Shown here one piece after another: positions 1 to 64,000 of a stretch of DNA of 64,000 bases. The stretch covers positions 290,777 to 354,776 of the forward strand of contig JALHMI010000004.1 of the NCBI GenBank assembly GCA_022844125.1, written 5' to 3'. A program made the translations under genes and the position numbers. Source of the DNA: Pirellulales bacterium (lineage in GTDB: Bacteria > Planctomycetota > Planctomycetia > Pirellulales > PALSA-1355). Below the pieces are notes generated by a model. That model was not told the DNA's origin, ran no database searches, and saw only the letters and a program-made list of their open reading frames with translations. Positions within the stretch are counted from its first letter, which is position 1. Every line of letters starts with the position of its first letter.

Positions 1-1
1 G

Positions 2-817
2 GCCACTCAATGCCGTTGGCTCGAAGCAAAGGGCTGCCTTGATCCGAATTTCGATCCAGTGCCGGGTTTCGCCGTTGCACGGCGAAAGGAGCCGTCGATG
101 CTCCTTCCGTATTTTGCCTTGGGCAGAGTCACGTCCTTCCTCCGCTATGTTGGCCCAGGCGCCCTTGGCGAAGCAGGTGATATCGCCCGTGCGACGGATA
201 GCCTGATGCGACAACTCGGCGTCGAGAAGCTTCAGAAGTCCGACCTCGACGAGCTGAGCGCCCTTCAAGCAAAGCTGTCCAACCGAGCAGTATTCTTGCT
301 GCTCGATGAGATCGATCGATTGCAGGTTCCGCTCGATGCTTACTTGGCCCTGCGTCGCAAGCAGCCAGCAGCGGATCCCAGACGTGCCATTCTCGAATAC
401 GTCGCGACATCGCTGAGCTCGCATCAAGCAGGCTCGTTCTCGACTCGCTACCTCCACCGCTTAAGTCCGTTTTTCGGCAGTCACCAACTACTCGATCACG
501 AGACGCCCAATGCACTGGAAGGTCTCGTGATGTTAGTCATGGCCGACGTTGAAGTATTCGACAGCGAAGACACTCGGAACGCATCGCGACGCGAACCGCC
601 ATCACTTTGCGAGACCGCGGAAGAATGGTGGTATGAGTTTTTGTGGAGCGTCTGCACGACTAAGGCTCCACGTTCCTCCAAAGTCGCGGCCCTCATTGCG
701 CATGAGATGAAAGCCCGCAAGTTAACCGTGCAACGGCTCCACAGCACGATGCAAGCGAATCAGACCAGGAATCCACAAGCGGCATTATTTTTCCACGACC
801 TTGAGGGCTTAGCCTAG
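2..817 (+). CDS. Hypothetical protein, 5' end outside window
   Basis: The frame is open from base 2 with no stop, so the true start probably lies upstream; a GTG at 59 and an ATG at 98 are internal alternatives. The visible part is about 271 residues, mostly charged and predicted helical, with no signal peptide or membrane segment that I can see. A Trp-rich stretch (EEWWYEFLW) lies about three quarters of the way along. I do not recognise the family. It lies on the same strand as, and just upstream of, a small gene and a large serine recombinase, so it may be cargo of the recombinase-bearing element to the left of the tRNA-derived repeat. That is inferred from position only. Confidence 0.55.
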   Translation, partial: ATQCRWLEAKGCLDPNFDPVPGFAVARRKEPSMLLPYFALGRVTSFLRYVGPGALGEAGDIARATDSLMRQLGVEKLQKSDLDELSALQAKLSNRAVFLLLDEIDRLQVPLDAYLALRRKQPAADPRRAILEYVATSLSSHQAGSFSTRYLHRLSPFFGSHQLLDHETPNALEGLVMLVMADVEVFDSEDTRNASRREPPSLCETAEEWWYEFLWSVCTTKAPRSSKVAALIAHEMKARKLTVQRLHSTMQANQTRNPQAALFFHDLEGLA

Positions 818-848
818 TCGCTCTTGCCCTCTGAAGAACTTCTATCGT

Positions 849-1070
849 ATGGTCCGTCGCCGATCACGACCGCTCTCACCTTCACGGAATGCCGAAGTGC
901 GTTCTGTGCCAGCCGGTGCGCCGGCCTGGGTGACAGCGGAGTTGATTGAAAGGACCATCCAGGTCTGGCAGCCGTACTACCCCGACCCATTGACCGACGA
1001 CGACGCCTTGGCGATCATTCAAAGCGTCGGTTGTCTGATCGATGTCTTGTCGAAGGGGTCGGAGTCATGA
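849..1070 (+). CDS. Small hypothetical protein coupled to the serine recombinase
   Basis: A 73-residue protein with a basic N-terminus (MVRRRSRP) and a compact acidic C-terminal half containing WQPYYPDPLTDDDA, which looks like a folded helical domain. Its TGA overlaps the ATG of the downstream recombinase (ATGA at 1067-1070), the usual sign of translational coupling. Family not identified. The coupling suggests an accessory factor for the recombinase, for example a directionality factor or regulator, but nothing in the sequence proves this. Confidence 0.6.
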   Translation: MVRRRSRPLSPSRNAEVRSVPAGAPAWVTAELIERTIQVWQPYYPDPLTDDDALAIIQSVGCLIDVLSKGSES

Positions 1071-2557
1071 AGCAGTACGCTGCCTTGGCCCGCGTAAGTA
1101 GCCGTGAGCAAGAGAGAGAGGGCTTCTCGCTCGAAGTTCAGGAGGAGGGCCTTCGCCGCTTCGCCACGCAGAACGGCGGGCAAATCGTCCGGCTCTTTCG
1201 GATCGCTGAGACCGCCAGCAAGGCGGACGAAAGAAAGACGTTTCGCGAACTCGTCGCGTACGCCAAGAAACACGCGGCCGAGCTAGATGGTCTGCTTTTC
1301 TACAAGGTCGACCGCGCCGCTAGAAACCTCTTCGACTACGTTGAATTGGAACGGCTTGAGTCTGAGTATCAGGTTCCGTTTATTTCAGTATCGCAGCCGA
1401 CAGACAGCAACCCTGCCGGCCGGATGATGCGGCGCACGCTCGCCAACATGGCGAGCTTCTACACCGAACAGCAATCCGTGGATGTCAAAGAGGGGCTCGC
1501 TCGTCGCGTCAGGGAAGGCTGGTTTATCGGCCTCGCACCCTACGGTTACCGGAACATCCGAAAGGACGGCAGGGGGATCATCGAGGTTGACCCTGCAACT
1601 TCGGCCAATGTCAAACGCTGCTTTCACCTCTACGCCTACGAAAATCTGACGCTTGACGGCGTCATCGCGAGGATGGCGGAAGAGGGGCGGACGTACCGTC
1701 CGTCGTCGCCCAAATTCCTCCGCGGCTCGCTGCACACGATCTTGCGCGATCGTGCCTACATCGGAGAGATCGAGCATCGCGGCCAATGGTACCCAGGTAA
1801 GCACGAGCCGATTATCGACCGAACGACCTGGAATCGGGTACAGACCCTCTTGGGAGGCCATATCTACCGCTCCCACGACATGACCTATTCAGGTGAGGCC
1901 ATTACGTGCGGCCATTGTGGCCATCCAATCACAGGAGAGCGAAAGTACAAGAAGACGAGCAAGGGGGAGAAGGCCTACACCTATTACCGCTGCACCTATT
2001 ACAACGCTCCGGGGCACCCTAGAACGCGAGTTACCGAGGCTGACATCGATGGCCAAGTGCTAGCGGTCTTCAAGCAGATGCGGATCGACGACGATGAAGT
2101 CCGCGATTGGTTCCAGATGGTCCTTCGTTCTCAGACTAGAGACGCGCAGCAGGAATCCGTCGCCCAACGCGCTGAGCTTCAGCGTCAGGAGACCCTTCTC
2201 GTCAACCAACAAGATCGCCTGCTCAATCTGCGGTTAAGCGAGGATATCGACCAGGAGACCTTCGCCAAGAAGCAGACCGAGCTACGCGACCGGCTAGCGT
2301 CGATCAAATTGCAGCTTGACGTTGTGGACCGTTCGCATGACGAGATGAGCGACTTGGCAGCCAAAGTTTTTGAACTTTCGCAAACTCTTTGCGATCAGTG
2401 GCTTAGCGCCGACTACGCAACAAAACGTCGGATCCTGGAAATCGTCTTTTTGAACTGCCGCCTCGACGGCGTAACTCTTGTCCCGCAAATAAGAAAGCCC
2501 TTCGACGTTCTCGCCGAAGGGCTCATTTCGAAAAATAGTCGGGGCGACATGATTTGA
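1067..2557 (+). CDS. Large serine recombinase
   Basis: A 496-residue site-specific recombinase. The N-terminal resolvase domain (about 1-150) contains RVSSREQ, with the nucleophilic serine, and later the YKVDRAARN stretch typical of the catalytic fold. A recombinase domain follows (about 160-270, RGSLHTILRDRAYIGE), then a zinc ribbon with CGHCGHP and a later Cys (about 280-330), and a coiled-coil C-terminal region (about 360-450). The start at 1067 is preferred over an upstream TTG because it gives the ATGA overlap with the preceding gene and begins directly at the resolvase fold. The last codons (SRGDMI and the TGA stop) lie inside the 42-bp sequence that is also the 3' half of the tRNA-Pro gene. 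Such enzymes move phages and integrative elements; this one probably belongs to an element extending left of the window. Confidence 0.93.
   Translation: MKQYAALARVSSREQEREGFSLEVQEEGLRRFATQNGGQIVRLFRIAETASKADERKTFRELVAYAKKHAAELDGLLFYKVDRAARNLFDYVELERLESEYQVPFISVSQPTDSNPAGRMMRRTLANMASFYTEQQSVDVKEGLARRVREGWFIGLAPYGYRNIRKDGRGIIEVDPATSANVKRCFHLYAYENLTLDGVIARMAEEGRTYRPSSPKFLRGSLHTILRDRAYIGEIEHRGQWYPGKHEPIIDRTTWNRVQTLLGGHIYRSHDMTYSGEAITCGHCGHPITGERKYKKTSKGEKAYTYYRCTYYNAPGHPRTRVTEADIDGQVLAVFKQMRIDDDEVRDWFQMVLRSQTRDAQQESVAQRAELQRQETLLVNQQDRLLNLRLSEDIDQETFAKKQTELRDRLASIKLQLDVVDRSHDEMSDLAAKVFELSQTLCDQWLSADYATKRRILEIVFLNCRLDGVTLVPQIRKPFDVLAEGLISKNSRGDMI
2496..2523 (-). terminator. Hairpin with T-rich tail (minus strand), inside the recombinase 3' end
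   Basis: A perfect 9-bp stem (2496-2504 with 2515-2523) has a 10-nt loop. Read on the minus strand it is followed by TTTCTTATTT, the layout of an intrinsic terminator for transcription arriving from the right. It is also coding sequence of the recombinase, so the function is uncertain. Confidence 0.35.
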
Positions 2558-2580
2558 ACATGCGACCTCTGCGTCCCGAA
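2539..2580. repeat. Left attachment-site repeat (copy of tRNA-Pro 3' half)
   Basis: These 42 bases are identical and in the same orientation to 22688-22729, which is the tRNA-Pro gene from its anticodon loop to the discriminator base. After three mismatches a further AGCGCT is shared. A fragment that starts in the anticodon loop and ends at the tRNA 3' end is the classic attachment core of tRNA-targeting tyrosine integrases. It overlaps the final codons and stop of the serine recombinase. Confidence 0.85.
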
Positions 2581-3025
2581 AATAGCGCTGCGTCTCACAG
2601 AAAAGCCCGTTTCTTCCGAATATTGTCGACATCTTAGCGACGCGGGCACGACTTGCAAGTATTTGCAAACTGAATCATGTTTTACCGAGCGCACGCAGTA
2701 ATGCGGCACTGCAAAGCGGTACCGGCGGCTCGTCAGCGAGCAGACGCGAATGGGGGGGAATTGAACGTCGAAGTTGATTATTGCCAGGGAGGCAATGGCT
2801 GCCTCGAGTAGTCCGCTCTGACTTCGTCAAATACAACTTCCTCCGCTATCCCAGCGACAGCTCGTCGCCTCCTGCAGCCCGACCTACTTCATCAAAGGCT
2901 CGGGGGACGCGAGGTCCAACTTCGACGATCGCGACTACCACCTGTTCCTGCAAGGTGGTGCGCAGATGCTCGATCCGCCTCGGGGTTTCAATCCGCCCGA
3001 GGCGGACGCACGCCTTACAAGTGCT
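2581..3025. other. Non-coding stretch between attachment repeat and kinase gene
   Basis: I see no convincing gene in this stretch. It contains the strong hairpin at 2975-3005 just downstream of the kinase stop. A short protein-like reading frame across 2820-3020 is closed by an upstream TGA and has no plausible start. Confidence 0.5.
2975..3005 (-). terminator. Strong hairpin downstream of kinase gene
   Basis: A perfect 10-bp GC-rich stem (2975-2984 with 2996-3005) has an 11-nt loop and lies 20 bases past the stop of the kinase gene on the minus strand. No T-run follows, so it may act as a Rho-independent-like or RNA-stabilising structure. Its position makes a transcript-end role likely. Confidence 0.55.
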
Positions 3026-6000
3026 CTACTCCGCCGGCGCAGCTTGACCGCGAATCGCCCGAATCGCGTTCTGGAAGAGTGTCAAGCCCGCGTCGTTCCA
3101 TTCGATCTCAACTTCTTGCGCTGGGTCGTTCGCTTCCGGACTGATCGCGAGCACGTCGGCAGGCCAATCCAACTCGAGTTCGGCCAGAGAGCGGCGGATC
3201 TCCGCCAGATTCCACACCCAGGGCTGCGAAGATTGATCCGTGGGAAAACAGACCAGCTTGCGATTGTCGCTAGTGAAAGCCATGATCGAAGGAAGGTCCG
3301 GCGCCGGGTGTACAAGCCGCGCCCAGTCTTGGCCTGACTCGGGATCGACGAACCGCAGCTCACCATTGGTCTGGCCGACGGCCAGCACCCGACTGTCCGG
3401 CGAGAACGCGATGCCCAGGCCATGCGGCGTGGTGCCCTGCGCGTGCAAATCTTGCGCAAGCGACCAATCGCTCGTTCGCCAGAGCTGCACGCCGCCCGGG
3501 GTCGAGGCCAGCCAGCGACCGTCGGGGCTGAATTCGACCATCCCCCATCGGCCCGTGGCAAGTGCTGCCAGTTGTGTCCCGGTGTTTACGTTCCAGACAG
3601 TCGCTCCGCCGGCCTCCCAGCTGGCGATCGCGGCCCACTTCGCATCGCGACTGAGCGCAGCCTTCCGCGGGTCGCCTGGAGGATTCAAGACCCGGCGATT
3701 GCGATCGCCTGTGAGCGACATTGCACACCAGCCGCCAACCGTTTCGAAGAGCAGGCTTTCGTTCGGGATGCAAGTTGCCAAGCTGTAGGGATCGGCAGTT
3801 TCGCTTAGGTGGACCGGCGGTCCGAACGAGACAACTTTCTTTCCCGCGCGGACCTGATCATGTCGAGGCCAGCGATAGATCATCGTGTCGACAGCCATGA
3901 TCAAATCACCGCGTCGATCGAATTGGACCAGGCAGTGGGCACCAGGCCGGAGGGAAACTCGTTCAAGCTTGTCGAGATCCCACACTTCGATGCCGCGCTC
4001 ACCGCTGACGGCAAGGAGTCGATTGTCGGGACTGATTGATGCGTAGGTACGCCCTCCCGTGGGCGGAAACCAGGCAATAGGCAGAAGCCGACACTCCGAA
4101 CCCGCGGCAAGTTCCCAATGTTCGATCCGCTTTTGTTCGTACTTGAACAACCCTAAGTTGCCGTCGGCGTCGAGATCCATCGCCAGGTTGTCAAAACCCT
4201 GAACTTCGAACTCCTTCTGTCCGGTCCCCACGTCCCACAGCATGAGTCGCGAATCCCACAGCCCGCAGGAAACCAGCCGCGATCCGTCCGCGTTGAACAG
4301 AATCTGCTGCGGAAACGAACGCTGCGGCAGCGTCAGGATCACTTTGCCCGTGCTCAGGTTCCAAATCCTGATCGGATTGCTGCTCGCCCAGATGGCGAGC
4401 ACCTCGCCGCCAGGATGCCACGCCATCCGCACGTTCACGAGATCACCGAGTGGCACCCTCGTCTCGATTGCGCCAGTCTTCCAGTCGATGATCAAGGCCT
4501 CGGTGCCGACATACACTGCCAGCCGATTGGATGGCTGGTGGAACCAGCATTGCGTACTCGCGTACTGCTCCACCAGCAGTCGGACCTGGTTGCCATTCTC
4601 CGCGTCAACCACCAGCAATCCGCCCGGATTGCGCTGCACCACGGCGTGCCGCCCATCCGGCGCGAAGCACAGCGAGCCAGTGCCCTCGTCGTGCCAGGCC
4701 AATTCCAGCGATTGACCCGTCGCCCGCCAGACGCGCGTGCCTTGCTCGCCTGTGAGACCAACAAGTCGACCATCCGGCGAAATGCACGCCTGCGACTGTG
4801 CCATTTCGTGGGGCACGCGGGCCAGAATCTGCCCGTCATCGGTATCGCCCACTACTAGCGTGGCGTCCTGAACGTTCAGCGCAAATCTCTTGGCGACCAA
4901 AGCCACGGCGGCGTGCCGCACTAGTTCGGCGCTACCCCACACCTGGCGCACGCGCCGCAAATCGGGGAGCGAGACGCTGCGGATCGCGGCAGTGCGCAGT
5001 TGCAAGATTCGTTCGTCGCTCGATCCGATCGTCGGCAACAGCTTTCGTGCTCGATCGATCGTCTCAAGCGCCGCGTATCTCTGGCCCAGCTGCCGGCTCG
5101 CATTGCGGGCCGCGATCTCTGCGAGGTACGCATCCCACAGCCGCAGCTGGGCCGCTTCGTTTGCGGCACGTTCGGCAAGCTCGGCCTGCGTCGTGATCTC
5201 CAGTTGCCGGCTCAATTGGCCGGAATACCAGGTGGAGACGATCGACACCGTGACGAGCAGCGCCGCCACCGATCCGATGGCGGCCGCCAACGCGGGATTT
5301 CGCCGGCACCAGCGCCAGCCGCGCTCCAAACTCGTGGCAGGTCGAGCCTCGATCGGCCGATCGGCCAGGAATCGTTGCAAATCCTCCGCCAGTGCCAGAG
5401 CCGAGGGATATCGCCGCGCGGGCGCCCGCTCCAGGCACTTCGAACAGATCGTCGCCACGTCGCGAGGCAACCCCGGCGCGACCCGATAGATCGACGCCGG
5501 CTCAGCCAGAAGCACCTGCTGCAGCGTTTCGATGGCGGTTTCGCCGCGATACGGAGGTCGGCCGCAGAGCAGTTCATAAAGGATCGCGCCCAGCGCATAG
5601 ACATCGGTCGCCGGACCAATCTCGCTTTGCCTCCCCAACGCCTGTTCAGGCGACATGTAACTTGGCGTTCCCAGCAGTGCTCCCGTCTGCGTGTGCCCGC
5701 CCGGCTGATCGCGAAAGATGCGGGCCAGCCCAAAGTCAGCAATCTTCACCTCCGGCGGATCGCCGTCGGCGCTGACCAGCAGGTTGTTCGGCTTCAAGTC
5801 GCGATGCACCACGCCGTGCTCGTGGGCAAAGTGTACGGCGCGAGCGACTTGCTCCACGAGCTGAGCGGCCCGGCGGACGTTCCATGGGTTGCCCTCCAAG
5901 CGGTCGGAAAGCGTGCCGCCTTCGACCAGTTCGAGTGCCAGATACGGACAGCCATCGTCCTCGCCGTAGTCATACACCTGGACGATGTGCGGATGGTGCA

Positions 6001-6622
6001 GCGAGGCGACCACCTCGGCTTCCGCCCGAAAACGCGACAACAGCTCATCGTTCGCCAGGTCCGCATGCCGCACCATCTTGAGCGCGACCAGCCGATTCAA
6101 TCCTGTCTGCTGAGCCCGGAACACCACGCCCATTCCGCCGCGGCCGATCTCCTCGAGAATCTCGTACTCCGCCCGCAGGTTGCGCTCGGTTTCGCCACCG
6201 GTCGGCTGGGCGGCCATCGACTCGTCAAACGCCTGATGCAATTGAATCTGGTCGGCAAGCACCGTGGCATACTGGGGGAAGCGAGCGGCGTACTCCGCGA
6301 CCGTCGGACCTTCGCCCAGTTTTTCGCGGGCCAGGTACTCCGCGTAGATAATGTCGACCGCCGCCTCTTCGTTGGCGCCAAGTTGCGGATAACGGGCAAG
6401 ATACTCTTCGGCCGCCGGGCGCTGTCCGCATCGCCACCGCTCGCGCAGGTCGACACGCGTCACGGCGGCCAGTTCCGTGCCGGAAACCTCCTGATGCTGC
6501 GCAAGAAATGCTTCCAGCGTCTGCGGCTGCTGCTGCCAGAGCAGCGAGTAGTCGCGGGCCAGAGCCCGGCTGCGGCCGTCGCCGGGCGTAGCAGATGATT
6601 GGCTTGTTCCGAGCGCGGCCAT
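3026..6622 (-). CDS. Membrane Ser/Thr protein kinase with C-terminal WD40 propeller
   Basis: A 1198-residue transmembrane Hanks-type kinase. An N-terminal helical region (1-150) precedes the kinase domain (about 153-420), which has the Gly loop GRGGMG (160-165), the VALK lysine (182), HRDLKPNN with catalytic Asp 275, DFG (296-298) and the SPEQ activation-segment end. A single membrane span lies near 445-465. The remainder, from about 560, is a chain of WD40-type blades (FSPDGRW, SPDNRLL, WDVGTGQ). The ATG at 6622 is chosen over an upstream TTG. It lies 91 bp downstream of the ECF sigma gene on the same strand, a pairing common in Planctomycetota where the kinase is thought to sense signals and act on the sigma factor. 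All key catalytic residues are present, so it should be active. Confidence 0.95.
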   Translation of the reverse strand: MAALGTSQSSATPGDGRSRALARDYSLLWQQQPQTLEAFLAQHQEVSGTELAAVTRVDLRERWRCGQRPAAEEYLARYPQLGANEEAAVDIIYAEYLAREKLGEGPTVAEYAARFPQYATVLADQIQLHQAFDESMAAQPTGGETERNLRAEYEILEEIGRGGMGVVFRAQQTGLNRLVALKMVRHADLANDELLSRFRAEAEVVASLHHPHIVQVYDYGEDDGCPYLALELVEGGTLSDRLEGNPWNVRRAAQLVEQVARAVHFAHEHGVVHRDLKPNNLLVSADGDPPEVKIADFGLARIFRDQPGGHTQTGALLGTPSYMSPEQALGRQSEIGPATDVYALGAILYELLCGRPPYRGETAIETLQQVLLAEPASIYRVAPGLPRDVATICSKCLERAPARRYPSALALAEDLQRFLADRPIEARPATSLERGWRWCRRNPALAAAIGSVAALLVTVSIVSTWYSGQLSRQLEITTQAELAERAANEAAQLRLWDAYLAEIAARNASRQLGQRYAALETIDRARKLLPTIGSSDERILQLRTAAIRSVSLPDLRRVRQVWGSAELVRHAAVALVAKRFALNVQDATLVVGDTDDGQILARVPHEMAQSQACISPDGRLVGLTGEQGTRVWRATGQSLELAWHDEGTGSLCFAPDGRHAVVQRNPGGLLVVDAENGNQVRLLVEQYASTQCWFHQPSNRLAVYVGTEALIIDWKTGAIETRVPLGDLVNVRMAWHPGGEVLAIWASSNPIRIWNLSTGKVILTLPQRSFPQQILFNADGSRLVSCGLWDSRLMLWDVGTGQKEFEVQGFDNLAMDLDADGNLGLFKYEQKRIEHWELAAGSECRLLPIAWFPPTGGRTYASISPDNRLLAVSGERGIEVWDLDKLERVSLRPGAHCLVQFDRRGDLIMAVDTMIYRWPRHDQVRAGKKVVSFGPPVHLSETADPYSLATCIPNESLLFETVGGWCAMSLTGDRNRRVLNPPGDPRKAALSRDAKWAAIASWEAGGATVWNVNTGTQLAALATGRWGMVEFSPDGRWLASTPGGVQLWRTSDWSLAQDLHAQGTTPHGLGIAFSPDSRVLAVGQTNGELRFVDPESGQDWARLVHPAPDLPSIMAFTSDNRKLVCFPTDQSSQPWVWNLAEIRRSLAELELDWPADVLAISPEANDPAQEVEIEWNDAGLTLFQNAIRAIRGQAAPAE

Positions 6623-6713
6623 AAGGGATTGCTGCGACTTAGCGAGAATCAATGGGATGTCACTGCGACAGCCCCATCAGACTATCGCCGCCGATTGTCA
6701 GATCGCACATTGA

Positions 6714-7298
6714 TCACTCTTCGAGGCCCAATTGTCGGCTGGCCCGTTCGATGCCCCGCGAAAGCTGCATTCGCCTCGCCTGCGCGCTCCCCCCAAGCTC
6801 CGCGGCAATGCGTTCCCAGCCCAGCCCTTCGCTCCGCAGGTCGGCAATCTGCCGCTCGTCGGCACTCAAAGCTTCACGCATCCGTTCGAGCAATTCCTGC
6901 CGCGAAAGCATTTCGCTGGCCGACGGCTGGGGATCGGCCACCTGCTCGAGTGCCACGTGAGAAACAACCGCCACGCGGCGCACGTCCCGCCGCAAGCGAC
7001 GCTCCTGCCGCGCACGCGAGGCCAATTTATTTCGAGCCATCACCACGAGCAGCCGCACCAGCTGATCCGCTCGCTCCAGGTCGTATTCGCCGATTGCCGC
7101 CCGCACGAAGAAGCTGGCCAGCACCGATTGCGAGACGTCCATCGAATCGAAGGCGCGATTGAGCCGCTCATCTTCGATCCGCATCCGGACTTCGCGGCGA
7201 ATCAGCGGCTCGTAGCGCCGCACTAATTCTTCCGCCGCCGAATCATCGCCGGATCGTACTTGGCGCACGAGCAGTGAGAAGTCGCTGTCCTGGTTCAT
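6714..7298 (-). CDS. ECF-family RNA polymerase sigma factor
   Basis: A 194-residue sigma-70 family protein. Region 2 lies at about 25-95 (LVRRYEPLIRREVRMRI, then SMDVSQSVLASFF), and region 4 at about 140-190 has the helix-turn-helix LGWERIAAELGGSAQARRMQLSRGI. The start at MNQDSDFS is chosen because it matches the usual ECF length; the frame extends further upstream with unlikely sequence. It leads the two-gene unit with the WD40 kinase and diverges from the giant surface-protein gene across 176 bp, which makes that gene and its PEP-CTERM partner the first candidates for its regulon. No anti-sigma gene is adjacent; the kinase probably takes that role. Confidence 0.93.
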   Translation of the reverse strand: MNQDSDFSLLVRQVRSGDDSAAEELVRRYEPLIRREVRMRIEDERLNRAFDSMDVSQSVLASFFVRAAIGEYDLERADQLVRLLVVMARNKLASRARQERRLRRDVRRVAVVSHVALEQVADPQPSASEMLSRQELLERMREALSADERQIADLRSEGLGWERIAAELGGSAQARRMQLSRGIERASRQLGLEE

Positions 7299-7474
7299 GC
7301 AAAGTTTTTTGCTCAGAAGCGTGTGCGATCTCAAACGGTCCGGCGATATAGCGGGTGGAGAGTACCGCCGTCCCCGGGCGGCACGGTGCCATTCTAGCAT
7401 CCCGCCGGAGCTTCCGTTCCCCCGGCACGTGCAGATTTCACATAGCCTATCCATCTATCGCGGACAAAACGACT
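7299..7474. promoter_or_regulatory. Divergent promoter region between ECF sigma and giant surface protein
   Basis: This 176-bp spacer separates two genes that diverge, so promoters for both must lie here or within the gene ends. It is less GC-rich near the sigma-factor start (AAAGTTTTTTG at 7300-7311). I cannot name -35/-10 elements with confidence. Confidence 0.5.
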
Positions 7475-10400
7475 ATGTCGCGAACCTGCAATGACTTCCG
7501 TCAACGAGCCACCGCCAAAACCCGTCGCTCGCGTCCCGCGCAAAAGAGCCGGCTGTCCCTCGGGTCGCTCGATTGGCATGCCTGCCGGCACGAGGAACTC
7601 GAAGATCGCCGGTTGCTGGCCGTGGTGCCGTTCATCTCGATCGGCCAACAGCTTCGGGGCGACCTCGCCAGCGTCGAAAACCAGCTCACCGTGGTCCTCA
7701 ACAATTTTGATACAGGCGCGAGCTCAACAATCCCGTTTGTTGGCGAACGATTGGGGGACATTTCCAAGGCGTTTTCGAGTTTCAGCACGCAGATCCAGGC
7801 CGCCCTGACCAGTCTCGGTTCCCCGACCGACCCTTCGCCCGCGATCCTGCAGACCGCACTGTTCGATGCCCTGGGCCCGAGCGGCCTCAACCTACTAGGG
7901 GACCGGAATGGCAATGGCGTGGACTCAGGTGATGTGGTCGTCACGGCCGCGGGCGGTGTCCTGAACGACGACTTCTCCGTGCAAATGCTGCTCTCCGGCA
8001 GCGTCGCCGCGCCATCAGTCCCTCTGAAGTTCAACACGGGCCTCCCCGGCCTGCCGCTCTCCATCCGCTCGGACGGCGAACTCGCCGCAACGGTGAACTT
8101 CACTTACGAGCTGGCATTCAGTTACGACGCCCAATTGCAGAGCGTCGACCTCGACGACACCAAGAAGCTCGCCGGAGCGGACCATCAATTGGCTCTGGCG
8201 GCGAGCATCGGACTACAAAACTTCTCGGCCACGGCAATCATGGGCTTCGTCCAAGGCGACCTCACCGCGCTGGCCGGACAACCGAATGGCCTGTCGCTAG
8301 CGATCGAGCTGAACAATATCTCTACCTCCCCGCAAGTCGTCATCACGGGCTCGGCCGACGCGAATCTGCAGCTTTCAGGCAGCTTTGCGGGCACCGAGAA
8401 CGACTTTCCGGGCATCGACACCGACCTGCACCTTCACTGGGCGATCGACACCGAGGATCCCAGCGCCGCTGCTCCCGACGTCTGGTTCGACAACGTCTAT
8501 CTCGACCTGGGCGACTTTATCAGTAACGTCGTCAAGCCGGTCTTCGAGAACATTCACTACTTCACGCAGCCGCTGGCGCCCGTGCTCGAAGTTCTCGGGT
8601 ATCCGCTGCCGGGGCTCACGGATCTGAGCCGTCTGGTCGGAGGCGGCGACGTGACGCTGCTCGACCTGGGCGGGGTAGCGGCCACCGTCACCGGCTTCGG
8701 ACCACTTTACGACCTGGTCGAGAAAGTGCTCGAAGTCATCGACGCGATCAACCAGTTCGAGGTCGGAGACTCGGTCCGCCTGAAGCTGGGCGGCTTCGAT
8801 CTCGATAGTTTCGACCTGCGTGACGTCGCCGCGGCCGGCAATCCACTGAACACCAGCCTGCGCAATCTCACGGAACTCTCACCCAGCAATCTGATCGGCA
8901 TCGCTCAATCGCTTGCCTCCAAGATCGACGAGTTGCCGATCGGCAGTGAGGAGAAGGAGTTTCTCAAGGGTTTCGCCGAACAGCTCAACAATGGTTTCAG
9001 CGTCCGCTTTCCGATTCTTGAGGACCCGGCCAGCGCCGTGTTCCCGATGCTCTTGGGGCGCGACGGGGACCTGTTCACGCTTGATGCCGAAGTGCATCAG
9101 AGTGCCAAAGGATCGACGGCCACCGGCTTCTCAGTGTTCGGCATCGGCGTCGATTTCGGTGGTGAAGTCGAAGTCGACACCAAGTTCAAGTTCGCCTACG
9201 ACACGTTTGGCATACGAAACCTCATTAGCGATATCGCTGCCGGCAACACCTCCGCCGCCTCGATTGCCGAAAACATCGTCGACGGCTTCTATCTCGCCAG
9301 CGATTCTTTCTTCGAACTGGCCGGAACCATCTTTGCCGCCGCCGGCGCAGGCATTGGCATCTTTAGCGCCCGTGTTGGCGGGTTCGTTTCGACGGGAGAC
9401 TCGGGAGACGAACCGGTCTCGATCACGATCGTCGACCCGAACAACGACGGCAAGCTGCGCTTCTCGGAGTTCTCTGAGGATTCGTTCGAATTCAGCGGCG
9501 AACTGGCGGCCGAGCTCGGCGTTGAGGTTCGCGTCGGCGTCGAATTTCTTGGCGAGTTCATCGGCGTCAAGAAGCGATTCAACATGGCTCGCGAGATCCT
9601 GATCGACTTCAACCTCGATCCAAACGATCCCACCGATCCCTCGGACGCGGTGCTGGCTTCACAGCCGGATGCCAACGGGAATATTAATCTCTACATCGGC
9701 GCGCTCGCCCTCCTGCGTGAAGAAGTCGACAACGAGGATGGAAATGAACAACTTCGCATCCAACACGTCGAAACGACTCCGGCAGGCGAGACGATCGACA
9801 TCACGATCCGCCAGACAAACCTCATTGGTCGGGAATTCGACGTCACGCAGCGCATCGCGGGCGTCAAAAAGATCACCGGCATTGATGGCATCGGAAATTT
9901 GATCATCGACGTCCTGCCCGGCGTCACGTCCGACGTCCACTTCGAAGGCGGCACCGGCCACGCCGAGCTCATGTACGAAGGCGCCGGCATCGCCTACCTC
10001 AAGGCCGGCGCGCTCGATAGCGCCCTCACCGGCGGGCTGGGCAACAATACGCTGATTGGCGGCCCGGGCAACGACACGATCTCACTCGGCCACGCCGGCA
10101 ACACCGTCGTCGGCGGAGCGGGCGAAAACACGATCATCGTCAACGCCCCCACCACGCAGGGCGGATCCGTCGTCGGTGGTGACACCGCAAACAACATGCT
10201 GGTAGTCTCCGCCGGCCAGTACACCAGCTCGATCGACCTGGTCGTCGACTCGCCGGGCTATATGCGCCTCGCTTACGACGAAACGCAGGGCACTTTCCCC
10301 AACCTCATCCTTTCGAACTTTAACCGAGTTTCGGTCACTGCTCAGGACCGCAGCACCGACGTCCATCTTGGAGATCTCTCACCCGCCGGGATCGAGACCG

Positions 10401-13400
10401 TCATCATCAACGTACCAACCTTGGGGCAGGGGGGCCGCAAGATCGAGCTCGACACCCGCTACCAACTCGGCACCAGCGACATCTCGCTCCAACCATTCGA
10501 TCACACATACGATACGCCCGATGGCGGCACGGTCATCAACCGCGCGATGCTGCTCTCCAATTTCACAACCGGCGTGGAAACCTACATCCTGGGCGTCGCG
10601 GCCGATGACATCACCACGATCACGCAGCACGGCGGAATCGCCACGCTCGGCCCCTTGGGCAATGACAGCGGCACGATTGTGTTCGACACCCGGCAGCGTT
10701 CCGCCGGTGCGGACGAAGCCGTCTTCATGCACGTTCCGTCCGATGCCGACGGCAACTTCGTCGAAATGGGAGATAGCGGCTCAAGCGACTTCAAGATCGA
10801 TCCGCAGCTCTATCCCACCATTGTCTTCAAGGGCCTCGCGACGATCGATCGGATCGAGATGGACCTCGACGCGCCGACCGACGAAGACGGGACGAACATG
10901 GTCACCATCGATGCGTCCGCCCTGCAAGGGTTGCTGGACCTCGACCTGCTGGGCACAGCCGGCTTCGTTCCCGTCACGAACGCGGTCACGATTTCCGAGC
11001 TCGCTCTGGGTGGCGTGATCGATGTCCACGGTGGCGCAACGTCCGCGACGCTCAATTACGGCACCGGAAAGCTGTTCGACATCCAAGGAGATGTTCGCGC
11101 GCATAACCTCGAACTGACGGTCGACGACCACGACGCCTTGATCCCAAGCCTGATCGTCCTCGGTGTAGCGGCTGCACAGCGGCGCACCTCTCCCGACGAC
11201 GGCCTCCGGCCCGGCCTCACCTACGATGGCCTTCGCGGCAAGTTCACGGTCCATGCTGGGGCAGGGGACCGGATCGGCCTCGAGCAAACCGCGCCCGGCA
11301 TCAGCCAGATGAACTTCACCAATCCGTCGAATACGCTCGACTCGCTCTATGTCGAAGCGGCTTCGTCAAAGCTGTCGATCAATGGCAACTGGTCGCTGTA
11401 CTTCGGTCGCGAGATGCTGGCCGACGGCACGGTCGTGCGGACCGGCAAGCTGGCCCCAATTGGCGTTCAAGTCGACGTAGTCTTTACCGGCTTAACTCCG
11501 CGCGAAATCGTTTTCGATGCAATCCACGATCCAATCGGTGCCCAGCACAATCTCGGGGGCGACCGCATCGTCGAGTACACCCGCTTCGTTGACTCCGCGC
11601 TGGGCTTGCATCTCAAGGCCGGGGGTACCAAGCTCGCGGATGATCTATTCCTGTATCTCACCGGGGCAGAAGCCAACATCAATGTCACGCAGATGGCGGG
11701 AATCGAAATCACTGTCGACAGCAACGACCGTTTCGCGGGCGTAAATCCCACGGCACCGAACACGGTCTCCCTCGAAGTGAAGTTCGGCACCGTCACGATG
11801 ACCCCGATTGGCGAATACGACAGCCGGATCGTCGGCGGCAATCCCGTGAACATCCTGGCGACGATTCCCCAGGACACCACAAATGTCGGCATCGCGAGCA
11901 CCATCAACGCTGGCCCGCTCAAAGACAACCCGGCAGTGGTCTTCGCCTTTGGCACCGACTTCTTCTTTGCTGACGCCTATTACCTGGCGCACGTGACAGA
12001 CGGCTACTGGCCCCTCGTCGGAGAAGTGGAATTTCGCGACACCATTACGAATCTCAGTGCCTACTACGAGGCCAACTTCCCAGATCTGACCAATAAAGCC
12101 CTCCCAGGATATGGCATCAATGTGCCCGTGATGAGTGGGGGGTTCGGCTACTCGCAGATCTGGCTCAAGCCGAACTCCAACTACAACCCGCCGCTGCCAA
12201 GCAGTGCGGCGGCAAACGGTCTTCTCTACCCGGTAGATTTCGATCCGTGGAATAGCACGATGAATCTGAATGCCTCGCAGTTGCGTGGCACGTTCAACGT
12301 GAATGTTCATGACCCGGACTACGCCGGCGCGAACCGCATCGGCAACTTCTTCGACCAGATCATGCAGTACCGCTACGATGTCAGCACCGTGTCGCCGTAC
12401 TACCAGAACATTGAAAACAACTATCCCCGCTTTGCGATCAAGTTCGGCTCCACGGATGTCAATTTGACGCACGTGGGTCCAGAGACCAGCGCCAACATCA
12501 ACGGCAGCGCACCCCTCGTGCAGAACCAGGATACGCCGCTGATGCTCAAGGGCATCTATGGGACGGTAACGAACGCCCAGACGAACGTGAACTTGGGCGT
12601 CGGCGACCTCTCGAACATCGATGGCGCAGTCTCATTCAACCGGGTTCATCTCACGATCGATGGGCGCAACGGCACGACGCCCAACATCCTGACGATGAAT
12701 GGTACCACGCTAAGCGGATGGTCGACGGGCGCGCCGGGGGTGACCCAAACGGCCTCGTTCGGCGCTTTGTATGGAACGTTGACGATGATCGGCGGAGTCG
12801 CCGACTCCTTCTCGATTCTGCAGACGCCCGTAGGCCCGACGAAAATCTCGGTCCAAGGGGGTGTCGCTGCCGGTCCGATGGCCATGAGCATGGCCGTTGC
12901 CGCGGACCGCGAACCGGTCGCCGAAAGCATGGCCGACGAAGATGTCACACCGGGCGTGTATCTCGTCGGCAAGCAGCTCAATCAGATCTTCGAAGTCAAC
13001 GGCAACTTCGAGTTCACCATCGGGCGCAAACTGAACGGTGATGGCTCGGTCGAAGTCGCCAGCGGCATCGGGGGCTTCACCAACTTCGTGAACAACTCGA
13101 ACGATACGCACGTGATCATCTACAACTTCGTCGGTGAAGGACAGGGCAAGCTCGTCTACGACGTCGCCTCGTACATCACCTTCGGGCCCAACCTCACCGT
13201 TCGCGCCGATGCGGCTTACCCCGGCAAGGGCGAGTTGGTATTCGACTTCGCCCCTTCAAGCACGCGCAGCAAACTCGTCTACTCGCCAAACACCGACCTG
13301 ACGATTCTCGGGCCACAGCGAGCTACCCCCACGATTGAAAACCTGGTGGCGGCCACGATCCGCTACATCGTGAACCCTGTGCCCACGACCAGTTACGTGG

Positions 13401-16400
13401 ACGAGATTAAGATCCATGCTGCCTATGGCCCTGTGTTCGTGACCGGGCGCGGCTCGCGCAATCTGGTGACGATCATCCCGGCTCAATCCTCACGCGGCCG
13501 GCTCGACGACACGATTCGCGCCGCTGTCACCGTTACGGACGCGAGCCTGAGAATCATCCCCGACGACTACGAGACTCCGGTCGGTGGTCCGCTGCTTGAC
13601 CTCGTGTTCACTCCAAATTCACTGACCGGCCTGACGCCGGGGCCAATCTTCTTCGAACAGCTGATCGAGTACGCAACCGACTTCAGCGGCGTACACCCGG
13701 GCCTGCACATTGGGCTTCCTAAGCAAGGGGCCGCTTCGCTGACAATTGTCGACACGCCCACCGGCGTTAGAACAGCGCTCAACACCTTCAACAGCGCCGC
13801 GATCGGCCCGGTCGAAGTCCGGGCGACTACCGGACCTCTCCTACTAGGTACGGCAACGATTCCCAACTCAGGAAATATACGTGATGAGTTCCGTGCTCAG
13901 TCGGTTGTATTCGGTCATGAAGGAACGCTGCAGAACATCCGCGGCAACGTGACTTTGGGTGGCGCGGCGCTTGGTGGCATCAAGTATTACGCTCCCGGCG
14001 GCACGACTTTCGACAATCATCTTGATGCTCCGCGCGCGGTGCTCCTCGGCGGTTCTGGCGGCTACTCGATCTGGACGGGTCTCGCACCGGCCTCGATCGA
14101 TTTCCAAAACTTCCTCGCCACGGAAGTAACCATTCTCGGCAGCGATGGCAGTCACTACGAGGTCAGCTCCACCGCGGATAAGATGCGACTGATGGCCGGC
14201 GTCGACACGACCGTGGAAGTGACCAAGCCTCCATTCAGCGGCCTCAACATGCCCTACGGCCTGACGGTCTATGGGGCCGAGCAAGTCGTAATCAAACCTG
14301 TCACGGGCAGCCCGTTCGCGGTCGCTAACAAGAGCTTCACCGTCTTGCCGCATCCTGACCGCCCGACGGAAACCACTGAGCTGATCGTCGATTTTCGGTC
14401 GACCGCGCAAGATATTTGGTTAAATGATGCCGGCAGCGGCAGCGGCATCGGCGAATTGTGGGGCGGTAATCTCGCCTTCAAATACTCCTACGTGAAATTC
14501 CAAGGCAGCAAGACGCACTTCACATTGCTGGCATTCAACCCGCCGAATTCTGGCGCGCAGTCCCACAGCTATCCGATTCGCGTCCTTGATACCGTCGCAT
14601 TGTCGACGACCATCAATCCGGGCACTCGCCAGCTATTCGTGCTGGGTACTACCGCGCCGCTCGTGATCGAACACGACGGCCCGCAGGCCATGGTCATCGG
14701 CGACGCCGGCAACATGCAGAACTTGCATGGCTCGATTACGGTCAACGTTCACGATTCGTCGTCGGCCCCGGTCACGGTCGAACTCAATAGCAGCGCCGAC
14801 GCAACGCCGCGAAACATTACCCTGGGCCACCCCGCAGCGAGCCAGTGGAACATTACCGATCTGGCTCCAGTACCCATCGCGATCAACGGCGCACTTGCCC
14901 GGCCGTCGCTCCGCGGAGGCGTGGGCGCCAACACGCTCACCGGTCCCAACGAAGCCACAATCTGGGACATCACCTCCGCGAGCGGCGGCCTTATTGAGGG
15001 CCTCGTCGCGTTCTCCGGCATGCACAGCCTGATCGGCGGTTCGGCAGACGACGACTTCTACTTCCGCGGAGTCGGCCAGCTCGCCGGCAACTTGAACGGT
15101 GGCGACGGCTTCGACACCGTCCACTACATGGGCATCCTCGACGGTTCCGAAACCATCGACCTTCCAGCAGGCATCCTCCCGCGCGTGGGCGGCCAGGCAG
15201 TCAGCATCGAAGCGGTCGACGTCGTGGCGCCGCTCGCGCTACAAAACCCCGGCTATCAGATCGGCCGCGTCGGTCTTCCGATCACGCCCTTGCAGGTTGT
15301 CGCCACCGGCGGCGATCCCAACAAAACCTACTCAGCCACCGGACTTCCAACGGGCCTCTCGATCGATCCTGCGACGGGCATCATCTCGGGCACCGTCAGT
15401 TCATCGATCGTCATCGGCACGAACTTCAACGTCAACGTCTCGGTCAACGACGGCACCACAACGAAGAATGCCACGTTCACCTGGAACGTGCAGGACGTGT
15501 ACTCCGTGGTGAATCCGGGCAACCAGCTCACGCCCGAAGGCGTTCCGATCAGCCTGCAGATTCAGGTCGACAATCCGACGAATCGACAGCTCCGGTTTGA
15601 TGCCAATGGGTTGCCGTCGTACCTATCGATCAATTCGCAGACCGGCGTCATCAGCGGCTCGATCTTTTTCTACACCCAGCAGTACGGGCCGAACATCCAG
15701 TTCAACGCCAACGTTTTCGTCTACGACGACGCGGCTCAGAAGGTAAAGACCGTCAGCTTTACCTGGCGATTGCAGCCAGGCTTCCAACTCAGGTCTGGCG
15801 CCTTCTACGACTACGCCGGCGAAACAATCGACTTCCCGGTTGTCACGAACCCGTACAACCACACGATTACGGTCAGCGCGACGGGACTTCCGCCCGGGCT
15901 CTCGATGGATTCCAGCGGGCGAATTACCGGCACGATCGACGACTTCGCCTTCCGCGACGAGGCGTACATCGTCGAGATGACCGCTTTCGATCAAAACATC
16001 AATTACACGGCCACACAAACGCTTGCTTGGTATGTCGCGCCGGCGATGAGCCTGTACGAGCAATCGCCCGTGGTCAGTTACGCCGGCAACAGCGTTGAGT
16101 ATTGGATCTCCTTCCAGAACGCGCTCGGCCACGAGTTCACCCTTGACGTCACAAACCTGCCGCCGGGTCTCACGGCCGATGAACTTGGAGCCATCACCGG
16201 CACCGTCGACGCCAGCGCAGCCACGGGCTCACCGTACCTCGTGACCGTGACACTTACGGACTCGATGGTCGGCCGCACGATGCAGGAAACCTTCGAGTGG
16301 ACCGTTCTGCCGCCGATCTCGATCGACGACCTCAACGAAAACACTCCCCCAGGTACGCCCATCCTGGTCGACTTGTTCGACCCGATCGCCGAGGTCAATC

Positions 16401-18226
16401 CGCAGCAGATGGCGGCGGTCCACTATCCGTCGCAACCGGAAGGCACGGCATCGCTGTATATCCTTGCCGACCAACTCTACGTGATTGAGAATGGCCAGCG
16501 CACCGCCGTGGCCAGCATCGACCCAGACAACCCGGACATCGACTGGGTCAGCTTCATGCTGCCTGTGCCTGACCGAGGACTGTTCTTCCTCGACAACTAC
16601 AATCGGCTCTGGTTTGCCGACCAGGCCGGCGCACGCGTCATTTACGAAGACCCGCTCTACCTGAATCTCGGCCCCGGCCCTGTCACCCTGGGCGATTCCC
16701 TGTTCCTCGGATCGTACGACGCCTTTACGTTCCGGTCGCAGGTAACGCAGATTGACTTCAGCGGGGCAGAGCCGCAAGTCAGCCACCTCGATACCGCCCA
16801 CATCGATGGCCTCGAAGGCATCCGTGGTTTCGCGGGCGGCATCGTTTTCAACGGCTATGAAACCGGCAACTCGTATCGCTCGATCTACTGGTATGACCCG
16901 GCGACCGGCAACACCACCACGCTTGGCGGCATCGCAGTCGGCTTCAACGACGTCACGACCGTGCCGGCCACCGATGGCACGCAGAACCTGTTCACGATCG
17001 CCCGGCCGGACTACGACCTTCCTTTCGAACTCCGAGTCATCAACAGCGCCGCGCTCTCCGGACCGAATCCCGAGCTCACAGTTCTAGCGACGTTCCCATC
17101 TGACACCGACGTTGGCAGCAGTAACTGGCCGCAGCAGCCGCTTCACGTCACCGGCCACAAGCTGAGCTTCAGCACGAGGACCTATGACGGCGAGACGGGC
17201 GAGTACCGCTTCCAGTTCTGGACTTCCGACGGCACCGAAGCCGGCACCGGTGGTGTGAGCAGCTTCATGATCGGCCAGGTGGAGATCACCGAACAAATCG
17301 CCTTCGCCGGTAGCGTGTACTTCATCTATCGTCTTCCCGTTGGAGACGTCACCGAAACAACCGTTGCCGCTCAATTGTGGCAGTTCGATCCGGCGAGCGG
17401 GGAACTCACGTTGTTGCATGACTTCCTCGGCCCGCTGCATGCCGATCGCATTCCCACCGGTCTTGTCGTCGCAGCCGATATCCTGTACTTCACGGCTTCG
17501 AACGAACTGCCCAACCAGTACGGCTTGTGGCGTCTCAAGTCTGGCGACATTTCGCCGTCGCTCGTCCCCTCGAAAATCGGCAATGCCTACGCGAACCCCG
17601 ACCCCGCCAGTGGCATTCTGGTCGGCGACCGCTATTACTTCATAGCCGATAGCATCGCACTGCCCAACCAGTACGGAAACTACTCGCGACAGCTTTGGTC
17701 CGTCGGTCCACCCGTCGTCGTCAGCGTGCCGGGCGATCTGACAGGCGATGGTGTCGTCAGCGGGCCGGACATCGACGCCCTGTGGGGCCTGATCCAGGCG
17801 AACAACCCGGCCGCGGATCTCAACAGTGATGGCCTCGCGAATCAACGCGACATGGACCACCTGATTCGCGAGATCCTGGACACCCAGTACGGCGACAGCA
17901 ACCTCGATGGGTTCGTCGATGCCGCCGACCTGGCTATTACACGCCAGCGCATCGGCAGCCAGTACGGCGGCCCCAACTGGCTCGGTGCGGACTTCAACGG
18001 TGACGGCCTCGTCGACGCCGTGGACCTCGCCACCGTCCGGCAGCACATGGGCTTCGTCGGGGCCAATGCCGTTCCGGTTGGCACTCAGCCGTTGACGGAA
18101 GAGATGATCGGAAACGACATGCGACTGGTCATCGACGAAAACCTCGATCACGACTTTGAAGACCTGGTTTCGCTGCTGGCTTCGGGCACGGCCCGTCGTC
18201 GCTGGCGGCTTACGCGTATGGGATGA
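7475..18226 (+). CDS. Giant secreted/surface protein with dockerin repeats (3583 aa)
   Basis: The start at 7475 places a basic N-terminus ahead of ELEDRRLLA (41-49), the planctomycete sorting motif seen in very large exported proteins. A long beta-rich body follows, with an EF-hand-like loop near 655 (DPNNDGKLRFSE) and an RTX-like Gly/Asn-rich patch near 850-890 (GGPGNDTI, GGAGENTI). About four or five putative Ig domains of the He_PIG type lie at roughly 2590-2945 (TGLPTGLSIDPATGIISG and relatives). A propeller-like section with SDGTEAGT lies at about 2970-3400. At 3419-3529 there are four calcium-loop motifs (DLTGDGVVSGPD, DLNSDGLANQRD, DSNLDGFVDAAD, DFNGDGLVDAVD), which equal two dockerin-type modules. 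The 10.7-kb frame is uninterrupted. Its stop overlaps the start of the PEP-CTERM gene. The likely role is adhesion or cell-surface scaffolding; no enzymatic domain is recognisable. Confidence 0.92.
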   Translation: MSRTCNDFRQRATAKTRRSRPAQKSRLSLGSLDWHACRHEELEDRRLLAVVPFISIGQQLRGDLASVENQLTVVLNNFDTGASSTIPFVGERLGDISKAFSSFSTQIQAALTSLGSPTDPSPAILQTALFDALGPSGLNLLGDRNGNGVDSGDVVVTAAGGVLNDDFSVQMLLSGSVAAPSVPLKFNTGLPGLPLSIRSDGELAATVNFTYELAFSYDAQLQSVDLDDTKKLAGADHQLALAASIGLQNFSATAIMGFVQGDLTALAGQPNGLSLAIELNNISTSPQVVITGSADANLQLSGSFAGTENDFPGIDTDLHLHWAIDTEDPSAAAPDVWFDNVYLDLGDFISNVVKPVFENIHYFTQPLAPVLEVLGYPLPGLTDLSRLVGGGDVTLLDLGGVAATVTGFGPLYDLVEKVLEVIDAINQFEVGDSVRLKLGGFDLDSFDLRDVAAAGNPLNTSLRNLTELSPSNLIGIAQSLASKIDELPIGSEEKEFLKGFAEQLNNGFSVRFPILEDPASAVFPMLLGRDGDLFTLDAEVHQSAKGSTATGFSVFGIGVDFGGEVEVDTKFKFAYDTFGIRNLISDIAAGNTSAASIAENIVDGFYLASDSFFELAGTIFAAAGAGIGIFSARVGGFVSTGDSGDEPVSITIVDPNNDGKLRFSEFSEDSFEFSGELAAELGVEVRVGVEFLGEFIGVKKRFNMAREILIDFNLDPNDPTDPSDAVLASQPDANGNINLYIGALALLREEVDNEDGNEQLRIQHVETTPAGETIDITIRQTNLIGREFDVTQRIAGVKKITGIDGIGNLIIDVLPGVTSDVHFEGGTGHAELMYEGAGIAYLKAGALDSALTGGLGNNTLIGGPGNDTISLGHAGNTVVGGAGENTIIVNAPTTQGGSVVGGDTANNMLVVSAGQYTSSIDLVVDSPGYMRLAYDETQGTFPNLILSNFNRVSVTAQDRSTDVHLGDLSPAGIETVIINVPTLGQGGRKIELDTRYQLGTSDISLQPFDHTYDTPDGGTVINRAMLLSNFTTGVETYILGVAADDITTITQHGGIATLGPLGNDSGTIVFDTRQRSAGADEAVFMHVPSDADGNFVEMGDSGSSDFKIDPQLYPTIVFKGLATIDRIEMDLDAPTDEDGTNMVTIDASALQGLLDLDLLGTAGFVPVTNAVTISELALGGVIDVHGGATSATLNYGTGKLFDIQGDVRAHNLELTVDDHDALIPSLIVLGVAAAQRRTSPDDGLRPGLTYDGLRGKFTVHAGAGDRIGLEQTAPGISQMNFTNPSNTLDSLYVEAASSKLSINGNWSLYFGREMLADGTVVRTGKLAPIGVQVDVVFTGLTPREIVFDAIHDPIGAQHNLGGDRIVEYTRFVDSALGLHLKAGGTKLADDLFLYLTGAEANINVTQMAGIEITVDSNDRFAGVNPTAPNTVSLEVKFGTVTMTPIGEYDSRIVGGNPVNILATIPQDTTNVGIASTINAGPLKDNPAVVFAFGTDFFFADAYYLAHVTDGYWPLVGEVEFRDTITNLSAYYEANFPDLTNKALPGYGINVPVMSGGFGYSQIWLKPNSNYNPPLPSSAAANGLLYPVDFDPWNSTMNLNASQLRGTFNVNVHDPDYAGANRIGNFFDQIMQYRYDVSTVSPYYQNIENNYPRFAIKFGSTDVNLTHVGPETSANINGSAPLVQNQDTPLMLKGIYGTVTNAQTNVNLGVGDLSNIDGAVSFNRVHLTIDGRNGTTPNILTMNGTTLSGWSTGAPGVTQTASFGALYGTLTMIGGVADSFSILQTPVGPTKISVQGGVAAGPMAMSMAVAADREPVAESMADEDVTPGVYLVGKQLNQIFEVNGNFEFTIGRKLNGDGSVEVASGIGGFTNFVNNSNDTHVIIYNFVGEGQGKLVYDVASYITFGPNLTVRADAAYPGKGELVFDFAPSSTRSKLVYSPNTDLTILGPQRATPTIENLVAATIRYIVNPVPTTSYVDEIKIHAAYGPVFVTGRGSRNLVTIIPAQSSRGRLDDTIRAAVTVTDASLRIIPDDYETPVGGPLLDLVFTPNSLTGLTPGPIFFEQLIEYATDFSGVHPGLHIGLPKQGAASLTIVDTPTGVRTALNTFNSAAIGPVEVRATTGPLLLGTATIPNSGNIRDEFRAQSVVFGHEGTLQNIRGNVTLGGAALGGIKYYAPGGTTFDNHLDAPRAVLLGGSGGYSIWTGLAPASIDFQNFLATEVTILGSDGSHYEVSSTADKMRLMAGVDTTVEVTKPPFSGLNMPYGLTVYGAEQVVIKPVTGSPFAVANKSFTVLPHPDRPTETTELIVDFRSTAQDIWLNDAGSGSGIGELWGGNLAFKYSYVKFQGSKTHFTLLAFNPPNSGAQSHSYPIRVLDTVALSTTINPGTRQLFVLGTTAPLVIEHDGPQAMVIGDAGNMQNLHGSITVNVHDSSSAPVTVELNSSADATPRNITLGHPAASQWNITDLAPVPIAINGALARPSLRGGVGANTLTGPNEATIWDITSASGGLIEGLVAFSGMHSLIGGSADDDFYFRGVGQLAGNLNGGDGFDTVHYMGILDGSETIDLPAGILPRVGGQAVSIEAVDVVAPLALQNPGYQIGRVGLPITPLQVVATGGDPNKTYSATGLPTGLSIDPATGIISGTVSSSIVIGTNFNVNVSVNDGTTTKNATFTWNVQDVYSVVNPGNQLTPEGVPISLQIQVDNPTNRQLRFDANGLPSYLSINSQTGVISGSIFFYTQQYGPNIQFNANVFVYDDAAQKVKTVSFTWRLQPGFQLRSGAFYDYAGETIDFPVVTNPYNHTITVSATGLPPGLSMDSSGRITGTIDDFAFRDEAYIVEMTAFDQNINYTATQTLAWYVAPAMSLYEQSPVVSYAGNSVEYWISFQNALGHEFTLDVTNLPPGLTADELGAITGTVDASAATGSPYLVTVTLTDSMVGRTMQETFEWTVLPPISIDDLNENTPPGTPILVDLFDPIAEVNPQQMAAVHYPSQPEGTASLYILADQLYVIENGQRTAVASIDPDNPDIDWVSFMLPVPDRGLFFLDNYNRLWFADQAGARVIYEDPLYLNLGPGPVTLGDSLFLGSYDAFTFRSQVTQIDFSGAEPQVSHLDTAHIDGLEGIRGFAGGIVFNGYETGNSYRSIYWYDPATGNTTTLGGIAVGFNDVTTVPATDGTQNLFTIARPDYDLPFELRVINSAALSGPNPELTVLATFPSDTDVGSSNWPQQPLHVTGHKLSFSTRTYDGETGEYRFQFWTSDGTEAGTGGVSSFMIGQVEITEQIAFAGSVYFIYRLPVGDVTETTVAAQLWQFDPASGELTLLHDFLGPLHADRIPTGLVVAADILYFTASNELPNQYGLWRLKSGDISPSLVPSKIGNAYANPDPASGILVGDRYYFIADSIALPNQYGNYSRQLWSVGPPVVVSVPGDLTGDGVVSGPDIDALWGLIQANNPAADLNSDGLANQRDMDHLIREILDTQYGDSNLDGFVDAADLAITRQRIGSQYGGPNWLGADFNGDGLVDAVDLATVRQHMGFVGANAVPVGTQPLTEEMIGNDMRLVIDENLDHDFEDLVSLLASGTARRRWRLTRMG

Positions 18227-19062
18227 AATCGAACTGCAGGGTTTGCCTAATGCATCGAATGATCGCTCGAAAGCCTTCTATGCGCGCTATTCTCGCGTTT
18301 GCCCTGGTGGCAACCGCCCAGGTGGCTACAACCGCGCGAGCAGCCACTATCAGCATCACCCCGTTGTATGTGCAGAGCTTTACTGAAGGGCTGATCCCCT
18401 TGGGAACCTTGCCCAACGATGGCGCGGCCACCGCCGTCGGCGGCCTGCTGCACTACGAGTTCCGCATGTTCGTTGACGAACTCATGGCCGGCGAGGACTT
18501 CTGGGTCGCGATCTTCAACGTCAACCTGGGGCCCGGTCTCGAAGCCGTCACCTCCTGGATGGACCCCGGCACTGCGCAAGCGAACGACCTCTACGCGTTG
18601 TCGCCCTCACTGGCCACTTATGATTCGAACGGTGACTCGCTGGGCGGCGTGAAATCGCACTGGCAATTCGGCAACGGAGACTTCGGCCTCGATACCACGG
18701 ACCTCAAGAGCATCATTGTCGAGGCTGCGTCGGACGAAGCCGCCAACCGGCAGTACTGCGAACTCGTGCGCCCCGCCGCGGGCAACCCCGACGCGCTCGG
18801 TTCGCCTACGCTCATCGGTGCGATCCTGGTCCGGCGTACCGAACGACTTGCAAGCAGCATCAGCGTTACGCCAATTGCCGGCAGTCCTTGGGGCATCTAT
18901 CGGGACAATGAGCAAGGGCTTGGCGAACCGGTCGCACAGCCGGGCGGCGCTGCCTTCTCCGGCGAATCGGCTATGCTGGCCGTTCCCGAACCGAGTACAC
19001 TGGCGCTGGCAGCGGTTGGTCTGCTGACGCTAGTATTCGCTCGGCGTCATCGCCGCGGTTAA
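18223..19062 (+). CDS. PEP-CTERM sorting-domain protein
   Basis: A 279-residue exported protein. A hydrophobic signal peptide lies at about 20-40 (LAFALVATAQVA, with an ARA cleavage region), though the true start may be one of the ATGs within the first 20 codons. The C-terminus is a textbook PEP-CTERM tail: VPEPSTLA, a hydrophobic helix, then RRHRRG. Exosortase enzymes recognise such tails and anchor the protein to the envelope; no exosortase gene is in this window. The first ATG overlaps the giant gene's stop (ATGA, 18223-18226), implying coupled translation, so the two products probably work at the same place. The stop codon directly abuts the truncated helicase fragment on the other strand. 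Confidence 0.88.
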   Translation: MKSNCRVCLMHRMIARKPSMRAILAFALVATAQVATTARAATISITPLYVQSFTEGLIPLGTLPNDGAATAVGGLLHYEFRMFVDELMAGEDFWVAIFNVNLGPGLEAVTSWMDPGTAQANDLYALSPSLATYDSNGDSLGGVKSHWQFGNGDFGLDTTDLKSIIVEAASDEAANRQYCELVRPAAGNPDALGSPTLIGAILVRRTERLASSISVTPIAGSPWGIYRDNEQGLGEPVAQPGGAAFSGESAMLAVPEPSTLALAAVGLLTLVFARRHRRG

Positions 19063-19323
19063 CCGAATTCGCTGGGCCTCAGAGACCAATCGGAAGTGTC
19101 CCCCGTCACCGTCGAAACTCCACGGTCTGCCGTGCTCGACGATTTCGAGTCGGGGCTCGTCATGGCGAAACAGGAGCTCGTTTCCCAAAGCTCCCGTGGG
19201 CGATTTGTGGGTAAGTTCGAGCGCCTCGGAACCAAACATCTGCACGCTCACCACGGTCACTAGTGAGTCCGGCAGGATGCCGCGCACGGCCGGATTGGGC
19301 TTGAGATCTTCCAGCTTAATCAT
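19030..19323 (-). pseudogene. N-terminal remnant of a SNF2-type helicase (DISARM DrmD-like)
   Basis: The first roughly 85 residues match the N-terminus of a family of long SNF2-like helicases that includes DrmD of DISARM phage defence: MIKLEDLKPNPAVRG, ILPDSLVTVVSV, RPWSFDGDG, FRLVSEAQRIRL. In intact members this runs on into a helicase core of many hundreds of residues. Here similarity stops at RIRL, and nine unrelated codons then lead to a stop inside the PEP-CTERM gene. The break falls within a few bases of the PEP-CTERM stop codon (19060-19062), which marks a recombination or deletion junction. Family assignment is from memory of the conserved N-terminus. Confidence 0.6.
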
Positions 19324-20014
19324 GCGGCTTGCTCGACGACCGCGGTGAAAGAATTGAAACGCCACGCAAAGAGATGTGGCGACGATTCTAACCCCTCTGC
19401 GTGCGGGGTGCCAGCCTTGCCATGCGAAAGTGGCGGCCGCGGCGAATTGGCAGTAGCGACTGTGCTAAGTGGGGAACCCGCACGGGCCCAACGGCATGCG
19501 CGTGTTTGGTGAGCGCATCGGTGGTCCGGAGCGCATTTCCCCCCAGAACCCCCCAGCATGTTCGTCGATTGGGCGCGTGAATTACAGTAGCAGAACAGTC
19601 CAGCCAAATGAAGTAGGTTCGCAGCTCGCTAATCGCCACCCAGGATGCCTCGAGCGCGTCAGGCGTACCTGCGGCATATGACCACGATGGTCCGTGCTGC
19701 CTTTGTACTTGGGAACCATTTATCCTGGGCCCGAGCGCAGTCCGACTTCGGCAATTCTGCCTAAGTCGGCCCGCAGCGCCGTTTACCCTTGGGGTAGCCG
19801 TTGCTTAGCCCGTCGAGCGTTTCTTTATCCTCGCGCGCTCGATAAACTTCACGAGGCCCGGATGTATTAGCTGGTGATCGAAGTCGGCAACGCACCACCG
19901 CGAACTCCGGGAACACACCGTCTTTCTTGCAGCACGGCGATCTACGATGCGCCCGCCGATGGTTAATCGGCCGTGAGCCCGGCAGCATCCTAGGGCTTTC
20001 AGATTTTTAGGCGA
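19324..20014. other. Intergenic stretch inside the island
   Basis: About 690 bp in which I find no gene, RNA or clear repeat. Short frames here have no start signal or recognisable sequence. It may hold the upstream remains of the truncated helicase operon. Confidence 0.4.
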
Positions 20015-20329
20015 CTAGTATCCCGCCTCGCGAAGTTCACGCTCGGCCTGCTCGCTCGCTTTCTGGCTGCGGACTGGAGTGCGTGCTAGGGTGCAAAGCT
20101 CACGGCCTCCAGGCGGGACGCTCAGACGTTCAAAGAAGCGATGGAGGGCCTCGAGCGACGTACAGCGGGTGCCGCCGACCTGGATGGATTCAAGCTTGAC
20201 TCCCCGGCAGCCAGACACAGTCCAGCGGTAGATACAAGAAACGTGAGGACGCTTGCCGCCACGACGGGCGGGCAGCGACTTGGCAGCGTCGGCCAGGGAG
20301 ACAATGTTTTCGCTGATGGAATCAATCAT
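20015..20329 (-). CDS. DUF1580 family protein (excisionase-like)
   Basis: A 104-residue protein beginning MIDSISENIVSLADAAKSLP, followed by RRGGKRPHVSCIYRWT, GCRGVKLESI and GGTRCTSLEAL, the hallmark pattern of DUF1580, a Planctomycetota-restricted family. The layout (an 'LADAAK...SCIYRW' helix-turn-helix followed by a short wing) is that of MerR/excisionase-type DNA-binding proteins. A purine-rich GAGGAGTAGG lies just before the ATG. It sits close to the integrase gene, as DUF1580 genes often do, and could serve as excisionase or regulator of the island. Confidence 0.8.
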   Translation of the reverse strand: MIDSISENIVSLADAAKSLPARRGGKRPHVSCIYRWTVSGCRGVKLESIQVGGTRCTSLEALHRFFERLSVPPGGRELCTLARTPVRSQKASEQAERELREAGY

Positions 20330-20431
20330 CCTACTCCTCGCACGTGTAAGCCTCGGCGGGCAAAACTATGCGAATCGTAGTAGCGGCAACGATGGGAGAA
20401 CCACGGACAAAATTTGGCGTAGTTATGTCAG

Positions 20432-21319
20432 CTACGCCGAAAACAGAGTCCGGTGGAGGCGGCAGCCTTTCCCTGGAACACTTTCGATCAGTTCGCGAAC
20501 TGTGTCTGGCAAGGACGCGCGGACCCGGTCGGCACGCATTTCCATCGAACTTCCAGAGACCCAATCTCCCTTCGCTTTAACGAGGGCTTGTACCAGTAAC
20601 GCACCATTCGGCGTAACCTGATGCGTTACCCCTCGGATCGTGACTTGTGGGGGATGGAGACATACGGCAATACATGGCGCCTCAAGGGGTATTTCGTCAT
20701 CATCCGAAGTTTGCGACGTAAGTGTGCTGATCATGCCGTCAAGCATCCGGCATGAATCTGCGAACACGTCTTTCAAATGCGACGTCTCGGCCTCGAAGCG
20801 TATTGTTGCGGGGTCTAATTGCTGCTCGACGCGGATCGCCTCTCGATCGAAAGGGATTGGCGTACTCTCAAACTCGAATTTCAGCGTCGAAAACTTCCCA
20901 AATCGACGGTGTAAAAGGCCGAGCCAAGCCTTCTCGCTCACGACAGGCCAGTGGGCTTGTGCGAGCGACTGATACTGACCATGGAGGTGCAAAGTCGCTA
21001 CCGCCGAGTACGCTAGTTCACCGAAACGGGAGACGGCCAACAGAAGATCCCAGCCCGCTTCCCAGTTTCGCGACAAGTTCACAATCGCGGGGCGAAGAAA
21101 CTGAAAGTCAACTGCGGGATCGCCGAGGCCCGATTGGTAACCTTCTTCCCTGGCTGTCGCGAAGCAATTCACTCGCTGCCATTTGCGGATGCTCCAGCAA
21201 TGGGAATTGTCTGGAAGCTCGACCAGCTGTGACTCGAGGCTAGGAAACTCGAGTCTCGCGTCCCGGAACCGCTCCAATAGCCTTCGAAGATCGCCGAGCA
21301 CCCAGTCAATTCTGCTCAC
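20432..21319 (-). CDS. Hypothetical protein with a possible C-terminal winged-helix domain
   Basis: A 295-residue protein starting with GTG. The N-terminal two thirds are mostly helical with no recognised motif. The C-terminal 70 residues (VTIRGVTHQVTPNGALLVQAL, then a short helix and ESVPGKGCRL) resemble the wing-helix pattern of a small DNA-binding domain. It lies 102 bp upstream of the DUF1580 gene and 33 bp downstream of the integrase on the same strand, so the three probably form the island's own core. Function unknown. Confidence 0.65.
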   Translation of the reverse strand: MSRIDWVLGDLRRLLERFRDARLEFPSLESQLVELPDNSHCWSIRKWQRVNCFATAREEGYQSGLGDPAVDFQFLRPAIVNLSRNWEAGWDLLLAVSRFGELAYSAVATLHLHGQYQSLAQAHWPVVSEKAWLGLLHRRFGKFSTLKFEFESTPIPFDREAIRVEQQLDPATIRFEAETSHLKDVFADSCRMLDGMISTLTSQTSDDDEIPLEAPCIAVCLHPPQVTIRGVTHQVTPNGALLVQALVKAKGDWVSGSSMEMRADRVRASLPDTVRELIESVPGKGCRLHRTLFSA

Positions 21320-21352
21320 TGTGAAAACCTTTCCGCGAAAACGACAGAGGTT

Positions 21353-22565
21353 TTAACCAATCTTCTTCATAACCTGCACCGCGAGCGCATAGTCGCGTTC
21401 TGCATAGATCTGTGAGACGTCTGCGCTCGCATGACCGAGGGCGACCTGCGCCGCCTCCAATCCAAACTGTTGTCGGATCATCGTTGCTGCGGAGTGACGT
21501 AACCGATTGGGGTGCCATTGGTGGGCGCGACGCCACTCCTTTCGTTCCTCGACCGACAGATCGTCAGGCGCAGGAAAGGCGAGTGCACAGGCCCCTATGG
21601 ACGGCACGTCGATAGCTGTCAGCAGTATAAAGATTGCCCGGAGCACGACGGCGTTTTCCGCTCGCGCGGCGGTACCCATGGCGGGGGGGCAGTGAATTTT
21701 GTCGCCGTGCAAAGTTGCGTCTGATTTCACTCTCCGCCGGGACAAAGCAATAGCTGCTCTTTTCCCGGAGAAGATACGGTCGAAGAACGTCTTGCGCTCG
21801 AGGGCCGATGAAGATGAATCGCTCACGCCCGTGGTGCTCGGTCTTGTGAGACTCTGGTCGGTAACGCCAGATCTCGCCGGACGTATTGACGTCACATGGA
21901 CGAAGAATACAAACTTCGCCCGGTCGACAGCCTGTCAGTCGCTGGAATCGAACCATGTCAGCCACAACAGTCGGCATTCGGGCCAGGGTCGAATCCACAG
22001 TCGCTTCATCAACAGGACGCACTGGGGGCATTTCCCGGGCCTCTGATCGCCCCTTTCGCAAGCCAGGAACGGCGGCCAATGCCTGGTATACGGACGGCGC
22101 GATTAGTTCCTCAGCAACGCCCCATTTGAAGATCCGACGCAGGCGGTCAATGTTGTCGTTGATGTAGCGGCGACTATGGCCATCGGTGATCATCCGTCGC
22201 TGAAGGGACCGAAGTGCCAAGGGTCCAAAGTCGGCAGCGGGCTTAGGGCCATAGCCTTCTCTCAAGTAGCGGATCACCACGCGGATACCGTGGATGGCGC
22301 CGGTCAGCTGACCGTCTTTGACATAGTACCCCTCGGCGAACTTGCGGTACTGGTTTGCAAGTTGGGCGATCGTCAGACCGAAACGGGGAGAGGGCAGCGA
22401 TCGCCCGTTTGCCAGCCACTCGCCAATCAGGCGATCGTATTCAGCTTTGCTCGCCTTCGACTTCCAGGGACCGAGATAGTAGTCGACTTGATCGAGCGTC
22501 ACCACGGCCTGGTCAGAGGCCTTGTGATGGCGATACTTGGGCGCGACGTTCAGAAGTTTGGGCAT
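21353..22565 (-). pseudogene. Tyrosine integrase, frameshifted
   Basis: Two frames together encode one phage-type integrase of about 403 residues starting MPKLLNVAPKYRHH. The first frame covers the SAM-like arm and core-binding domains and the first catalytic Arg (TGCRPGEV). It then runs off after YTADSYRRAVHR into nine wrong residues and a stop at 21564. The second frame resumes at ACALAFPAPDD and carries HPNRLRHSAAT, LGHASADV and the nucleophile in QIYAERD. The shift is explained by one extra base in the GGGG run at about 21592-21595. It lies next to the tRNA-Pro 3' end, as expected for the enzyme that inserted the island. A sequencing error or programmed frameshifting cannot be excluded. 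Confidence 0.82.
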
Positions 22566-22687
22566 TGTGCGAGGCTCCGATTGAAAAGCCAAAACGGTAA
22601 ATACCGTTTTGGATCGGCTTCAACGGGCCGCGCTGCCGAACGCCGGCAGGTAGTCTAAGTGAAGACTTCAGCGAGATTTAGGGAAAA

Positions 22688-22729
22688 TCGGGGCGACATG
22701 ATTTGAACATGCGACCTCTGCGTCCCGAA
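22688..22729. repeat. Right attachment-site repeat within tRNA-Pro
   Basis: Identical over 42 bp to 2539-2580. This copy is part of the intact tRNA gene, so the tRNA keeps its function after integration, as is typical for islands inserted at a tRNA 3' end. Confidence 0.85.
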
Positions 22730-22762
22730 CGCAGCGCTCTAGCCAGGCTGAGCTACGCCCCG
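22688..22762 (-). tRNA. tRNA-Pro (anticodon CGG)
   Basis: On the minus strand the sequence folds as a full cloverleaf. The 7-bp acceptor stem is CGGGGCG/CGCCCCG, the D arm is GCTCAGCCTGGCTAGAGC, the anticodon stem is CTGCG/CGCAG around TTCGGGA (anticodon CGG), and the T arm is GCATG-TTCAAAT-CATGT. The discriminator base is A. CCA is not encoded. The 3' half (22688-22729) is duplicated at 2539-2580. Confidence 0.95.
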
Positions 22763-22888
22763 ATGTGTGAAGCTACGTATTTTAGCCGACGCGGCGCAGC
22801 GGTCAACGCCGATTCGAGCGCGGGAATTCCGGGGGTTCCCACCTGATCTCAACCGGCGCCGCTCGCGGCAGTCGATGGCGAGCGACCT

Positions 22889-23344
22889 TCACCCTACGCG
22901 GAAGCGAGTGCCACAACGACCCCGTGCTCCCGAAGCCGCGGCGCCTGGCAGCCGACAGCCGCTGGTTCTTTTCACCAGGCGTCCGGTGTGAACGTGTTTC
23001 GCTCGATCTTGAAAGTCGCTAGGGCCACAAGTGTCCCAGGCCTTAGGTAACGTTTCTTCCTCGGCGCGGTCGACATCAATCGCGCGTTGGGACCGTCTTG
23101 GTGATAATGTCCGCATTTTCGAGCACCCTGGAGTGCGTGCCCTCGAATGGCAACGGCCGGCGGGCGCGAACCATTCGTGTTTCCAGGTGAACCGATTTAA
23201 GTCGAAGACGATGTTTCCACTTTGGATGTATTTGCGCACTTCTTTGTGGCCCAGCCGTTTGCACAGCGCGCATAACGCATCCATCGTGAAGGGTGCGCCT
23301 CTGCCGACCTTGCGACCGCGGTACAAGGCAAGGAACCTGGGCAT
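22889..23344 (-). pseudogene. Degraded DUF1697 gene
   Basis: The first 50 residues (MPRFLALYRG, then MDALCALCKRLGHKEVRKYIQSGNIVFD) match the N-terminus of DUF1697 proteins, small cytoplasmic proteins of unknown function usually about 180 residues long. After that the frame loses all resemblance to the family and becomes Arg/Ser/Gly-rich, as a frameshifted GC-rich sequence would. I read it as a decayed gene; the exact lesion is not clear. Confidence 0.55.
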
Positions 23345-23621
23345 GCTCCACGGTTCTAGCGGGGGTTAGGCTGGATAGCGAGATGCCATCCTACTGAGCT
23401 AACCGTTACCTGACTGACTTGATGGCATCACTATTGTGCGAGTGGGCACATCTCGCGTGTCGACACCGCACATCGGTCGTCTGCCGATCTCGCAGCGACC
23501 AGTCGCATAATGGTGCATTTCCTCTCAGCGCAGCTAACTGCGTCATCTCGAGTCACCGCGGCATGCCGCATGCAATACGATTCAACGAGAGTTGTGCCGT
23601 CGCTACGGGAGCTATCGAACA

Positions 23622-24269
23622 ATGTTCCGCAATCGTGAAGATGCCGCTCGGCAATTGGCTGAACTGATCCGTCCGCTAGAGCTCAAGCGTCCGCTGGTGC
23701 TGGCCATTCCGCGCGGTGGCCTGGCCACAGGGGCGGTGCTGGCCGAGGAACTGGGCGGTGAACTGGACGTCGTGCTGGCCCGCAAGTTGCGTTCGCCCGA
23801 TCAGGCGGATCTGGCCTATGGAGCAATCACCGAAGACGGCGAAGTGTACATTGACGCGGAGTTTGCCGAGGCCTCGGGCGTGAATGACGCTTATTTCCAT
23901 CGAGAGAAGGAGCATCAGTTGCATGTGGCACTGACGCGGCGCGACTTGTTGCGGCGGGTGCGCGCGAAGGCCGAGATCCGCGGACGATCCGTGATCCTGG
24001 TGGACGACGGGATCACGACCGGGGCAACGTTTATCGCGGCGCTGAAGACGGTGCGAGCGCAGGAGCCCGTGCAATTGATCGGCGCGATTCCAGTGGCGCC
24101 CGAGCAGTGGGTGTGCGACCTGCGCAAGTACTGCGACCGGTTGTACGTCTTGAATCCGGCCAAGCACTTCTGGTCGGTGGGGCAGTTCTATGAAGAGTAT
24201 CCACCGATCGCAGACGATCAGGCTGTGTCCATTTTCAAACAGGCAAATCAACGAACTGCGGTTCGCTAA
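23622..24269 (+). CDS. Phosphoribosyltransferase family protein
   Basis: A 215-residue protein starting MFRNREDAARQLAE. It has the type I PRTase fold, with the PRPP-binding loop VILVDDGITTGAT at 124-136 and an early AIPRGGLATGAVLAEEL segment. Such stand-alone PRTases, with no clear base specificity, are common in stress or dormancy clusters. The next gene begins 12 bp downstream on the same strand, so the two are probably co-transcribed. The substrate cannot be told from sequence. Confidence 0.88.
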   Translation: MFRNREDAARQLAELIRPLELKRPLVLAIPRGGLATGAVLAEELGGELDVVLARKLRSPDQADLAYGAITEDGEVYIDAEFAEASGVNDAYFHREKEHQLHVALTRRDLLRRVRAKAEIRGRSVILVDDGITTGATFIAALKTVRAQEPVQLIGAIPVAPEQWVCDLRKYCDRLYVLNPAKHFWSVGQFYEEYPPIADDQAVSIFKQANQRTAVR

Positions 24270-24281
24270 GGAGACACTATC

Positions 24282-24746
24282 GTGACCAGCTGGATCCTGG
24301 TAACCGACGCCGGACGCGCGCGCTTGTTCTCCACTGAGCTGCGCGAGAATGCTTGGAATCTGGTCGAGGAATTCGAGCACACCGCAGGCCGGGAGACTTC
24401 GTGCGACATCGAAAACACCTCGCCGCCGGGGCGCATGCAGCAGGGTGACGCTCAAGGGGGACGCCGGACGGCGCTTGAACCCCGGACCTGGCCCAAGGAG
24501 GTTGAGGCCGAGCACTTTGCGCAGCGACTGGTCGAGTTTCTCGAAGCAGCGATTGCCAAGCGCGACTACGACCAGCTTGTGCTCGTCGCGCCGCCGCACT
24601 TTCTCGGCATGTTGAAGAAGAAGCTCGGCCAGCAGTCGGCAAAAAAGCTGCTGGTGAGCATCGACAAGGACTTGAGCAAATTTCCGACCGCCGAGATTCG
24701 CGAGCGACTCGTCGACGCGGTGTTTCCGCAGACGGCGGCACACTGA
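24282..24746 (+). CDS. Host-attachment family protein (PF10116-like)
   Basis: A 154-residue protein with a GTG start preceded by a good AAGGAGA Shine-Dalgarno, unusual in this window. It begins TSWILVTDAGRARLFS and ends with a KLLVSIDKDLSKFPTAEIRERL segment, matching the family annotated as 'protein required for attachment to host cells' (AtsE-like), whose fold resembles the release-factor eRF1 domain 2/baeRF group. In most bacteria it sits in stress clusters and the attachment name may mislead. It follows the PRTase by 12 bp. Confidence 0.8.
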   Translation: MTSWILVTDAGRARLFSTELRENAWNLVEEFEHTAGRETSCDIENTSPPGRMQQGDAQGGRRTALEPRTWPKEVEAEHFAQRLVEFLEAAIAKRDYDQLVLVAPPHFLGMLKKKLGQQSAKKLLVSIDKDLSKFPTAEIRERLVDAVFPQTAAH

Positions 24747-24878
24747 CAAGTCGATTCGAACGTGAGTGTATAACGTGCTGGCAGCGAGCTGGGGGCTTCG
24801 CTCCGTCGGTGGGTTCATGGTACATTCGGCGTCCAGCTCGTCTGACCAGTGCCCGTCGCGCGAGGTAATCATAGTCGC

Positions 24879-27572
24879 ATGGCCGGACCCCTCGATGGCA
24901 TTCTGAAGCCGCGCAGCGTGGCGGTGATCGGCGCCAGCCAGTCGCCCGGCAAGGTCGGGGCGGTTGTGCTTGCCAATCTGCTGGCCGCTGGTTTCGAGGG
25001 TCCGATCTACCCGATCAATCCGCGCTGCCGCGAGATTGCCGGACTAGCAGCCTATCCTCGCTTGGTTGATCTTCCAAGTCCGCCAGACCTGGCGATCGTG
25101 TGCACTCCGGCCGAAACGGTGCCGGGCCTGGTGAGCGAGTGCGGGGCGGCTGGCGTCCGTGGCATGATCATTCTCTCGGCCGGTTTTCGCGAAGTGGGCG
25201 CGACAGGGCAGGCGCTGGAAGCTGCGGTTCGAGCCGCGGCCGTCGAATATCCCTCGCTGCGGATGATTGGGCCGAACTGCCTGGGCGTCATCTCGCCGGC
25301 GGCCCGGCTGAACGCCAGTTTCGCCGCGACGTTTCCGCTTCCCGGGCGTGTTGCATTTCTCTCGCAATCAGGCGCGCTCTGCACGGCGATTCTCGATTGG
25401 GCCGCCGACCGTGCCCTGGGATTCTCGCAGTTCGTTTCGATCGGCAATTCGCTCGATGTCGGCATACCCGACCTGCTGGACTACCTGGCCGGCGACGAAT
25501 CGACGGAAGCGGTCGTCCTGTACCTGGAATCGATTCCCGATGCCCGCGCTTTCATGTCGGCGGCCAGCGCGTGCGCGCGGCGCAAGCCGATCGTTGCTTA
25601 CAAGGCAGGCCGCTTTGTTGAGTCGGCTCAGGCGGCCGCTTCGCATACCGGGGCTTTGGCCGGCATCGACAGTGTCTACGAAGCGGCACTCGAACGGGCA
25701 GGAGTAGTGCGCGTCTTCAGCATTGCCGAACTGTTCGAGTGCGCGCAGTTGTTGGCCGGCGCGCCGCGACTGTATGGCGAGCGACTGGCGATCGTCACCA
25801 ATGCCGGCGGTCCTGGCGTGATGGCCTGCGACGCGCTGCTCGCGCGAAAAGGATCGCTCGCGCGTTTGTCGGAGGCGACGATCGCCGAGCTCGACTCATT
25901 CTTGCCGCAGGCCTGGCCCCGAGCGAACCCGGTCGACGTGTTGGGTGACGCCACGCCGGAGCGATTCGCCCGCGCGGTTCAGGTCGTGGCCGCCGACCCG
26001 AACGCCGATGTGCTGCTGGCGATCTTGACGCCGCAGGCGATGACCGATCCGACGGGAACGGCTCGGGCGGTGCTCGAAGGAGCAGGCCAGACGCACAAGC
26101 CGCTGCTGGCGAGTTGGATGGGAGGGCCGCTGGTGCGCGAAGGCGCCGACCTGTTCGAAGCGGCCGGCGTTCCGACGGCAGCCACTCCGGACGACGCGAT
26201 TAACGCCCTGATGCACCTGATTCGCTACACGCGCAGCCAGCGGATGTTGTACGAGACGCCGCGTGAGATTCCGCTCAGCTTCGCGGCCGAACGCCAACAG
26301 TTGCGAGTTTCGCTGGTTCCCCTGTTTCACGGCGGGCAGCGCATCCTGAGCGAAAGCGATGCGAAGCGGTTTCTTACCGCGTATGGTATCGAAGTCAGCC
26401 AGAGCCGCTTCGCCGAGACGGCCGATGACGCGGCGCATTGTGCTTGCGCAATCGGATTTCCCGTGGTGCTGAAGATCGTTTCGCCCCAGATTACGCACAA
26501 GACCGACGTTGGTGGCGTCGCGCTCAGCTTGCAGGACGAAAGTCAGGTGCGCGCGGCGTTCGAGCGGATGATGGCGGACGTTCGCCGCGCACAGCCGGCG
26601 GCGGAGATCGAGGGGGTTTCGGTCCAACCGATGATTCCACGAACCGGCGGCTTGGAATTGATCCTGGGCGCGAAGAAAGATCCCGTGTTCGGTCCGGTGA
26701 TTTTGATCGGCCTGGGCGGCATCGCGGCCGAACTGTTTCAGGATCGTGCGCTGGGACTGCCGCCGCTTAACGAGCGACTCGTGCTGCACATGCTGGAGTC
26801 GCTCAAGGCCTGGCCGCTGGTTTCCGGTTATCGCGGTCGAAAGGCTGTCGCCGAGATCGACAAGCTGATCGAATCCGTGCTGCGTTTTTCGGCGATGATC
26901 AGCGACTTTCCGGAGATTCTGGAATTTGATGTTAATCCGCTGCTGCTGCGAGACGAGCAGATCATCGCCTTGGATGCCCGGCTCGTTGTCGATGAGCATG
27001 CATTGAACCAGAATTCGCCGCGACCGTTTGCGCACCTGGCGATTCGCCCGTATCCCGATGAACTTGTCGAGTCGACGAAGCTGGCCGACGGCACTCCGAT
27101 CACGCTGCGACCCATCAAGCCGGAAGACGAGCCGCTCTGGCACGAACTGTTGGGCAGTTGCTCGCGCGAGTCGCTTGCCGCCCGGTTCCACGGCGTGGTG
27201 AAGACCGACTATCACGAAGCGGCCATCCGATTTTGTTTCATCGACTACGACCGCGAGCTGGCGGTGGTGGCCGAAGCGGGGCAGGGGCATGATCGCAAAC
27301 TTCTGGGCGTGGCCAGGCTCGTAGCCGACAGCACCGGCCGGGCCGAGTTTGCCGTCCTGGTCGGCGACGCGTGGCAGGGTCGCGGTCTGGGACACATCTT
27401 CATGGACTATTGCCTGCGAAATGTCGATCGCACCCGCGTGCGTGAGATTTACGGCATCACCGCTCGGGACAACGAACGCATGATCCAGGTGTTCAAGCGG
27501 CACGGGTTCCAGATGGTGCCGGGTCCAGACGCCACGATGCTGAAGGCGGTCTATGCCGTGCCCGGTCGTTAG
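24879..27572 (+). CDS. ADP-forming acyl-CoA synthetase fused to GNAT acetyltransferase (PatZ/Pka type)
   Basis: An 897-residue fusion. The CoA-binding Rossmann domain lies at the N-terminus (SVAVIGASQSPGKVG). The succinyl-CoA-ligase-like domain carries the phosphohistidine motif SHTGALAG (His 256). An ATP-grasp domain follows (GFPVVLKI, HKTDVGGVAL), and the C-terminal GNAT domain (about 735-895) has the acetyl-CoA loop WQGRGLGHIFM. Proteins of this architecture acetylate lysines of acyl-CoA synthetases in response to metabolic state. The start at MAGPLDG is preferred because the CoA-binding domain begins there. It lies 132 bp after the host-attachment-type gene. Intact and full length for the family. 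Confidence 0.92.
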   Translation: MAGPLDGILKPRSVAVIGASQSPGKVGAVVLANLLAAGFEGPIYPINPRCREIAGLAAYPRLVDLPSPPDLAIVCTPAETVPGLVSECGAAGVRGMIILSAGFREVGATGQALEAAVRAAAVEYPSLRMIGPNCLGVISPAARLNASFAATFPLPGRVAFLSQSGALCTAILDWAADRALGFSQFVSIGNSLDVGIPDLLDYLAGDESTEAVVLYLESIPDARAFMSAASACARRKPIVAYKAGRFVESAQAAASHTGALAGIDSVYEAALERAGVVRVFSIAELFECAQLLAGAPRLYGERLAIVTNAGGPGVMACDALLARKGSLARLSEATIAELDSFLPQAWPRANPVDVLGDATPERFARAVQVVAADPNADVLLAILTPQAMTDPTGTARAVLEGAGQTHKPLLASWMGGPLVREGADLFEAAGVPTAATPDDAINALMHLIRYTRSQRMLYETPREIPLSFAAERQQLRVSLVPLFHGGQRILSESDAKRFLTAYGIEVSQSRFAETADDAAHCACAIGFPVVLKIVSPQITHKTDVGGVALSLQDESQVRAAFERMMADVRRAQPAAEIEGVSVQPMIPRTGGLELILGAKKDPVFGPVILIGLGGIAAELFQDRALGLPPLNERLVLHMLESLKAWPLVSGYRGRKAVAEIDKLIESVLRFSAMISDFPEILEFDVNPLLLRDEQIIALDARLVVDEHALNQNSPRPFAHLAIRPYPDELVESTKLADGTPITLRPIKPEDEPLWHELLGSCSRESLAARFHGVVKTDYHEAAIRFCFIDYDRELAVVAEAGQGHDRKLLGVARLVADSTGRAEFAVLVGDAWQGRGLGHIFMDYCLRNVDRTRVREIYGITARDNERMIQVFKRHGFQMVPGPDATMLKAVYAVPGR

Positions 27573-27586
27573 CCGAACTCGCCGGC

Positions 27587-27605
27587 AGTGACTGCTGAAG
27601 TCACT
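27587..27605 (+). terminator. Small hairpin after the synthetase/GNAT gene
   Basis: A 7-bp stem (AGTGACT/AGTCACT) with a 5-nt loop lies 15 bp past the stop. It is in the spacer between convergent genes and has no T-run, so this is a weak candidate. Confidence 0.3.
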
Positions 27606-27773
27606 TACGAAGAGCGACTCCCGCCTCGGTCAGGGCCTGACGAATCAGGCGCCCGGACCGCGGAACGCCGGTCACGACAGGCCTGTCGACAGGTCGCATA
27701 AACTCCAGAACCTATTCGCGGCGCCGATGCCGCGCCAAAGTCTACGGGCGTTGCGGCTGCCGAGAGCCAGAAG

Positions 27774-29042
27774 CTAGTCTTTGCGCCAGCGGAATGCGGA
27801 CAGCGCGTCGAGTTCGCGAATATAAAACTCCTCGCCGACGATCGCGAGATGGGCCCAGGTATCGCCCTCGGCGACCTTGCGCGAATCCAGGAGGTCGAAC
27901 TTCTCGGGCGTGGCCCGGATGAGGAGCAGCGTGCCTTGTTCATTGAGCGCCAGAATGCGATCGCCTTGCACGACGAGGCTGGCGTACTTGCCTTGGGGCG
28001 TGGATGTCCAGGTGCGCTGGCCGGTCTTCAGGTCGATGCACGTGAACCGTTCATTGCCTAGATGCAAATAGACGTAGCCGTTTACGACCACCGGGCTCGA
28101 CATGTAGCCCTGGGCCTTATTGTTCCAGGCTTCGGCGACCGTGAACGTGTCCTGCTCACGCTCGATGTTGTAGAGCCATGACTTGTTCTGGTAGCTGCTC
28201 GTGAAAATCGCGTCGCCCACGACCGCGGGCGTCAGGATGTTCATGCCTCGGAACGACGGCACGATCTGCGACCAGAGGACTTCGCCGGTCTCGGGATCGA
28301 CGCCGGCCAGCTTCTGCCGAGTTTGCACCACGAGTTGTCGCTGGCCATGCAGCTCGGCGAGCACCGGTGAGGAGAACGCCGAGCCGAACAGCCCGCCGGC
28401 GTCTTCGAGGGTTCGCCACACGATCTTGCCTGAGGTCTTGTCGAGCCGCAACGCCGAGGCACCGGCCTGCACGTACACAGCATCGCCATCGACCAGCGGC
28501 GAACTGACGAAACCGAAGTCCGGCGCGGGGCTACCCAGCTCTTTAATGAAGTCGACTCGCCACACTTCACGGCCGGAGTCGGCTTCCAAGCACACCAGCA
28601 CGTCGCGCATGCCCGCCACGTACAGAAACTCGCCGTCGTACGCCGGTGTGGCCCGGATCCAGTCGCCGTTGGCCTTCGCAAAGAAGGGGACCGAGATGGC
28701 GCCGGGCCACTCGACCCGCCAGCGCACTTTACCGGTCTGGCGATCGAGAGCCGAGACAATTTCGGTAGATTTGTCTTTGGTTTCGGTGGTGAAGACGAGC
28801 GACTCCGAGACGATTGGTCCGGAATAGCTGGGCGCGAGCTGCGCAACCCGCCACAAAGGCTGAAGCGCGTCGCCTTGCAACGTATCTGGCCAGTCTGAGC
28901 CTGGCGCACGCCCGTCGCGCGTGGGGCCGCGCCACTGATCCCAAGTTACGCCCGTGGCTGGTTGCGGCTCGGGCGCCGCGGCCTGAACAGTGGAAGCGGT
29001 GAGTAGTGCAAGGACCAGGGAGATCAGTCTGCAACCGTGCAT
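27774..29042 (-). CDS. Exported PQQ-like beta-propeller protein
   Basis: A 422-residue protein. The start at MHGCRLISLVLALL gives a clean 21-residue signal peptide ending VQA. The mature part opens with DQWRGPTRDG, a motif very common in planctomycete outrhombic propeller proteins, and continues as repeated PQQ-type blades (ALDRQTGKVRWRVEW, LEADSGREVWRVDF, DPETGEVLWSQI, DLKTGQRTWTS). Such proteins are usually periplasmic scaffolds or PQQ-dependent-dehydrogenase relatives without proven activity. No partner gene adjoins it. Confidence 0.9.
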   Translation of the reverse strand: MHGCRLISLVLALLTASTVQAAAPEPQPATGVTWDQWRGPTRDGRAPGSDWPDTLQGDALQPLWRVAQLAPSYSGPIVSESLVFTTETKDKSTEIVSALDRQTGKVRWRVEWPGAISVPFFAKANGDWIRATPAYDGEFLYVAGMRDVLVCLEADSGREVWRVDFIKELGSPAPDFGFVSSPLVDGDAVYVQAGASALRLDKTSGKIVWRTLEDAGGLFGSAFSSPVLAELHGQRQLVVQTRQKLAGVDPETGEVLWSQIVPSFRGMNILTPAVVGDAIFTSSYQNKSWLYNIEREQDTFTVAEAWNNKAQGYMSSPVVVNGYVYLHLGNERFTCIDLKTGQRTWTSTPQGKYASLVVQGDRILALNEQGTLLLIRATPEKFDLLDSRKVAEGDTWAHLAIVGEEFYIRELDALSAFRWRKD

Positions 29043-29301
29043 GGCTTGGACCTGCGACGAGAGAGAGATGAAGGGCGACCGATGCGCACATTCGAACACA
29101 GTTCACGACTGCTGAAAAGGCATCGTCCGGCGTGGTTTGGATGGTGGACCGCGGCGAATCGGTCAAACCGTGCAAGCGATGAACCCACTTCGTGATGCAA
29201 GTCGTTCACCCATCGCGAAACAGGGGTTTCCGTGCCACAGAAGCGTTCAAACCGTGGGGCAGTTGTTGTTTCGCCAACTACGGCACGCTGAGTCGACTTG
29301 A

Positions 29302-29607
29302 CTACCCACCGGCCAGCGCTCCGATCACCATGAATAACTCTTCGCCGCAGGCAACCTTGTCCGGCAGCGGCGCTGCAATCGGTTCGTTCGAGAGGTCTTC
29401 CTCGCAGGCAAAGAACCGCACGAATGCCCGGCGGCGTTTGGTCTCGCGATCTCGGATCGTTCCCACAAGCATCGGAAACTGCGTTTCGAGCGCGTCGAGG
29501 ACGGCGCACTGCGTGACCGGCCCTTCGATTTCCAGTGGCACCTCGCCGCCACATTTCGCCAGCAGCCGCAAGTGCGCGGGCAGCAGTACTCGAACCGTGC
29601 TTGTCAT
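29302..29607 (-). CDS. MoaD/ThiS-like small ubiquitin-fold protein
   Basis: A 101-residue protein with the beta-grasp pattern ([14 protein letters not shown] at the start, [12 protein letters not shown] in the middle, [10 protein letters not shown] at the end). The C-terminal GG is the residue pair that is activated and thiocarboxylated in MoaD/ThiS sulfur carriers. Its ATG overlaps the stop of the BNR-propeller gene (ATGA), so the two are translated together. No molybdopterin or thiamine genes are nearby, which argues for a different job, perhaps protein tagging or sulfur delivery linked to the partner. Confidence 0.82.
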
Positions 29608-30722
29608 GACAGCGATTGCACCTCGACGCTGAGTACTGCGGGCAAGTCGCGAACCAGCGGTATCCAGTGATCTCCGCCGTCGGGCGAACCGTACACCTGG
29701 CCGCCGGTCGTGCCGAAGTACACGCCGCACGGATCTAGCTTGTCGACGCACATTGCATTGCGCAGGACGTTGACGTAGCAATTCTTCTGGGGCAGGCCGT
29801 TGGTGAGGGCTTCCCAATCATTTCCGCCCGTGCGGCTGCGATAGACGCGCAGTTTGCCGTCTGGCGGATAATGCTCCGAGTCGCTCTTGATCGGCACGAC
29901 GTAAACTGTTTCCGGCTCGTGCGAATGAACGTCGATCGGGAAGCCGAAATCGCTGGGCAGGCTCTCGCCCACGTCGACCCAATTGTCGCCGGCGTCGTCC
30001 GAGCGCATCACGTCCCAGTGCTTCTGCATGAACAGCACGTTGGGCCGCGCGGGATGCATCGCGATGCGGTGCACGCAGTGCCCGACCGCGGCGTCGGGGT
30101 CGGGGAGCACATAAGGCGACTTCAGCCCGTTGTTGATCGGCTTCCAGCTCTTGCCGCCGTCGTCACTGCGGAAAGCGCCCGCGGCCGAGATCGCCACGAT
30201 AATCCGCTGGGGATTCGTCGGATCGAGAATGATGGTGTGCAGGCACATGCCGCCGGCGCCGGGCTGCCAGTACTTGCCCGAGCCGTGGCCGCGCAGCCCG
30301 GTGAGTTCGTGCCAGCTCTTGCCGCCATCGGTGGAACGGAACAGCGCGGCGTCTTCCACGCCGGCATACACCGTGTCAGGTTCAGAGAGCGACGGCTCGA
30401 TGTGCCAGACGCGCTTGAACTCCCAAGGATGCGGCGTGCCGTCGTACCACAGGTGTGTGCCAGTTGTGCCGTCGTAGGCGAACTTGTTATCGACGGGTTC
30501 CCAGGTCTTGCCACCGTCGTCACTGCGCTGGATGAGCTGGCCAAACCATTCGGTATGCTGCGAAGCGTACAACCGCTCGGGATTCACCGGCGAGCCCTTC
30601 ACGTGGAAGATTTCCCAGCCGGCGAAGTGCGGACCGTCGACGTGCCACTTCTCGCGCTTGGCGTCGGATGTGAGCACGAACGCCCCTTTTCTGGTGCCGA
30701 CCAACACTCGTACCTGGCTCAT
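29604..30722 (-). CDS. BNR/sialidase-like beta-propeller protein
   Basis: A 372-residue protein starting [20 protein letters not shown], without a signal peptide. It contains repeated Asp-boxes ([32 protein letters not shown]) that mark BNR propellers of the sialidase/photosystem-stability-factor class. A catalytic Tyr/Arg set of true sialidases is not evident, so enzymatic activity is doubtful. It overlaps the MoaD-like gene by 4 bp and lies 58 bp downstream of the DoxX gene. Confidence 0.85.
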
Positions 30723-30780
30723 GATGTACTCCTGCTTCGAAGTCCTAGGACGACGTGATGAATCAACGCGGTCGACGAGT

Positions 30781-31179
30781 TTACTTCCGCCACGGCACGA
30801 GGACGCGCAGGCGCGGCTCCCGCAGGTAGAGGCCCAGCCAGAGGATGACGGCAATCAGCACGGGCGACCAGAACATGCCATCGCCCGCGGCGACGTGCGT
30901 GGCCGTGGCTCCGCCGAGGTAACCGACGAGGATGATTGCTCCCAGTACGGCTGTTTGCGGGACCAGATACAGGATCGTTCCAGTCAGCTCAGCTAAGCCG
31001 ATGGGCACAATCGTATTTGGATCATAGCCGCCCTCGCCAAGTCCCTTGACGACCGCTTCGCTCTGGCTGAGCTTCATCGTTGCGCTCATGAGTAGCAACA
31101 GGCAGGGCAGAATGCTAAGCACCCAGCCGATCCAAAAGGAGACTTTGTTGGGAGCCGCGGCTGGTGGTTCCGTGGACAT
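30781..31179 (-). CDS. DoxX-like membrane protein
   Basis: A 132-residue protein with four predicted membrane helices (about 12-33, 58-78, 80-95 and 102-120) and the pattern of DoxX-like proteins (SATMKLSQS after helix 1, [14 protein letters not shown] in helix 2). It is 25 bp downstream of an SRPBCC gene on the same strand, and DoxX-like and SRPBCC genes are frequent operon partners. The role of the family is not settled; redox or quinone handling at the membrane has been proposed. Confidence 0.85.
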
Positions 31180-31204
31180 GGAGTTGTTTCCTTGCTTCCA
31201 AAAG

Positions 31205-31807
31205 TTACTGGGCCGGTTTCTGTTCGACGATCTGCTGGATGCTCGTCAATCCCTCATCGAACTGCGCGCCAACCATCGCATCCATGTCGATCACCAGGTG
31301 CAGCGCCTTGCCAAGAAAGCTGTTCGGCCCCTCCATCGACCAGGTCATCAGCGTGCCGCCATCCTCGGGCTTGAACGTGAAGTTCGTGTCGCAAGTGTTC
31401 GCCATCGGCTTGATGAACTCGAGCTTGAGCTTCACGCGTTCGCTGGGCTTGCTCTCGACGATCTCCATCTGGCCTGAGCCGACTTCGTCGTTACCCTCCC
31501 AGGCGAACTTCGCGCCTTCGCCAGCCTCTGCACCCGAGTACGTGTTCTTGGCGTTCGGGTCGAGCTTGGCCCAGGGGGACCAGGCCTGCCAGTTGCGGAA
31601 GTCGTTCACTTGCGCGAAGACAGCCTCCGGTGGGGCTGCCATCTTTCGTGAACGCTCCAGGCGGAACGTATCGGGTTGCATTTCGATCATGCCCACCAGC
31701 GCGATCAGAAACACAAAGATCATCGCCAGCACGATCAGCAGGGCAGTGATCAGCGGACTTCTACGTTTAGTTTGAACAGGCGCGGCATCGGCAACTTGCG
31801 GTTCCAT
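31205..31807 (-). CDS. Membrane-anchored SRPBCC (polyketide-cyclase-like) protein
   Basis: A 200-residue protein. One N-terminal membrane helix (about 18-42, LLIVLAMIFVFLIALVGMI) is followed by an SRPBCC/START-like ligand-binding domain (FRLERSRKMAAPPEAVFAQV, then FRNWQAWSPWAKLDP). The membrane anchor distinguishes it from the two soluble SRPBCC proteins upstream. The ATG at 31807 follows a GTATGCCATG context without a Shine-Dalgarno. Ligand unknown. Confidence 0.87.
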   Translation of the reverse strand: MEPQVADAAPVQTKRRSPLITALLIVLAMIFVFLIALVGMIEMQPDTFRLERSRKMAAPPEAVFAQVNDFRNWQAWSPWAKLDPNAKNTYSGAEAGEGAKFAWEGNDEVGSGQMEIVESKPSERVKLKLEFIKPMANTCDTNFTFKPEDGGTLMTWSMEGPNSFLGKALHLVIDMDAMVGAQFDEGLTSIQQIVEQKPAQ

Positions 31808-32073
31808 GGCATACCCCTGTGTGTGAGTTGGTGAAGGTGTGAAGCATCGCTCCGCTGGGCCGCCATCGTTGTTATAGCAGCGCCGTGAGCAGCGATGCGA
31901 GCCGTTCGAACCGGTCGTTCCAGCGGCCCTCGATCCCCGACGCCGGCGCACCGTCTGGCTCCGATCGGACGGCAGGCCGGAGGTGCGATAGCCATGGTAG
32001 TAACTCACTCCGGGGCGAGTGATCTTGCAGTTCGATAGTCGCTGCCGCTGGGGGCCGCTTTCGCTGCCGCTTG

Positions 32074-32556
32074 TCACGGCTTGTCGCGATCTTTTTTCCG
32101 CTGCGCCAGAAGCTGTTCGGTGATCTTGCGAATCCGCTGGAGGCCGTATTCCCAGCCGATGCCCGCATTGCCGCGCACGTCCGCCGGAATTAGCCCCAGG
32201 GCTCGGTGCAACACCCGAAGCCGCGTGTGATTGTTTTCCGCCATGAGTCGGTATTGGATGTGGTTGGTCGCCGGGTAGGACATGAACATCGGCCCGACGA
32301 TCTCGATCAGGGCCGGCGGCTTGATCACCTGCACATGTCCCCACAAGTGCCCGCGGTTGTCTCCCAGATCGCGAAACCAGCGTCCGCCGGGCCAGGCCTC
32401 CAGCACGAAGGGCATCGGCGTTCCGTCGGGCATCTGGCTTTCCGGGCCGAGTTCGGCGAGCACCGATTCCCAGACGATGTCTGGCGAGGCTTCGATCAGG
32501 ATGTCTTTCTCGATCTGAAAAGTTTGAATCGCGTCTTCGAGGTCTTGCGTGGCCAT
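32074..32556 (-). CDS. SRPBCC (AHSA1-type) protein
   Basis: A 160-residue soluble domain of the START/AHSA1 superfamily (IEKDILIEASPDIVWESV at the start, WPGGRWFRDLGDNRGHLWGH and the KPPALIEIVGP strand). It is closely similar along its length to the next protein upstream (WPGGRWFRDLG, WGHIQVLKPPAL), so the two arose by tandem duplication. It ends in a lysine-rich tail. Probably binds a small hydrophobic ligand; which one is not known. Confidence 0.87.
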   Translation of the reverse strand: MATQDLEDAIQTFQIEKDILIEASPDIVWESVLAELGPESQMPDGTPMPFVLEAWPGGRWFRDLGDNRGHLWGHVQVIKPPALIEIVGPMFMSYPATNHIQYRLMAENNHTRLRVLHRALGLIPADVRGNAGIGWEYGLQRIRKITEQLLAQRKKDRDKP

Positions 32557-32615
32557 GGCGGAGATTCCTGTAATTCGTGTGTTCAGTTTCTGTTTTACTG
32601 AGGCAGCATGATCGC

Positions 32616-33074
32616 TTACTTTGCCCCACGCGATTCGGCCAGCCGGCGAATCGTTGAAAGCTCATGCGCCCAGCCGCCGGGCATACCGTCGCGATGCTCA
32701 GGCAAAATTGCGCCGATCGCGCGGTGCCTGAGCACGAGCCGCGTCTTGTCGCTTTCCACGGTTACGCGATACGACAGGTGATTCAGCGATGGATACGACA
32801 TGCACAACGGGCCGCAGATTTCCAGCAACGCGGGTGGCTTGAGCACTTGGATGTGCCCCCAGAAGTGCCCCAGGCCTGGCCCGAGATCGCGAAACCAGCG
32901 TCCGCCCGGCCACGGCTCGATCTTCATTGGCAGTGGCGACTCGGGACCGGTTGCATTCTCGGGCCCAAGCTGTTCGAGGATCGCTTCAAACACAATCTCG
33001 GGCGGCGCGGCGATCAGCTCCACTTTCAGGATGTCCAGCGTCTCGAGGGGATCGACTTCGGCAAAAGTGATCAT
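32616..33074 (-). CDS. SRPBCC (AHSA1-type) protein coupled to ArsR regulator
   Basis: A 152-residue AHSA1-type protein (VELIAAPPEIVFEAIL, WPGGRWFRDLGPGLGHFWGH, ICGPLCMSYP). Its ATG overlaps the ArsR gene's stop by one base (TGATG at 33072-33076), a strong sign of coupled translation. ArsR-SRPBCC pairs are widespread in bacteria; the regulator is thought to respond to the ligand of its partner or to the same stress. Confidence 0.88.
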   Translation of the reverse strand: MITFAEVDPLETLDILKVELIAAPPEIVFEAILEQLGPENATGPESPLPMKIEPWPGGRWFRDLGPGLGHFWGHIQVLKPPALLEICGPLCMSYPSLNHLSYRVTVESDKTRLVLRHRAIGAILPEHRDGMPGGWAHELSTIRRLAESRGAK

Positions 33075-33448
33075 CAGTTATTCTCCGAACCGGCGAACTT
33101 GGAACGTTCGCGTGCTACGCGCTCGGCACGCTCCTTGATGCGGCGCATCTGGTGCGTCCAGAACCGCTCATAGTGTTTCACCCAATCGTGCACCGGCTTC
33201 AGCGGCTGGGCATTCAGTTCATAAAACCGCTGCTTGCCTTCTTGTCGGACTGACACGAGGCCGACCTTGCGCAGCACGCCCAAGTGCTTGGAGACCGCCG
33301 GTTGCGGCAGCTTGAGCCGGTTGACGATCTCGCCGACCGCTTGAGGCTCTCCGCCGGCCAGGAACTCGATGATCTGGCGACGTCGCGGCTCGGCGATGGC
33401 GTTGAAGGCGTCGGTGGTGGTGGCTGCACGTGGCATGTGGTTCATCAT
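33074..33448 (-). CDS. ArsR-family winged-helix regulator
   Basis: A 124-residue regulator (MPRAATTTDAFNAIAEPRRRQIIEFLAGG, then LPQPAVSKHLGVLRKVGLVSVRQEGKQ for the recognition helix and wing, followed by KPVHDWVKHYERFW). It lacks the Cys metal-binding sites of arsenic sensors and belongs to the group that partners with SRPBCC proteins. Two ATGs lie at the start (33448 and 33445) and a third at 33436; which is used is unclear. It heads the operon that continues leftward. Confidence 0.92.
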   Translation of the reverse strand: MMNHMPRAATTTDAFNAIAEPRRRQIIEFLAGGEPQAVGEIVNRLKLPQPAVSKHLGVLRKVGLVSVRQEGKQRFYELNAQPLKPVHDWVKHYERFWTHQMRRIKERAERVARERSKFAGSENN

Positions 33449-33521
33449 ATGCCTATAACGGAATATATCAAGCGCGGCTGGAGTTTTTTTTCCGAGAGGG
33501 AATCATCCACAGAAAAGAGGG

Positions 33522-35030
33522 CTATTCGTCGCGCTTAAATTTGCCTTTGCCGCGCGCCTTTTTCTGCGCGACGACCTGCGGCTTTGCTTCCGGGATCTGG
33601 CTTAGGATCGCACGCAGCTCGCTCACTACCTCGGGCTGCTCCGCAGCCAGGTTGCGTGACTCGCCCGGATCGACCTGGTAGTCGTACAGCTCCAACTCGG
33701 CGGTGTCGGCCATGGCGCCGGGCACTTTCCATTCGACCAGCCGATGGCGGTCCGTCCGGACTGCGCGACCGATCAGGGGGCGGCCTTCGTTAGTACGGGG
33801 GTAGGCATGAAACACGGCCGGCTTGGTTTGTGCAGCCGGATTCTTGAGCAGCGCAACCGCGCTTATGCCGTCGAGCTTCTGTGCGGTCGGCTGCGGCAGG
33901 CCGGCGAGCTGGCAGAGCGTGGGAAACACGTCGACGGATTCGACGACGCTCGGCACGCGTTGCCCCGCGGCTGCTTGCTGCGGCGCGGCGATGATCAGCG
34001 GAACCCGTGCGGCCTGTTCGTAGTTGGTGTGTTTGCACCACTGGCCGTGATCGCCTAGATGCCAGCCGTGGTCTCCCCACAGCACGATCACGGTGTTGGG
34101 CGCGAGGTCCAGCCGATCGAGTTCATCGATCACGCGGCCGACCTGGGCGTCGGTGTAGCTGGTCGCGGCGTAGTAGCCATGGATCAACGTGCGCTGCAGA
34201 TCGTCCGGTAACGGACCATCCTTGGGGATGCCGCGATAGTTGCGTAGCTCACCCCAGTTTGTCGGCGCATACGACGGTGCGCCATCGGGCGGAGTTTGCC
34301 GCGAGGCCGCTTTGAAAACCTCAGGATCGAAAGCGTCCCAGTATTTTTCTGGCGCACAGAACGGCAGGTGTGGCTTCACAAAGCCCACGGCCAGGAAGAA
34401 CGGTTCCTTGCGCTCGGCCGCCGCTTGCAGGCGTTTCACGGCTTCGTCGGCCACCGCGCCATCGGGATACGCATTGTCCGCCACGTCGGCCTTTTCGTAG
34501 GCAACGCCCTTGGCGTTAGCATCCTGGCTTTTTTCAGGCCGATTTTCCCCAGACGCGTAGTTGTTCGCGCTGCTCCGCCAGTGCGGCACGGACCAGCTTT
34601 GGGCGTCGTCCTGATTGCCGTGCCCCACGTGAAAGACCTTGCCCAGCGCCTCGGTGCGATAGCCATGCTGCTTGAAGTGCTGCGGCAGCGTCACCGCATT
34701 CGGAACCGCGCGGCGAAAGTTCGTCGCCAGGTCATAGATGCCGATCGTCTGCGAGCGAAGGCCCACGAGCAGCGCATTCCGCGACGGCGAGCATACGGCT
34801 TGATTACAGTATGCCTTTTCGAACAGCGTGCCCCGCGCAGCCAGGCGATCGATGTTGGGCGTCTTGGCCAAAGCGTCGCCATAGCAACCGAGTGCGGGCT
34901 TCAGGTCGTCGACGCAGATCAAGAGCACATGGGGACGCTCACCCGCCGCGGCACTCAAATGCGAGCCACAAGTGAAATGAACCACAAACGCGACCAGTAG
35001 CGGACTCATGCGGGCAAGGCGCTGAATCAT
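33522..35030 (-). CDS. Secreted sulfatase (iduronate-2-sulfatase-like)
   Basis: A 502-residue enzyme with a signal peptide (1-28). The alkaline-phosphatase-fold core starts with VLLICVDDLKPALGCYG, where the two Asp (41, 42) bind calcium. The formylglycine signature CSPSR (Cys 80) follows, and later LWGDHGWHLGDHGQWCKH holds further metal and substrate residues. It resembles the S1_7 iduronate-sulfatase group abundant in planctomycetes, which live on sulfated algal polysaccharides. The C-terminal 13 residues are Lys/Arg-rich. Maturation needs a separate sulfatase-modifying enzyme, not present in the window. Confidence 0.93.
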   Translation of the reverse strand: MIQRLARMSPLLVAFVVHFTCGSHLSAAAGERPHVLLICVDDLKPALGCYGDALAKTPNIDRLAARGTLFEKAYCNQAVCSPSRNALLVGLRSQTIGIYDLATNFRRAVPNAVTLPQHFKQHGYRTEALGKVFHVGHGNQDDAQSWSVPHWRSSANNYASGENRPEKSQDANAKGVAYEKADVADNAYPDGAVADEAVKRLQAAAERKEPFFLAVGFVKPHLPFCAPEKYWDAFDPEVFKAASRQTPPDGAPSYAPTNWGELRNYRGIPKDGPLPDDLQRTLIHGYYAATSYTDAQVGRVIDELDRLDLAPNTVIVLWGDHGWHLGDHGQWCKHTNYEQAARVPLIIAAPQQAAAGQRVPSVVESVDVFPTLCQLAGLPQPTAQKLDGISAVALLKNPAAQTKPAVFHAYPRTNEGRPLIGRAVRTDRHRLVEWKVPGAMADTAELELYDYQVDPGESRNLAAEQPEVVSELRAILSQIPEAKPQVVAQKKARGKGKFKRDE

Positions 35031-35166
35031 CGGCGGTGAATTCCCGAGGACGGCGAAGGTGGAATGACCTGCTCGATTGTACTATCGGAAACCTGGTGAC
35101 AGCAGTCCGAACAATCGCCCGTGATATCCGGCATCTGCCATTCTTGGTTGCCGCAGCCGGAACGCG

Positions 35167-35853
35167 TCAACCCAAGGCTCGACGAAGCGGACAACTGGCG
35201 TCCGGCGATTCATCGCGTCGATAACGGGAGAAAAGTTCCTTCGACCGCGCGGCCAGCATGCGCCGCGCTTCGCGGCGCTGACCTTTCACGCGGGCGATCT
35301 TCATCGAGTCGTAAGCCGTGGTTTGATGTCGCATCCAGGCGATCACCGCAGCTTCGGCGCGGCGCTCGACGGGGATCCGCTTGGTTCGGGCGACGGTACC
35401 ACTGCCGACCGGTGTGGCGTGATCCGAAACGGCCTGCGCCAGGCGCTCCGAGAGCTGTGCATGCCGGGGATGAAAGTTAAGAAACGCCAGCACCGCGCCG
35501 CGAAAGTCTTCGACATACTCTGCCTGAACCTTCTCGCGACGCGCTGCGCCCGCCTGCAGACGCTTGGCATACGCCTCGGTTGCGCGTTCGGCTGCCAGCG
35601 CTTCGCGAATGGTCGCCACCGTAATGGCTGCCGCCCAGACGCCGTGCGAGAAAGTTTTGCCGCGGCGCTTGGACTGCATTACCCAGTGTGGGCCGGCTGC
35701 TTTGACGCGCCGCGTCAGGGCCGCGTCACCCGGCTCCAGCAGCGTCCAGCCCGCGGGAACCGGCAGCAGTTTGCCGTCGGCGGAGCGGACGCTGCTGGGC
35801 GCCGGGGCAGGGGAGACGGGAACCGTGGCGGGATTGCTGGACGTGCGGGGCAT
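35167..35853 (-). CDS. DUF2293 domain protein
   Basis: A 228-residue protein. A Pro/Ser-rich N-terminus precedes the DUF2293 domain. The domain's conserved part is FLNFHPRHAQLSERLAQAV, VGSGTVARTKRIPVERRAEAAV and WMRHQTTAYDSM. Many Arg and Lys in the C-terminal half (RVKGQRREARRML) suggest nucleic-acid contact, but the family has no assigned function. It diverges from the M41-like gene across 95 bp. Confidence 0.85.
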   Translation of the reverse strand: MPRTSSNPATVPVSPAPAPSSVRSADGKLLPVPAGWTLLEPGDAALTRRVKAAGPHWVMQSKRRGKTFSHGVWAAAITVATIREALAAERATEAYAKRLQAGAARREKVQAEYVEDFRGAVLAFLNFHPRHAQLSERLAQAVSDHATPVGSGTVARTKRIPVERRAEAAVIAWMRHQTTAYDSMKIARVKGQRREARRMLAARSKELFSRYRRDESPDASCPLRRALG

Positions 35854-35948
35854 TTGCGCTGGCTCGAATCGGGATTGTCGAATTGATCTGTAATCGACAT
35901 CTTAGAAACTTCCCGTGCAGTTTTTAACCGCCGACGCTCAACGCGACG

Positions 35949-36437
35949 ATGCCGGCCATGTCCGAACTTACCGCCTATCACGAAGCGGGCCATGCGCTCG
36001 TGGCCCTGCTGCTCGGCGGCGAGGTGCGGCTGGTAACGATCGAGCCGGACCATGACGATGGGCCGGCTCGCTTTGGCGACACCCAAGTTCTGTGGCGGCG
36101 CAGCCGAGATGGCGAGCGGCAGTTCGCGGCCAAGGCCGTGCAGGTCTGCCTGGCCGGCCCTGTCGCCGAAATGATCTACTCCGGCGAGCCGATTCATCCG
36201 GGCTATGTGCCGGAGTGGGCGGGCGACTGGCGTGACGCCTGGGAGGCGGCCGCCCCGCTGCATGCCGACGAGCGAAAGCGGCTGGCATTTCTGGAACAGA
36301 CTTGCAAGCGACTTCATGAGTTACTGCGGGCCGACAATACCTGGGCAGCGCTCGCCGATCTGGCCGACAACCTGCTGGCACATGAAACGCTCGAGTGGGA
36401 ACAGGTCGAGGAGATTGTGGGGCAGTGGTTGGGTTAG
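35949..36437 (+). CDS. Orphan M41 (FtsH-like) peptidase domain protein
   Basis: A 162-residue protein with a zinc peptidase site: AYHEAGHALVALLLGG near the N-terminus (HEAGH) and, about 90 residues on, the GDWRDAWEA stretch that probably supplies the Asp third ligand. This matches the peptidase half of FtsH without the AAA+ domain or membrane helices. The start at MPAMSEL or, nine bases later, MSEL is uncertain. Without an unfoldase it may cut small or pre-unfolded substrates, or pair with a partner in trans. No neighbour suggests its target. Confidence 0.75.
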   Translation: MPAMSELTAYHEAGHALVALLLGGEVRLVTIEPDHDDGPARFGDTQVLWRRSRDGERQFAAKAVQVCLAGPVAEMIYSGEPIHPGYVPEWAGDWRDAWEAAAPLHADERKRLAFLEQTCKRLHELLRADNTWAALADLADNLLAHETLEWEQVEEIVGQWLG

Positions 36438-36468
36438 GGAAAAAGCCGTCGCGATGCGAAAACACGAA

Positions 36469-36504
36469 CGCCGAGGAGTCGTCAATATCGACAACCCCTC
36501 GGCG
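36469..36504. terminator. Bidirectional hairpin between convergent genes
   Basis: An 8-bp stem CGCCGAGG/CCTCGGCG (36469-36476 with 36497-36504) encloses an inner 4-bp GTCG/CGAC stem. It sits in the 102-bp gap between the M41-like gene and the deaminase gene, which converge. There is no T-tract. Confidence 0.5.
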
Positions 36505-36539
36505 CGCGATGATCAGACGCAGTCTCTAAGCGGCGGCGA

Positions 36540-37253
36540 CTAGTAATCCACCTTGTCGGTCCGCTCGGAGTATTCTTTCCACACTTCGACGGCCTCGGGA
36601 CGCAGCAGGCTTTGCCCTGAGATCGCGCGCTCGGCAGGCGGCTTGGCGAGCTGCTCGTAAATGAACGCGTCGTCAAAATTGCCGTACTTCTTCGAGTCGG
36701 CCACGACCGCTCCATAGACGATGCCGTCCAGGTCAGCCCAGTAGGCAGTCGCCATGCACATCGGACAAGGCTCCGACGAGGTGTACATGACACAGCCCTT
36801 CAGCTTGCAAGATTTCAGCAGGGCGCAGGCCTGGCGAATGGCATGCATCTCGCCGTGCCAGGTCGGATCGTTCTGAGCAACGACGTGGTTGACGCCGTCA
36901 GAGAGCACCGTTCCGTCCGGCGCCACGATCACGGCGCCAAAGGCTCCGCCAGTCTTGTATTCCACACCCGCCTTGCGCGAGTTGGCGATCGCCCGGCGCA
37001 TGAACTCCTCGTGCTTTTCGCGCGGGAAGCGAGCCAGGATCTCTTCGCGGGTGAAACGCGGCTTAGGGCGGTCTGAATCGCTCAGGTTCTTTTGGATCGG
37101 CAGGGCGGCCAGCTTCGGAGCGACTTCGTCCTTCGCCGGTTCTGCCTGGGAGTTGGTTGCATACCACAAGCAGCCAAGCGCCACGAGCGCACAGGCCACG
37201 AGGCCAATCGCGATCCGGCCCTTGCGGGCACAACACGCAGTTGCGCATTTCAT
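36540..37253 (-). CDS. Membrane-anchored nucleoside/cytidine deaminase-like protein
   Basis: A 237-residue protein. The start at MKCATACCARKGRI gives an N-terminal hydrophobic segment (about 12-32), either an uncleaved anchor or a signal peptide. The remainder is a zinc deaminase domain with THP-type ligands: WHGEMHAI (His plus catalytic Glu) and SEPCPMCMA (two Cys). The sequence around these (GAFGAVIV, TSSEPCPMC, GAVVADSKKYG) is closest to guanine-deaminase/tRNA-adenosine-deaminase relatives. Such enzymes are normally cytoplasmic, so an exported or membrane-tethered copy is unusual. Confidence 0.85.
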   Translation of the reverse strand: MKCATACCARKGRIAIGLVACALVALGCLWYATNSQAEPAKDEVAPKLAALPIQKNLSDSDRPKPRFTREEILARFPREKHEEFMRRAIANSRKAGVEYKTGGAFGAVIVAPDGTVLSDGVNHVVAQNDPTWHGEMHAIRQACALLKSCKLKGCVMYTSSEPCPMCMATAYWADLDGIVYGAVVADSKKYGNFDDAFIYEQLAKPPAERAISGQSLLRPEAVEVWKEYSERTDKVDY

Positions 37254-37566
37254 GTTTCGGTTTCCTTGAACATTGATATGAGGAGGGCCGCAAACATTGC
37301 GGCGCGAGCACAAGATTCGACTCGCAGATTCCGCCCGCTGAAAGCCTAGGTCGGAGCCGAGACACTCCGGCAATTGCTTGAGAGGTGAACAGACGCCGTC
37401 GCGTTTTCTTCCGAGAAATCGCGGCAGAGAAGCAGAAATTCAGGTAACGATTGTGACGCCCGTGGCGTCGCGTGGCTGGGGGCGGCTACTTCGGCCAGGC
37501 AGCGAGCGAAATCGAGGTGCAAGACATGGTCTTCGAGGTGACGTTCCTGGCATTCGAACTCAAATA

Positions 37567-37959
37567 CTACCACGGGTCGAAGCAATCGTAGTTGTGCTGC
37601 CGAATGATCAGTCCATCGCGGAACGTGAGGAACACGCCGAACCGGGCAAGCATATCATCACCCGCCGACAGTGTGCCGAGCGGAATGGCCAGCGTGCCGG
37701 TCCACTGGACTTCCAGTGCGACGCGATCCCCTTCGCTCACGTGGTTCACGATCACGTACCGCTGAGCCGCCATGATCGTCTTCCCGCGTTCCGCGCCCTC
37801 ACGCAACTCGGCAAGTGACCGTCTCGCGCCATCGGGCACAAGGCGGTTCGGGAACTCTTCCTGGATCACATCGGCAGCCAGATAGCTGAGTGCGGTGTCG
37901 ATGTCACCACTTTCCAGAGCCGCGAGGTAAGCACTCGCGCGTGCAAGATTATCCGCCAT
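37567..37959 (-). CDS. NTF2-like (SnoaL/ketosteroid-isomerase-fold) protein
   Basis: A 130-residue protein with the cone-shaped NTF2-fold pattern: ARASAYLAALESGDIDTALSYLAADV at the start and RDGLIIRQHNYDCFDPW at the end. Such domains bind or isomerise small molecules; the substrate cannot be deduced. It stands alone on the minus strand. Confidence 0.85.
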   Translation of the reverse strand: MADNLARASAYLAALESGDIDTALSYLAADVIQEEFPNRLVPDGARRSLAELREGAERGKTIMAAQRYVIVNHVSEGDRVALEVQWTGTLAIPLGTLSAGDDMLARFGVFLTFRDGLIIRQHNYDCFDPW

Positions 37960-38372
37960 GGGCTTTACCCCCTGAACCAATAAAACATGCCGGCAGACTC
38001 GTACTCGAGTCTCTCGGCATTGTAGTGGTTTTACAAGTGAACCGTGCGGTCGGTTCATTCGCACGGCCAGCAGCGCCAACAGGTCTATCGCGCCCCGATC
38101 CCACCGTGGCGGGCTCCGGCACGGGCTCGAGCGGCAGATCGCCCGGAAACAGACACAGGTGCGACTCTGCCCTTGGGTCACATTCGAGGAGCAAGATCGA
38201 TCCCCGGGGTTTCGACGCGACTTCATTGCACGCAGGGTACGATGAATTGGCCGGAGAATATGCGTGGCGATTGAGCGGCATTCGGGCAATTGCGCTCTCA
38301 TGCGACGACGTTGCAATCTGGCGAGATTCTGACGATTGCGCGAAGGGATCGACGCAAGTTCGGGAGCGAAAC
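37960..38372. other. Intergenic stretch
   Basis: About 410 bp without a gene I can support; frames here are antisense to, or continue into, the transporter gene. It may contain the promoter of the NTF2-like gene and the 3' end of the transporter transcript. Confidence 0.4.
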
Positions 38373-39626
38373 CTATTCACCCAAACCGACGATGGCGGCA
38401 TAGAGAAAGAACGCCAGCGTGGCGAGCAGCACCAGGGTGGTTGGCCAGGCGTTGCGATAGCGCTCGCCCACCCAGCGTGCGCGAGCGTTGAGCAGCAGCA
38501 GGACCGCGGCCACCAGCGGCACGAACGCCGCCCCGACGATCGCGTTTGTCTGCTGCATGGCTCGAAATCCGCTGAGCCACATTCCCAGCATGGGCACGAT
38601 GGCGAGCGCATAGAGATATCCACGATAGGCGAGCGTTGCAGTCAACAAGCGGCCCTCGGTGCGCTCGTGGCCGCGAAGCTGACTCCACAGATCCGCAAAC
38701 AAGTAAGGAATGCTTTGCCAGACGCCAAACAGGCTGGTGAACACGGCGCTCCACGCGCCCGCCAAAAAGACCCACCTCATGATCGGACCGCCCGCGCCGA
38801 AAGCCTGCTCCAGCCGATCGGCCATGGCGACAACAAGCCGCGCGCCGCCCCCCTCAAGCGCGCCCAGCGAGTTTCCAATGACGACCATCGAGATACCGAA
38901 CAGAGCCGTGGCGAGATACCCCACGGCCAGATCAAACCGGCACAGGGGCAGTAATTCGGTTCCGGTGCGGCCTTCTTCGCGAATCCAGTAACCGTAACAG
39001 AGAATCGTGACCGTGCCGCCGACGCCGCCGATCAGCGCGATCGTCCAGGCTGTTCCGCCCGGTGGAATGCGCGGCACGACGAGGCCCGCGAATACTTTGC
39101 CGGCGTCGGGCTGCAGGGCGATCGCGGTAGCTAGCACGGAAAAGAACATCACGCCGACGCAGACGTTCATCACTTTCTCGAACAGCCGATACCCGCCGAT
39201 CCGCACGAGTACGACGGCCGCCAGGCTGTGCAGGGCGCCATAGATCACTTTGTCCAGGGCGGCAGCACTTTCGCTCGTTCCCGAGAGCGGGAGGATCGCA
39301 TGGCTGGTCACGCCGACCGCGCTCATCAGCGCGGCCGAAACGAAAAAGCTCCACACGAGCAAATAGACGAGAAAAAACCAGCCAGCGAATCGGCCCAGAT
39401 GGAGCACGCATCCTTCGAGCAGCGTGAGGCCGGTAGCGAGTTGCCAGCGAGTGAGCCCCTCGTTGAGCACGAACTTGAGGAAAGCACCGACGAGTACGGC
39501 CCACAGCACGGCGAGGCCGAGCGCGCTGCCGGTGAAGGAAGCCGTGGCCAGATCTCCAGCGCCCACCCCGGTCGCTGCGACGAGCAGCCCGGGCCCCAAT
39601 CCACGAAGCAGCGTTTTCGTGCGCAT
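38373..39626 (-). CDS. Divergent Nramp-family transporter
   Basis: A 417-residue membrane protein with about 11 predicted helices and the Nramp opening GLGPGLLVAATGVGAGDL. Canonical Nramp transporters carry DPGN in helix 1 and MPH in helix 6 to hold Mn2+ or Fe2+. Here the helix-1 site reads GAGD and helix 6 contains CYGYWIREEG, so neither metal motif is conserved. It therefore belongs to a side branch whose substrate is uncertain. The start at MRTKTLL is chosen because the family begins there. It lies 104 bp downstream of the PilZ gene. Confidence 0.82.
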   Translation of the reverse strand: MRTKTLLRGLGPGLLVAATGVGAGDLATASFTGSALGLAVLWAVLVGAFLKFVLNEGLTRWQLATGLTLLEGCVLHLGRFAGWFFLVYLLVWSFFVSAALMSAVGVTSHAILPLSGTSESAAALDKVIYGALHSLAAVVLVRIGGYRLFEKVMNVCVGVMFFSVLATAIALQPDAGKVFAGLVVPRIPPGGTAWTIALIGGVGGTVTILCYGYWIREEGRTGTELLPLCRFDLAVGYLATALFGISMVVIGNSLGALEGGGARLVVAMADRLEQAFGAGGPIMRWVFLAGAWSAVFTSLFGVWQSIPYLFADLWSQLRGHERTEGRLLTATLAYRGYLYALAIVPMLGMWLSGFRAMQQTNAIVGAAFVPLVAAVLLLLNARARWVGERYRNAWPTTLVLLATLAFFLYAAIVGLGE

Positions 39627-39730
39627 GGCGAAGCGTGGTGGGCAGAAGGAGCGGCGCGGAAGAAGGATGGTGTCCTGGCTGCAGGCCGTTATAGAGGTTC
39701 GCCGAGCGCGATTCCAGCCTGCGGGCGTCG

Positions 39731-40810
39731 TCACTCGCCGTCGTTTTGCATCGTGTGCTCGAGGGCCAGCAGGAGTTTCCGCTGCTCGCTGGTCAACCGG
39801 TTAAGCACCCGACGATTGAGAGTCAGTTCGTTGGGCACGTCACCCTGGTCAGCGGTTCGATGTTCGACGACAAGTCGCTTCAGCCAGGCCTGCTGAGCAT
39901 GCGTCAATTGCAGCCGTTGTGCGATGTCATGCCGCAGCAGGAATTCGGGCGTCGCCAAGCGAACCGTCGATTCGTCGAACGAACTGAGCACGCCGCTGAG
40001 TTCATCGGCGACATCTTCCATCTCATCTGCCGCCATGCGGCCAAGTGTCTTGACGGTTGGCGCGGCGGAGCGCGTGATCACGGCCTGCCGGGCTCGGGGT
40101 GGCTCTTCGGGCGCCGACGAAGCAGTTCGCTCAAGTGGTCGCGAAGCGACATGCTCGGCCAGCGGCGGCGCTTCGACAATCTCCGTTGAACTCTGCACGG
40201 TAGACGCCGCGGCCTGAGCGGCCTGGGAAGCGACCCACTGGGCTTGTGGGGCGAGGTTGAGCGACTTGTTGACTGGCGCAACGCGCGCTTCCGAATCGTC
40301 GTTCTTAAGTGGATTCAAGGCATACGCGCCGTCGAGCTTCCGCATCACCGAGATTCCCACCAGCGCCAGCGCTGCCAGAAAGCCGACCGCCGCCAGCAGC
40401 AGACTGTTCTTGCGCAGCATCACGAGCGGCCGGCGGAAGCGGCTGCGAATGCCTTGGTAGCGATGAAAGTCGACCAGATGTTCCGGCAATCGTTCCAGCC
40501 CCAGCCGAGAATGCCCTTCGAGCGTGCCGCCGGTCATCTGTTCGACACCGATGTCCTCCATCTCGACGAACGCCACGCGCACCGGAATCCACTGATCGCC
40601 GACAAGCAGTTCCAATTGATCGCCGATGCGGCACTGGGTTGGCCCGGCGAAAGTAACGGCGTAACCGCCCGCCGACTCGTCGAGCACGGTTACGCCGAAG
40701 GCCGACCTGCCGGCGCGCAGTATGCCTTCGCTGCGCGGACCATGGACTGGAAAGCGAAATGCTGTGCGGCGCTCGGGTAGAGCTTCGCGTTTGCGTCGAA
40801 ATCGGGCCAT
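39731..40810 (-). CDS. PilZ-domain membrane protein
   Basis: A 359-residue protein. The N-terminal PilZ domain (about 12-110) has both halves of the c-di-GMP site: RxxxR at 15-19 (RTAFR) and DxSxxG at 44-49 (DESAGG). A single membrane helix follows at about 137-155 (LLLAAVGFLAALALVGISV), so the PilZ domain should be cytoplasmic and the rest extracytoplasmic. The C-terminal half is Ala/Ser-rich and then ends in helical sequence. It sits 302 bp downstream of the diguanylate cyclase, at the end of the polysaccharide locus, and probably relays c-di-GMP to it. Confidence 0.82.
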   Translation of the reverse strand: MARFRRKREALPERRTAFRFPVHGPRSEGILRAGRSAFGVTVLDESAGGYAVTFAGPTQCRIGDQLELLVGDQWIPVRVAFVEMEDIGVEQMTGGTLEGHSRLGLERLPEHLVDFHRYQGIRSRFRRPLVMLRKNSLLLAAVGFLAALALVGISVMRKLDGAYALNPLKNDDSEARVAPVNKSLNLAPQAQWVASQAAQAAASTVQSSTEIVEAPPLAEHVASRPLERTASSAPEEPPRARQAVITRSAAPTVKTLGRMAADEMEDVADELSGVLSSFDESTVRLATPEFLLRHDIAQRLQLTHAQQAWLKRLVVEHRTADQGDVPNELTLNRRVLNRLTSEQRKLLLALEHTMQNDGE

Positions 40811-41112
40811 AGCTTGGTGGTGCCAAACTGGTGTGAGCGCGAGCTGAGATCAAAGAGGCATTCGACGGTTCGTCCTCCCCGACCACCGGCTACTCTCAAC
40901 CATACGTTAGAAAATCCGCTGCGGCGGGCTGAAATCAGGCCCAAGCCCCTACTCAGGGACCGGCCGATCTGCCATTCGGCGGAGATTGACCAGCGGGCGC
41001 GCGGCCGGCGGCGGATCCTGTGTACCGCCATCGGTGAGCGGCCAAAGGCGACGGTTCAAGGCCATGGTCGACACGATCCACGCAAAGCGCGAATTCAGGC
41101 AGGAAGGCGACC
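40811..41112. promoter_or_regulatory. Spacer upstream of the PilZ gene
   Basis: This 302-bp gap lies between the diguanylate cyclase stop and the PilZ start, both on the minus strand. No gene is visible. It is long enough for a separate promoter for the PilZ gene, but no element can be named. Confidence 0.35.
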
Positions 41113-42006
41113 TTAGTGCGGATGCCTCTTGCGCCGGGCCGCCTTTGCCCGGTACATCGCGCGGTCGGCTTCATCGAGCACTTCCGCGGCCGGACGCGTG
41201 CCGTCTCCGAACGCGCGACCGATGCTGGCCGTGGCTGCAATCCACTGGCCGCCAAGCTCGAGAGGCGCGGCGAGCATTGTGCGCAGCCGCCTGGCCAGTC
41301 GAGCCAGTTGCGGCGCGGTGATATCGTCCACGACGATCACAAACTCGTCGCCGCCATAACGCGCGACCAGATCGCCCGGTCGCACCGCGGTTTTCAGTCG
41401 CTCCGCGACGACCGCCAGTACGCAGTCGCCCGCCGCGTGCCCCCAACCATCATTGAGCGTCTTGAACCCATCGAGATCGATGAACAGGACGGCATACGGA
41501 TGGCCCGTTTCGAGTGTTTGTGCCTCCACCTCCTGCAAGCGGGCCGCCAGTGCCGCGCGCGTGGGAAGCCCGGTGAGAAAGTCACGCTCCGCTGAGCCGG
41601 ATTCGAGTTGCGCAGCGAGTGCGCCTCGCGCCGACCGAAGTATTGCGATGGTTTGCAACTCGCCTGCTGCCGACGGATAAAACGAAAGTTCCAGCTTGAC
41701 TTTCGAGCCATGTGAGCGATCGAGCAGCATCGTCACCTGCGTGGACGAGGTGGACTCGAGCATTCCCGCGGCGGCGCGGAGCCGCGCCGCTGCGGTCGGC
41801 GGCAGCACATTCGTCAGGAACGATCCGCGAGGCGCGGGGTGCCCCAGCAGTTCGATTGCCCGCGCGTTCGCGGCAAGGACCTCGAGATTCGGCCCGAGCA
41901 ACAACACTCCATCGTCAACCAGCTCGAGCGCCGCGGTGAGAGCTGCGACACTGATGGCCGAGCCCTTGGCGATGCGACCAGCGACAGACGCGTGCAGCAT
42001 CATCAT
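41113..42006 (-). CDS. Diguanylate cyclase with PAS-like sensor
   Basis: A 297-residue protein. An N-terminal PAS-like domain (about 20-130, ALELVDDGVLLLGPN) precedes a GGDEF domain with the active motif GGDEF at 218-222 (RYGGDEFVIV) and the inhibitory RxxD site at 209-212 (RPGD), the correct five residues ahead. It should make c-di-GMP and be subject to product inhibition. It begins 6 bp after the last GT2 gene, so it is part of, or read through from, the polysaccharide operon. Confidence 0.93.
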   Translation of the reverse strand: MMMLHASVAGRIAKGSAISVAALTAALELVDDGVLLLGPNLEVLAANARAIELLGHPAPRGSFLTNVLPPTAAARLRAAAGMLESTSSTQVTMLLDRSHGSKVKLELSFYPSAAGELQTIAILRSARGALAAQLESGSAERDFLTGLPTRAALAARLQEVEAQTLETGHPYAVLFIDLDGFKTLNDGWGHAAGDCVLAVVAERLKTAVRPGDLVARYGGDEFVIVVDDITAPQLARLARRLRTMLAAPLELGGQWIAATASIGRAFGDGTRPAAEVLDEADRAMYRAKAARRKRHPH

Positions 42007-42012
42007 ACGACC

Positions 42013-43074
42013 TCAGTCTTCCTGCAGTCGACCCGAGAAGGCCGCCAGTTGAGCCGTTGCGCGACCGTAAGCTGGCCCCTGTGACTGGCGCGAGCCGCCC
42101 AGGTACGAAAGGGCCTTCTCGCCCATGTTGGTTCCGAGCTGGTTGCCGAGCAACTGGCGACGTTTCATGATGGCGCATTTGAGCGTCCGATTGCCGAGCA
42201 GGCTCAGGCCGCCCAGGACGTAGCCGCCGGGATAGCAGGGCGCAGTGTGCATGGCCCGGGCGAAATATTGCTTGGCGATGTGCTGTCGATCGAGAACGGC
42301 GTGTTTAGCGCCATGCGCGCAGTAAGTACGAGCGCGTTCGAGCGCGGGCAAGGCCGCAAATTCTGGCGTTCGCATGATGCGCTGTTGCACTTCGAGTTCG
42401 GCGCGCAAGGTTTCGACCAGGCCGGTGTGCACGGTCATCAGTTCGTGATAGCGGTAGCACATCAGCGGCTCGTCGACGTACTGGAACTCCCAATGCCCTG
42501 CGAGCCGTCGCCAGAAGTCATAGTCCTCGGCATGACTCATCGTCTGATCGAAGCGTGTGGAGCCAATCGCCGCCCGCCGCGCCAGGGACGACACCGTAAG
42601 GAAGCAGCGCCGCGAGAGCTCACCCAGAACCATGCCCGAGGGGCGCGGGCCAGGCATCGCGCCGGTGTAGACTTCGACCGCCTGCCCCTTGGCGTCGACG
42701 ATCAGGGCGTCGGTATACACCACGCCGATCTGGGGACTGGCAGCCATCACGGCAGCGCAGCGCTCGAGGTTCGTCGGCAGCAGCAGGTCGTCTGAATCGA
42801 GAAACATGATCGAGTCGCCGCGGGCTTCTTCGAGGCCCACGTTGCGGGCAGCCGATCGACCGCGATTGCGCTGGCGAATGATGCGCACCGGAGCGGCGTA
42901 TTTCGCCAGAATCTCTGGTGTCTCATCGGTCGAGCCGTCGTCGATGACCAGGATTTCGTCCGGCAATCGGGTTTGGTTCAGCGCGCTGTCGATCGCGTCG
43001 CGAATGTACTTCGCGCGGTTGTACGTCGGAATGATGACTGAGATATTCAGATCCGCGGGGGAGTTTACGGACAT
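42013..43074 (-). CDS. Family 2 glycosyltransferase (copy A)
   Basis: A 353-residue GT-A enzyme with SVIIPTYNRAKYIRDAI, the nucleotide site LVIDDGSTDE, the DxD-like FLDSDD and EDYDFWRRLA. It transfers an unidentified sugar to a growing polysaccharide. The gene overlaps the preceding flippase by 10 bp in another frame. Throughout its length it is similar to the C-terminal part of the fused protein at 50013-52433, so the two are paralogs. It lacks membrane helices, so it acts at the cytoplasmic face. Confidence 0.93.
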   Translation of the reverse strand: MSVNSPADLNISVIIPTYNRAKYIRDAIDSALNQTRLPDEILVIDDGSTDETPEILAKYAAPVRIIRQRNRGRSAARNVGLEEARGDSIMFLDSDDLLLPTNLERCAAVMAASPQIGVVYTDALIVDAKGQAVEVYTGAMPGPRPSGMVLGELSRRCFLTVSSLARRAAIGSTRFDQTMSHAEDYDFWRRLAGHWEFQYVDEPLMCYRYHELMTVHTGLVETLRAELEVQQRIMRTPEFAALPALERARTYCAHGAKHAVLDRQHIAKQYFARAMHTAPCYPGGYVLGGLSLLGNRTLKCAIMKRRQLLGNQLGTNMGEKALSYLGGSRQSQGPAYGRATAQLAAFSGRLQED

Positions 43075-44456
43075 GGATGCGCCTCGTTCGAGATGGGAGT
43101 TTGCCTGGGCAGAGTGTTGAGGACGTGTTGCAGGGTGAAGACGCGGACGGTGGCAGCAAACGTTGCCCCGGCCAGTGTGGCCAGTGCCGCGCCCCACGCG
43201 CCCTGAGCGGGCACGAGCAGAAGCGAGAGGAGAATGGTCGTAAACGCGCCGCATAAATCGGCAAGAAAGTTAGCCCGGGGGCGATCGACGGCCCACAGTC
43301 CGATGCCGGACACCATGCCCACTGCGGTGGCGATACTGACAAACGCCAGCGTGGCTAGAACGGGGCCGCTGTGCTCGAAGTCCTCGCCATAGGCGAGCTC
43401 CGCCAGCCAAGGACCGGTGGCCCATACGAATAGTGCGAAAGGCACCAGGGCCAGCGTGAGCAGGAGGACGCTCGGCACGAGTACGCGTCGCAGCGACTGT
43501 GAGCCACCTTCAACAAACGCCTGCGCGGCGCGCGGCGTCAGGAAGCGATCCACGCCGGTGAGCAGTAGTGTGGAAAGGCCGATCAGCGTGGTGCAGGCGC
43601 CGAACAAGCCGGCCGCCGCCGTACCCGCTGCCGCGCCAACAACCCATACCATCACATAAGGCACGAGGTTGTGCACCAGGTAGCTGCGCAGGGCCCAGCG
43701 GCCGAATGCCCAATTGTGTTTCCAATCGGCAAGGTATCGCCTTGGGTCATAAACAGTTCTGGGGGTGCGGGCCAGGAACCAGCCCAGCGAAGCCAGGCCG
43801 CAGGCGGCGCCCATCACCAGAAAGATCGCACCAAGCGCGAGGCGGTCGAAGTAGGCCAGGGCGAGCAGACCACTGAGTTGCACGGCCGCTACGCTTACGT
43901 CGATGGCCAGTGCGGTCGCGAAATCGAGATCGGCAAATGCGAAGCGGCGAATCCACTCGCGCAATAGCATTAGCGGCCCGGCGGCCACGAGCGCCACGAG
44001 CGCGGGTAGGATTGCCGAGCCACCCACTGCCGTCAGCGCGAGGATCGCCAGCAGCAATAGCCCAACGGCTGCGAGCGTGACGACGGCGTGATGCATCCAG
44101 ACGCTGCCTGCATAAGCTGCGCGTGCGGCACCCTGGTAACGCCTCGAGTAGATCGTGTATGGCGCCGCAATTATGTGCTCGTGCACGCCCAGCGAGATCA
44201 GCACGATGGTAAGCGACAGGTAATACAGCCCGACTTCATCCGGCGCGCATGCCCGATTGATGATGATCGCGGTGAAGAAGCTGGTGGCGCTGACGACCCC
44301 CTGGTCGACAAGGGACAAACCTCCGCGCCAGGCGGAGGGGAATCGGTTGACAAAATTAATGGCGCGTCCTCGAAGCCCTGGCGGTGCCGCGATGGGAACT
44401 TCAACCTCGAACGTCGGCGTGGAAGCTTTATGCAATTCGACAAGTTCAGTGCTCAT
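43065..44456 (-). CDS. Wzx-type polysaccharide flippase (copy A)
   Basis: A 463-residue protein with about 12-14 predicted membrane helices of the MATE/Wzx group (GGLSLVDQGVVSATSFFTAI at the start, then EVGLYYLSLTIVL). It moves lipid-linked sugar repeat units across the membrane. The start overlaps the deacetylase stop (ATGA), and the end overlaps the GT2. It is a clear paralog of the N-terminal part of the fused protein at 50013-52433, sharing motifs such as GPLMLLRE.IRR and MGAAC.(I/L)ASLGWF. Confidence 0.9.
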   Translation of the reverse strand: MSTELVELHKASTPTFEVEVPIAAPPGLRGRAINFVNRFPSAWRGGLSLVDQGVVSATSFFTAIIINRACAPDEVGLYYLSLTIVLISLGVHEHIIAAPYTIYSRRYQGAARAAYAGSVWMHHAVVTLAAVGLLLLAILALTAVGGSAILPALVALVAAGPLMLLREWIRRFAFADLDFATALAIDVSVAAVQLSGLLALAYFDRLALGAIFLVMGAACGLASLGWFLARTPRTVYDPRRYLADWKHNWAFGRWALRSYLVHNLVPYVMVWVVGAAAGTAAAGLFGACTTLIGLSTLLLTGVDRFLTPRAAQAFVEGGSQSLRRVLVPSVLLLTLALVPFALFVWATGPWLAELAYGEDFEHSGPVLATLAFVSIATAVGMVSGIGLWAVDRPRANFLADLCGAFTTILLSLLLVPAQGAWGAALATLAGATFAATVRVFTLQHVLNTLPRQTPISNEAHPCP

Positions 44457-45457
44457 GGCTGGACAGTCTCCTCGAACGCCAGCGCCGGCGGATTGACTGG
44501 CGCGGTCGCTAGGTCGGAGTGCGGCACCGAGTCACGCCCCAGCCAGCGAGCCAGCGGCTGTTTGACCGCCCGGATCGCCGCGGAGACAGGCTCATACCAG
44601 CCGGCGAGCTTCGCGGCGATCATTGCGGCGCTGTCATCGGCCGCGACGTTGAAGCGTCCCCAGTCCAGCGGATTCGCCTCCGGCACAATGCACGCGAAGC
44701 GAGTCGTCAACGCACAGCTTACGCCGAGCTCTCGCGCGGACTGCACCAGTTCGGAGGTTGCGATGCCGAACGGAAAGGCGAACGCCGGGTTCCGGATGCC
44801 GAACTTCTCGCAGAGCACCTGCAGGCACTGACTGAGGTCCGCTTGGAACGCTTTCTGGCGACCGGCAAAGAACCCATGGGTGTGCGTGTGCGCGCCCAGT
44901 TCAATCAGCCCGCTGGCAAGCAACTCGTCACATTGCCGCGTGCTGAGCGGTCGCCAGGAGTCGGCGGGCACACTGGTCGAACCGGCGAGGCTCCAGTCGT
45001 CGCTGGGAAACGGATCGGCGCTGTCGAGGAACGCCGTGGCCAGAAAGATCGTGGCCGGCACACCGAGTTCCTGCAGCACCGGGAGTGCCGCGGTGAGATT
45101 ATTCTCGTAGCCGTCATCGAACGTGACGACAAAGGCATTTGTCGGGATCGCCACACCCGCCCGATGCGCTGCCAGTGCTTTGGCCAATGGCCAAGGTTCG
45201 TAACCGCGCGCGAGTAGCCCGGCGAGTTGTACTCGAAGTTGCTCGGGCGCGACGTTGTAGGTGGGCGCTGCCAGGCCGGCTACCCGCCGTGCCACGCGAT
45301 GGTACATCAGGATGCCAAAGCCGCTGGTGCGCGGACGGCGAGAGATGGTATGCAGTACGAGGGCCGCGCGGCTGGCGCCCCAGACGGCACAGGCGCGCAA
45401 GCGATCCGGTGGGATCCCTCCCGAATTCACGCGCGTGCTGTTGCCTGAAGTGCGCAT
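44453..45457 (-). CDS. Polysaccharide deacetylase (copy A)
   Basis: A 334-residue NodB-type domain with the start motif FGILMYHRV, then TFDDGYENN (metal and catalytic Asp) and the HTHTHGFF metal-binding His. It removes acetyl groups from sugar units or modifies a carrier-linked saccharide. The stop overlaps the flippase start. It is about half identical by eye to the deacetylase at 52430-53443, with the same neighbours in the same order. Confidence 0.9.
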   Translation of the reverse strand: MRTSGNSTRVNSGGIPPDRLRACAVWGASRAALVLHTISRRPRTSGFGILMYHRVARRVAGLAAPTYNVAPEQLRVQLAGLLARGYEPWPLAKALAAHRAGVAIPTNAFVVTFDDGYENNLTAALPVLQELGVPATIFLATAFLDSADPFPSDDWSLAGSTSVPADSWRPLSTRQCDELLASGLIELGAHTHTHGFFAGRQKAFQADLSQCLQVLCEKFGIRNPAFAFPFGIATSELVQSARELGVSCALTTRFACIVPEANPLDWGRFNVAADDSAAMIAAKLAGWYEPVSAAIRAVKQPLARWLGRDSVPHSDLATAPVNPPALAFEETVQP

Positions 45458-45474
45458 GGGTCTCTAGTCGCTGC

Positions 45475-46281
45475 CTAGCCGTATGAGAGTTCGTTAGCGG
45501 GTTGCACCGCGTCGTGCGGATCGAAGGATCGCAGCCGCATCTTCTGCAGCGCAAGATAGGTGAGATACAAGGGGTTCAACAGCACGTACCTGCGCCACAG
45601 CCGCTTCGGCTCGTGAACCAGGCGGAACAGCCACTCCAATCCGTTGCGCTGCATGAACTCCGGCGCCCGGGCCAGCTCGCCGGCGTGAAAGTTGAACGCT
45701 GCTCCAACGGCCAGGGCCGGCATCGAAAGCGCCTCGCGAAGTTCAAAGGCGAACACCTCCTGCCGCGGACAGCCGAGCCCGATCATGACGATCTTTGCGC
45801 CACTGGCCCGGATTTCTGCGACGAGTTCGGCCCGTTCCTCGGGCGTGATCTGGCGGAACTTTGAGGCCCTGGTGCCGGCGATGTCGAGTCCCGGCGCGGC
45901 TTTGTGAAGTTCGGCCGACAGCGTATCGAGCAGTTGCTGCGTACCGCCGAAGAGGAAGATCGGCACGCCGTCCTCAGCTGCTCGCTGGCAAGTCTTGAGC
46001 ATCAGCGTCGGCCCGTCGCAGCGCCGGCTGAGACCCAAGCCGTGCAGGAAATTGAGTCCCCACCGCACCGGCTGCCCGTCCGGCGTGAGCAGATCGAGCC
46101 GGTTCAAGCGGTAGCGGTGCACCGGATCGAGCACGCCGGTCATGAGTCCATGCACGGCGAGTGCCGAAACGGCCAGCGGCCGGCCTTCGCGCGCGGCGGA
46201 GAATATCTTATCGAGGGCGGCGTCGAAGTCGACGGCGTCGATGCGAATGCCCAAAACGTTATGTCGGCCGAGGTCAATCAT
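45475..46281 (-). CDS. WecG/TagA/CpsF family glycosyltransferase
   Basis: A 268-residue GT26 enzyme. It shows [22 protein letters not shown] (catalytic Asp region) and [11 protein letters not shown] (nucleotide-binding loop), and a C-terminal [17 protein letters not shown] that contacts the membrane. It adds a sugar to an undecaprenyl-linked intermediate, usually the second sugar. The start overlaps the epimerase stop (ATGA). The deacetylase starts 17 bp downstream. Confidence 0.93.
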
Positions 46282-47363
46282 TGGGGAACCGGCTCCTGGC
46301 GCTGCCAGCGCTCAGTGTTGGCTTCGTAGATTTCGGTCAGAATGTCGTGCACGTTGTATTCAAGCTGCCAATTCGGGTAGTCGTTCGAAAACTTACTGAC
46401 GTCGCTGATCCACCAGATGTGGTCACCGGCGCGGTTCTGCTCCTCGTAACTCCAGCTCATCTCACGTCCGGTGATCTGCTCGCACATCGCGATCGCTTCC
46501 AGCATCGAGCAATTGCTGTAACGTGCGCCGCCGATGTTGTAAACCGCGCCCGAGCGCGGGGCTTTGGCGAACTCGGCGAAGGCCGCGATCAGGTCGGCGC
46601 TATGGATGTTGTCGCGGACCTGCTTGCCCTGGTATCCGAACACGGTGTAGGGCGTGCCCGTTGCTGCGCACTTCATCAAGTAGGCGAGAAATCCGTGCAA
46701 CTGCGTGCCCGAGTGGCTGGGGCCGGTGAGGCAACCGCCGCGAAAGCAAGCGGTGTGCATGTCGAAGTAGCGGCCGTATTCCTGCACCATCACGTCGGCC
46801 GCGACTTTCGACGCGCCAAACACGCTGTGCATCGTCTGGTCGAGCGACATGTCCTCGCGAATACCGAGCGCATAGATGTGGTCGGGCTCGATCTCGAAGC
46901 GAGTTTCCTCCTCGACCAACGGCAGGCGGTTGGGCGTGTCGCCATAGACCTTGTTTGTCGAGGTGAAGATGAACGTCGCCGCGGGCGAGAACTGCCGCGT
47001 CGCTTCCAGCATGTTCAGCGTCCCCACGGCATTGACGCCGAAATCGGTCTTCGGCTCGCGGGCTGCCCAGTCGTGCGACGGCTGCGCGGCAGTGTGGACG
47101 ACCAGTTTGATGGCGCTGCCATAGAGCTTGAACAGCCGGTCGATCGATTCGCCATCGCGAATATCGGCCTCGACATGCTGGTAGCTGTTGCCCAGTTCGT
47201 TGCGGAGCCGTTCGGCCTGGCGCGCGGTGGATGCCTCGGCGCCGAAGAATCGCTGCCGCATGTTGTTGTCGATGCCAACGACGTGCATGCCGCGGCCGGC
47301 AAAATAGCGTGTGGCTTCCGAGCCGATCAGTCCGGCCGATCCTGTAATAATTGCGACACTCAT
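46278..47363 (-). CDS. NAD-dependent epimerase/dehydratase, catalytic Tyr replaced
   Basis: A 361-residue extended-SDR protein related to CDP-tyvelose epimerases. The nucleotide site is [10 protein letters not shown], and the body contains [19 protein letters not shown] and the [10 protein letters not shown] motif. The YxxxK motif reads FGASK (catalytic Tyr replaced by Phe). The Lys is kept, so NAD binding should be intact. The enzyme could use a nearby residue as base or have a different reaction. It probably makes or modifies the nucleotide sugar used by the neighbouring transferases. Confidence 0.85.
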
Positions 47364-47410
47364 GTCAAAAACCCGTTCCCGTTGGAGTAATGCGCCTCAG
47401 TTGAAATTCG

Positions 47411-48655
47411 TCAGAAATGATTGCTGCCGACGCCGACCAGCCCCGGCGTTTCGGCGGCAGTCGTTGTGCGAGGGCCTCGGTTGCCACCACGGTGTTCACG
47501 CTCGGTCGCGGCTTGATAGATGTCCAGGAGCTGGCGGTGATAGGCTTCTTGGCCAAACTCACGTTCGGCCTTGGCCCGGCCGGCCAGACCCATCTGCCGG
47601 CACAGGGCGGGGTTCTCCCACAGCCGCTTGATCCTGTCGGCCAGCTCCGCGGCGTTGCCTTGCTCGAACAGGTAGCCCGTCACACCGTCCTCAACCAGCT
47701 CAGGCAATCCGCCAATCCGCGAGGCAACGACCGGCAGCCCGTGGCTCATGGCTTCCGAGATGACAAGCGGGCAGCCCTCGAAACATGCGGTGGGTAGAAC
47801 CAGGAATCGCGCTTCGCGATAGAAGTCGGCCATCTGCGTGACCTGCAGTTGACCGAGCATGGTGACGTTCGGCGTGGCCGTCGCGGCATATTGATCAAAC
47901 AGCGGACCGCCGCCGGCCAAGTGCACGGAGACTTGCGGCGTTTGCTTGGCGGCTGCGAGCAGCGTGTCGATGCCTTTCTCGGTGCTGATCCGTCCCGAGA
48001 AGGCCACATAGCTTCCCAGCGCGGCATCGGCCGGCTCGTCGCACAGTTCCACCATGTTCGGCAGTACGGCGATCTGTTCCGGCCGGAAGCCGGCGGTCAG
48101 CAATCGCTGCCCCATGAAGTCGTTGAGCGCGATGACCGTGGTCACATTATCGGCCACGAGTCGCAAACGGCGCACGGCCGCGTTGCGGCCCGCATAGGCG
48201 ACGCTTTCCAGCAGGTTGCCGCGGCAGTTGTTCAACACGCAGTGATACTCGCGGCCGCCGATGCAGCGTTCGCAGATCTTGCCGGCGCGTAAGTGGTCAG
48301 AGCGGGGGCAGGTGTTGATGTGGTTGTGCACCGTCAGCACCGTCGGGACGCCGCGTTTCCGGGCGGCCATCAGCACCGACGGCGAGAAGTGCGGGTATAG
48401 GTTATGTGCGTGAACGACGTCCGGGCGATCGGCGTCGAGTCGGGCTTCCATTTCCCGGCGTGCCGTGCGGCTGTAGACCGCGCTGAACGTGGCCTGCACC
48501 TTGCCCCACAGTGACGTCTCCAGTCCGCGGCTGCTTTGCAGCCACAGCTCGGCGGCGTGTCCGTGGCGCTTGAGCAGCGCATCGATCATCTCGACAACGC
48601 GCTCTTCGCCGTTGAACAGGCTGCGATACTGATTGAAGACTTGGAGGATTTTCAC
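47411..48655 (-). CDS. Family 4/1 glycosyltransferase
   Basis: A 414-residue GT-B enzyme starting at GTG (VKILQVFNQYRS). It has a Cys cluster in the middle (NTCPRSDHLRAGKICERC, then HCVLNNC) that may bind a metal. The GT4 C-terminal signature is EGCPLVISEAMSHGLPVVAS, with Glu residues holding the nucleotide sugar. It transfers a hexose to the repeat unit at the cytoplasmic face. A GTG start is chosen because the sequence begins at the GT-B fold. It lies 37 bp downstream of the Wzy gene. Confidence 0.92.
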   Translation of the reverse strand: MKILQVFNQYRSLFNGEERVVEMIDALLKRHGHAAELWLQSSRGLETSLWGKVQATFSAVYSRTARREMEARLDADRPDVVHAHNLYPHFSPSVLMAARKRGVPTVLTVHNHINTCPRSDHLRAGKICERCIGGREYHCVLNNCRGNLLESVAYAGRNAAVRRLRLVADNVTTVIALNDFMGQRLLTAGFRPEQIAVLPNMVELCDEPADAALGSYVAFSGRISTEKGIDTLLAAAKQTPQVSVHLAGGGPLFDQYAATATPNVTMLGQLQVTQMADFYREARFLVLPTACFEGCPLVISEAMSHGLPVVASRIGGLPELVEDGVTGYLFEQGNAAELADRIKRLWENPALCRQMGLAGRAKAEREFGQEAYHRQLLDIYQAATEREHRGGNRGPRTTTAAETPGLVGVGSNHF

Positions 48656-48692
48656 GGTGGTGTGCCCGCACGTCTGGCGGGCATTTCCATGG

Positions 48693-50006
48693 CTATTGGT
48701 TGCCGAAACGGATGCCGCGGTGAACGGGCAAATTGTTGGACGTGATCGCGCCCTGATAGTGCGGCTGGCGACGTGCCGCTTCGAGTCGCCACTGTCGGGT
48801 GGCCAGGGCCTCGGCGTCGGCCAGCACTTCGTCGCGCGACCGCTCCGCGGCCAGAAGGCCATATGCCGCCCCCAGCAGGGCGAACAGCGGATCGGTGTAG
48901 AACAAGTTGTAGGTGATCGTGTTGTCGGTCAGGCACGTGATCAGCAACGCGCACAGGCCCAGATACGAGCCCGCCAGCGCGGTGCGGGCGAGGCCGCTGG
49001 TTTCGCTGATCCGCTTGCGGAGCGCGAGCAATTGCCAACCCGCGACTGCCAGATAGATGGCCAGACCGGCGAGTCCAACCTCGTAGAACAGCCGCAGATA
49101 GTCATTGTGGATCTGGTTGGTGTCTTCCCAGATCGTGTCGACGAAGTCGTGAATCGAGCCAACGCCTTTGCCCAGGAGCGGCGTTTCGACGGCCTGATCC
49201 CAGGCTTGCGTCCAGGCATCCAGCCGGCCCAGATCGTCGACTTTGCCGCTGGCCACATCACCGATGCTGCCGCTACCACCCGCGAAGAAGTGTTTTTGGA
49301 ACGTGGGGGTGTAGAACAGCCCCAGGCCAATCAGGGCACAGGCAGCTACGGCGGCAACCTTCCACTGCAATGCCTTGACCAGCGGATGCAAGATGAATGC
49401 TGCGAGCAAAGCCAGTGTGGCCATGCGACTGCTGGTCAGAGTCGTGATCGCCACGCATGCACCCCAGCCGGCGAGCGGCAGTACCCAGCGATGTGGGAAT
49501 GCCGCCAGAAACACACAGCCCATCACCGTCGTTGTAAGAGCGGCCGAACGGACATGAGTCTCGAGCCACTGGTGGTCGAATATCTCGTTCACATACAGGA
49601 CCGTATAAAGCGCGACGCCGACCAGCGCGAAGACGAAGGAAGCGAACACGAGCTTGAGCTCGCCGGCGGTGCGAATCGACGTGGCCGCGATGATGCCCAC
49701 CACGATCGGCATCGTGTACTGCATCGCATCTTGCACGTTCTTGCCGTCGAGTTCTGTGGTCCACAGCAGCGACAGCCAGAGATATCCCAACCAGGCGAAC
49801 CACGGGTACCAGGGAGTAAGATCCAACTGGCGGCGGCCGGTGAGCAGGATCATCGAAAGCAGATACAAGCCGGCCAGAAGCTGCGCCACCCAGACGAAGC
49901 CTGTGTAGTTAAATCCACCGATCCGGAAGTCGAACATCGACACGCCCGCTAGGGCCGGGGTCGCCGCCACGTAAAGCACACCGAGTTTGCGAAACGGACT
50001 GCTCAT
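48693..50006 (-). CDS. Wzy-type O-antigen polymerase/ligase-family protein
   Basis: A 437-residue membrane protein with about 11 predicted helices and one large extracytoplasmic loop. The Wzy_C-type motif in that loop's end is IHNDYLRLFYEVGLAGL. It polymerises flipped repeat units. It follows the fused flippase-GT2 gene by 6 bp, matching the classic Wzx-Wzy order. The C-terminus is a soluble tail with many Arg. Confidence 0.88.
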   Translation of the reverse strand: MSSPFRKLGVLYVAATPALAGVSMFDFRIGGFNYTGFVWVAQLLAGLYLLSMILLTGRRQLDLTPWYPWFAWLGYLWLSLLWTTELDGKNVQDAMQYTMPIVVGIIAATSIRTAGELKLVFASFVFALVGVALYTVLYVNEIFDHQWLETHVRSAALTTTVMGCVFLAAFPHRWVLPLAGWGACVAITTLTSSRMATLALLAAFILHPLVKALQWKVAAVAACALIGLGLFYTPTFQKHFFAGGSGSIGDVASGKVDDLGRLDAWTQAWDQAVETPLLGKGVGSIHDFVDTIWEDTNQIHNDYLRLFYEVGLAGLAIYLAVAGWQLLALRKRISETSGLARTALAGSYLGLCALLITCLTDNTITYNLFYTDPLFALLGAAYGLLAAERSRDEVLADAEALATRQWRLEAARRQPHYQGAITSNNLPVHRGIRFGNQ

Positions 50007-50012
50007 AATGCC

Positions 50013-52433
50013 TTATTCCTGCGACGAGCCAGCCAGCAGTTCGGGGGAAGTCGCCGCGGCTGGAACCGTGACCGCCAGTGCTCGTCGGGCAGTCGAACTG
50101 GCCGAAGCCTGGCGGATCGCCAGGGCTTCGATGTGATTTCCGGCCAGCCTGCGACGCATCTCGATACTCCAGCAAAGCAGCTTGCCGCCCCCCAGGCTGA
50201 TCGCCAGCAGGGCTCCGCCAGGGAGGTAAGTTGGATCGGTCTGGACGGCCTTCCAAAAGAAATTTCGCGCCACGCTCAACCGCTGGCAGAGCGCGTGCTT
50301 GACGCCATGAGTTGAATAAACGCGAGCGCGATCGCGAATGGAGACGCGTGCAAATTCCGGCATGCTCATGACACGCCGCTGAACCTCGATCGCTTCTTCG
50401 AGCATCTTTCCGACGCGCAGCGTTGTCACCTGATCGCCGTGATATCGATACGCCGCGAGCACGTCGTCGATGTATTCGAACTGACAACGTGCGGCCAGTT
50501 GGCACCAGAATTCGTAGTCTTGCGCACAAGGAAGCGTGGGGTCGAAACGAACATCTTTCAACGCGGTGCGGCGTACTGCCCCCGAAGTCATGTTCGTAAT
50601 GCAGCGATATGCCAACTCGCCTAGCAGATCTCCGCTCGGGCGAGCGCCTGGTTCGGACTCGCTGTAGAGTCCCAGGCGCTTCCCATGTGCATCGATGATT
50701 TCCAAGTCCGTGTAAATGACATCGGCTTCGGGCTTCGTTTCGAAGACTTCGGCGCAGCGCTGAACGCACCGGGGCAGCAACAGGTCATCCGAATCCAAGA
50801 ACAACAAGATGTCGCCGGTTGCTCGTTCCATGGCCAGGTTGCGTGCTGCCGATACGCCGCGGTTGGGCTGCCAGATCGCCACGACCGGTGAGCCATAGCG
50901 AGCGAGTACCGCCTGCGTATCGTCTGCGGAACCATCGTCCACTACGACAATCTCATCGGGTACGCGGGTCTGGTTCAGAGCACTGTCAATCGCCTGCACC
51001 AACAAATCCGAACGGTTGTAGGTCGGAATGATCACCGACACGCGCAGCCGTGGGTGATTCGAGGTGGGATGATTGGAGTCCGCTGCGACGATCGCAGGGA
51101 CGGGCGAAACCTCGGCGGCATCCACTGCAATGCGAACCAGAAGCAGATGCAGCGTGGTGATCTTGGTGAGCGTGCCGGCGATCGAACCGGTTAACGCGGC
51201 CAGGGCGGCCCCCAGTGCCCCGTAGGGACCTACCAGGATCGCGGCGGCGACGAGCGTGATGACCATCTGGACGATGTCGGCCGGCAGGCTCGCACGGGGC
51301 CGGCCAACGGCCCACAGACCATTCACCGCCGTGAAACCCAGACTGTTCGTGAGCACGGTGGCCGCCAGGGCCGCGAGGATGGGCCACGTGCCACGGAAAG
51401 CTTGGCCATACACGAAGCCGCCGAGAAAATCGCCCGCAAAGACCATGCACAGCGTGAACAGGCCGAACAACACGCCGAACAAAGCGCCGGTGGCGAGCAG
51501 CACGAATCGCAACCCCGCGACGCCGCCAGTGGCGAACGATTGCGCCGCCTTGGGACGGAGGAAATTGCCCGTGCCGACCACCAGAATGTTGGTCACGCCA
51601 ATCAATGTTCCGCATGCGCCATACAAGCCGGTCGCCGACTTGCCGGCCGAAAGATCGACGATCCACGGCATCACGAACGGCACGGTGTCAACGGTCAGCC
51701 AACTCAGTACGGCCCACTTGGCAAACGCCCAGTTTTGCCGCCAATCTTCGCCGACCCGCGACATCTCTGGCCGCGGTCGTTCGCGGGTAAGCACAAACCA
51801 GCCGAGGCTTGCGATGGCACATGCGGCGCCCATCACGACAAACACATTTGGCACCGCGAGCCGCCCGAGATAAGCGAGCGCTGTAAGACCCCCGAGTTGC
51901 AGAGCCGAAACCGCGGCATCCAACACGATTGCGTGCGGAAGAGCCAGCCTCGCGAACGTCAGCCGGCGAATGCCTTCGCGGAGCAGCATCAACGGCGCGG
52001 CGACGATCAAGACTGTGAGTCCCGAGACAAAGTCGATTGCGGCACTAGCGATCGCCAGGCCGAGCAGGCCGACGATTCCGAGCATAGCCAGCATCGTTAA
52101 CCCGGCGTGATGCGCCCACATGCTACCGGTGTACGCTGCCAACTCGCGCCCACGGCGACGGGCGCCATACACCACAAACGGCCCGGCAACAACATTGTCT
52201 TGAATTCCAAACAACACCATCACGATGGTCAGCGTGAGGTAGTACACGCCCAATTCGCTGGTCGAAAGCGACCGGCCGACGATGACCGCCGTGACGAAAC
52301 TGGTACCGCTGTAAATCGCCTGATCGAAGATCGACAGGCCAGCCTTAAGCAGCGCGGGCCGGCGTCGCCAGACCGGCACGCGCGTGTCGCTGGGCTGGGT
52401 TTCCACAGGGGCTGTACCCAAGTCGACGCTCAT
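50013..52433 (-). CDS. Fused Wzx flippase and family 2 glycosyltransferase (copy B)
   Basis: An 806-residue single reading frame. Residues 1-435 are a Wzx-type flippase (SIFDQAIYSGTSFVTAV, ELGVYYLTLTIVM). A 25-residue linker leads to a GT2 domain from about 463 (VSVIIPTYNRSD, VVVDDGSADD, FLDSDD, QDYEFWCQLA). Both halves have clear counterparts as separate, overlapping genes at 43065-44456 and 42013-43074. No internal start codon near the GT2 half is evident. The join puts the transferase at the membrane face next to its flippase. The start overlaps the deacetylase stop (ATGA). Confidence 0.92.
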   Translation of the reverse strand: MSVDLGTAPVETQPSDTRVPVWRRRPALLKAGLSIFDQAIYSGTSFVTAVIVGRSLSTSELGVYYLTLTIVMVLFGIQDNVVAGPFVVYGARRRGRELAAYTGSMWAHHAGLTMLAMLGIVGLLGLAIASAAIDFVSGLTVLIVAAPLMLLREGIRRLTFARLALPHAIVLDAAVSALQLGGLTALAYLGRLAVPNVFVVMGAACAIASLGWFVLTRERPRPEMSRVGEDWRQNWAFAKWAVLSWLTVDTVPFVMPWIVDLSAGKSATGLYGACGTLIGVTNILVVGTGNFLRPKAAQSFATGGVAGLRFVLLATGALFGVLFGLFTLCMVFAGDFLGGFVYGQAFRGTWPILAALAATVLTNSLGFTAVNGLWAVGRPRASLPADIVQMVITLVAAAILVGPYGALGAALAALTGSIAGTLTKITTLHLLLVRIAVDAAEVSPVPAIVAADSNHPTSNHPRLRVSVIIPTYNRSDLLVQAIDSALNQTRVPDEIVVVDDGSADDTQAVLARYGSPVVAIWQPNRGVSAARNLAMERATGDILLFLDSDDLLLPRCVQRCAEVFETKPEADVIYTDLEIIDAHGKRLGLYSESEPGARPSGDLLGELAYRCITNMTSGAVRRTALKDVRFDPTLPCAQDYEFWCQLAARCQFEYIDDVLAAYRYHGDQVTTLRVGKMLEEAIEVQRRVMSMPEFARVSIRDRARVYSTHGVKHALCQRLSVARNFFWKAVQTDPTYLPGGALLAISLGGGKLLCWSIEMRRRLAGNHIEALAIRQASASSTARRALAVTVPAAATSPELLAGSSQE

Positions 52434-53443
52434 ATCTCGATCGCAGTTGGTTTTGACTTCTCGCCGGCAAAGGCGAACGAAGGATTGCGCCGATTCAAGT
52501 GCTCTCGCAGCCCGCGGGGACCGACCAGCGCCAGCGGTCGCTGGACCGCTCGCAATGAGCGCGCCAGCGGCGAATACCAGCCGCCAAGTTTGGCCGCAAG
52601 CGTGGCGGGCGTATCGGCAGTCGTAACGCCGAACCGGCCCCAACGAAACGGATCTTGGCCCGGCAGTACGCAGTCCGGTCGAGTCATCAGCCCGCAGCAG
52701 ACGCCCGACTGTTTCGCGATGGCCACCAGTTCAGGAGTTGCCAGCCCGAACGGAAAACTGAACATCGGCCGTTCGACGCCGAATCGCTCGCGAAGAATGC
52801 TCACGCACTGGCTCAGGTCCGCGCGAAACTCCTCAGGCCGTTCGACGAAAAACTGGTGTGTGTGCGTGTGCGCACCGAGCGACACGAGCCCGCTGGCCTG
52901 AAGCTGGTGGGCTTCGTCGGTTGTGAGCGGACGCCAGGCCACGTCGGGAACTCCCGCGGCGCCCGCGCCTGACCAGTTGTCGTTGGGAAACGGCATCGGG
53001 CTGTCGAGAAATGCCGTGGCGAGAAACAGTGTCGCCGGTACGCAGAGCGACTCGAGAATGGGCAATGCAGCGGACAGATTATTGGCAAAGCCATCGTCGA
53101 ACGTCACGGCGAACGCCTTCGCCGGCACCGGTTGGCCGGCATCGCAGGACGCGATCAGCCGCTCGAGCGGCCAGGGTGTGAATCCCCGCGAAAGCAGGCC
53201 AGCCAGTTGTTCTCGAAGTCGAGCTGGCGTGACGTTGATCGTCGGGCAATCGACGCCCGAGTATTCTTCGCTCACGCGGTGATACATCAGGATGCCGAAT
53301 CCGCCGCGCGTGCGGGGGCCGAAAGTGGCGTGCAGTCCGGTCGCGACGCGCGCAAGCGCCCAAGCGGCCCCTTCGCGCAGCGGGCTATGGGCGAGCTTGG
53401 CTGGGGCAGGGTGTGCGCAGTCGGTAGCGACCGGAGCGGTCAT
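52430..53443 (-). CDS. Polysaccharide deacetylase (copy B)
   Basis: A 337-residue NodB-type domain with FGILMYHRV, TFDDGFANN and HTHTHQFF. It aligns along its whole length with the copy at 44453-45457. Its stop overlaps the start of the fused flippase-GT2 gene. It lies 36 bp downstream of the sugar-phosphate transferase gene. Likely modifies the saccharide before export. All visible metal residues are present. Confidence 0.9.
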   Translation of the reverse strand: MTAPVATDCAHPAPAKLAHSPLREGAAWALARVATGLHATFGPRTRGGFGILMYHRVSEEYSGVDCPTINVTPARLREQLAGLLSRGFTPWPLERLIASCDAGQPVPAKAFAVTFDDGFANNLSAALPILESLCVPATLFLATAFLDSPMPFPNDNWSGAGAAGVPDVAWRPLTTDEAHQLQASGLVSLGAHTHTHQFFVERPEEFRADLSQCVSILRERFGVERPMFSFPFGLATPELVAIAKQSGVCCGLMTRPDCVLPGQDPFRWGRFGVTTADTPATLAAKLGGWYSPLARSLRAVQRPLALVGPRGLREHLNRRNPSFAFAGEKSKPTAIEI

Positions 53444-53479
53444 CGCGACAACCGATTTAAGTGACGAGAAGTGAAGGGG

Positions 53480-54607
53480 CTAGCAAGCGCCCCGGCCAAC
53501 GACCACGGCCGGGACAGTTTCCACGAGGAGTTTCAGATCGGCCGCCATTGACCGCGTGCGAATATAGCGGAGATCCATCCGCATCCAGTCGGCGAACGAA
53601 ACCTGCGAGCGCCCGCGGACTTGCCAGATGCAGGTGATTCCAGCGGTAACATCCAGGCGGCGCCGCTGCCAGGCTTCGCAGCCGTTCGATTCGCGCGAGT
53701 CCATCGCCCGCGGACCGACGAGCGTCATGTCGCCCAGCAGCACGTTGAATAGCTGCGGAAGCTCGTCAATGCTGGTCGTACGCAGGAATTTGCCGATTGG
53801 CGTGATCCGCGGATCGTTGGTGATTTTGAAGGCGGGACCGTCCTGCTCGCTGAACTCGCGGAGGGCGTCTTTCTTCGATTCCGCGTCGACGGTCATCGTG
53901 CGGAACTTGTAGATCATGAACTGCCGGCCCCCGAGCGTATCGCGCTTCTGGCGAAAGATTACCGGGCCATGAGATGTGAGCTTGACCGCGGCGGCCACGG
54001 CGAGCAGGAGCGGCGAGAGGACCACGATCGCGTTCAACGCGACCAGGACGTCAATCGCCCGCTTCCACAGCGGTAATGGCTGCAGGAACAGGGGCAACAT
54101 CGGGTGGACCGGTGCTGCGCTGCAGCGGACTGCCAGATCGTGCTCGGCGCCGCGGCGACGATTTCCGCCGGCCGGTTGAAGTTCGACCGCCACTTCAGCC
54201 GGTTCCTCCAGCGGATCGTCCTGCGAGGGATAGGTGTAGACGTCCGGCTTCAAGCCCCGCAATTCCGCGGGCAGCCGTTGAACCAGGTCGGCTGCAAGCG
54301 TCCATGCGCCCTGGGGCGACGTTTCCGGAAGCAGGATGCCGATTCTATGCTCGGCCAGGATGCCGGCGTCGTCGGTCGCGCGGATGCGGGCCGAAAGCAC
54401 GCCGTCCAGCTTCGCAAGCTCGCCGGCCGAGAGCTGCGCAGCACTCGAGAAAGTCAAAAGTGAAAAGATCGAATCGCCCCGGTCGCTGCGCATTCGTTCG
54501 CGTGCAAGAAGCTGTTGCATGCGAGCGGAATTGTGTAGCGCGTGAGTGGGGGACGGTGGATTTGCAGCCTCGCGCCAGGCTTGGACGAATCTCCGAATCG
54601 GTGTCAT
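53480..54607 (-). CDS. Undecaprenyl-phosphate sugar-phosphate transferase with degenerate GGDEF-like N-terminus
   Basis: A 375-residue protein. The C-terminal part (178-375) is a bacterial sugar transferase (PF02397): one hydrophobic helix (LWKRAIDVLVALNAIVVLSP), then IYKFRTM, the catalytic dyad at D281-E282 (SIDELPQLFNVLLGDM) and LVGPRAM. The N-terminal 45-115 (RIRATDDAG..AEHRIGILLPETS) looks like a shrunken GGDEF-type domain rather than the four-helix segment of WbaP/WcaJ. It should start the repeat unit by loading a sugar phosphate on undecaprenyl phosphate. The start at MTPIRRF is preferred over an upstream GTG. Confidence 0.9.
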   Translation of the reverse strand: MTPIRRFVQAWREAANPPSPTHALHNSARMQQLLARERMRSDRGDSIFSLLTFSSAAQLSAGELAKLDGVLSARIRATDDAGILAEHRIGILLPETSPQGAWTLAADLVQRLPAELRGLKPDVYTYPSQDDPLEEPAEVAVELQPAGGNRRRGAEHDLAVRCSAAPVHPMLPLFLQPLPLWKRAIDVLVALNAIVVLSPLLLAVAAAVKLTSHGPVIFRQKRDTLGGRQFMIYKFRTMTVDAESKKDALREFSEQDGPAFKITNDPRITPIGKFLRTTSIDELPQLFNVLLGDMTLVGPRAMDSRESNGCEAWQRRRLDVTAGITCIWQVRGRSQVSFADWMRMDLRYIRTRSMAADLKLLVETVPAVVVGRGAC

Positions 54608-54641
54608 AGCGGCGATTATTGTGTAGGTGGGAGCGTCGGGT

Positions 54642-55334
54642 CTAAACGCGGGCGTCAAGCCAATGCGGGAGGTCACGCGTGTGGTTGTTCAGAATGACTC
54701 CGAGCAAAGCCGCATTCGCGTGATGGAGCCGATGCTTGGCGCGGGTCGCCAAGTGGCTCTGAGTGGACTGACCGTCCATGACCAACAACACTCCGTTCAG
54801 AACCCCGGCCAGGGAGAAACACAGGCCCGAGTCCGTGGGTGGTAGATCGACGACGACGAATGCAAAGTCGCGCTCCAGTTCATAGAGCAATTCAACGATG
54901 CGATTGCCATCGAAACTCGAAAGCGAGGCTGCCGGCTCATGGTTCAAGGCCAGCAACGAAAGATTTGGAATCGTCGTCGTACGAACACATTCGCAAGGCG
55001 TGGCTGTTCCGCTCAAGGCGCGAAGCAAACCGAGGTCGCCGTCCAGGGAAAGTTGTTCGGCGAGCCGGGCCGGCTTGCCGCTGAGATCGACCAGCAGGAC
55101 GGGTGTCGATCCGGTTTGAGCCGCGGCCACGGCCAGGTTCGCCGCCACGGTGCTGACACCGGCGCCGGGATGACAGCTGGTCACACCCACCGACCTGGCA
55201 TCGGTCGGATTTCCATCACGACCATCGGTCGGGCGCAGCCAGTGCGCGAGTGCATAGTACTGCTCAGCGACCGCTCCGCCGTTCCCGCCCCGCCGGGGTG
55301 ACGTCGCTTGCTGGGCCTGCGTTAACGTAAGCAT
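54642..55334 (-). CDS. CpsD/BY-kinase-like P-loop protein lacking the Walker A lysine
   Basis: A 230-residue protein with the layout of the tyrosine autokinase that partners with Wzz/GumC. The Walker A region reads HPGAGVST where family members have a GKS/GKT lysine. A' (LLVDLSGKPA) and Walker B (FVVVDLPP) are recognisable but weak. There is no C-terminal Tyr cluster. It starts at a single ATG, 20 bp downstream of the GumC gene. It is likely a non-catalytic regulator of chain length, or binds nucleotide in another way. Confidence 0.82.
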   Translation of the reverse strand: MLTLTQAQQATSPRRGGNGGAVAEQYYALAHWLRPTDGRDGNPTDARSVGVTSCHPGAGVSTVAANLAVAAAQTGSTPVLLVDLSGKPARLAEQLSLDGDLGLLRALSGTATPCECVRTTTIPNLSLLALNHEPAASLSSFDGNRIVELLYELERDFAFVVVDLPPTDSGLCFSLAGVLNGVLLVMDGQSTQSHLATRAKHRLHHANAALLGVILNNHTRDLPHWLDARV

Positions 55335-55354
55335 AGGGATTCTTAGGACCTCGT

Positions 55355-56920
55355 CTAGTTCTGCACAAGCTCGTGCCGTGTTCCGCGCGGGACGGAGAAC
55401 AACACCGGAACTCCCAACTCTTGTTCAATCTGCTCGGGCGTTCGCAGCGACCGATCGAAGTATTCGGCCAGGAGCGCGACCAGCACCGCGCCGATCGTTG
55501 CCAGTACCAACCCCATGGCCAGCGTCAGCTTCACCAGCGGGCTCGAAGCCTTGGCCACATATGTCGGCGGCTGAACCAGGTTGACGTTCGAAACCCGTCC
55601 GGCCTCGAGCGCTGAATCGATCCGAGCCTGTTCGCGATTGGTGGCATATTTTTGGAAGCTCTCTTCCAGCAGCGTGGCCTTCAAGGAGAGCTTCGTGATC
55701 CGCATCTCGTCGTCGTTCAAAGCCCGGATCTTCGTCTGCACGGCCTCGAACTGCTGCTTCAGCGAATCGCTTTCGGCCTTGGCCGCGGCGGCAATCGCCT
55801 GCGTGGTGGCCAGTTCGGTCTGCACCGCCTGGTGCACCGGGCTCAGCCGCTTGGTCGACTGTGGCCGGCTCGATTCTTCCTGAGCCAGAATCTTGCGAGT
55901 CTCCTCCACCTGCCGGCGAAGCGCGATGACCTTCGGATGGAGCGCGGTGAACCGAGAACTCGCCTCCTGCTCCTGGATCTGGACCAGGTAGAGCTCCTTC
56001 CGCATCGCATCGACCGCGGCGCTGGGAATCTCGGACTCCTCGGCGAGTTGCTTCTCCGGCAGTTCGCTGAGCGTCTTCTTGAGGGCCGCCACTTTAGCAT
56101 CGGCCGAAGACAGTTGCCGCTGGTTTTCCAGGATCGCGACTTCGATCGCATTGGCCTGGGATTCCACGTTCGCCCGTTGACCTTCGACCGATGCCACACC
56201 ATCTTCGTTCTTGGCGTCGCGGAGTTCCTGCTTCGCGTCGGCCAATTGCTCGTCAAGCAACTTGGTCTGAGTGACGAAGAAGTCGTAGGAGCCAGCCGTG
56301 CGATTGGCCTGGCCGTGTCGCACCTGGTAGGCGCCGACAAAAGAATCGAGAATTCGCTGGGCCTTGCGCGGATCGCTGGCCTTGCACTTCACGATCAACA
56401 CGCTCGACTTGCGGGGCGAGGCGATGGAGATGGACTTCTCCAGCTTGCTTACCGCCTTTTCTTCAGCGCTAACCGCGCCGTTCAGCCAGGTGGACGCCGC
56501 CTGCACGGGCAACATCAAGGAGTCGGTCCAGCTCGCTTCGCCCGGCGGACCGTCGGAAAGCACTTCATCCGCGCCAAGCTGGGTGACCACGTCTTCCAGC
56601 AGCGCGCGGCTGCGAAGGATCTCGAGTTCCGAGTTGATTTCGCTTTCACGCGACTCATTGACGCTGATGGTTTCGTGCATCGTGGCCGTCGGATCAAGCG
56701 ACACGCTCTCCTTGCCCAGGCGGACGAACAGCCGCGCTTCGGAGGTGTACGACCGCGGGAACGCGATCAATCCGCCGACGAACAAAGCCAGGATCGTGCA
56801 GAACACGATGGCCATCTTGCCCTTGTGGCGAAAGAAAACTCCCACCCAATGCCGCAGACCGGGCTGCGCGGGCGATGTGACGTGAACCGAATGTCCGTGG
56901 CTCGTATTTCGCGTAATCAT
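55355..56920 (-). CDS. Wzz/GumC-type polysaccharide co-polymerase
   Basis: A 521-residue inner-membrane protein. A first helix (about 36-55) precedes a Wzz domain and long coiled coil (about 200-420, with many Ala/Glu/Lys heptads), then a second helix near 470-490 (LTLAMGLVLATIGAVLVALLA) and a short cytoplasmic tail. A GNVR-like motif is not obvious. It controls chain length and links to the export pore. The start at MITRNTS is chosen over an upstream ATG because it immediately precedes the family-like N-terminus. A 171-bp gap separates it from the gene upstream, room for a promoter. Confidence 0.9.
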   Translation of the reverse strand: MITRNTSHGHSVHVTSPAQPGLRHWVGVFFRHKGKMAIVFCTILALFVGGLIAFPRSYTSEARLFVRLGKESVSLDPTATMHETISVNESRESEINSELEILRSRALLEDVVTQLGADEVLSDGPPGEASWTDSLMLPVQAASTWLNGAVSAEEKAVSKLEKSISIASPRKSSVLIVKCKASDPRKAQRILDSFVGAYQVRHGQANRTAGSYDFFVTQTKLLDEQLADAKQELRDAKNEDGVASVEGQRANVESQANAIEVAILENQRQLSSADAKVAALKKTLSELPEKQLAEESEIPSAAVDAMRKELYLVQIQEQEASSRFTALHPKVIALRRQVEETRKILAQEESSRPQSTKRLSPVHQAVQTELATTQAIAAAAKAESDSLKQQFEAVQTKIRALNDDEMRITKLSLKATLLEESFQKYATNREQARIDSALEAGRVSNVNLVQPPTYVAKASSPLVKLTLAMGLVLATIGAVLVALLAEYFDRSLRTPEQIEQELGVPVLFSVPRGTRHELVQN

Positions 56921-57091
56921 GGCAATTTGGCCTTTTGGGGCGGCGGCCGGAAACAATGTCTCACGGGTCGATTGTAGTTACCCCTGAATTGCTGCAACGG
57001 ACTGTGTGTGGAAGGTGTTGAGAGGCTGTGGGGAATTGAGCGCTGGCCAGAGTTTCGCCCGCCCCACCGAAACGGGCGTTTCCGCGAGTAA

Positions 57092-57949
57092 CTACACGCG
57101 CGGCGCGCTGAACTCGCCGGAGTCGATCCAGCTTGGATGCATGAGGGTGAAAAAATCCACCGCGAGTCGTTCTTCCACGTACGCATAGGGCAGCCAGCCG
57201 TAACCAGCATCACCCCACTCCGAGCCCCACGAGCTGCGAATCAATAGTGCGCCGCGCGAGCCGCGCAACCAGCGATCGTCGTAACCCGCCGCCACCAGCG
57301 CCTGCCCTCCCAGCGGCCTGTCAAACGTCGGGCGATACGGAATCTGCCCGTCAGCCGTGATCGAGTCGGGAATCGACATGCCAAAGCAGGTCGGAAAACC
57401 GGCCGACAACAGCGCCCGCAGTGTGTCCAGCGTCTCTCGACCAATGGTCTTGCGCCCGTCAATTCGGAAATAGCGCAAGCCGTCGTACGGCTGACGAAAG
57501 CTGGACAGGAAAGCGTCCGGCTGTTCGGCCAGTCGCGGTGCTTCGTAAGGCCAGTGCCGCTCGGGGGCGATGCCGCAGCGGATCATGGCTTTGAGCGTGG
57601 AACGCAGGTCGATGCCTACGGCCCGCGCCGATTCGCCGCCAGCCATGCGGACGGCGTTCTGATGGAGCATCAGCCGCGCGGGACGTAGGATGCGACCGTG
57701 TGCGCGTCGTTCAAAGTACTGCACCAGGGAAGCGCACGCATGCGCCGTCGAGGTGGGCAGCGTAAGCTGATCGTCCACCTCCACAAAGTATTCGCGGAGA
57801 TCAACCGCCGGAGGCAATTCGTCGGGCTGTTCCAGGTCGGGGGGAAGCTTGGCAAGCAACTCGGCAATCGGCGCGGATTCTGGCGTGTAGTCCCGAAAGT
57901 CAGGCGATGCTGGCAGCCAGCCGAATGCGCGCGGTAGATAGAGTGCCAT
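57092..57949 (-). CDS. C1 (papain-fold) pseudo-peptidase
   Basis: A 285-residue protein with the fold and order of bacterial C1 peptidases: FGWLPASPDFRDY, PPAVDLRE, then DDQLTLPTSTAHACAS, GGQALVAAGYDD and IRSSWGSEWG. The nucleophile Cys of GSCTAHA is Ser 67, the His of GGHAV is Gln 216, and the Asn of RNSWG is Ser 239. The oxyanion Gln 61 is kept. With all three catalytic residues changed in an otherwise intact gene, it should be a binding protein rather than a protease. No signal peptide is visible. It sits within the polysaccharide locus, between the export and co-polymerase genes. Confidence 0.85.
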   Translation of the reverse strand: MALYLPRAFGWLPASPDFRDYTPESAPIAELLAKLPPDLEQPDELPPAVDLREYFVEVDDQLTLPTSTAHACASLVQYFERRAHGRILRPARLMLHQNAVRMAGGESARAVGIDLRSTLKAMIRCGIAPERHWPYEAPRLAEQPDAFLSSFRQPYDGLRYFRIDGRKTIGRETLDTLRALLSAGFPTCFGMSIPDSITADGQIPYRPTFDRPLGGQALVAAGYDDRWLRGSRGALLIRSSWGSEWGDAGYGWLPYAYVEERLAVDFFTLMHPSWIDSGEFSAPRV

Positions 57950-58191
57950 GCAGGGAACCTGCGCCCCTCGTGCGTCGTGTGTCGATTCCGCCAGAGAATG
58001 CTCGTGCAGCTACCGCCCCGAATGGCCGCGGTAGCCCCGTGCCGACGCTTGCTGCCCAAGCTGACGCCACAGCATAGTTACCGGCGCGCTTTCGCCTAGG
58101 TGACGCAATGGGGACTCTCTGCGGAAAGCTTGTGCAGAGTGCAAGCAGAGTTGCGTGAAACACCGCAACGAAGGTCTTGGCAGTGGACCAC

Positions 58192-58989
58192 TCAATCGAC
58201 AGTGACGACATCGCGTGCGATCGCACGTTCTCGTGGCTCGCGCGCCGTCGAGCTAAACTCCCAGCGAATGCCTTCGCCGCTGCCGTCCCCCATGAAACGC
58301 ACCAGGGCATGTTTTTGTTTACGATTCAGTGCCTTAATGGTGTCGTGCAGGCGGCGGCGAGGATCGAGTTGCGCCAAGGGGGGCAAGGGATCGTCGATCC
58401 TGGGTGGCCATCCCTCTTCCTCAAAGGCCATCAACACCGTCTCCTGATTGGGTGATGGCAGCTTGAATTCCTTGACCACTTCAGCGGCGACGCGCAGTTG
58501 GCGCCGCTGGTCGTCCCACTTCGGTTGCAGGACCACGTTCGCAGCATTCACGACCCGGCAACTGGCCGTAGTACGCTCTCGCGCCGCCGATGGTGCTCCG
58601 GCACAGAATTCTCGCACTGCCGTCACCCCGCTTTCCGTCAGCACCACGCAGGTCGGTTCATGCACGCTCACCAGGTTTGTGCGGCGGAACCGGCGCGCAT
58701 GGTCGGTCGGGCCTGTGATCTCCACGGCATGTTCCACCAGTCCGATTGCAGACAACCAGCGCAGATCGCTGTTGGTCAGACTGGCCCTGCGCAGCACTTC
58801 TAACTCGACGGCCAACTCCCAGGCATCCTGATCGAGATCGATTGCGTATTCGTGTGCTTCCAGCAGCAGGCTCAGGGCGGCGTGCAGATGTGGACGAATA
58901 TTCAATCGCCGAGGCGCGCAAGTCGCGCTCGTGAGCGAGTTAAGTTCGCGGTCGAGCAATTCGCCATTCGCCATTCGAGGCAGACTCAT
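58192..58989 (-). CDS. Winged-helix-like hypothetical protein of the planctomycete type
   Basis: A 265-residue protein. The N-terminal half is helical. The C-terminal half carries WDDQRRQLRVAAEVVKEFKLP, EEEGWPPRIDDPLPP, LHDTIKALNRKQK and RFMGDGSGEGIRWEF, a module that recurs in planctomycete proteins and looks like a winged helix. A regulatory, possibly DNA-binding, role in the polysaccharide locus fits its place, but no target can be named. An ATG five codons in (58974) is an alternative start. Confidence 0.75.
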   Translation of the reverse strand: MSLPRMANGELLDRELNSLTSATCAPRRLNIRPHLHAALSLLLEAHEYAIDLDQDAWELAVELEVLRRASLTNSDLRWLSAIGLVEHAVEITGPTDHARRFRRTNLVSVHEPTCVVLTESGVTAVREFCAGAPSAARERTTASCRVVNAANVVLQPKWDDQRRQLRVAAEVVKEFKLPSPNQETVLMAFEEEGWPPRIDDPLPPLAQLDPRRRLHDTIKALNRKQKHALVRFMGDGSGEGIRWEFSSTAREPRERAIARDVVTVD

Positions 58990-59113
58990 GGGGGTAAGCG
59001 GCGGGGCGTAGGAGGATGGCGGACTTTGCGTATCTTTATACTCAAGAGACGCGGAAAGTCGAGTTTTTTTGGAGGACGCGAAATTCTAGCACGTACCCCC
59101 GGGTCGCCTGAAA

Positions 59114-59134
59114 CTGCATCAGAAATTGATGCAG
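59114..59134 (-). terminator. Perfect hairpin downstream of the second export gene
   Basis: An 8-bp perfect stem (CTGCATCA/TGATGCAG) with a 5-nt loop lies 43 bp past the stop of the second Wza-like gene. On the minus strand it is followed by TTTC. It could be a weak terminator or an operator palindrome for the winged-helix gene downstream. Confidence 0.4.
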
Positions 59135-59176
59135 TGCAGCAGGTTACGCCATCGTTCGTCCCCCAAAGAAATCCCG

Positions 59177-60418
59177 CTACGGGATCGGCAAGAAGGGCAA
59201 AAAGCCCTTGAACGGCGTGTAGGCCACGCCGAATTGGACGGGGATCACCCCGTAAATTCCGCGGCTGAATACCAGCTCAATGAAGTTATCCGCCCGCAGA
59301 ATCTTCGACTTGGGGACCAGCACCAGATCGTTATCGGCGAGCCAGATCTCCTCCGCGGGACAGGGGGATTTGCCAAGCAGCGCATCCTGCAGATCGAGCT
59401 CCGTGGCCAAAAGCCGCCAATCATCGGCCCGGCGGAAGACCACCACGTGCGTGATCTGAGCACCGACCGTCCAACTGCCGGCCATTGCGATGGCCTGCAT
59501 GACGGTCGTCGGGGCTTCCATGTCGTACCGTCCCGGCCGCTCGACTTCTCCCAGCACGTAACACACGTGTGGCGCTTTCTTGCTCAACACGGGCATGACT
59601 TCCATGCCTGCAATTTTTTCAGCAAAGCGCTCATCCAGTTCGAGCTTGAATTCGTCCAGCGTCAGACCCTGGGCCGGTACCGTTCCGACGGCCGGAAGTT
59701 GGATCGTGCCCTCGGGCGTCACGCGGCCGAAGTACACCTGGCCGCCAAAACCGCTTTGTCCGGCCACTGCGTAGCGAAGCTCTTCGAGCGCCGAGTTCAC
59801 CTTGATGGGGACGATCGCGATCGAGGGTTTCTCGTAGAACTCACGATACTTTTCTTCGACGAGGTTTCGAAGTTGACCGGCGGTGCCGCCCGCGGCTTGC
59901 ACCGTGCCGATCTGCGGAAGCGAGATCGTGCCGTCCGGCAGCACGGTGAGGGTGCGAGTGAGCGTGCTGTCGGTGACCATTTCGACCGCGATCTGATCGC
60001 CGACGTTGAGCTTGTATCCCTCGGGTAGTCGATTCCGATCCACCCGAAACACGAACTCCAGTGAATCGTCGACGCGTAAGCGATAAGTGGGCACATGCGG
60101 CAGTCGGGCGCGACCGACGTACTCACCCTGGGCCCATTCTTGAAAGGCAACTTCCGAACTGAGTGCGTTCCAGTTCGTTTCGCAGCCGCGCGGACAAGTG
60201 CGCGTACAGTCGATCGCCGGCGTCGGATAGGGCGCGGCGGGCGACAACGGCGGTCCGGCATGAACGACCATTTCCGGGCCGATCAGAAACTGATGACTCG
60301 AGGCCGTCGTGGCAGGCAGCGGTTCGCCGCCGCTGGCGGGTCGCCCCCCGGCAGCGCACGCGGCCAGCGCGGCCGCGAGCATGCTCAACATTCTTCCGCG
60401 AGTGCGAGAAATTCCCAT
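59177..60418 (-). CDS. Wza-like polysaccharide export protein (copy 2)
   Basis: A 413-residue secreted protein. A signal peptide (about 1-30) leads to a mature protein with a short Cys motif (DCTRTCPRGCETNW), the export domain (YRLRVDDSLEFVFRV, then VLPDGTISLPQIGTV) and SLBB-like repeats (YVLGEVERPGRYDMEAPTTV). No lipobox is visible. It forms the outer-envelope exit route for the polysaccharide. It is 37 bp downstream of, and very similar to, the copy at 60456-61715, so a tandem duplication is clear. Confidence 0.9.
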   Translation of the reverse strand: MGISRTRGRMLSMLAAALAACAAGGRPASGGEPLPATTASSHQFLIGPEMVVHAGPPLSPAAPYPTPAIDCTRTCPRGCETNWNALSSEVAFQEWAQGEYVGRARLPHVPTYRLRVDDSLEFVFRVDRNRLPEGYKLNVGDQIAVEMVTDSTLTRTLTVLPDGTISLPQIGTVQAAGGTAGQLRNLVEEKYREFYEKPSIAIVPIKVNSALEELRYAVAGQSGFGGQVYFGRVTPEGTIQLPAVGTVPAQGLTLDEFKLELDERFAEKIAGMEVMPVLSKKAPHVCYVLGEVERPGRYDMEAPTTVMQAIAMAGSWTVGAQITHVVVFRRADDWRLLATELDLQDALLGKSPCPAEEIWLADNDLVLVPKSKILRADNFIELVFSRGIYGVIPVQFGVAYTPFKGFLPFLPIP

Positions 60419-60455
60419 GCCGGGGAGCTCCGTGGTGCGCGCTCAGGCCCAGCGA

Positions 60456-61715
60456 TTAAGGAATGGGCGTTAGATCTTTAAAGACCGTGTAGTTCACGCC
60501 GCCGTTAAACGGAATCACGCCGTACAACCCGCGGGTAAACACCAGTTCGATGAAGTTATTCGTGCGGAGGATCTTTGACTTGGGAACGATGATCAGGTCG
60601 GAATCGCCCACCCAGATCTCCGCGACGGGGCAGGGCGACTTTCCGAGCAGGGCGTGATTCAGATCGAGGGTGGTCGCGATCAAGCGCCAGTCGTCCGCCC
60701 GGCGGAAGACCACCACGTTTGCGATCTTGGCGCCCACGGTCCAGCTGCCTGCCATCGTGATGGCCTGCATCACCGTGGTCGGCGCTTCGAGCGTGAACCG
60801 ACCTGGCGAGCGAACTTCGCCCAGCACGTACACGTAGCGCGGAGCCCGCTGCCGCAGGACCGGCATCACTTCGATGCCTTGAATCTCTTCCTCGTACCGC
60901 TCAGCCAGTTCAACCTTGAACTCGTCGAGCGTTAAACCCTGGGCCGGCACCGATCCAACGGCTGGAAGCTGGATTGTACCTTCGGGCGTAACTTTACCCT
61001 GCAGCAATTGGCCGCCGAAGCCGCTGCGGCCCGAGACCGTAAACCGCAAGTCTTCCAACTGGGTGTCGACCTTGATCGGTGTCACGGTCATGGCCGGCGT
61101 GTTGAAGAACTTCTTGAAGTCCTCATCGAGCTGGCCGCGCAATTGTCCGACGTCCATCCCCGCGGCGGCGACCGAGCCGATCAGTGGCAGCGTGATCGTG
61201 CCGTCCGGCAGCACGGTGACGGTGCGAGTGAGTTCCGGTTCTGCAGCCGACTCGATCTGAACCTCATCGCCCACATTGAGCTTGTAGGGCCCCGAGATCT
61301 GGTCGCGGGTCACGCGGAATACGAAATCCAGCTCATCGTCGACGCGGAGCCGATACGTGGGCACGTGTGGCAATCTTGCGCGGCCGACGTATTCGCCCTG
61401 GGCCCATTCCTGGAAGCCCCACACCGGGCCCAGCGCGTTCCACGTCGCTTCGTACCCCGGCGGACAGTGATTCACACAGTCAACGGCCGGAATCGGATGC
61501 GGATCGGCCGGGGTCAGCACCGGGCCCCTGGGCATCGACATCGAGTACGCGTCGCCCGAGACCATGTTCCCCGTGGGAGGCAAGCTCTCGATCGCGACGG
61601 GCATCGGCTCGGCGGCGGGCGCCAATGAGTTCATGCACAAGGCCGCGAGCGCAACGGCGGCAGATGCCGCACGACGCCGCGTCGCGGATCGTAGTAGGCG
61701 AGAGGGGCTGACCAT
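60456..61715 (-). CDS. Wza-like polysaccharide export protein (copy 1)
   Basis: A 419-residue protein with a signal peptide (about 1-35). It contains a Cys motif (DCVNHCPPGYEATW), the export domain (YRLRVDDELDFVFRV, VLPDGTITLPLIGSV), and SLBB-type repeats (YVLGEVRSPGRFTLEAPTTV). It shares nearly every motif with the next gene downstream. The two may form hetero-oligomeric pores or serve different saccharides. It is 12 bp downstream of the Pro/Ala-rich TPR gene. Confidence 0.9.
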   Translation of the reverse strand: MVSPSRLLRSATRRRAASAAVALAALCMNSLAPAAEPMPVAIESLPPTGNMVSGDAYSMSMPRGPVLTPADPHPIPAVDCVNHCPPGYEATWNALGPVWGFQEWAQGEYVGRARLPHVPTYRLRVDDELDFVFRVTRDQISGPYKLNVGDEVQIESAAEPELTRTVTVLPDGTITLPLIGSVAAAGMDVGQLRGQLDEDFKKFFNTPAMTVTPIKVDTQLEDLRFTVSGRSGFGGQLLQGKVTPEGTIQLPAVGSVPAQGLTLDEFKVELAERYEEEIQGIEVMPVLRQRAPRYVYVLGEVRSPGRFTLEAPTTVMQAITMAGSWTVGAKIANVVVFRRADDWRLIATTLDLNHALLGKSPCPVAEIWVGDSDLIIVPKSKILRTNNFIELVFTRGLYGVIPFNGGVNYTVFKDLTPIP

Positions 61716-61727
61716 ATTCGGTAGGCT

Positions 61728-64000
61728 CTATCGGCGGAGGTTTAGGGGATCCCACTGACTTCGAGACCGAGCAACGTTGCTTGGCTTCTTGGCGGGGACT
61801 GCTTCGGCCGGCGATGGCGCCGGCGGTTTCACGGTACTTGGCGGGAGCGTCGGGTCGCTGGCGGATCCAATCTGCGAAAACGTCGCCGGGTCCACCCACT
61901 TAACGGCCGGCGTATTGGCACTGGGTGAAGTCTGTTCCAGAACCGAAGCCTTCTGTTGAGCTTCGGCGGCAAGTTGCGCCTCGCCCAGTCGCGAGTGCAC
62001 CACGGCCAGATTCTTCCACATCATCGGCTGTGGTGACGCGCTGGCGCTGCCCAGCAGCAGGTTGCGGGCAAGCTCGAGCTGACCGGTCGAGGCCAGCAGC
62101 ACGCCCAATTCGTGGGCTGCGCGGAAGTTCTGCGGTTCGCAAATCAAAGCCGCCTGGTAGAGCGCCATGGCCGGGCCGGTGTACTCCATCTGCTGGGAGT
62201 TGGCGCCGGCGCCGGCGACGATGATTCGGGCCAGACCGTACAAGGCAATGGAGCCGACAGTTTCCCGGCCGATGCCATTGGATAACTGCACCTTGGCATA
62301 GTCGTAGTAGTGCTGCGCGGCGAGCGACGGCGGCAGATCCGAGACGTCCAGGCCTTTGAGAATCGGCGTCTTGTGTCCTGCGACGATGCGCGTGATGTCG
62401 GACGCGCCGGAGCCCGGCTTCACGAACTCGGTGGCTTCTTTCAAGGCTTGCAGGCCGGCGGCGGTGGCCTGGCTATACTGCCGCGTGCCGAATTCGACGT
62501 CGCGGGCTTGGGAAATGAGCGACAGGGCACTCGTGAATTCCTTCCGCGAAGCATACATCGCGCCTTTTTCAGCAAGCTGGATTGCGTGGCGCACACGCTC
62601 GTCGGCTTGCGCCATCGAAGCCACTAGCGCCGGCGAGCGAACTGGCGTGGCCGGAAGCGTGGGCAGAGCGGCAACAATTTGCGGCTGCGCGGGCGCCGCC
62701 TGAACTGGCGAGGCTTGCACCGGCACCGACTGTTGTGGCGTCACCGGCGCGGCTTGCGCGACGACCTGCGCCGGAGCAGGCAAGACCGGCTCAGGTTGAG
62801 TCCTTGCTGGCTGCGGCTGCTGGACGACCGGCGGCTGTGGCGCCGCGACAGGCGATGGCGCGACGGCAGGTGCGGAGGTCGTCGCGGCAACCGTGCTCGG
62901 TTGGGGGACGACCGGCGTGGGCACCGCCGCAGCAGGCGCAGCAGATACCGGCTGCGTCGGAGTGGGCAGCGTCGCGGCAACTTCGACGGGCTTCGCTGCC
63001 GAGGGTGCCGCGGCTGCAACCGGTTCAGGTGTCGAAGCGACCTGTACTTCGGCCATCCGCAACGTCGAAGGGCTCGGAGCGAGGGGTTCCGGCTGAGCGG
63101 TCGCAGCCATTTCGATGGCCTTAGGCGCGGGCTCTGCGATTACGGCCTCGGCCGGCTGAGCTTTGGCCACTTCCTGTTGTACGGTCGCCGGTTTGTGCTC
63201 GGCGACGGCCGTTTCGGTGGCAGGCTTCGCCATTTTGGGTTCGGCAACCACGACCTTGGCTGCTGGCGGCGCGGGTGCTACCACGTTGGCTTCGGGCGCC
63301 GCGGTAGGAAGCGGTTCGGCTTCAACCTCTATCGGTTCAACGTCGTTTGCAGGTTGCGTGGCGGCGATGGCAACCGCGGCCGGCGTCAACCTTGACGCCA
63401 CGATCGGCTCTACGGGTTTGCTTTCCGGCTTCTTCTCGGCAACCTTGGCGGGCGCGGGAGTGGCTTCTACGGGTGCGGGCGACTCCGGCTCCGCGAGCGC
63501 CACGGGCGGTTCGACTTTCGCTTGCGCTGCTGGCGTCGGTTGACCGGGAACTCGCCGAGGCGTGACCACAAGCGGTTGCAACGTGCGCCGCTCGTTGGAA
63601 GTGGCAAAGCGGCTTGTTTCCGACGTGCGCGGCGCCCCTTTGCTTTCCGGGCCAACGTTCACCGAGATGGTCTTCGCGGCATCCGACGGTTCTTCGGGTG
63701 TTTCACCCTGCGCGAAGCGGAGTTCGACCGTGTTCGACGGCGCCTCTGCGGTCGGTTCGGCCGCCACGGGGTCCAGCGATTCACTAGTGCTCCCCGCGAG
63801 CGAAGTCTCCGCAACCGCGACGGGTTCCGAATCACTCGTCGCCTCGGCGGTCACGGCAACCGCTTGCGGTTCGTTGGCGAGCTGCGGCTCTGCTACCGGG
63901 TCGGCATAGGGATCGACAACAGCGACAGGCTGTTCGACGCCGCTGCTAACGAGTGACTCGCTTTCACTTGTGGAAGCGTGTTGTGGCCCGAAGAAGTTTG
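61728..64000 (-). CDS. Pro/Ala/Val-rich protein with C-terminal TPR region, 5' end outside window
   Basis: The frame is open to the right window edge, so the true start lies outside; a GTG at 63854 is an internal candidate. About 757 residues are visible. The first roughly 450 are low-complexity Pro/Ala/Val/Glu sequence (EPVAVAETS, PSPVAAPQPP) like a long flexible linker. The last 260 residues (about 490-700) hold helical repeats similar to TPR units (SALSLISQARDVEFG, AHELGVLLASTGQLELARNLL, LAVVHSRLGEAQLAAEAQQKA). It ends in SQWDPLNLRR. Probably an envelope-spanning assembly factor for the export pore, since the linker could cross the periplasm. It lies 12 bp upstream of the first Wza-like gene. 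Confidence 0.75.
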   Translation of the reverse strand, partial: NFFGPQHASTSESESLVSSGVEQPVAVVDPYADPVAEPQLANEPQAVAVTAEATSDSEPVAVAETSLAGSTSESLDPVAAEPTAEAPSNTVELRFAQGETPEEPSDAAKTISVNVGPESKGAPRTSETSRFATSNERRTLQPLVVTPRRVPGQPTPAAQAKVEPPVALAEPESPAPVEATPAPAKVAEKKPESKPVEPIVASRLTPAAVAIAATQPANDVEPIEVEAEPLPTAAPEANVVAPAPPAAKVVVAEPKMAKPATETAVAEHKPATVQQEVAKAQPAEAVIAEPAPKAIEMAATAQPEPLAPSPSTLRMAEVQVASTPEPVAAAAPSAAKPVEVAATLPTPTQPVSAAPAAAVPTPVVPQPSTVAATTSAPAVAPSPVAAPQPPVVQQPQPARTQPEPVLPAPAQVVAQAAPVTPQQSVPVQASPVQAAPAQPQIVAALPTLPATPVRSPALVASMAQADERVRHAIQLAEKGAMYASRKEFTSALSLISQARDVEFGTRQYSQATAAGLQALKEATEFVKPGSGASDITRIVAGHKTPILKGLDVSDLPPSLAAQHYYDYAKVQLSNGIGRETVGSIALYGLARIIVAGAGANSQQMEYTGPAMALYQAALICEPQNFRAAHELGVLLASTGQLELARNLLLGSASASPQPMMWKNLAVVHSRLGEAQLAAEAQQKASVLEQTSPSANTPAVKWVDPATFSQIGSASDPTLPPSTVKPPAPSPAEAVPAKKPSNVARSRSQWDPLNLRR

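Follow-up and report, generated by a model that had tools for sequence, protein, structure and literature searches.

The window analysed here, a stretch of 64,000 nucleotides from a Pirellulales genome, contains two copies of the 3' half of a tRNA gene ∼20 kb apart, which raises the question of how the DNA between them arrived and which enzyme placed it. The answer proposed with high confidence is that a 20,149-bp island was placed at tRNA-Pro(CGG) by the tyrosine integrase adjacent to it, and that the same tRNA 3' end is also the target of a neighbouring element with a large serine recombinase (LSR). The features of the locus are listed with the evidence for each in parentheses.

1-817, plus strand: C-terminal part of a TrwC-type relaxase/helicase of 1,779 aa that begins upstream of the window (Pfam TrwC, 1.1e-41; AAA_30, 1e-48)
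1031-2557, plus strand: LSR of the neighbouring element (Pfam Resolvase, Recombinase and Zn_ribbon)
2478-2526, minus strand: hairpin and T-rich run in the 3' coding end of the LSR, a predicted terminator (fold; covariation)
2539-2580, minus strand: distal repeat, 42 bp of the tRNA-Pro 3' half, within which the serine recombinase gene ends (repeat search)
3026-6652, minus strand: serine/threonine protein kinase with WD40 propeller (Pfam PF00069)
6714-7454, minus strand: ECF sigma factor (Pfam PF07638)
7355-18226, plus strand: giant surface-type protein of 3,623 aa (four He_PIG and two dockerin stretches by Pfam; homologues)
18223-19062, plus strand: PEP-CTERM protein (Pfam PF07589)
20015-20329, minus strand: 104-aa protein, possible excisionase (homologues near related integrases)
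20432-21319, minus strand: 295-aa protein without a family assignment, adjoining the integrase (open reading frame)
21353-22592, minus strand: tyrosine integrase gene, frameshifted near 21591 (N-terminal part 21564-22592; C-terminal part 21353-21895, with the Phage_integrase C-terminal motif)
22687-22763, minus strand: intact tRNA-Pro(CGG), the island-proximal attachment site, with the repeat copy at 22688-22729 and a 5' flank in common with two relatives, G001 and G002 (ARAGORN)

The tRNA-Pro gene, its repeat and the uninterrupted site

Recognition of an island integrated at a tRNA gene relies on a direct repeat of the 3' part of the tRNA at both ends, and such a repeat is found here. The only tRNA that ARAGORN detects in the window is tRNA-Pro(CGG) on the minus strand. 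Positions 2539-2580 are identical to 22688-22729 at 42/42 bp, the match retains 94% identity when widened to 51 bp, and the starts of the two copies lie 20,149 bp apart. Within the tRNA, the repeat spans from the anticodon loop to the discriminator base. An earlier note on this DNA had claimed perfect 42-bp repeats, one of them inside an intact tRNA-Pro(CGG), with exactly these limits, and both claims are confirmed. A chance match is excluded because these are the only two copies in the whole 6.44-Mb genome when up to three mismatches are allowed; the reversed repeat, which serves as a control, has no match in the genome at the same threshold. The 20,149-bp segment between the repeats is read as a genomic island.

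The earlier note proposed a search of relatives for an uninterrupted tRNA-Pro, which is present in G001 and G002, two genomes of the same family as the window genome. In both, tRNA-Pro(CGG) and ∼45 bp of its 5' flank match the window, the island is absent, and the tRNA 3' end is joined directly to the sequence that trails the distal repeat in the window; this 3' flank is unlike what adjoins the window's intact tRNA. The junctions without the island indicate that an uninterrupted state exists and that the window has 20,149 extra bp. Together with the membership of the integrase in a tRNA-targeting family, they support the reading of the segment as an island that the note had put forward. The distal flank used in this comparison is mobile-element sequence, and gene order on the tRNA 5' side is not conserved between the window and G001/G002, where orthology is supported only by the ∼45-bp flank. 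Because the neighbour is mobile, the argument rests on the tRNA-LSR junction and the short 5' flank rather than on chromosomal genes. A 907-aa flank protein tried as a synteny anchor has orthologues, none of them near a tRNA-Pro. The DUF1697 gene on the tRNA 5' side (22889-23344) aligns with no more than the first 48 positions of a 137-position profile and is apparently truncated or frameshifted.

The tyrosine integrase expected at the tRNA 3' end is present, with its start 95 bp from that end, but the gene is split over the two frames listed above and is not a single intact one. Full-length relatives align to it in both frames with a break near 21591, and the Pfam Phage_integrase match falls on the C-terminal part. 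Intact versions of its kin (44-59% identity) exist in other genomes of the order, and relatives stand at the 3' side of a tRNA in eight of the 11 loci checked (Arg, Ala, Lys, Leu, Pro, Met and, twice, Val). The frameshift may be a sequencing error of the draft genome or real decay; since the integrase is frameshifted, the island may be immobile and its excision is doubtful. The integrase DNA has no match among plasmids. For the adjoining 295-aa protein, no Pfam or NCBIfam match is found. The 104-aa protein may act as an excisionase, as suggested by homologues that tblastn places beside integrases in three loci (L030, L035 and L021).

A portable four-gene cargo

The cargo consists of an ECF sigma factor gene and a kinase gene divergent to the genes for the giant protein and the PEP-CTERM protein. 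The giant open reading frame is 10.9 kb in length, with a translation start probably further downstream than the listed GTG, and its stop is overlapped by 4 bp by the start of the PEP-CTERM gene. The layout suggests that the ECF/kinase pair regulates the surface proteins. The same four genes are found in the same order in G021, a genome of a different family, with identities of 78% for the ECF factor, 56% over 1189 aa for the kinase, 47% over 3670 aa for the giant protein and 57% over 168 aa for the PEP-CTERM protein; no tRNA is detected on the G021 contig that carries them. The best matches within the window genome's own family reach 61% for the ECF factor and 36% for the giant protein, a patchy distribution. 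The recurrence of this gene order outside the family, with no tRNA close by, indicates that the cargo is a portable module, which the island has captured. The earlier note had described an ECF/kinase pair and a surface-protein gene as unusual cargo for an island. These genes are present, but their company is less odd than stated because the transferable module is seen elsewhere without a tRNA.

A serine recombinase family at tRNA 3' ends

The LSR gene lies just outside the left repeat, and its stop codon is inside the distal copy at 2539-2580: its last codons, S-RGDMI-stop, extend into the antisense of the tRNA 3' end. The protein combines three domains in ∼500 aa, as is characteristic of the LSR class, with Pfam E-values of 5.1e-22 for Resolvase, 2e-12 for Recombinase and 3.1e-8 for the zinc ribbon. 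The nearest named NCBIfam models are CcrA/B/C and XisF; scores far below the curated cut-offs, such as 72.4 bits against 900 for CcrB, place the LSR outside the CcrA, CcrB, CcrC and XisF families. Upstream of it, a scan of selected open reading frames in the 40 kb to the left reveals, in addition to the relaxase/helicase, a NikA-like protein, a Dam methylase, a ParA ATPase and a strawberry-notch helicase. Judged by these genes, the left neighbour appears to be a mobilizable element. No second tRNA 3'-end fragment that could mark its other end (attR) is found on its contig, the second end does not turn up in the genome, and no attP is found. In G002, an LSR 79% identical to the window's likewise reads into an intact tRNA-Pro, and G001 keeps a 40-aa C-terminal LSR remnant at its tRNA-Pro.

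Relatives of the LSR were collected from 297 genomes of the order, of which 42 are positive, and from GTDB contigs (79 loci). All 92 distinct 3' ends of the LSR family meet tRNA 3'-end sequence, 65 of them at an intact tRNA and 27 at a fragment. The intact, in-register cases comprise 56 tRNA-Pro, seven tRNA-Ser and two tRNA-Ala genes, and the tRNA-Pro genes include all three isoacceptors (25 CGG, 18 GGG and 13 TGG). In 22 of the fragments, antisense tRNA sequence is kept from the 3' end to the T-loop, and in five just the start of the acceptor stem. A sister clade at ∼34% identity obeys the same rule, while the 3' ends of three sequences at ∼28% identity are not in register with a tRNA. Site-specific integration by the family is indicated by the 92/92 ends and by an occupied and empty pair: G053, without the LSR, and G077, which has it (and an estimated contamination of 8%), share an identical stretch of 263 bp that ends with the tRNA 3' end, and past that point their sequences diverge. 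In the LSR tree, the Ser-targeting copies form one clade (support 99) and the Ala-targeting copies another (100), the three Pro isoacceptors are intermixed, and the window copy stands beside that of G023, from another family. Such a pattern suggests that the enzyme is mobile and recognises what the tRNA-Pro genes have in common in their 3' part.

The distribution of the family includes several further cases. A cultured planctomycete, strain TBK1r, carries a member, and intact relatives are present in G002 and G031. In phage and plasmid records, no relative at ≥60% identity is found, the best among the matches listed being ∼28%; one viral contig carries a 73% relative with its end in a tRNA-Pro-like fragment. 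Paired LSR-family genes, 36-60% identical to the window copy, are present in four genomes (G088:C1:1701038-1704084, G008:C1:555372-558401, G192:C274:898279-901311 and G129:C471), and in each pair just one of the two ends in a tRNA. Members also occur in bins named Cyanobacteria, Acidobacteria, Alphaproteobacteria or Bacteroidales (L120, L121, L141, L090 and L105), which reflects either transfer outside Planctomycetota or binning errors.

The position of strand exchange can be narrowed by comparing elements with near-identical LSR tails. Among 77 such pairs, mismatch is 0 at all positions between -3 and +3 relative to the tRNA 3' terminus, of which 0 to +3 are invariant and therefore cannot discriminate the crossover site, and it rises to 0.18 at acceptor position +4 and 0.44 at +5. 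As the tRNA part tracks the host and the LSR part tracks the element, exchange would take place at the tRNA 3' terminus. A crossover in the T-loop, considered on account of fragments that break after TTTGAAC, was dropped because near-identical tails diverge from acceptor +4. A 21-bp piece of the tRNA-Pro 3' end is found separately at G000:C15:190768-190899 in the window's own genome (L171:10769-10900) and also in G023:C198, G023:C75, G021:C21 and G053:C546. It is followed by ∼100 bp conserved across genera (75-86%), the translation of which is a small protein (SNCTSCSCADCE... in G000). The conserved DNA behind the fragments in G000:C15, G023, G021 and G053, taken initially for the other attachment arm of the LSR element, is partly the reading frame of a conserved small protein; the 21-bp piece and the ∼100 bp together are possibly such an arm.

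The 3' coding end of the LSR folds, on the tRNA strand, into a hairpin of -23.2 kcal/mol (z -5.0). Its 12 pairs are 98.3% standard over 78 distinct sequences, and four pairs have changes on both sides; when the pairing is shifted by 1-3 positions, the share is 59% or less. The covariation is supportive rather than proof because codon constraint acts on the same bases. The hairpin is predicted to terminate the tRNA transcript when it lies directly downstream of the tRNA. C-terminal remnants or flanks of LSR genes persist beside tRNA-Pro in L017:19749-19868 (G001), L207 (G031:C15) and L200/L201 (G006), and their hairpin part may be kept as a tRNA terminator. On balance, we favour a widespread planctomycete LSR family whose specialised target is the 3' terminus of tRNA genes; the original target would be tRNA-Pro, with single switches to Ser and Ala. 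Such an enzyme would leave the host tRNA untouched, use the antisense tRNA as its own C-terminus and stop, and provide an in-frame replacement for the tRNA terminator, so that selection would act on a single stretch in three roles, those of integrase code, attachment arm and tRNA terminator.

Stacked elements, their order and known systems

A break in the anticodon loop, the mark expected of tyrosine islands, is seen in the tRNA piece beside the LSR at 13 of the 92 ends, one of them that of the window. On the single-contig chromosome of G261, tRNA-Pro(TGG), a tyrosine integrase of the same family (44%), ∼61 kb, a 3'-half fragment and an LSR are found together. The window's genome has a second island on another contig (G000:C5:317976-374441; L172 and L173), where a 343-aa, tyrosine-integrase-like open reading frame lies at the 3' end of tRNA-Pro(GGG) and a 3'-half fragment lies 56 kb away.

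Placement by the tyrosine integrase has to be weighed against the idea that the genes between 2.6 and 20 kb are native, the integrase end alone being foreign and the repeat a relic of another event. The ECF/kinase/giant module does occur in G001, of the same family, ∼17 kb from its tRNA-Pro, and the G+C content is not unusual. The G001 module is, however, inverted, only ∼33-39% identical and situated beyond unrelated genes; the closest relative of the window's module belongs to another family (G021), and G002 is without the giant gene and has its tRNA directly adjoined by an LSR. A native origin is, in our judgement, improbable. That the LSR rather than the tyrosine integrase placed the 20-kb segment is hardly credible: the end of the LSR gene overlaps the distal repeat, but the break in LSR-related fragments comes immediately past the T-loop or before that, and in the window repeat and 12 similar ones it lies instead in the anticodon loop; moreover, the tRNA end is occupied by a tyrosine integrase whose family targets tRNAs.

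The order of the two arrivals is a separate matter. The distal fragment retains the tRNA 3' end against which the LSR genes of this family lie, and the LSR element could have come second, by integration into the displaced tRNA 3' half of a pre-existing island. The window LSR may indeed be an independent arrival, as its identity is higher with the G023 copy (86%) than with the copy in G002 (79%), a genome of the same family. Integration into a fragment would depart from the usual place of the family, an intact tRNA in 65/92 ends, and both the G002 LSR and the G001 remnant stand at an uninterrupted tRNA-Pro, which leaves this order conceivable but doubtful.

In the preferred account, the tyrosine integrase beside tRNA-Pro(CGG) would have inserted the 20,149-bp segment there by recombination in the anticodon-loop part of the tRNA gene. 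The island would have supplied an identical 3' half and so kept the tRNA whole, with the original 3' half displaced to 2539-2580. The integrase being frameshifted now, the island would probably be fixed unless helped in trans. Its position is between the tRNA and the neighbouring mobile element. The LSR of that element belongs to a family that appears to integrate at the tRNA 3' terminus, mostly of Pro; the LSR gene takes its stop codon from the antisense tRNA, and its 3' coding end would bring a terminator hairpin for the tRNA. On this account, the tRNA-Pro 3' end is a target common to two unrelated recombinases. This shared target would explain the stacked islands at tRNA-Pro in these bacteria, and a mobile element could protect the host tRNA through a terminator within its own gene. 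Tens of independent insertions of the family, at tRNA ends that can be identified, offer natural attB sites for testing and make the family a source of candidate integration tools for Planctomycetota.

The island is of an ordinary kind, and what is new is an LSR family that targets tRNAs, overlaps them in antisense and has a predicted terminator within its gene. As in other tyrosine-integrase islands at tRNA genes, the integrase lies at the tRNA 3' end, the 3' half is directly repeated and the intact tRNA is at the integrase end; in contrast to them, the integrase in the window is frameshifted and the island lies between the tRNA and an LSR element on the same tRNA end. Elements with different integrases have been described in tandem at a single tRNA, as in IME_Sag2603_tRNAlys with a decayed ICE (PMC5704250). 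There, too, two elements with unrelated integration enzymes are stacked at one tRNA 3' end, but both enzymes are tyrosine integrases, whereas the window combines one tyrosine and one serine recombinase. The literature searched yielded no paper on a planctomycete tRNA-Pro serine integrase, and the TIGER/Islander databases may list such elements without comment. A review of mycobacteriophages states that phages with serine integrases make no use of tRNA genes (PMC9262239), and serine recombinases at tRNAs are described as rare, the examples being Mycobacterium AICEs at tRNA-Leu and the Ralstonia phage phiRSM1 at tRNA-Ser (PMC3218068). The likeness of the window LSR to these systems is the association of a serine recombinase with a tRNA gene. 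In contrast to them, the window LSR family belongs to Planctomycetota and targets mainly tRNA-Pro, in all three isoacceptors; it reads antisense into the tRNA for its stop and has a conserved terminator-like hairpin.

Follow-up and report, generated by a model that had tools for sequence, protein, structure and literature searches.

A conserved planctomycete clade of catalytically altered papain-fold proteins, its partner gene HYP265 and a possible role in operon control

A papain-fold protein encoded in a polysaccharide locus of a Pirellulales bacterium carries Ser, Gln and Ser at the sites of the catalytic Cys, His and Asn, and it belongs to a new, lineage-specific pseudoenzyme clade of xylellain-type C1A proteins that comes with a new partner family, here called HYP265. 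In this study, we analysed a window of 64,000 nucleotides (the whole stretch of DNA, in whose numbering coordinates are given) together with relatives of the protein, here called pseudo-C1, and found that the altered gene is conserved in planctomycetes, that it is linked to HYP265 and that the operon behind the pair is exchanged from locus to locus. We propose, with a probability of roughly 0.4, that the cytoplasmic pseudoprotease and HYP265 form a two-gene accessory module, probably a regulatory one, in which the cleft would bind a ligand and set the downstream operon. The features of the window are as follows.

57092..57949, minus strand: pseudo-C1 protein (papain fold, xylellain type), 285 aa, with Ser67/Gln216/Ser239 for Cys/His/Asn and Gln61 kept
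57749..57751, minus strand: codon TCG of Ser67, the catalytic Cys position by alignment
57302..57304, minus strand: codon CAG of Gln216, the catalytic His position by alignment
57233..57235, minus strand: codon AGC of Ser239, the catalytic Asn position by alignment
58192..58989, minus strand: HYP265, the partner gene, of no known family, 265 aa, single copy in this genome, directly upstream of pseudo-C1
55355..56956, minus strand: Wzz-like chain-length protein, directly downstream of pseudo-C1 after a gap of 135 bp
54642..55334, minus strand: Wzc/EpsG-like ATPase (autokinase family)
53480..54676, minus strand: polyprenyl-phosphate sugar transferase (Bac_transf)
59177..60418, minus strand: Wza-like Poly_export/SLBB protein, copy 1
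60456..61715, minus strand: Wza-like Poly_export/SLBB protein, copy 2
48693..50006, minus strand: Wzy_C polymerase/ligase candidate of the same locus
43065..44456, minus strand: MatE-like flippase candidate (Wzx-like), below the Pfam cut-off

The open reading frame of pseudo-C1 is intact and begins with ATG. Its sole strong match in a single-sequence phmmer search of the PDB was xylellain (3OIS; 2.5e-26), a C1A cysteine protease of Xylella fastidiosa, with residues 10-269 aligned to residues 34-286 of 3OIS; xylellain is thus the nearest solved homolog, over the full length. A 41-row family profile returned the same structure at E = 1.1e-47, the single entry below 1e-20, and the Pfam Peptidase_C1 model gave pseudo-C1 14 bits, below its cut-off of 20.7. 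The AlphaFold2 model (41 sequences) reached a pLDDT of 90.3 and a pTM of 0.89, and a Foldseek search with it placed xylellain on top (1.8e-16), followed by other C1 peptidases. Pseudo-C1 combines the two-domain papain fold with detectable homology to C1A proteins and matches xylellain in fold and in the order of its domains along the entire length, which bears out the proposal of an earlier sequence-only reading that the fold is maintained despite the changes. The second-best protein in the fold search (1.7e-11) was the C1 peptidase Lpg2622 of Legionella pneumophila (PDB 6A0N/6A0Q), which has a papain fold at just 17-18% identity to pseudo-C1; in 6A0Q it binds the active-site inhibitor E-64, so its Cys, at the site where pseudo-C1 has Ser, is reactive.

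Ser67, Gln216 and Ser239 fall at the Cys, His and Asn sites both in the alignment to 3OIS and in the family alignment, and the model puts them where papain has its catalytic residues: residue 67 starts the long central helix 67-84, residue 216 lies within strand 212-224 and residue 239 comes right after strand 234-238. The replacement described in the sequence-only reading is thereby confirmed. Xylellain has Cys-His-Asn at these sites, whereas the oxyanion-hole Gln is present in both proteins. Judged by its sequence, with an altered triad in a C1 fold and the oxyanion Gln as what remains of an active C1A cysteine peptidase, pseudo-C1 would be an inactivated C1 homolog. A working pair of Cys72 and another His, which had been named as a way in which activity might survive, was rejected: Cys72 is deep inside the helix and poorly conserved (position 72 is Cys in 14 and Val in 7 of the 25 core relatives), and no conserved His near the second catalytic site was found among the His residues of the window protein. 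A simple hydropathy scan detected no signal peptide or membrane segment in either pseudo-C1 or HYP265, so both are probably cytoplasmic. The source genome encodes a second, distant C1A protein with an intact triad (L006, G000:C14).

Scanning GTDB contigs yielded 60 relatives of pseudo-C1. In a comparison set of 44 non-planctomycete homologs (from loci L008-L056), chosen for the presence of Cys and His, the catalytic Asn is also present in all 44. The full list of relatives contains no real triad replacement outside the planctomycetes; the non-planctomycete entries L023, L051 and L052, which are fragments or have broken frames, lack one or more catalytic sites. Searches at the level of the order, class and phylum gave 35 altered planctomycete loci. 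In the core clade, which comprises 25 of them, Ser occupies position 67 in 24 members and Gln occupies position 216 in 23; 24 retain the oxyanion Gln61, and position 239 is split between Asn (14) and Ser (11). Ser67 and Gln216 rank 29th and 41st in conservation among the 285 sites. Neighbours 65, 66, 68, 70 and 72 of Ser67 drift in the core clade, and the Gly65, Ser66 and Thr68 of active homologs are lost in the altered clade. Since the surroundings of Ser67 drift, Ser67 and Gln216 do not look like mere leftovers. The triple change, which the sequence-only reading had proposed to look for in other planctomycete polysaccharide loci, does recur there, with conservation of Ser and Gln at the first two sites but not of the third. 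Equivalent polysaccharide loci yielded no active homologs; had there been any, they would have spoken against that reading.

In an IQ-TREE tree that excluded the three triad columns and the two longest branches, 33 altered planctomycete proteins form one side of a branch (UFBoot 100, SH-aLRT 99; 200 of 200 bootstrap trees), and a quick tree of 70 rows agrees with a single clade. Because these homologs group together at 100/99, triad activity appears to have been lost once in the planctomycetes. The sister row to the altered clade, L127, keeps Cys-His-Asn and adjoins a HYP265 remnant. Its gene is unhealthy, with the N-terminus and the remainder in different frames and a shortened HYP265, and it may be decaying or misassembled. 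L104 (G072) likewise encodes a Cys-His-Asn protein next to HYP265; there, the C1 gene is followed by genes for a phosphotransferase-like and a HopA1-family protein. Since both L127 and L104 adjoin HYP265, they suggest, without proving it, that the pairing of C1 and HYP265 predates the catalytic loss. In the seven pairs with measurable dS, dN/dS (Nei-Gojobori) was 0.09-0.22, rough values in that most dS exceed 1; the pairs L167-L126 (saturated dS) and L163-L164 were left out. Such values argue that the altered C1 gene is under purifying selection and is not a decaying gene. Variants occur within this picture: L123 (G418) lies inside the pseudo clade with a silicatein-like Ser-His-Asn, its His kept or regained, and the C1 protein of L164 (G772) combines Ser at the Cys site with a Cys at the following position (HASCAHAC). 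Family f4 (L100, L129-L131, L133 and L134), whose former active site is degenerate at most positions, is not beside HYP265; in L100 and L133, the two members checked, the C1 gene is followed by one for a leucine-rich-repeat protein.

Of the 35 altered loci, 24 have HYP265 within the DNA retrieved; at 21 of them it lies immediately upstream in the same orientation, and it is divergent at L097 and L135 and convergent at L123. Among the 11 loci where it is missing, at least three (L119, L132 and L169) are clipped by contig ends. Across 197 genomes of the order, treated as independent although related, it occurs somewhere in the genome of 23 of the 24 altered-C1 carriers, which span ten families, versus 26 of the 173 others (odds ratio 130, p = 2e-15). 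Roughly one in four sampled genomes of the order carries HYP265. Many genomes have it but no C1 gene; some such copies precede Wzz, as at L210, and others lie near polysaccharide genes at L213 and near glycosyltransferases at L182-L190. Given these C1-less copies, the dependence looks one-sided, the dead protease accompanying HYP265 but HYP265 not requiring the dead protease. The family, represented by 38 members, had no match in Pfam, NCBIfam, PHROGs or PDB profiles, and an AlphaFold2 model from only two sequences reached a pLDDT of 36.5. Its C-terminal half is basic (pI 9.3). That this half is a winged helix of the OmpR/PhoB type, as it seemed by eye, was rejected by a profile test no better than shuffles: hhalign against Trans_reg_C gave E 0.38, and 24 of 60 column shuffles equalled or beat the score.

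The genes behind the pair differ between loci. The window has a Wzx/Wzy-type locus, as the sequence-only reading had stated, with Wzz, the Wzc-like ATPase, the sugar transferase, Wzy_C and the MatE flippase candidate. A Wzz gene follows the C1 gene in 12 loci, including that of the window. Wzz copies with 50% or more identity to that of the window (50-68%) occur at nine places in the order, all nine beside pseudo-C1; the remaining Wzz proteins of the order are at most 44% identical, and just one of them (G451) is beside pseudo-C1. As all nine close Wzz places adjoin pseudo-C1, the gene is a standing member of one exopolysaccharide locus sub-type. The Wza-like Poly_export/SLBB genes stand in tandem in the window, and the relative L096 likewise has two. 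Elsewhere, the pair precedes an M36/M28 peptidase (L126) or RTX and CHRD proteins (L125); a dockerin protein is next at L097 and a trypsin-domain protein at L165, and trypsin/nuclease and subtilase genes are next to the C1 gene at L132. Contractile (phage-)tail sheath, tube and baseplate proteins are next at L167, with the sheath and tube genes twice in a row, and a sheath gene adjoins at L137, where HYP265 and pseudo-C1 are both present. L166, L168 and L171 have no telling neighbour.

We envisage that pseudo-C1, as a xylellain-type C1A fold that has lost the cutting residues and retains the oxyanion Gln and much of the cleft, would perform no proteolysis. The vestigial cleft would most likely hold a peptide segment or a small ligand without cleaving it. 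Pseudo-C1 would then bind or release HYP265 through physical contact and so set the activity of the operon behind the pair, which at the window would be the exopolysaccharide operon beginning with wzz. HYP265 might act by binding nucleic acid; no shared operator-like palindrome was seen around the genes. A cytoplasmic pseudoprotease, a fixed partner and interchangeable operons would fit a control module better than a part of a machine, and we infer a regulatory role rather than one in transport or assembly. Family f4, whose more degenerate C1 gene lies apart from HYP265, counts against the module, as do the many genomes that have HYP265 but no C1 gene. The fuller version, a planctomycete-specific control cassette of the new family HYP265 and a xylellain-derived pseudoprotease that stands before surface and secretion operons of unrelated kinds and controls their output via a ligand in the former cleft, is offered tentatively and with less assurance.

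Several other roles can be weighed against this control module. The dead protease could be a secretion or assembly adaptor, binding an exported cargo or a component of a machine and passing it on, much as the C39-like domain of HlyB may do for its substrate. The products of many operons behind the pair are exported or belong to the surface (exopolysaccharide, RTX proteins, peptidases, contractile-tail parts), and HlyB, a type 1 exporter, has a degenerate papain-like C39-like domain that has lost its catalytic Cys and has been kept (PMC8277102). The HlyB domain, however, belongs to C39, is fused to an ABC exporter and has Tyr for Cys, whereas pseudo-C1 is a C1A protein, soluble, free-standing and unfused to any exporter. 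The machines concerned (Wzx/Wzy, contractile tail, general secretion) are unrelated and hence offer no common client part, and the constant partner is HYP265; we consider an adaptor unlikely. Somewhat less likely again is the idea of the sequence-only reading, that pseudo-C1 is a structural or glycan-binding factor of the Wzx/Wzy system, possibly a nucleotide-sugar sensor. The wzz gene directly behind the C1 gene in the 12 loci and the Wzz sub-type confined to pseudo-C1 neighbourhoods favour it, and the xylellain structure reportedly holds a ribonucleotide outside the active site. Over the same 197 genomes, again treated as independent although related, Wzz is present in 13 of 24 altered-C1 carriers versus 63 of 173 others, which is not significant (p = 0.12), and several loci have no polysaccharide genes. 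Consistent co-presence of Wzx, Wzy and Wzz was thus not seen, nor an envelope location, pseudo-C1 having no signal peptide. A general Wzx/Wzy component is ruled out by the Wzz co-occurrence and these loci, and a structural or glycan-binding part in the export machinery finds no support in a protein that is tied to HYP265 and whose pair also precedes non-polysaccharide operons.

That pseudo-C1 is an enzyme with a new chemistry, using Ser67 as its nucleophile or a new site made of Gln61, Ser67 and Gln216, is improbable. Ser67 and Gln216 are conserved rather than random, and L123 has Ser-His-Asn as in silicateins. Silicateins and SERA-type C1A variants have Ser for Cys at the nucleophile site of a papain fold. 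They keep the His, however, whereas 23 of the 25 core members have Gln there; most members thus have no general base, Gln being no substitute for His in that role, and the residue at the third site is variable. A functionless relic hitch-hiking in the locus might be suspected from the f4 group, which lacks even the Ser/Gln pattern, and from the frameshift in L127, but the dN/dS values, full-length open reading frames in about 30 genomes and fixed replacement residues rule this reading out for practical purposes.

We know of no HYP265 partner for xylellain. According to a 2025 paper, the xylellain-like proteins found in plant-associated bacteria are hydrolytic enzymes; it notes that the substrate of xylellain is unknown (PMC12090721). 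A 2023 papain-family survey describes xylellain-type short bacterial C1A peptidases and names active-site loss among the forces acting on the family (PMC10380794). A literature search limited mostly to journals open without subscription found nothing on the planctomycete pseudo-C1 clade or on HYP265. Few bacterial protease families offer a clean example of a pseudoenzyme clade that is itself conserved, in which activity was lost a single time, the replaced active site is conserved and the genetic partner is fixed. Should the pair prove to be a control module, it would provide a handle on the switching of polysaccharide and secretion operons in planctomycetes, whose envelope biology is poorly understood, and a function for a widespread family unrecognised by the protein libraries used. 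The C-terminal part of HYP265 (about residues 155-248) is also shared by proteins with other N-termini; at L203 and L205, proteins with this domain adjoin, by eye, tyrosine-recombinase-like genes, and the domain may also serve mobile elements.
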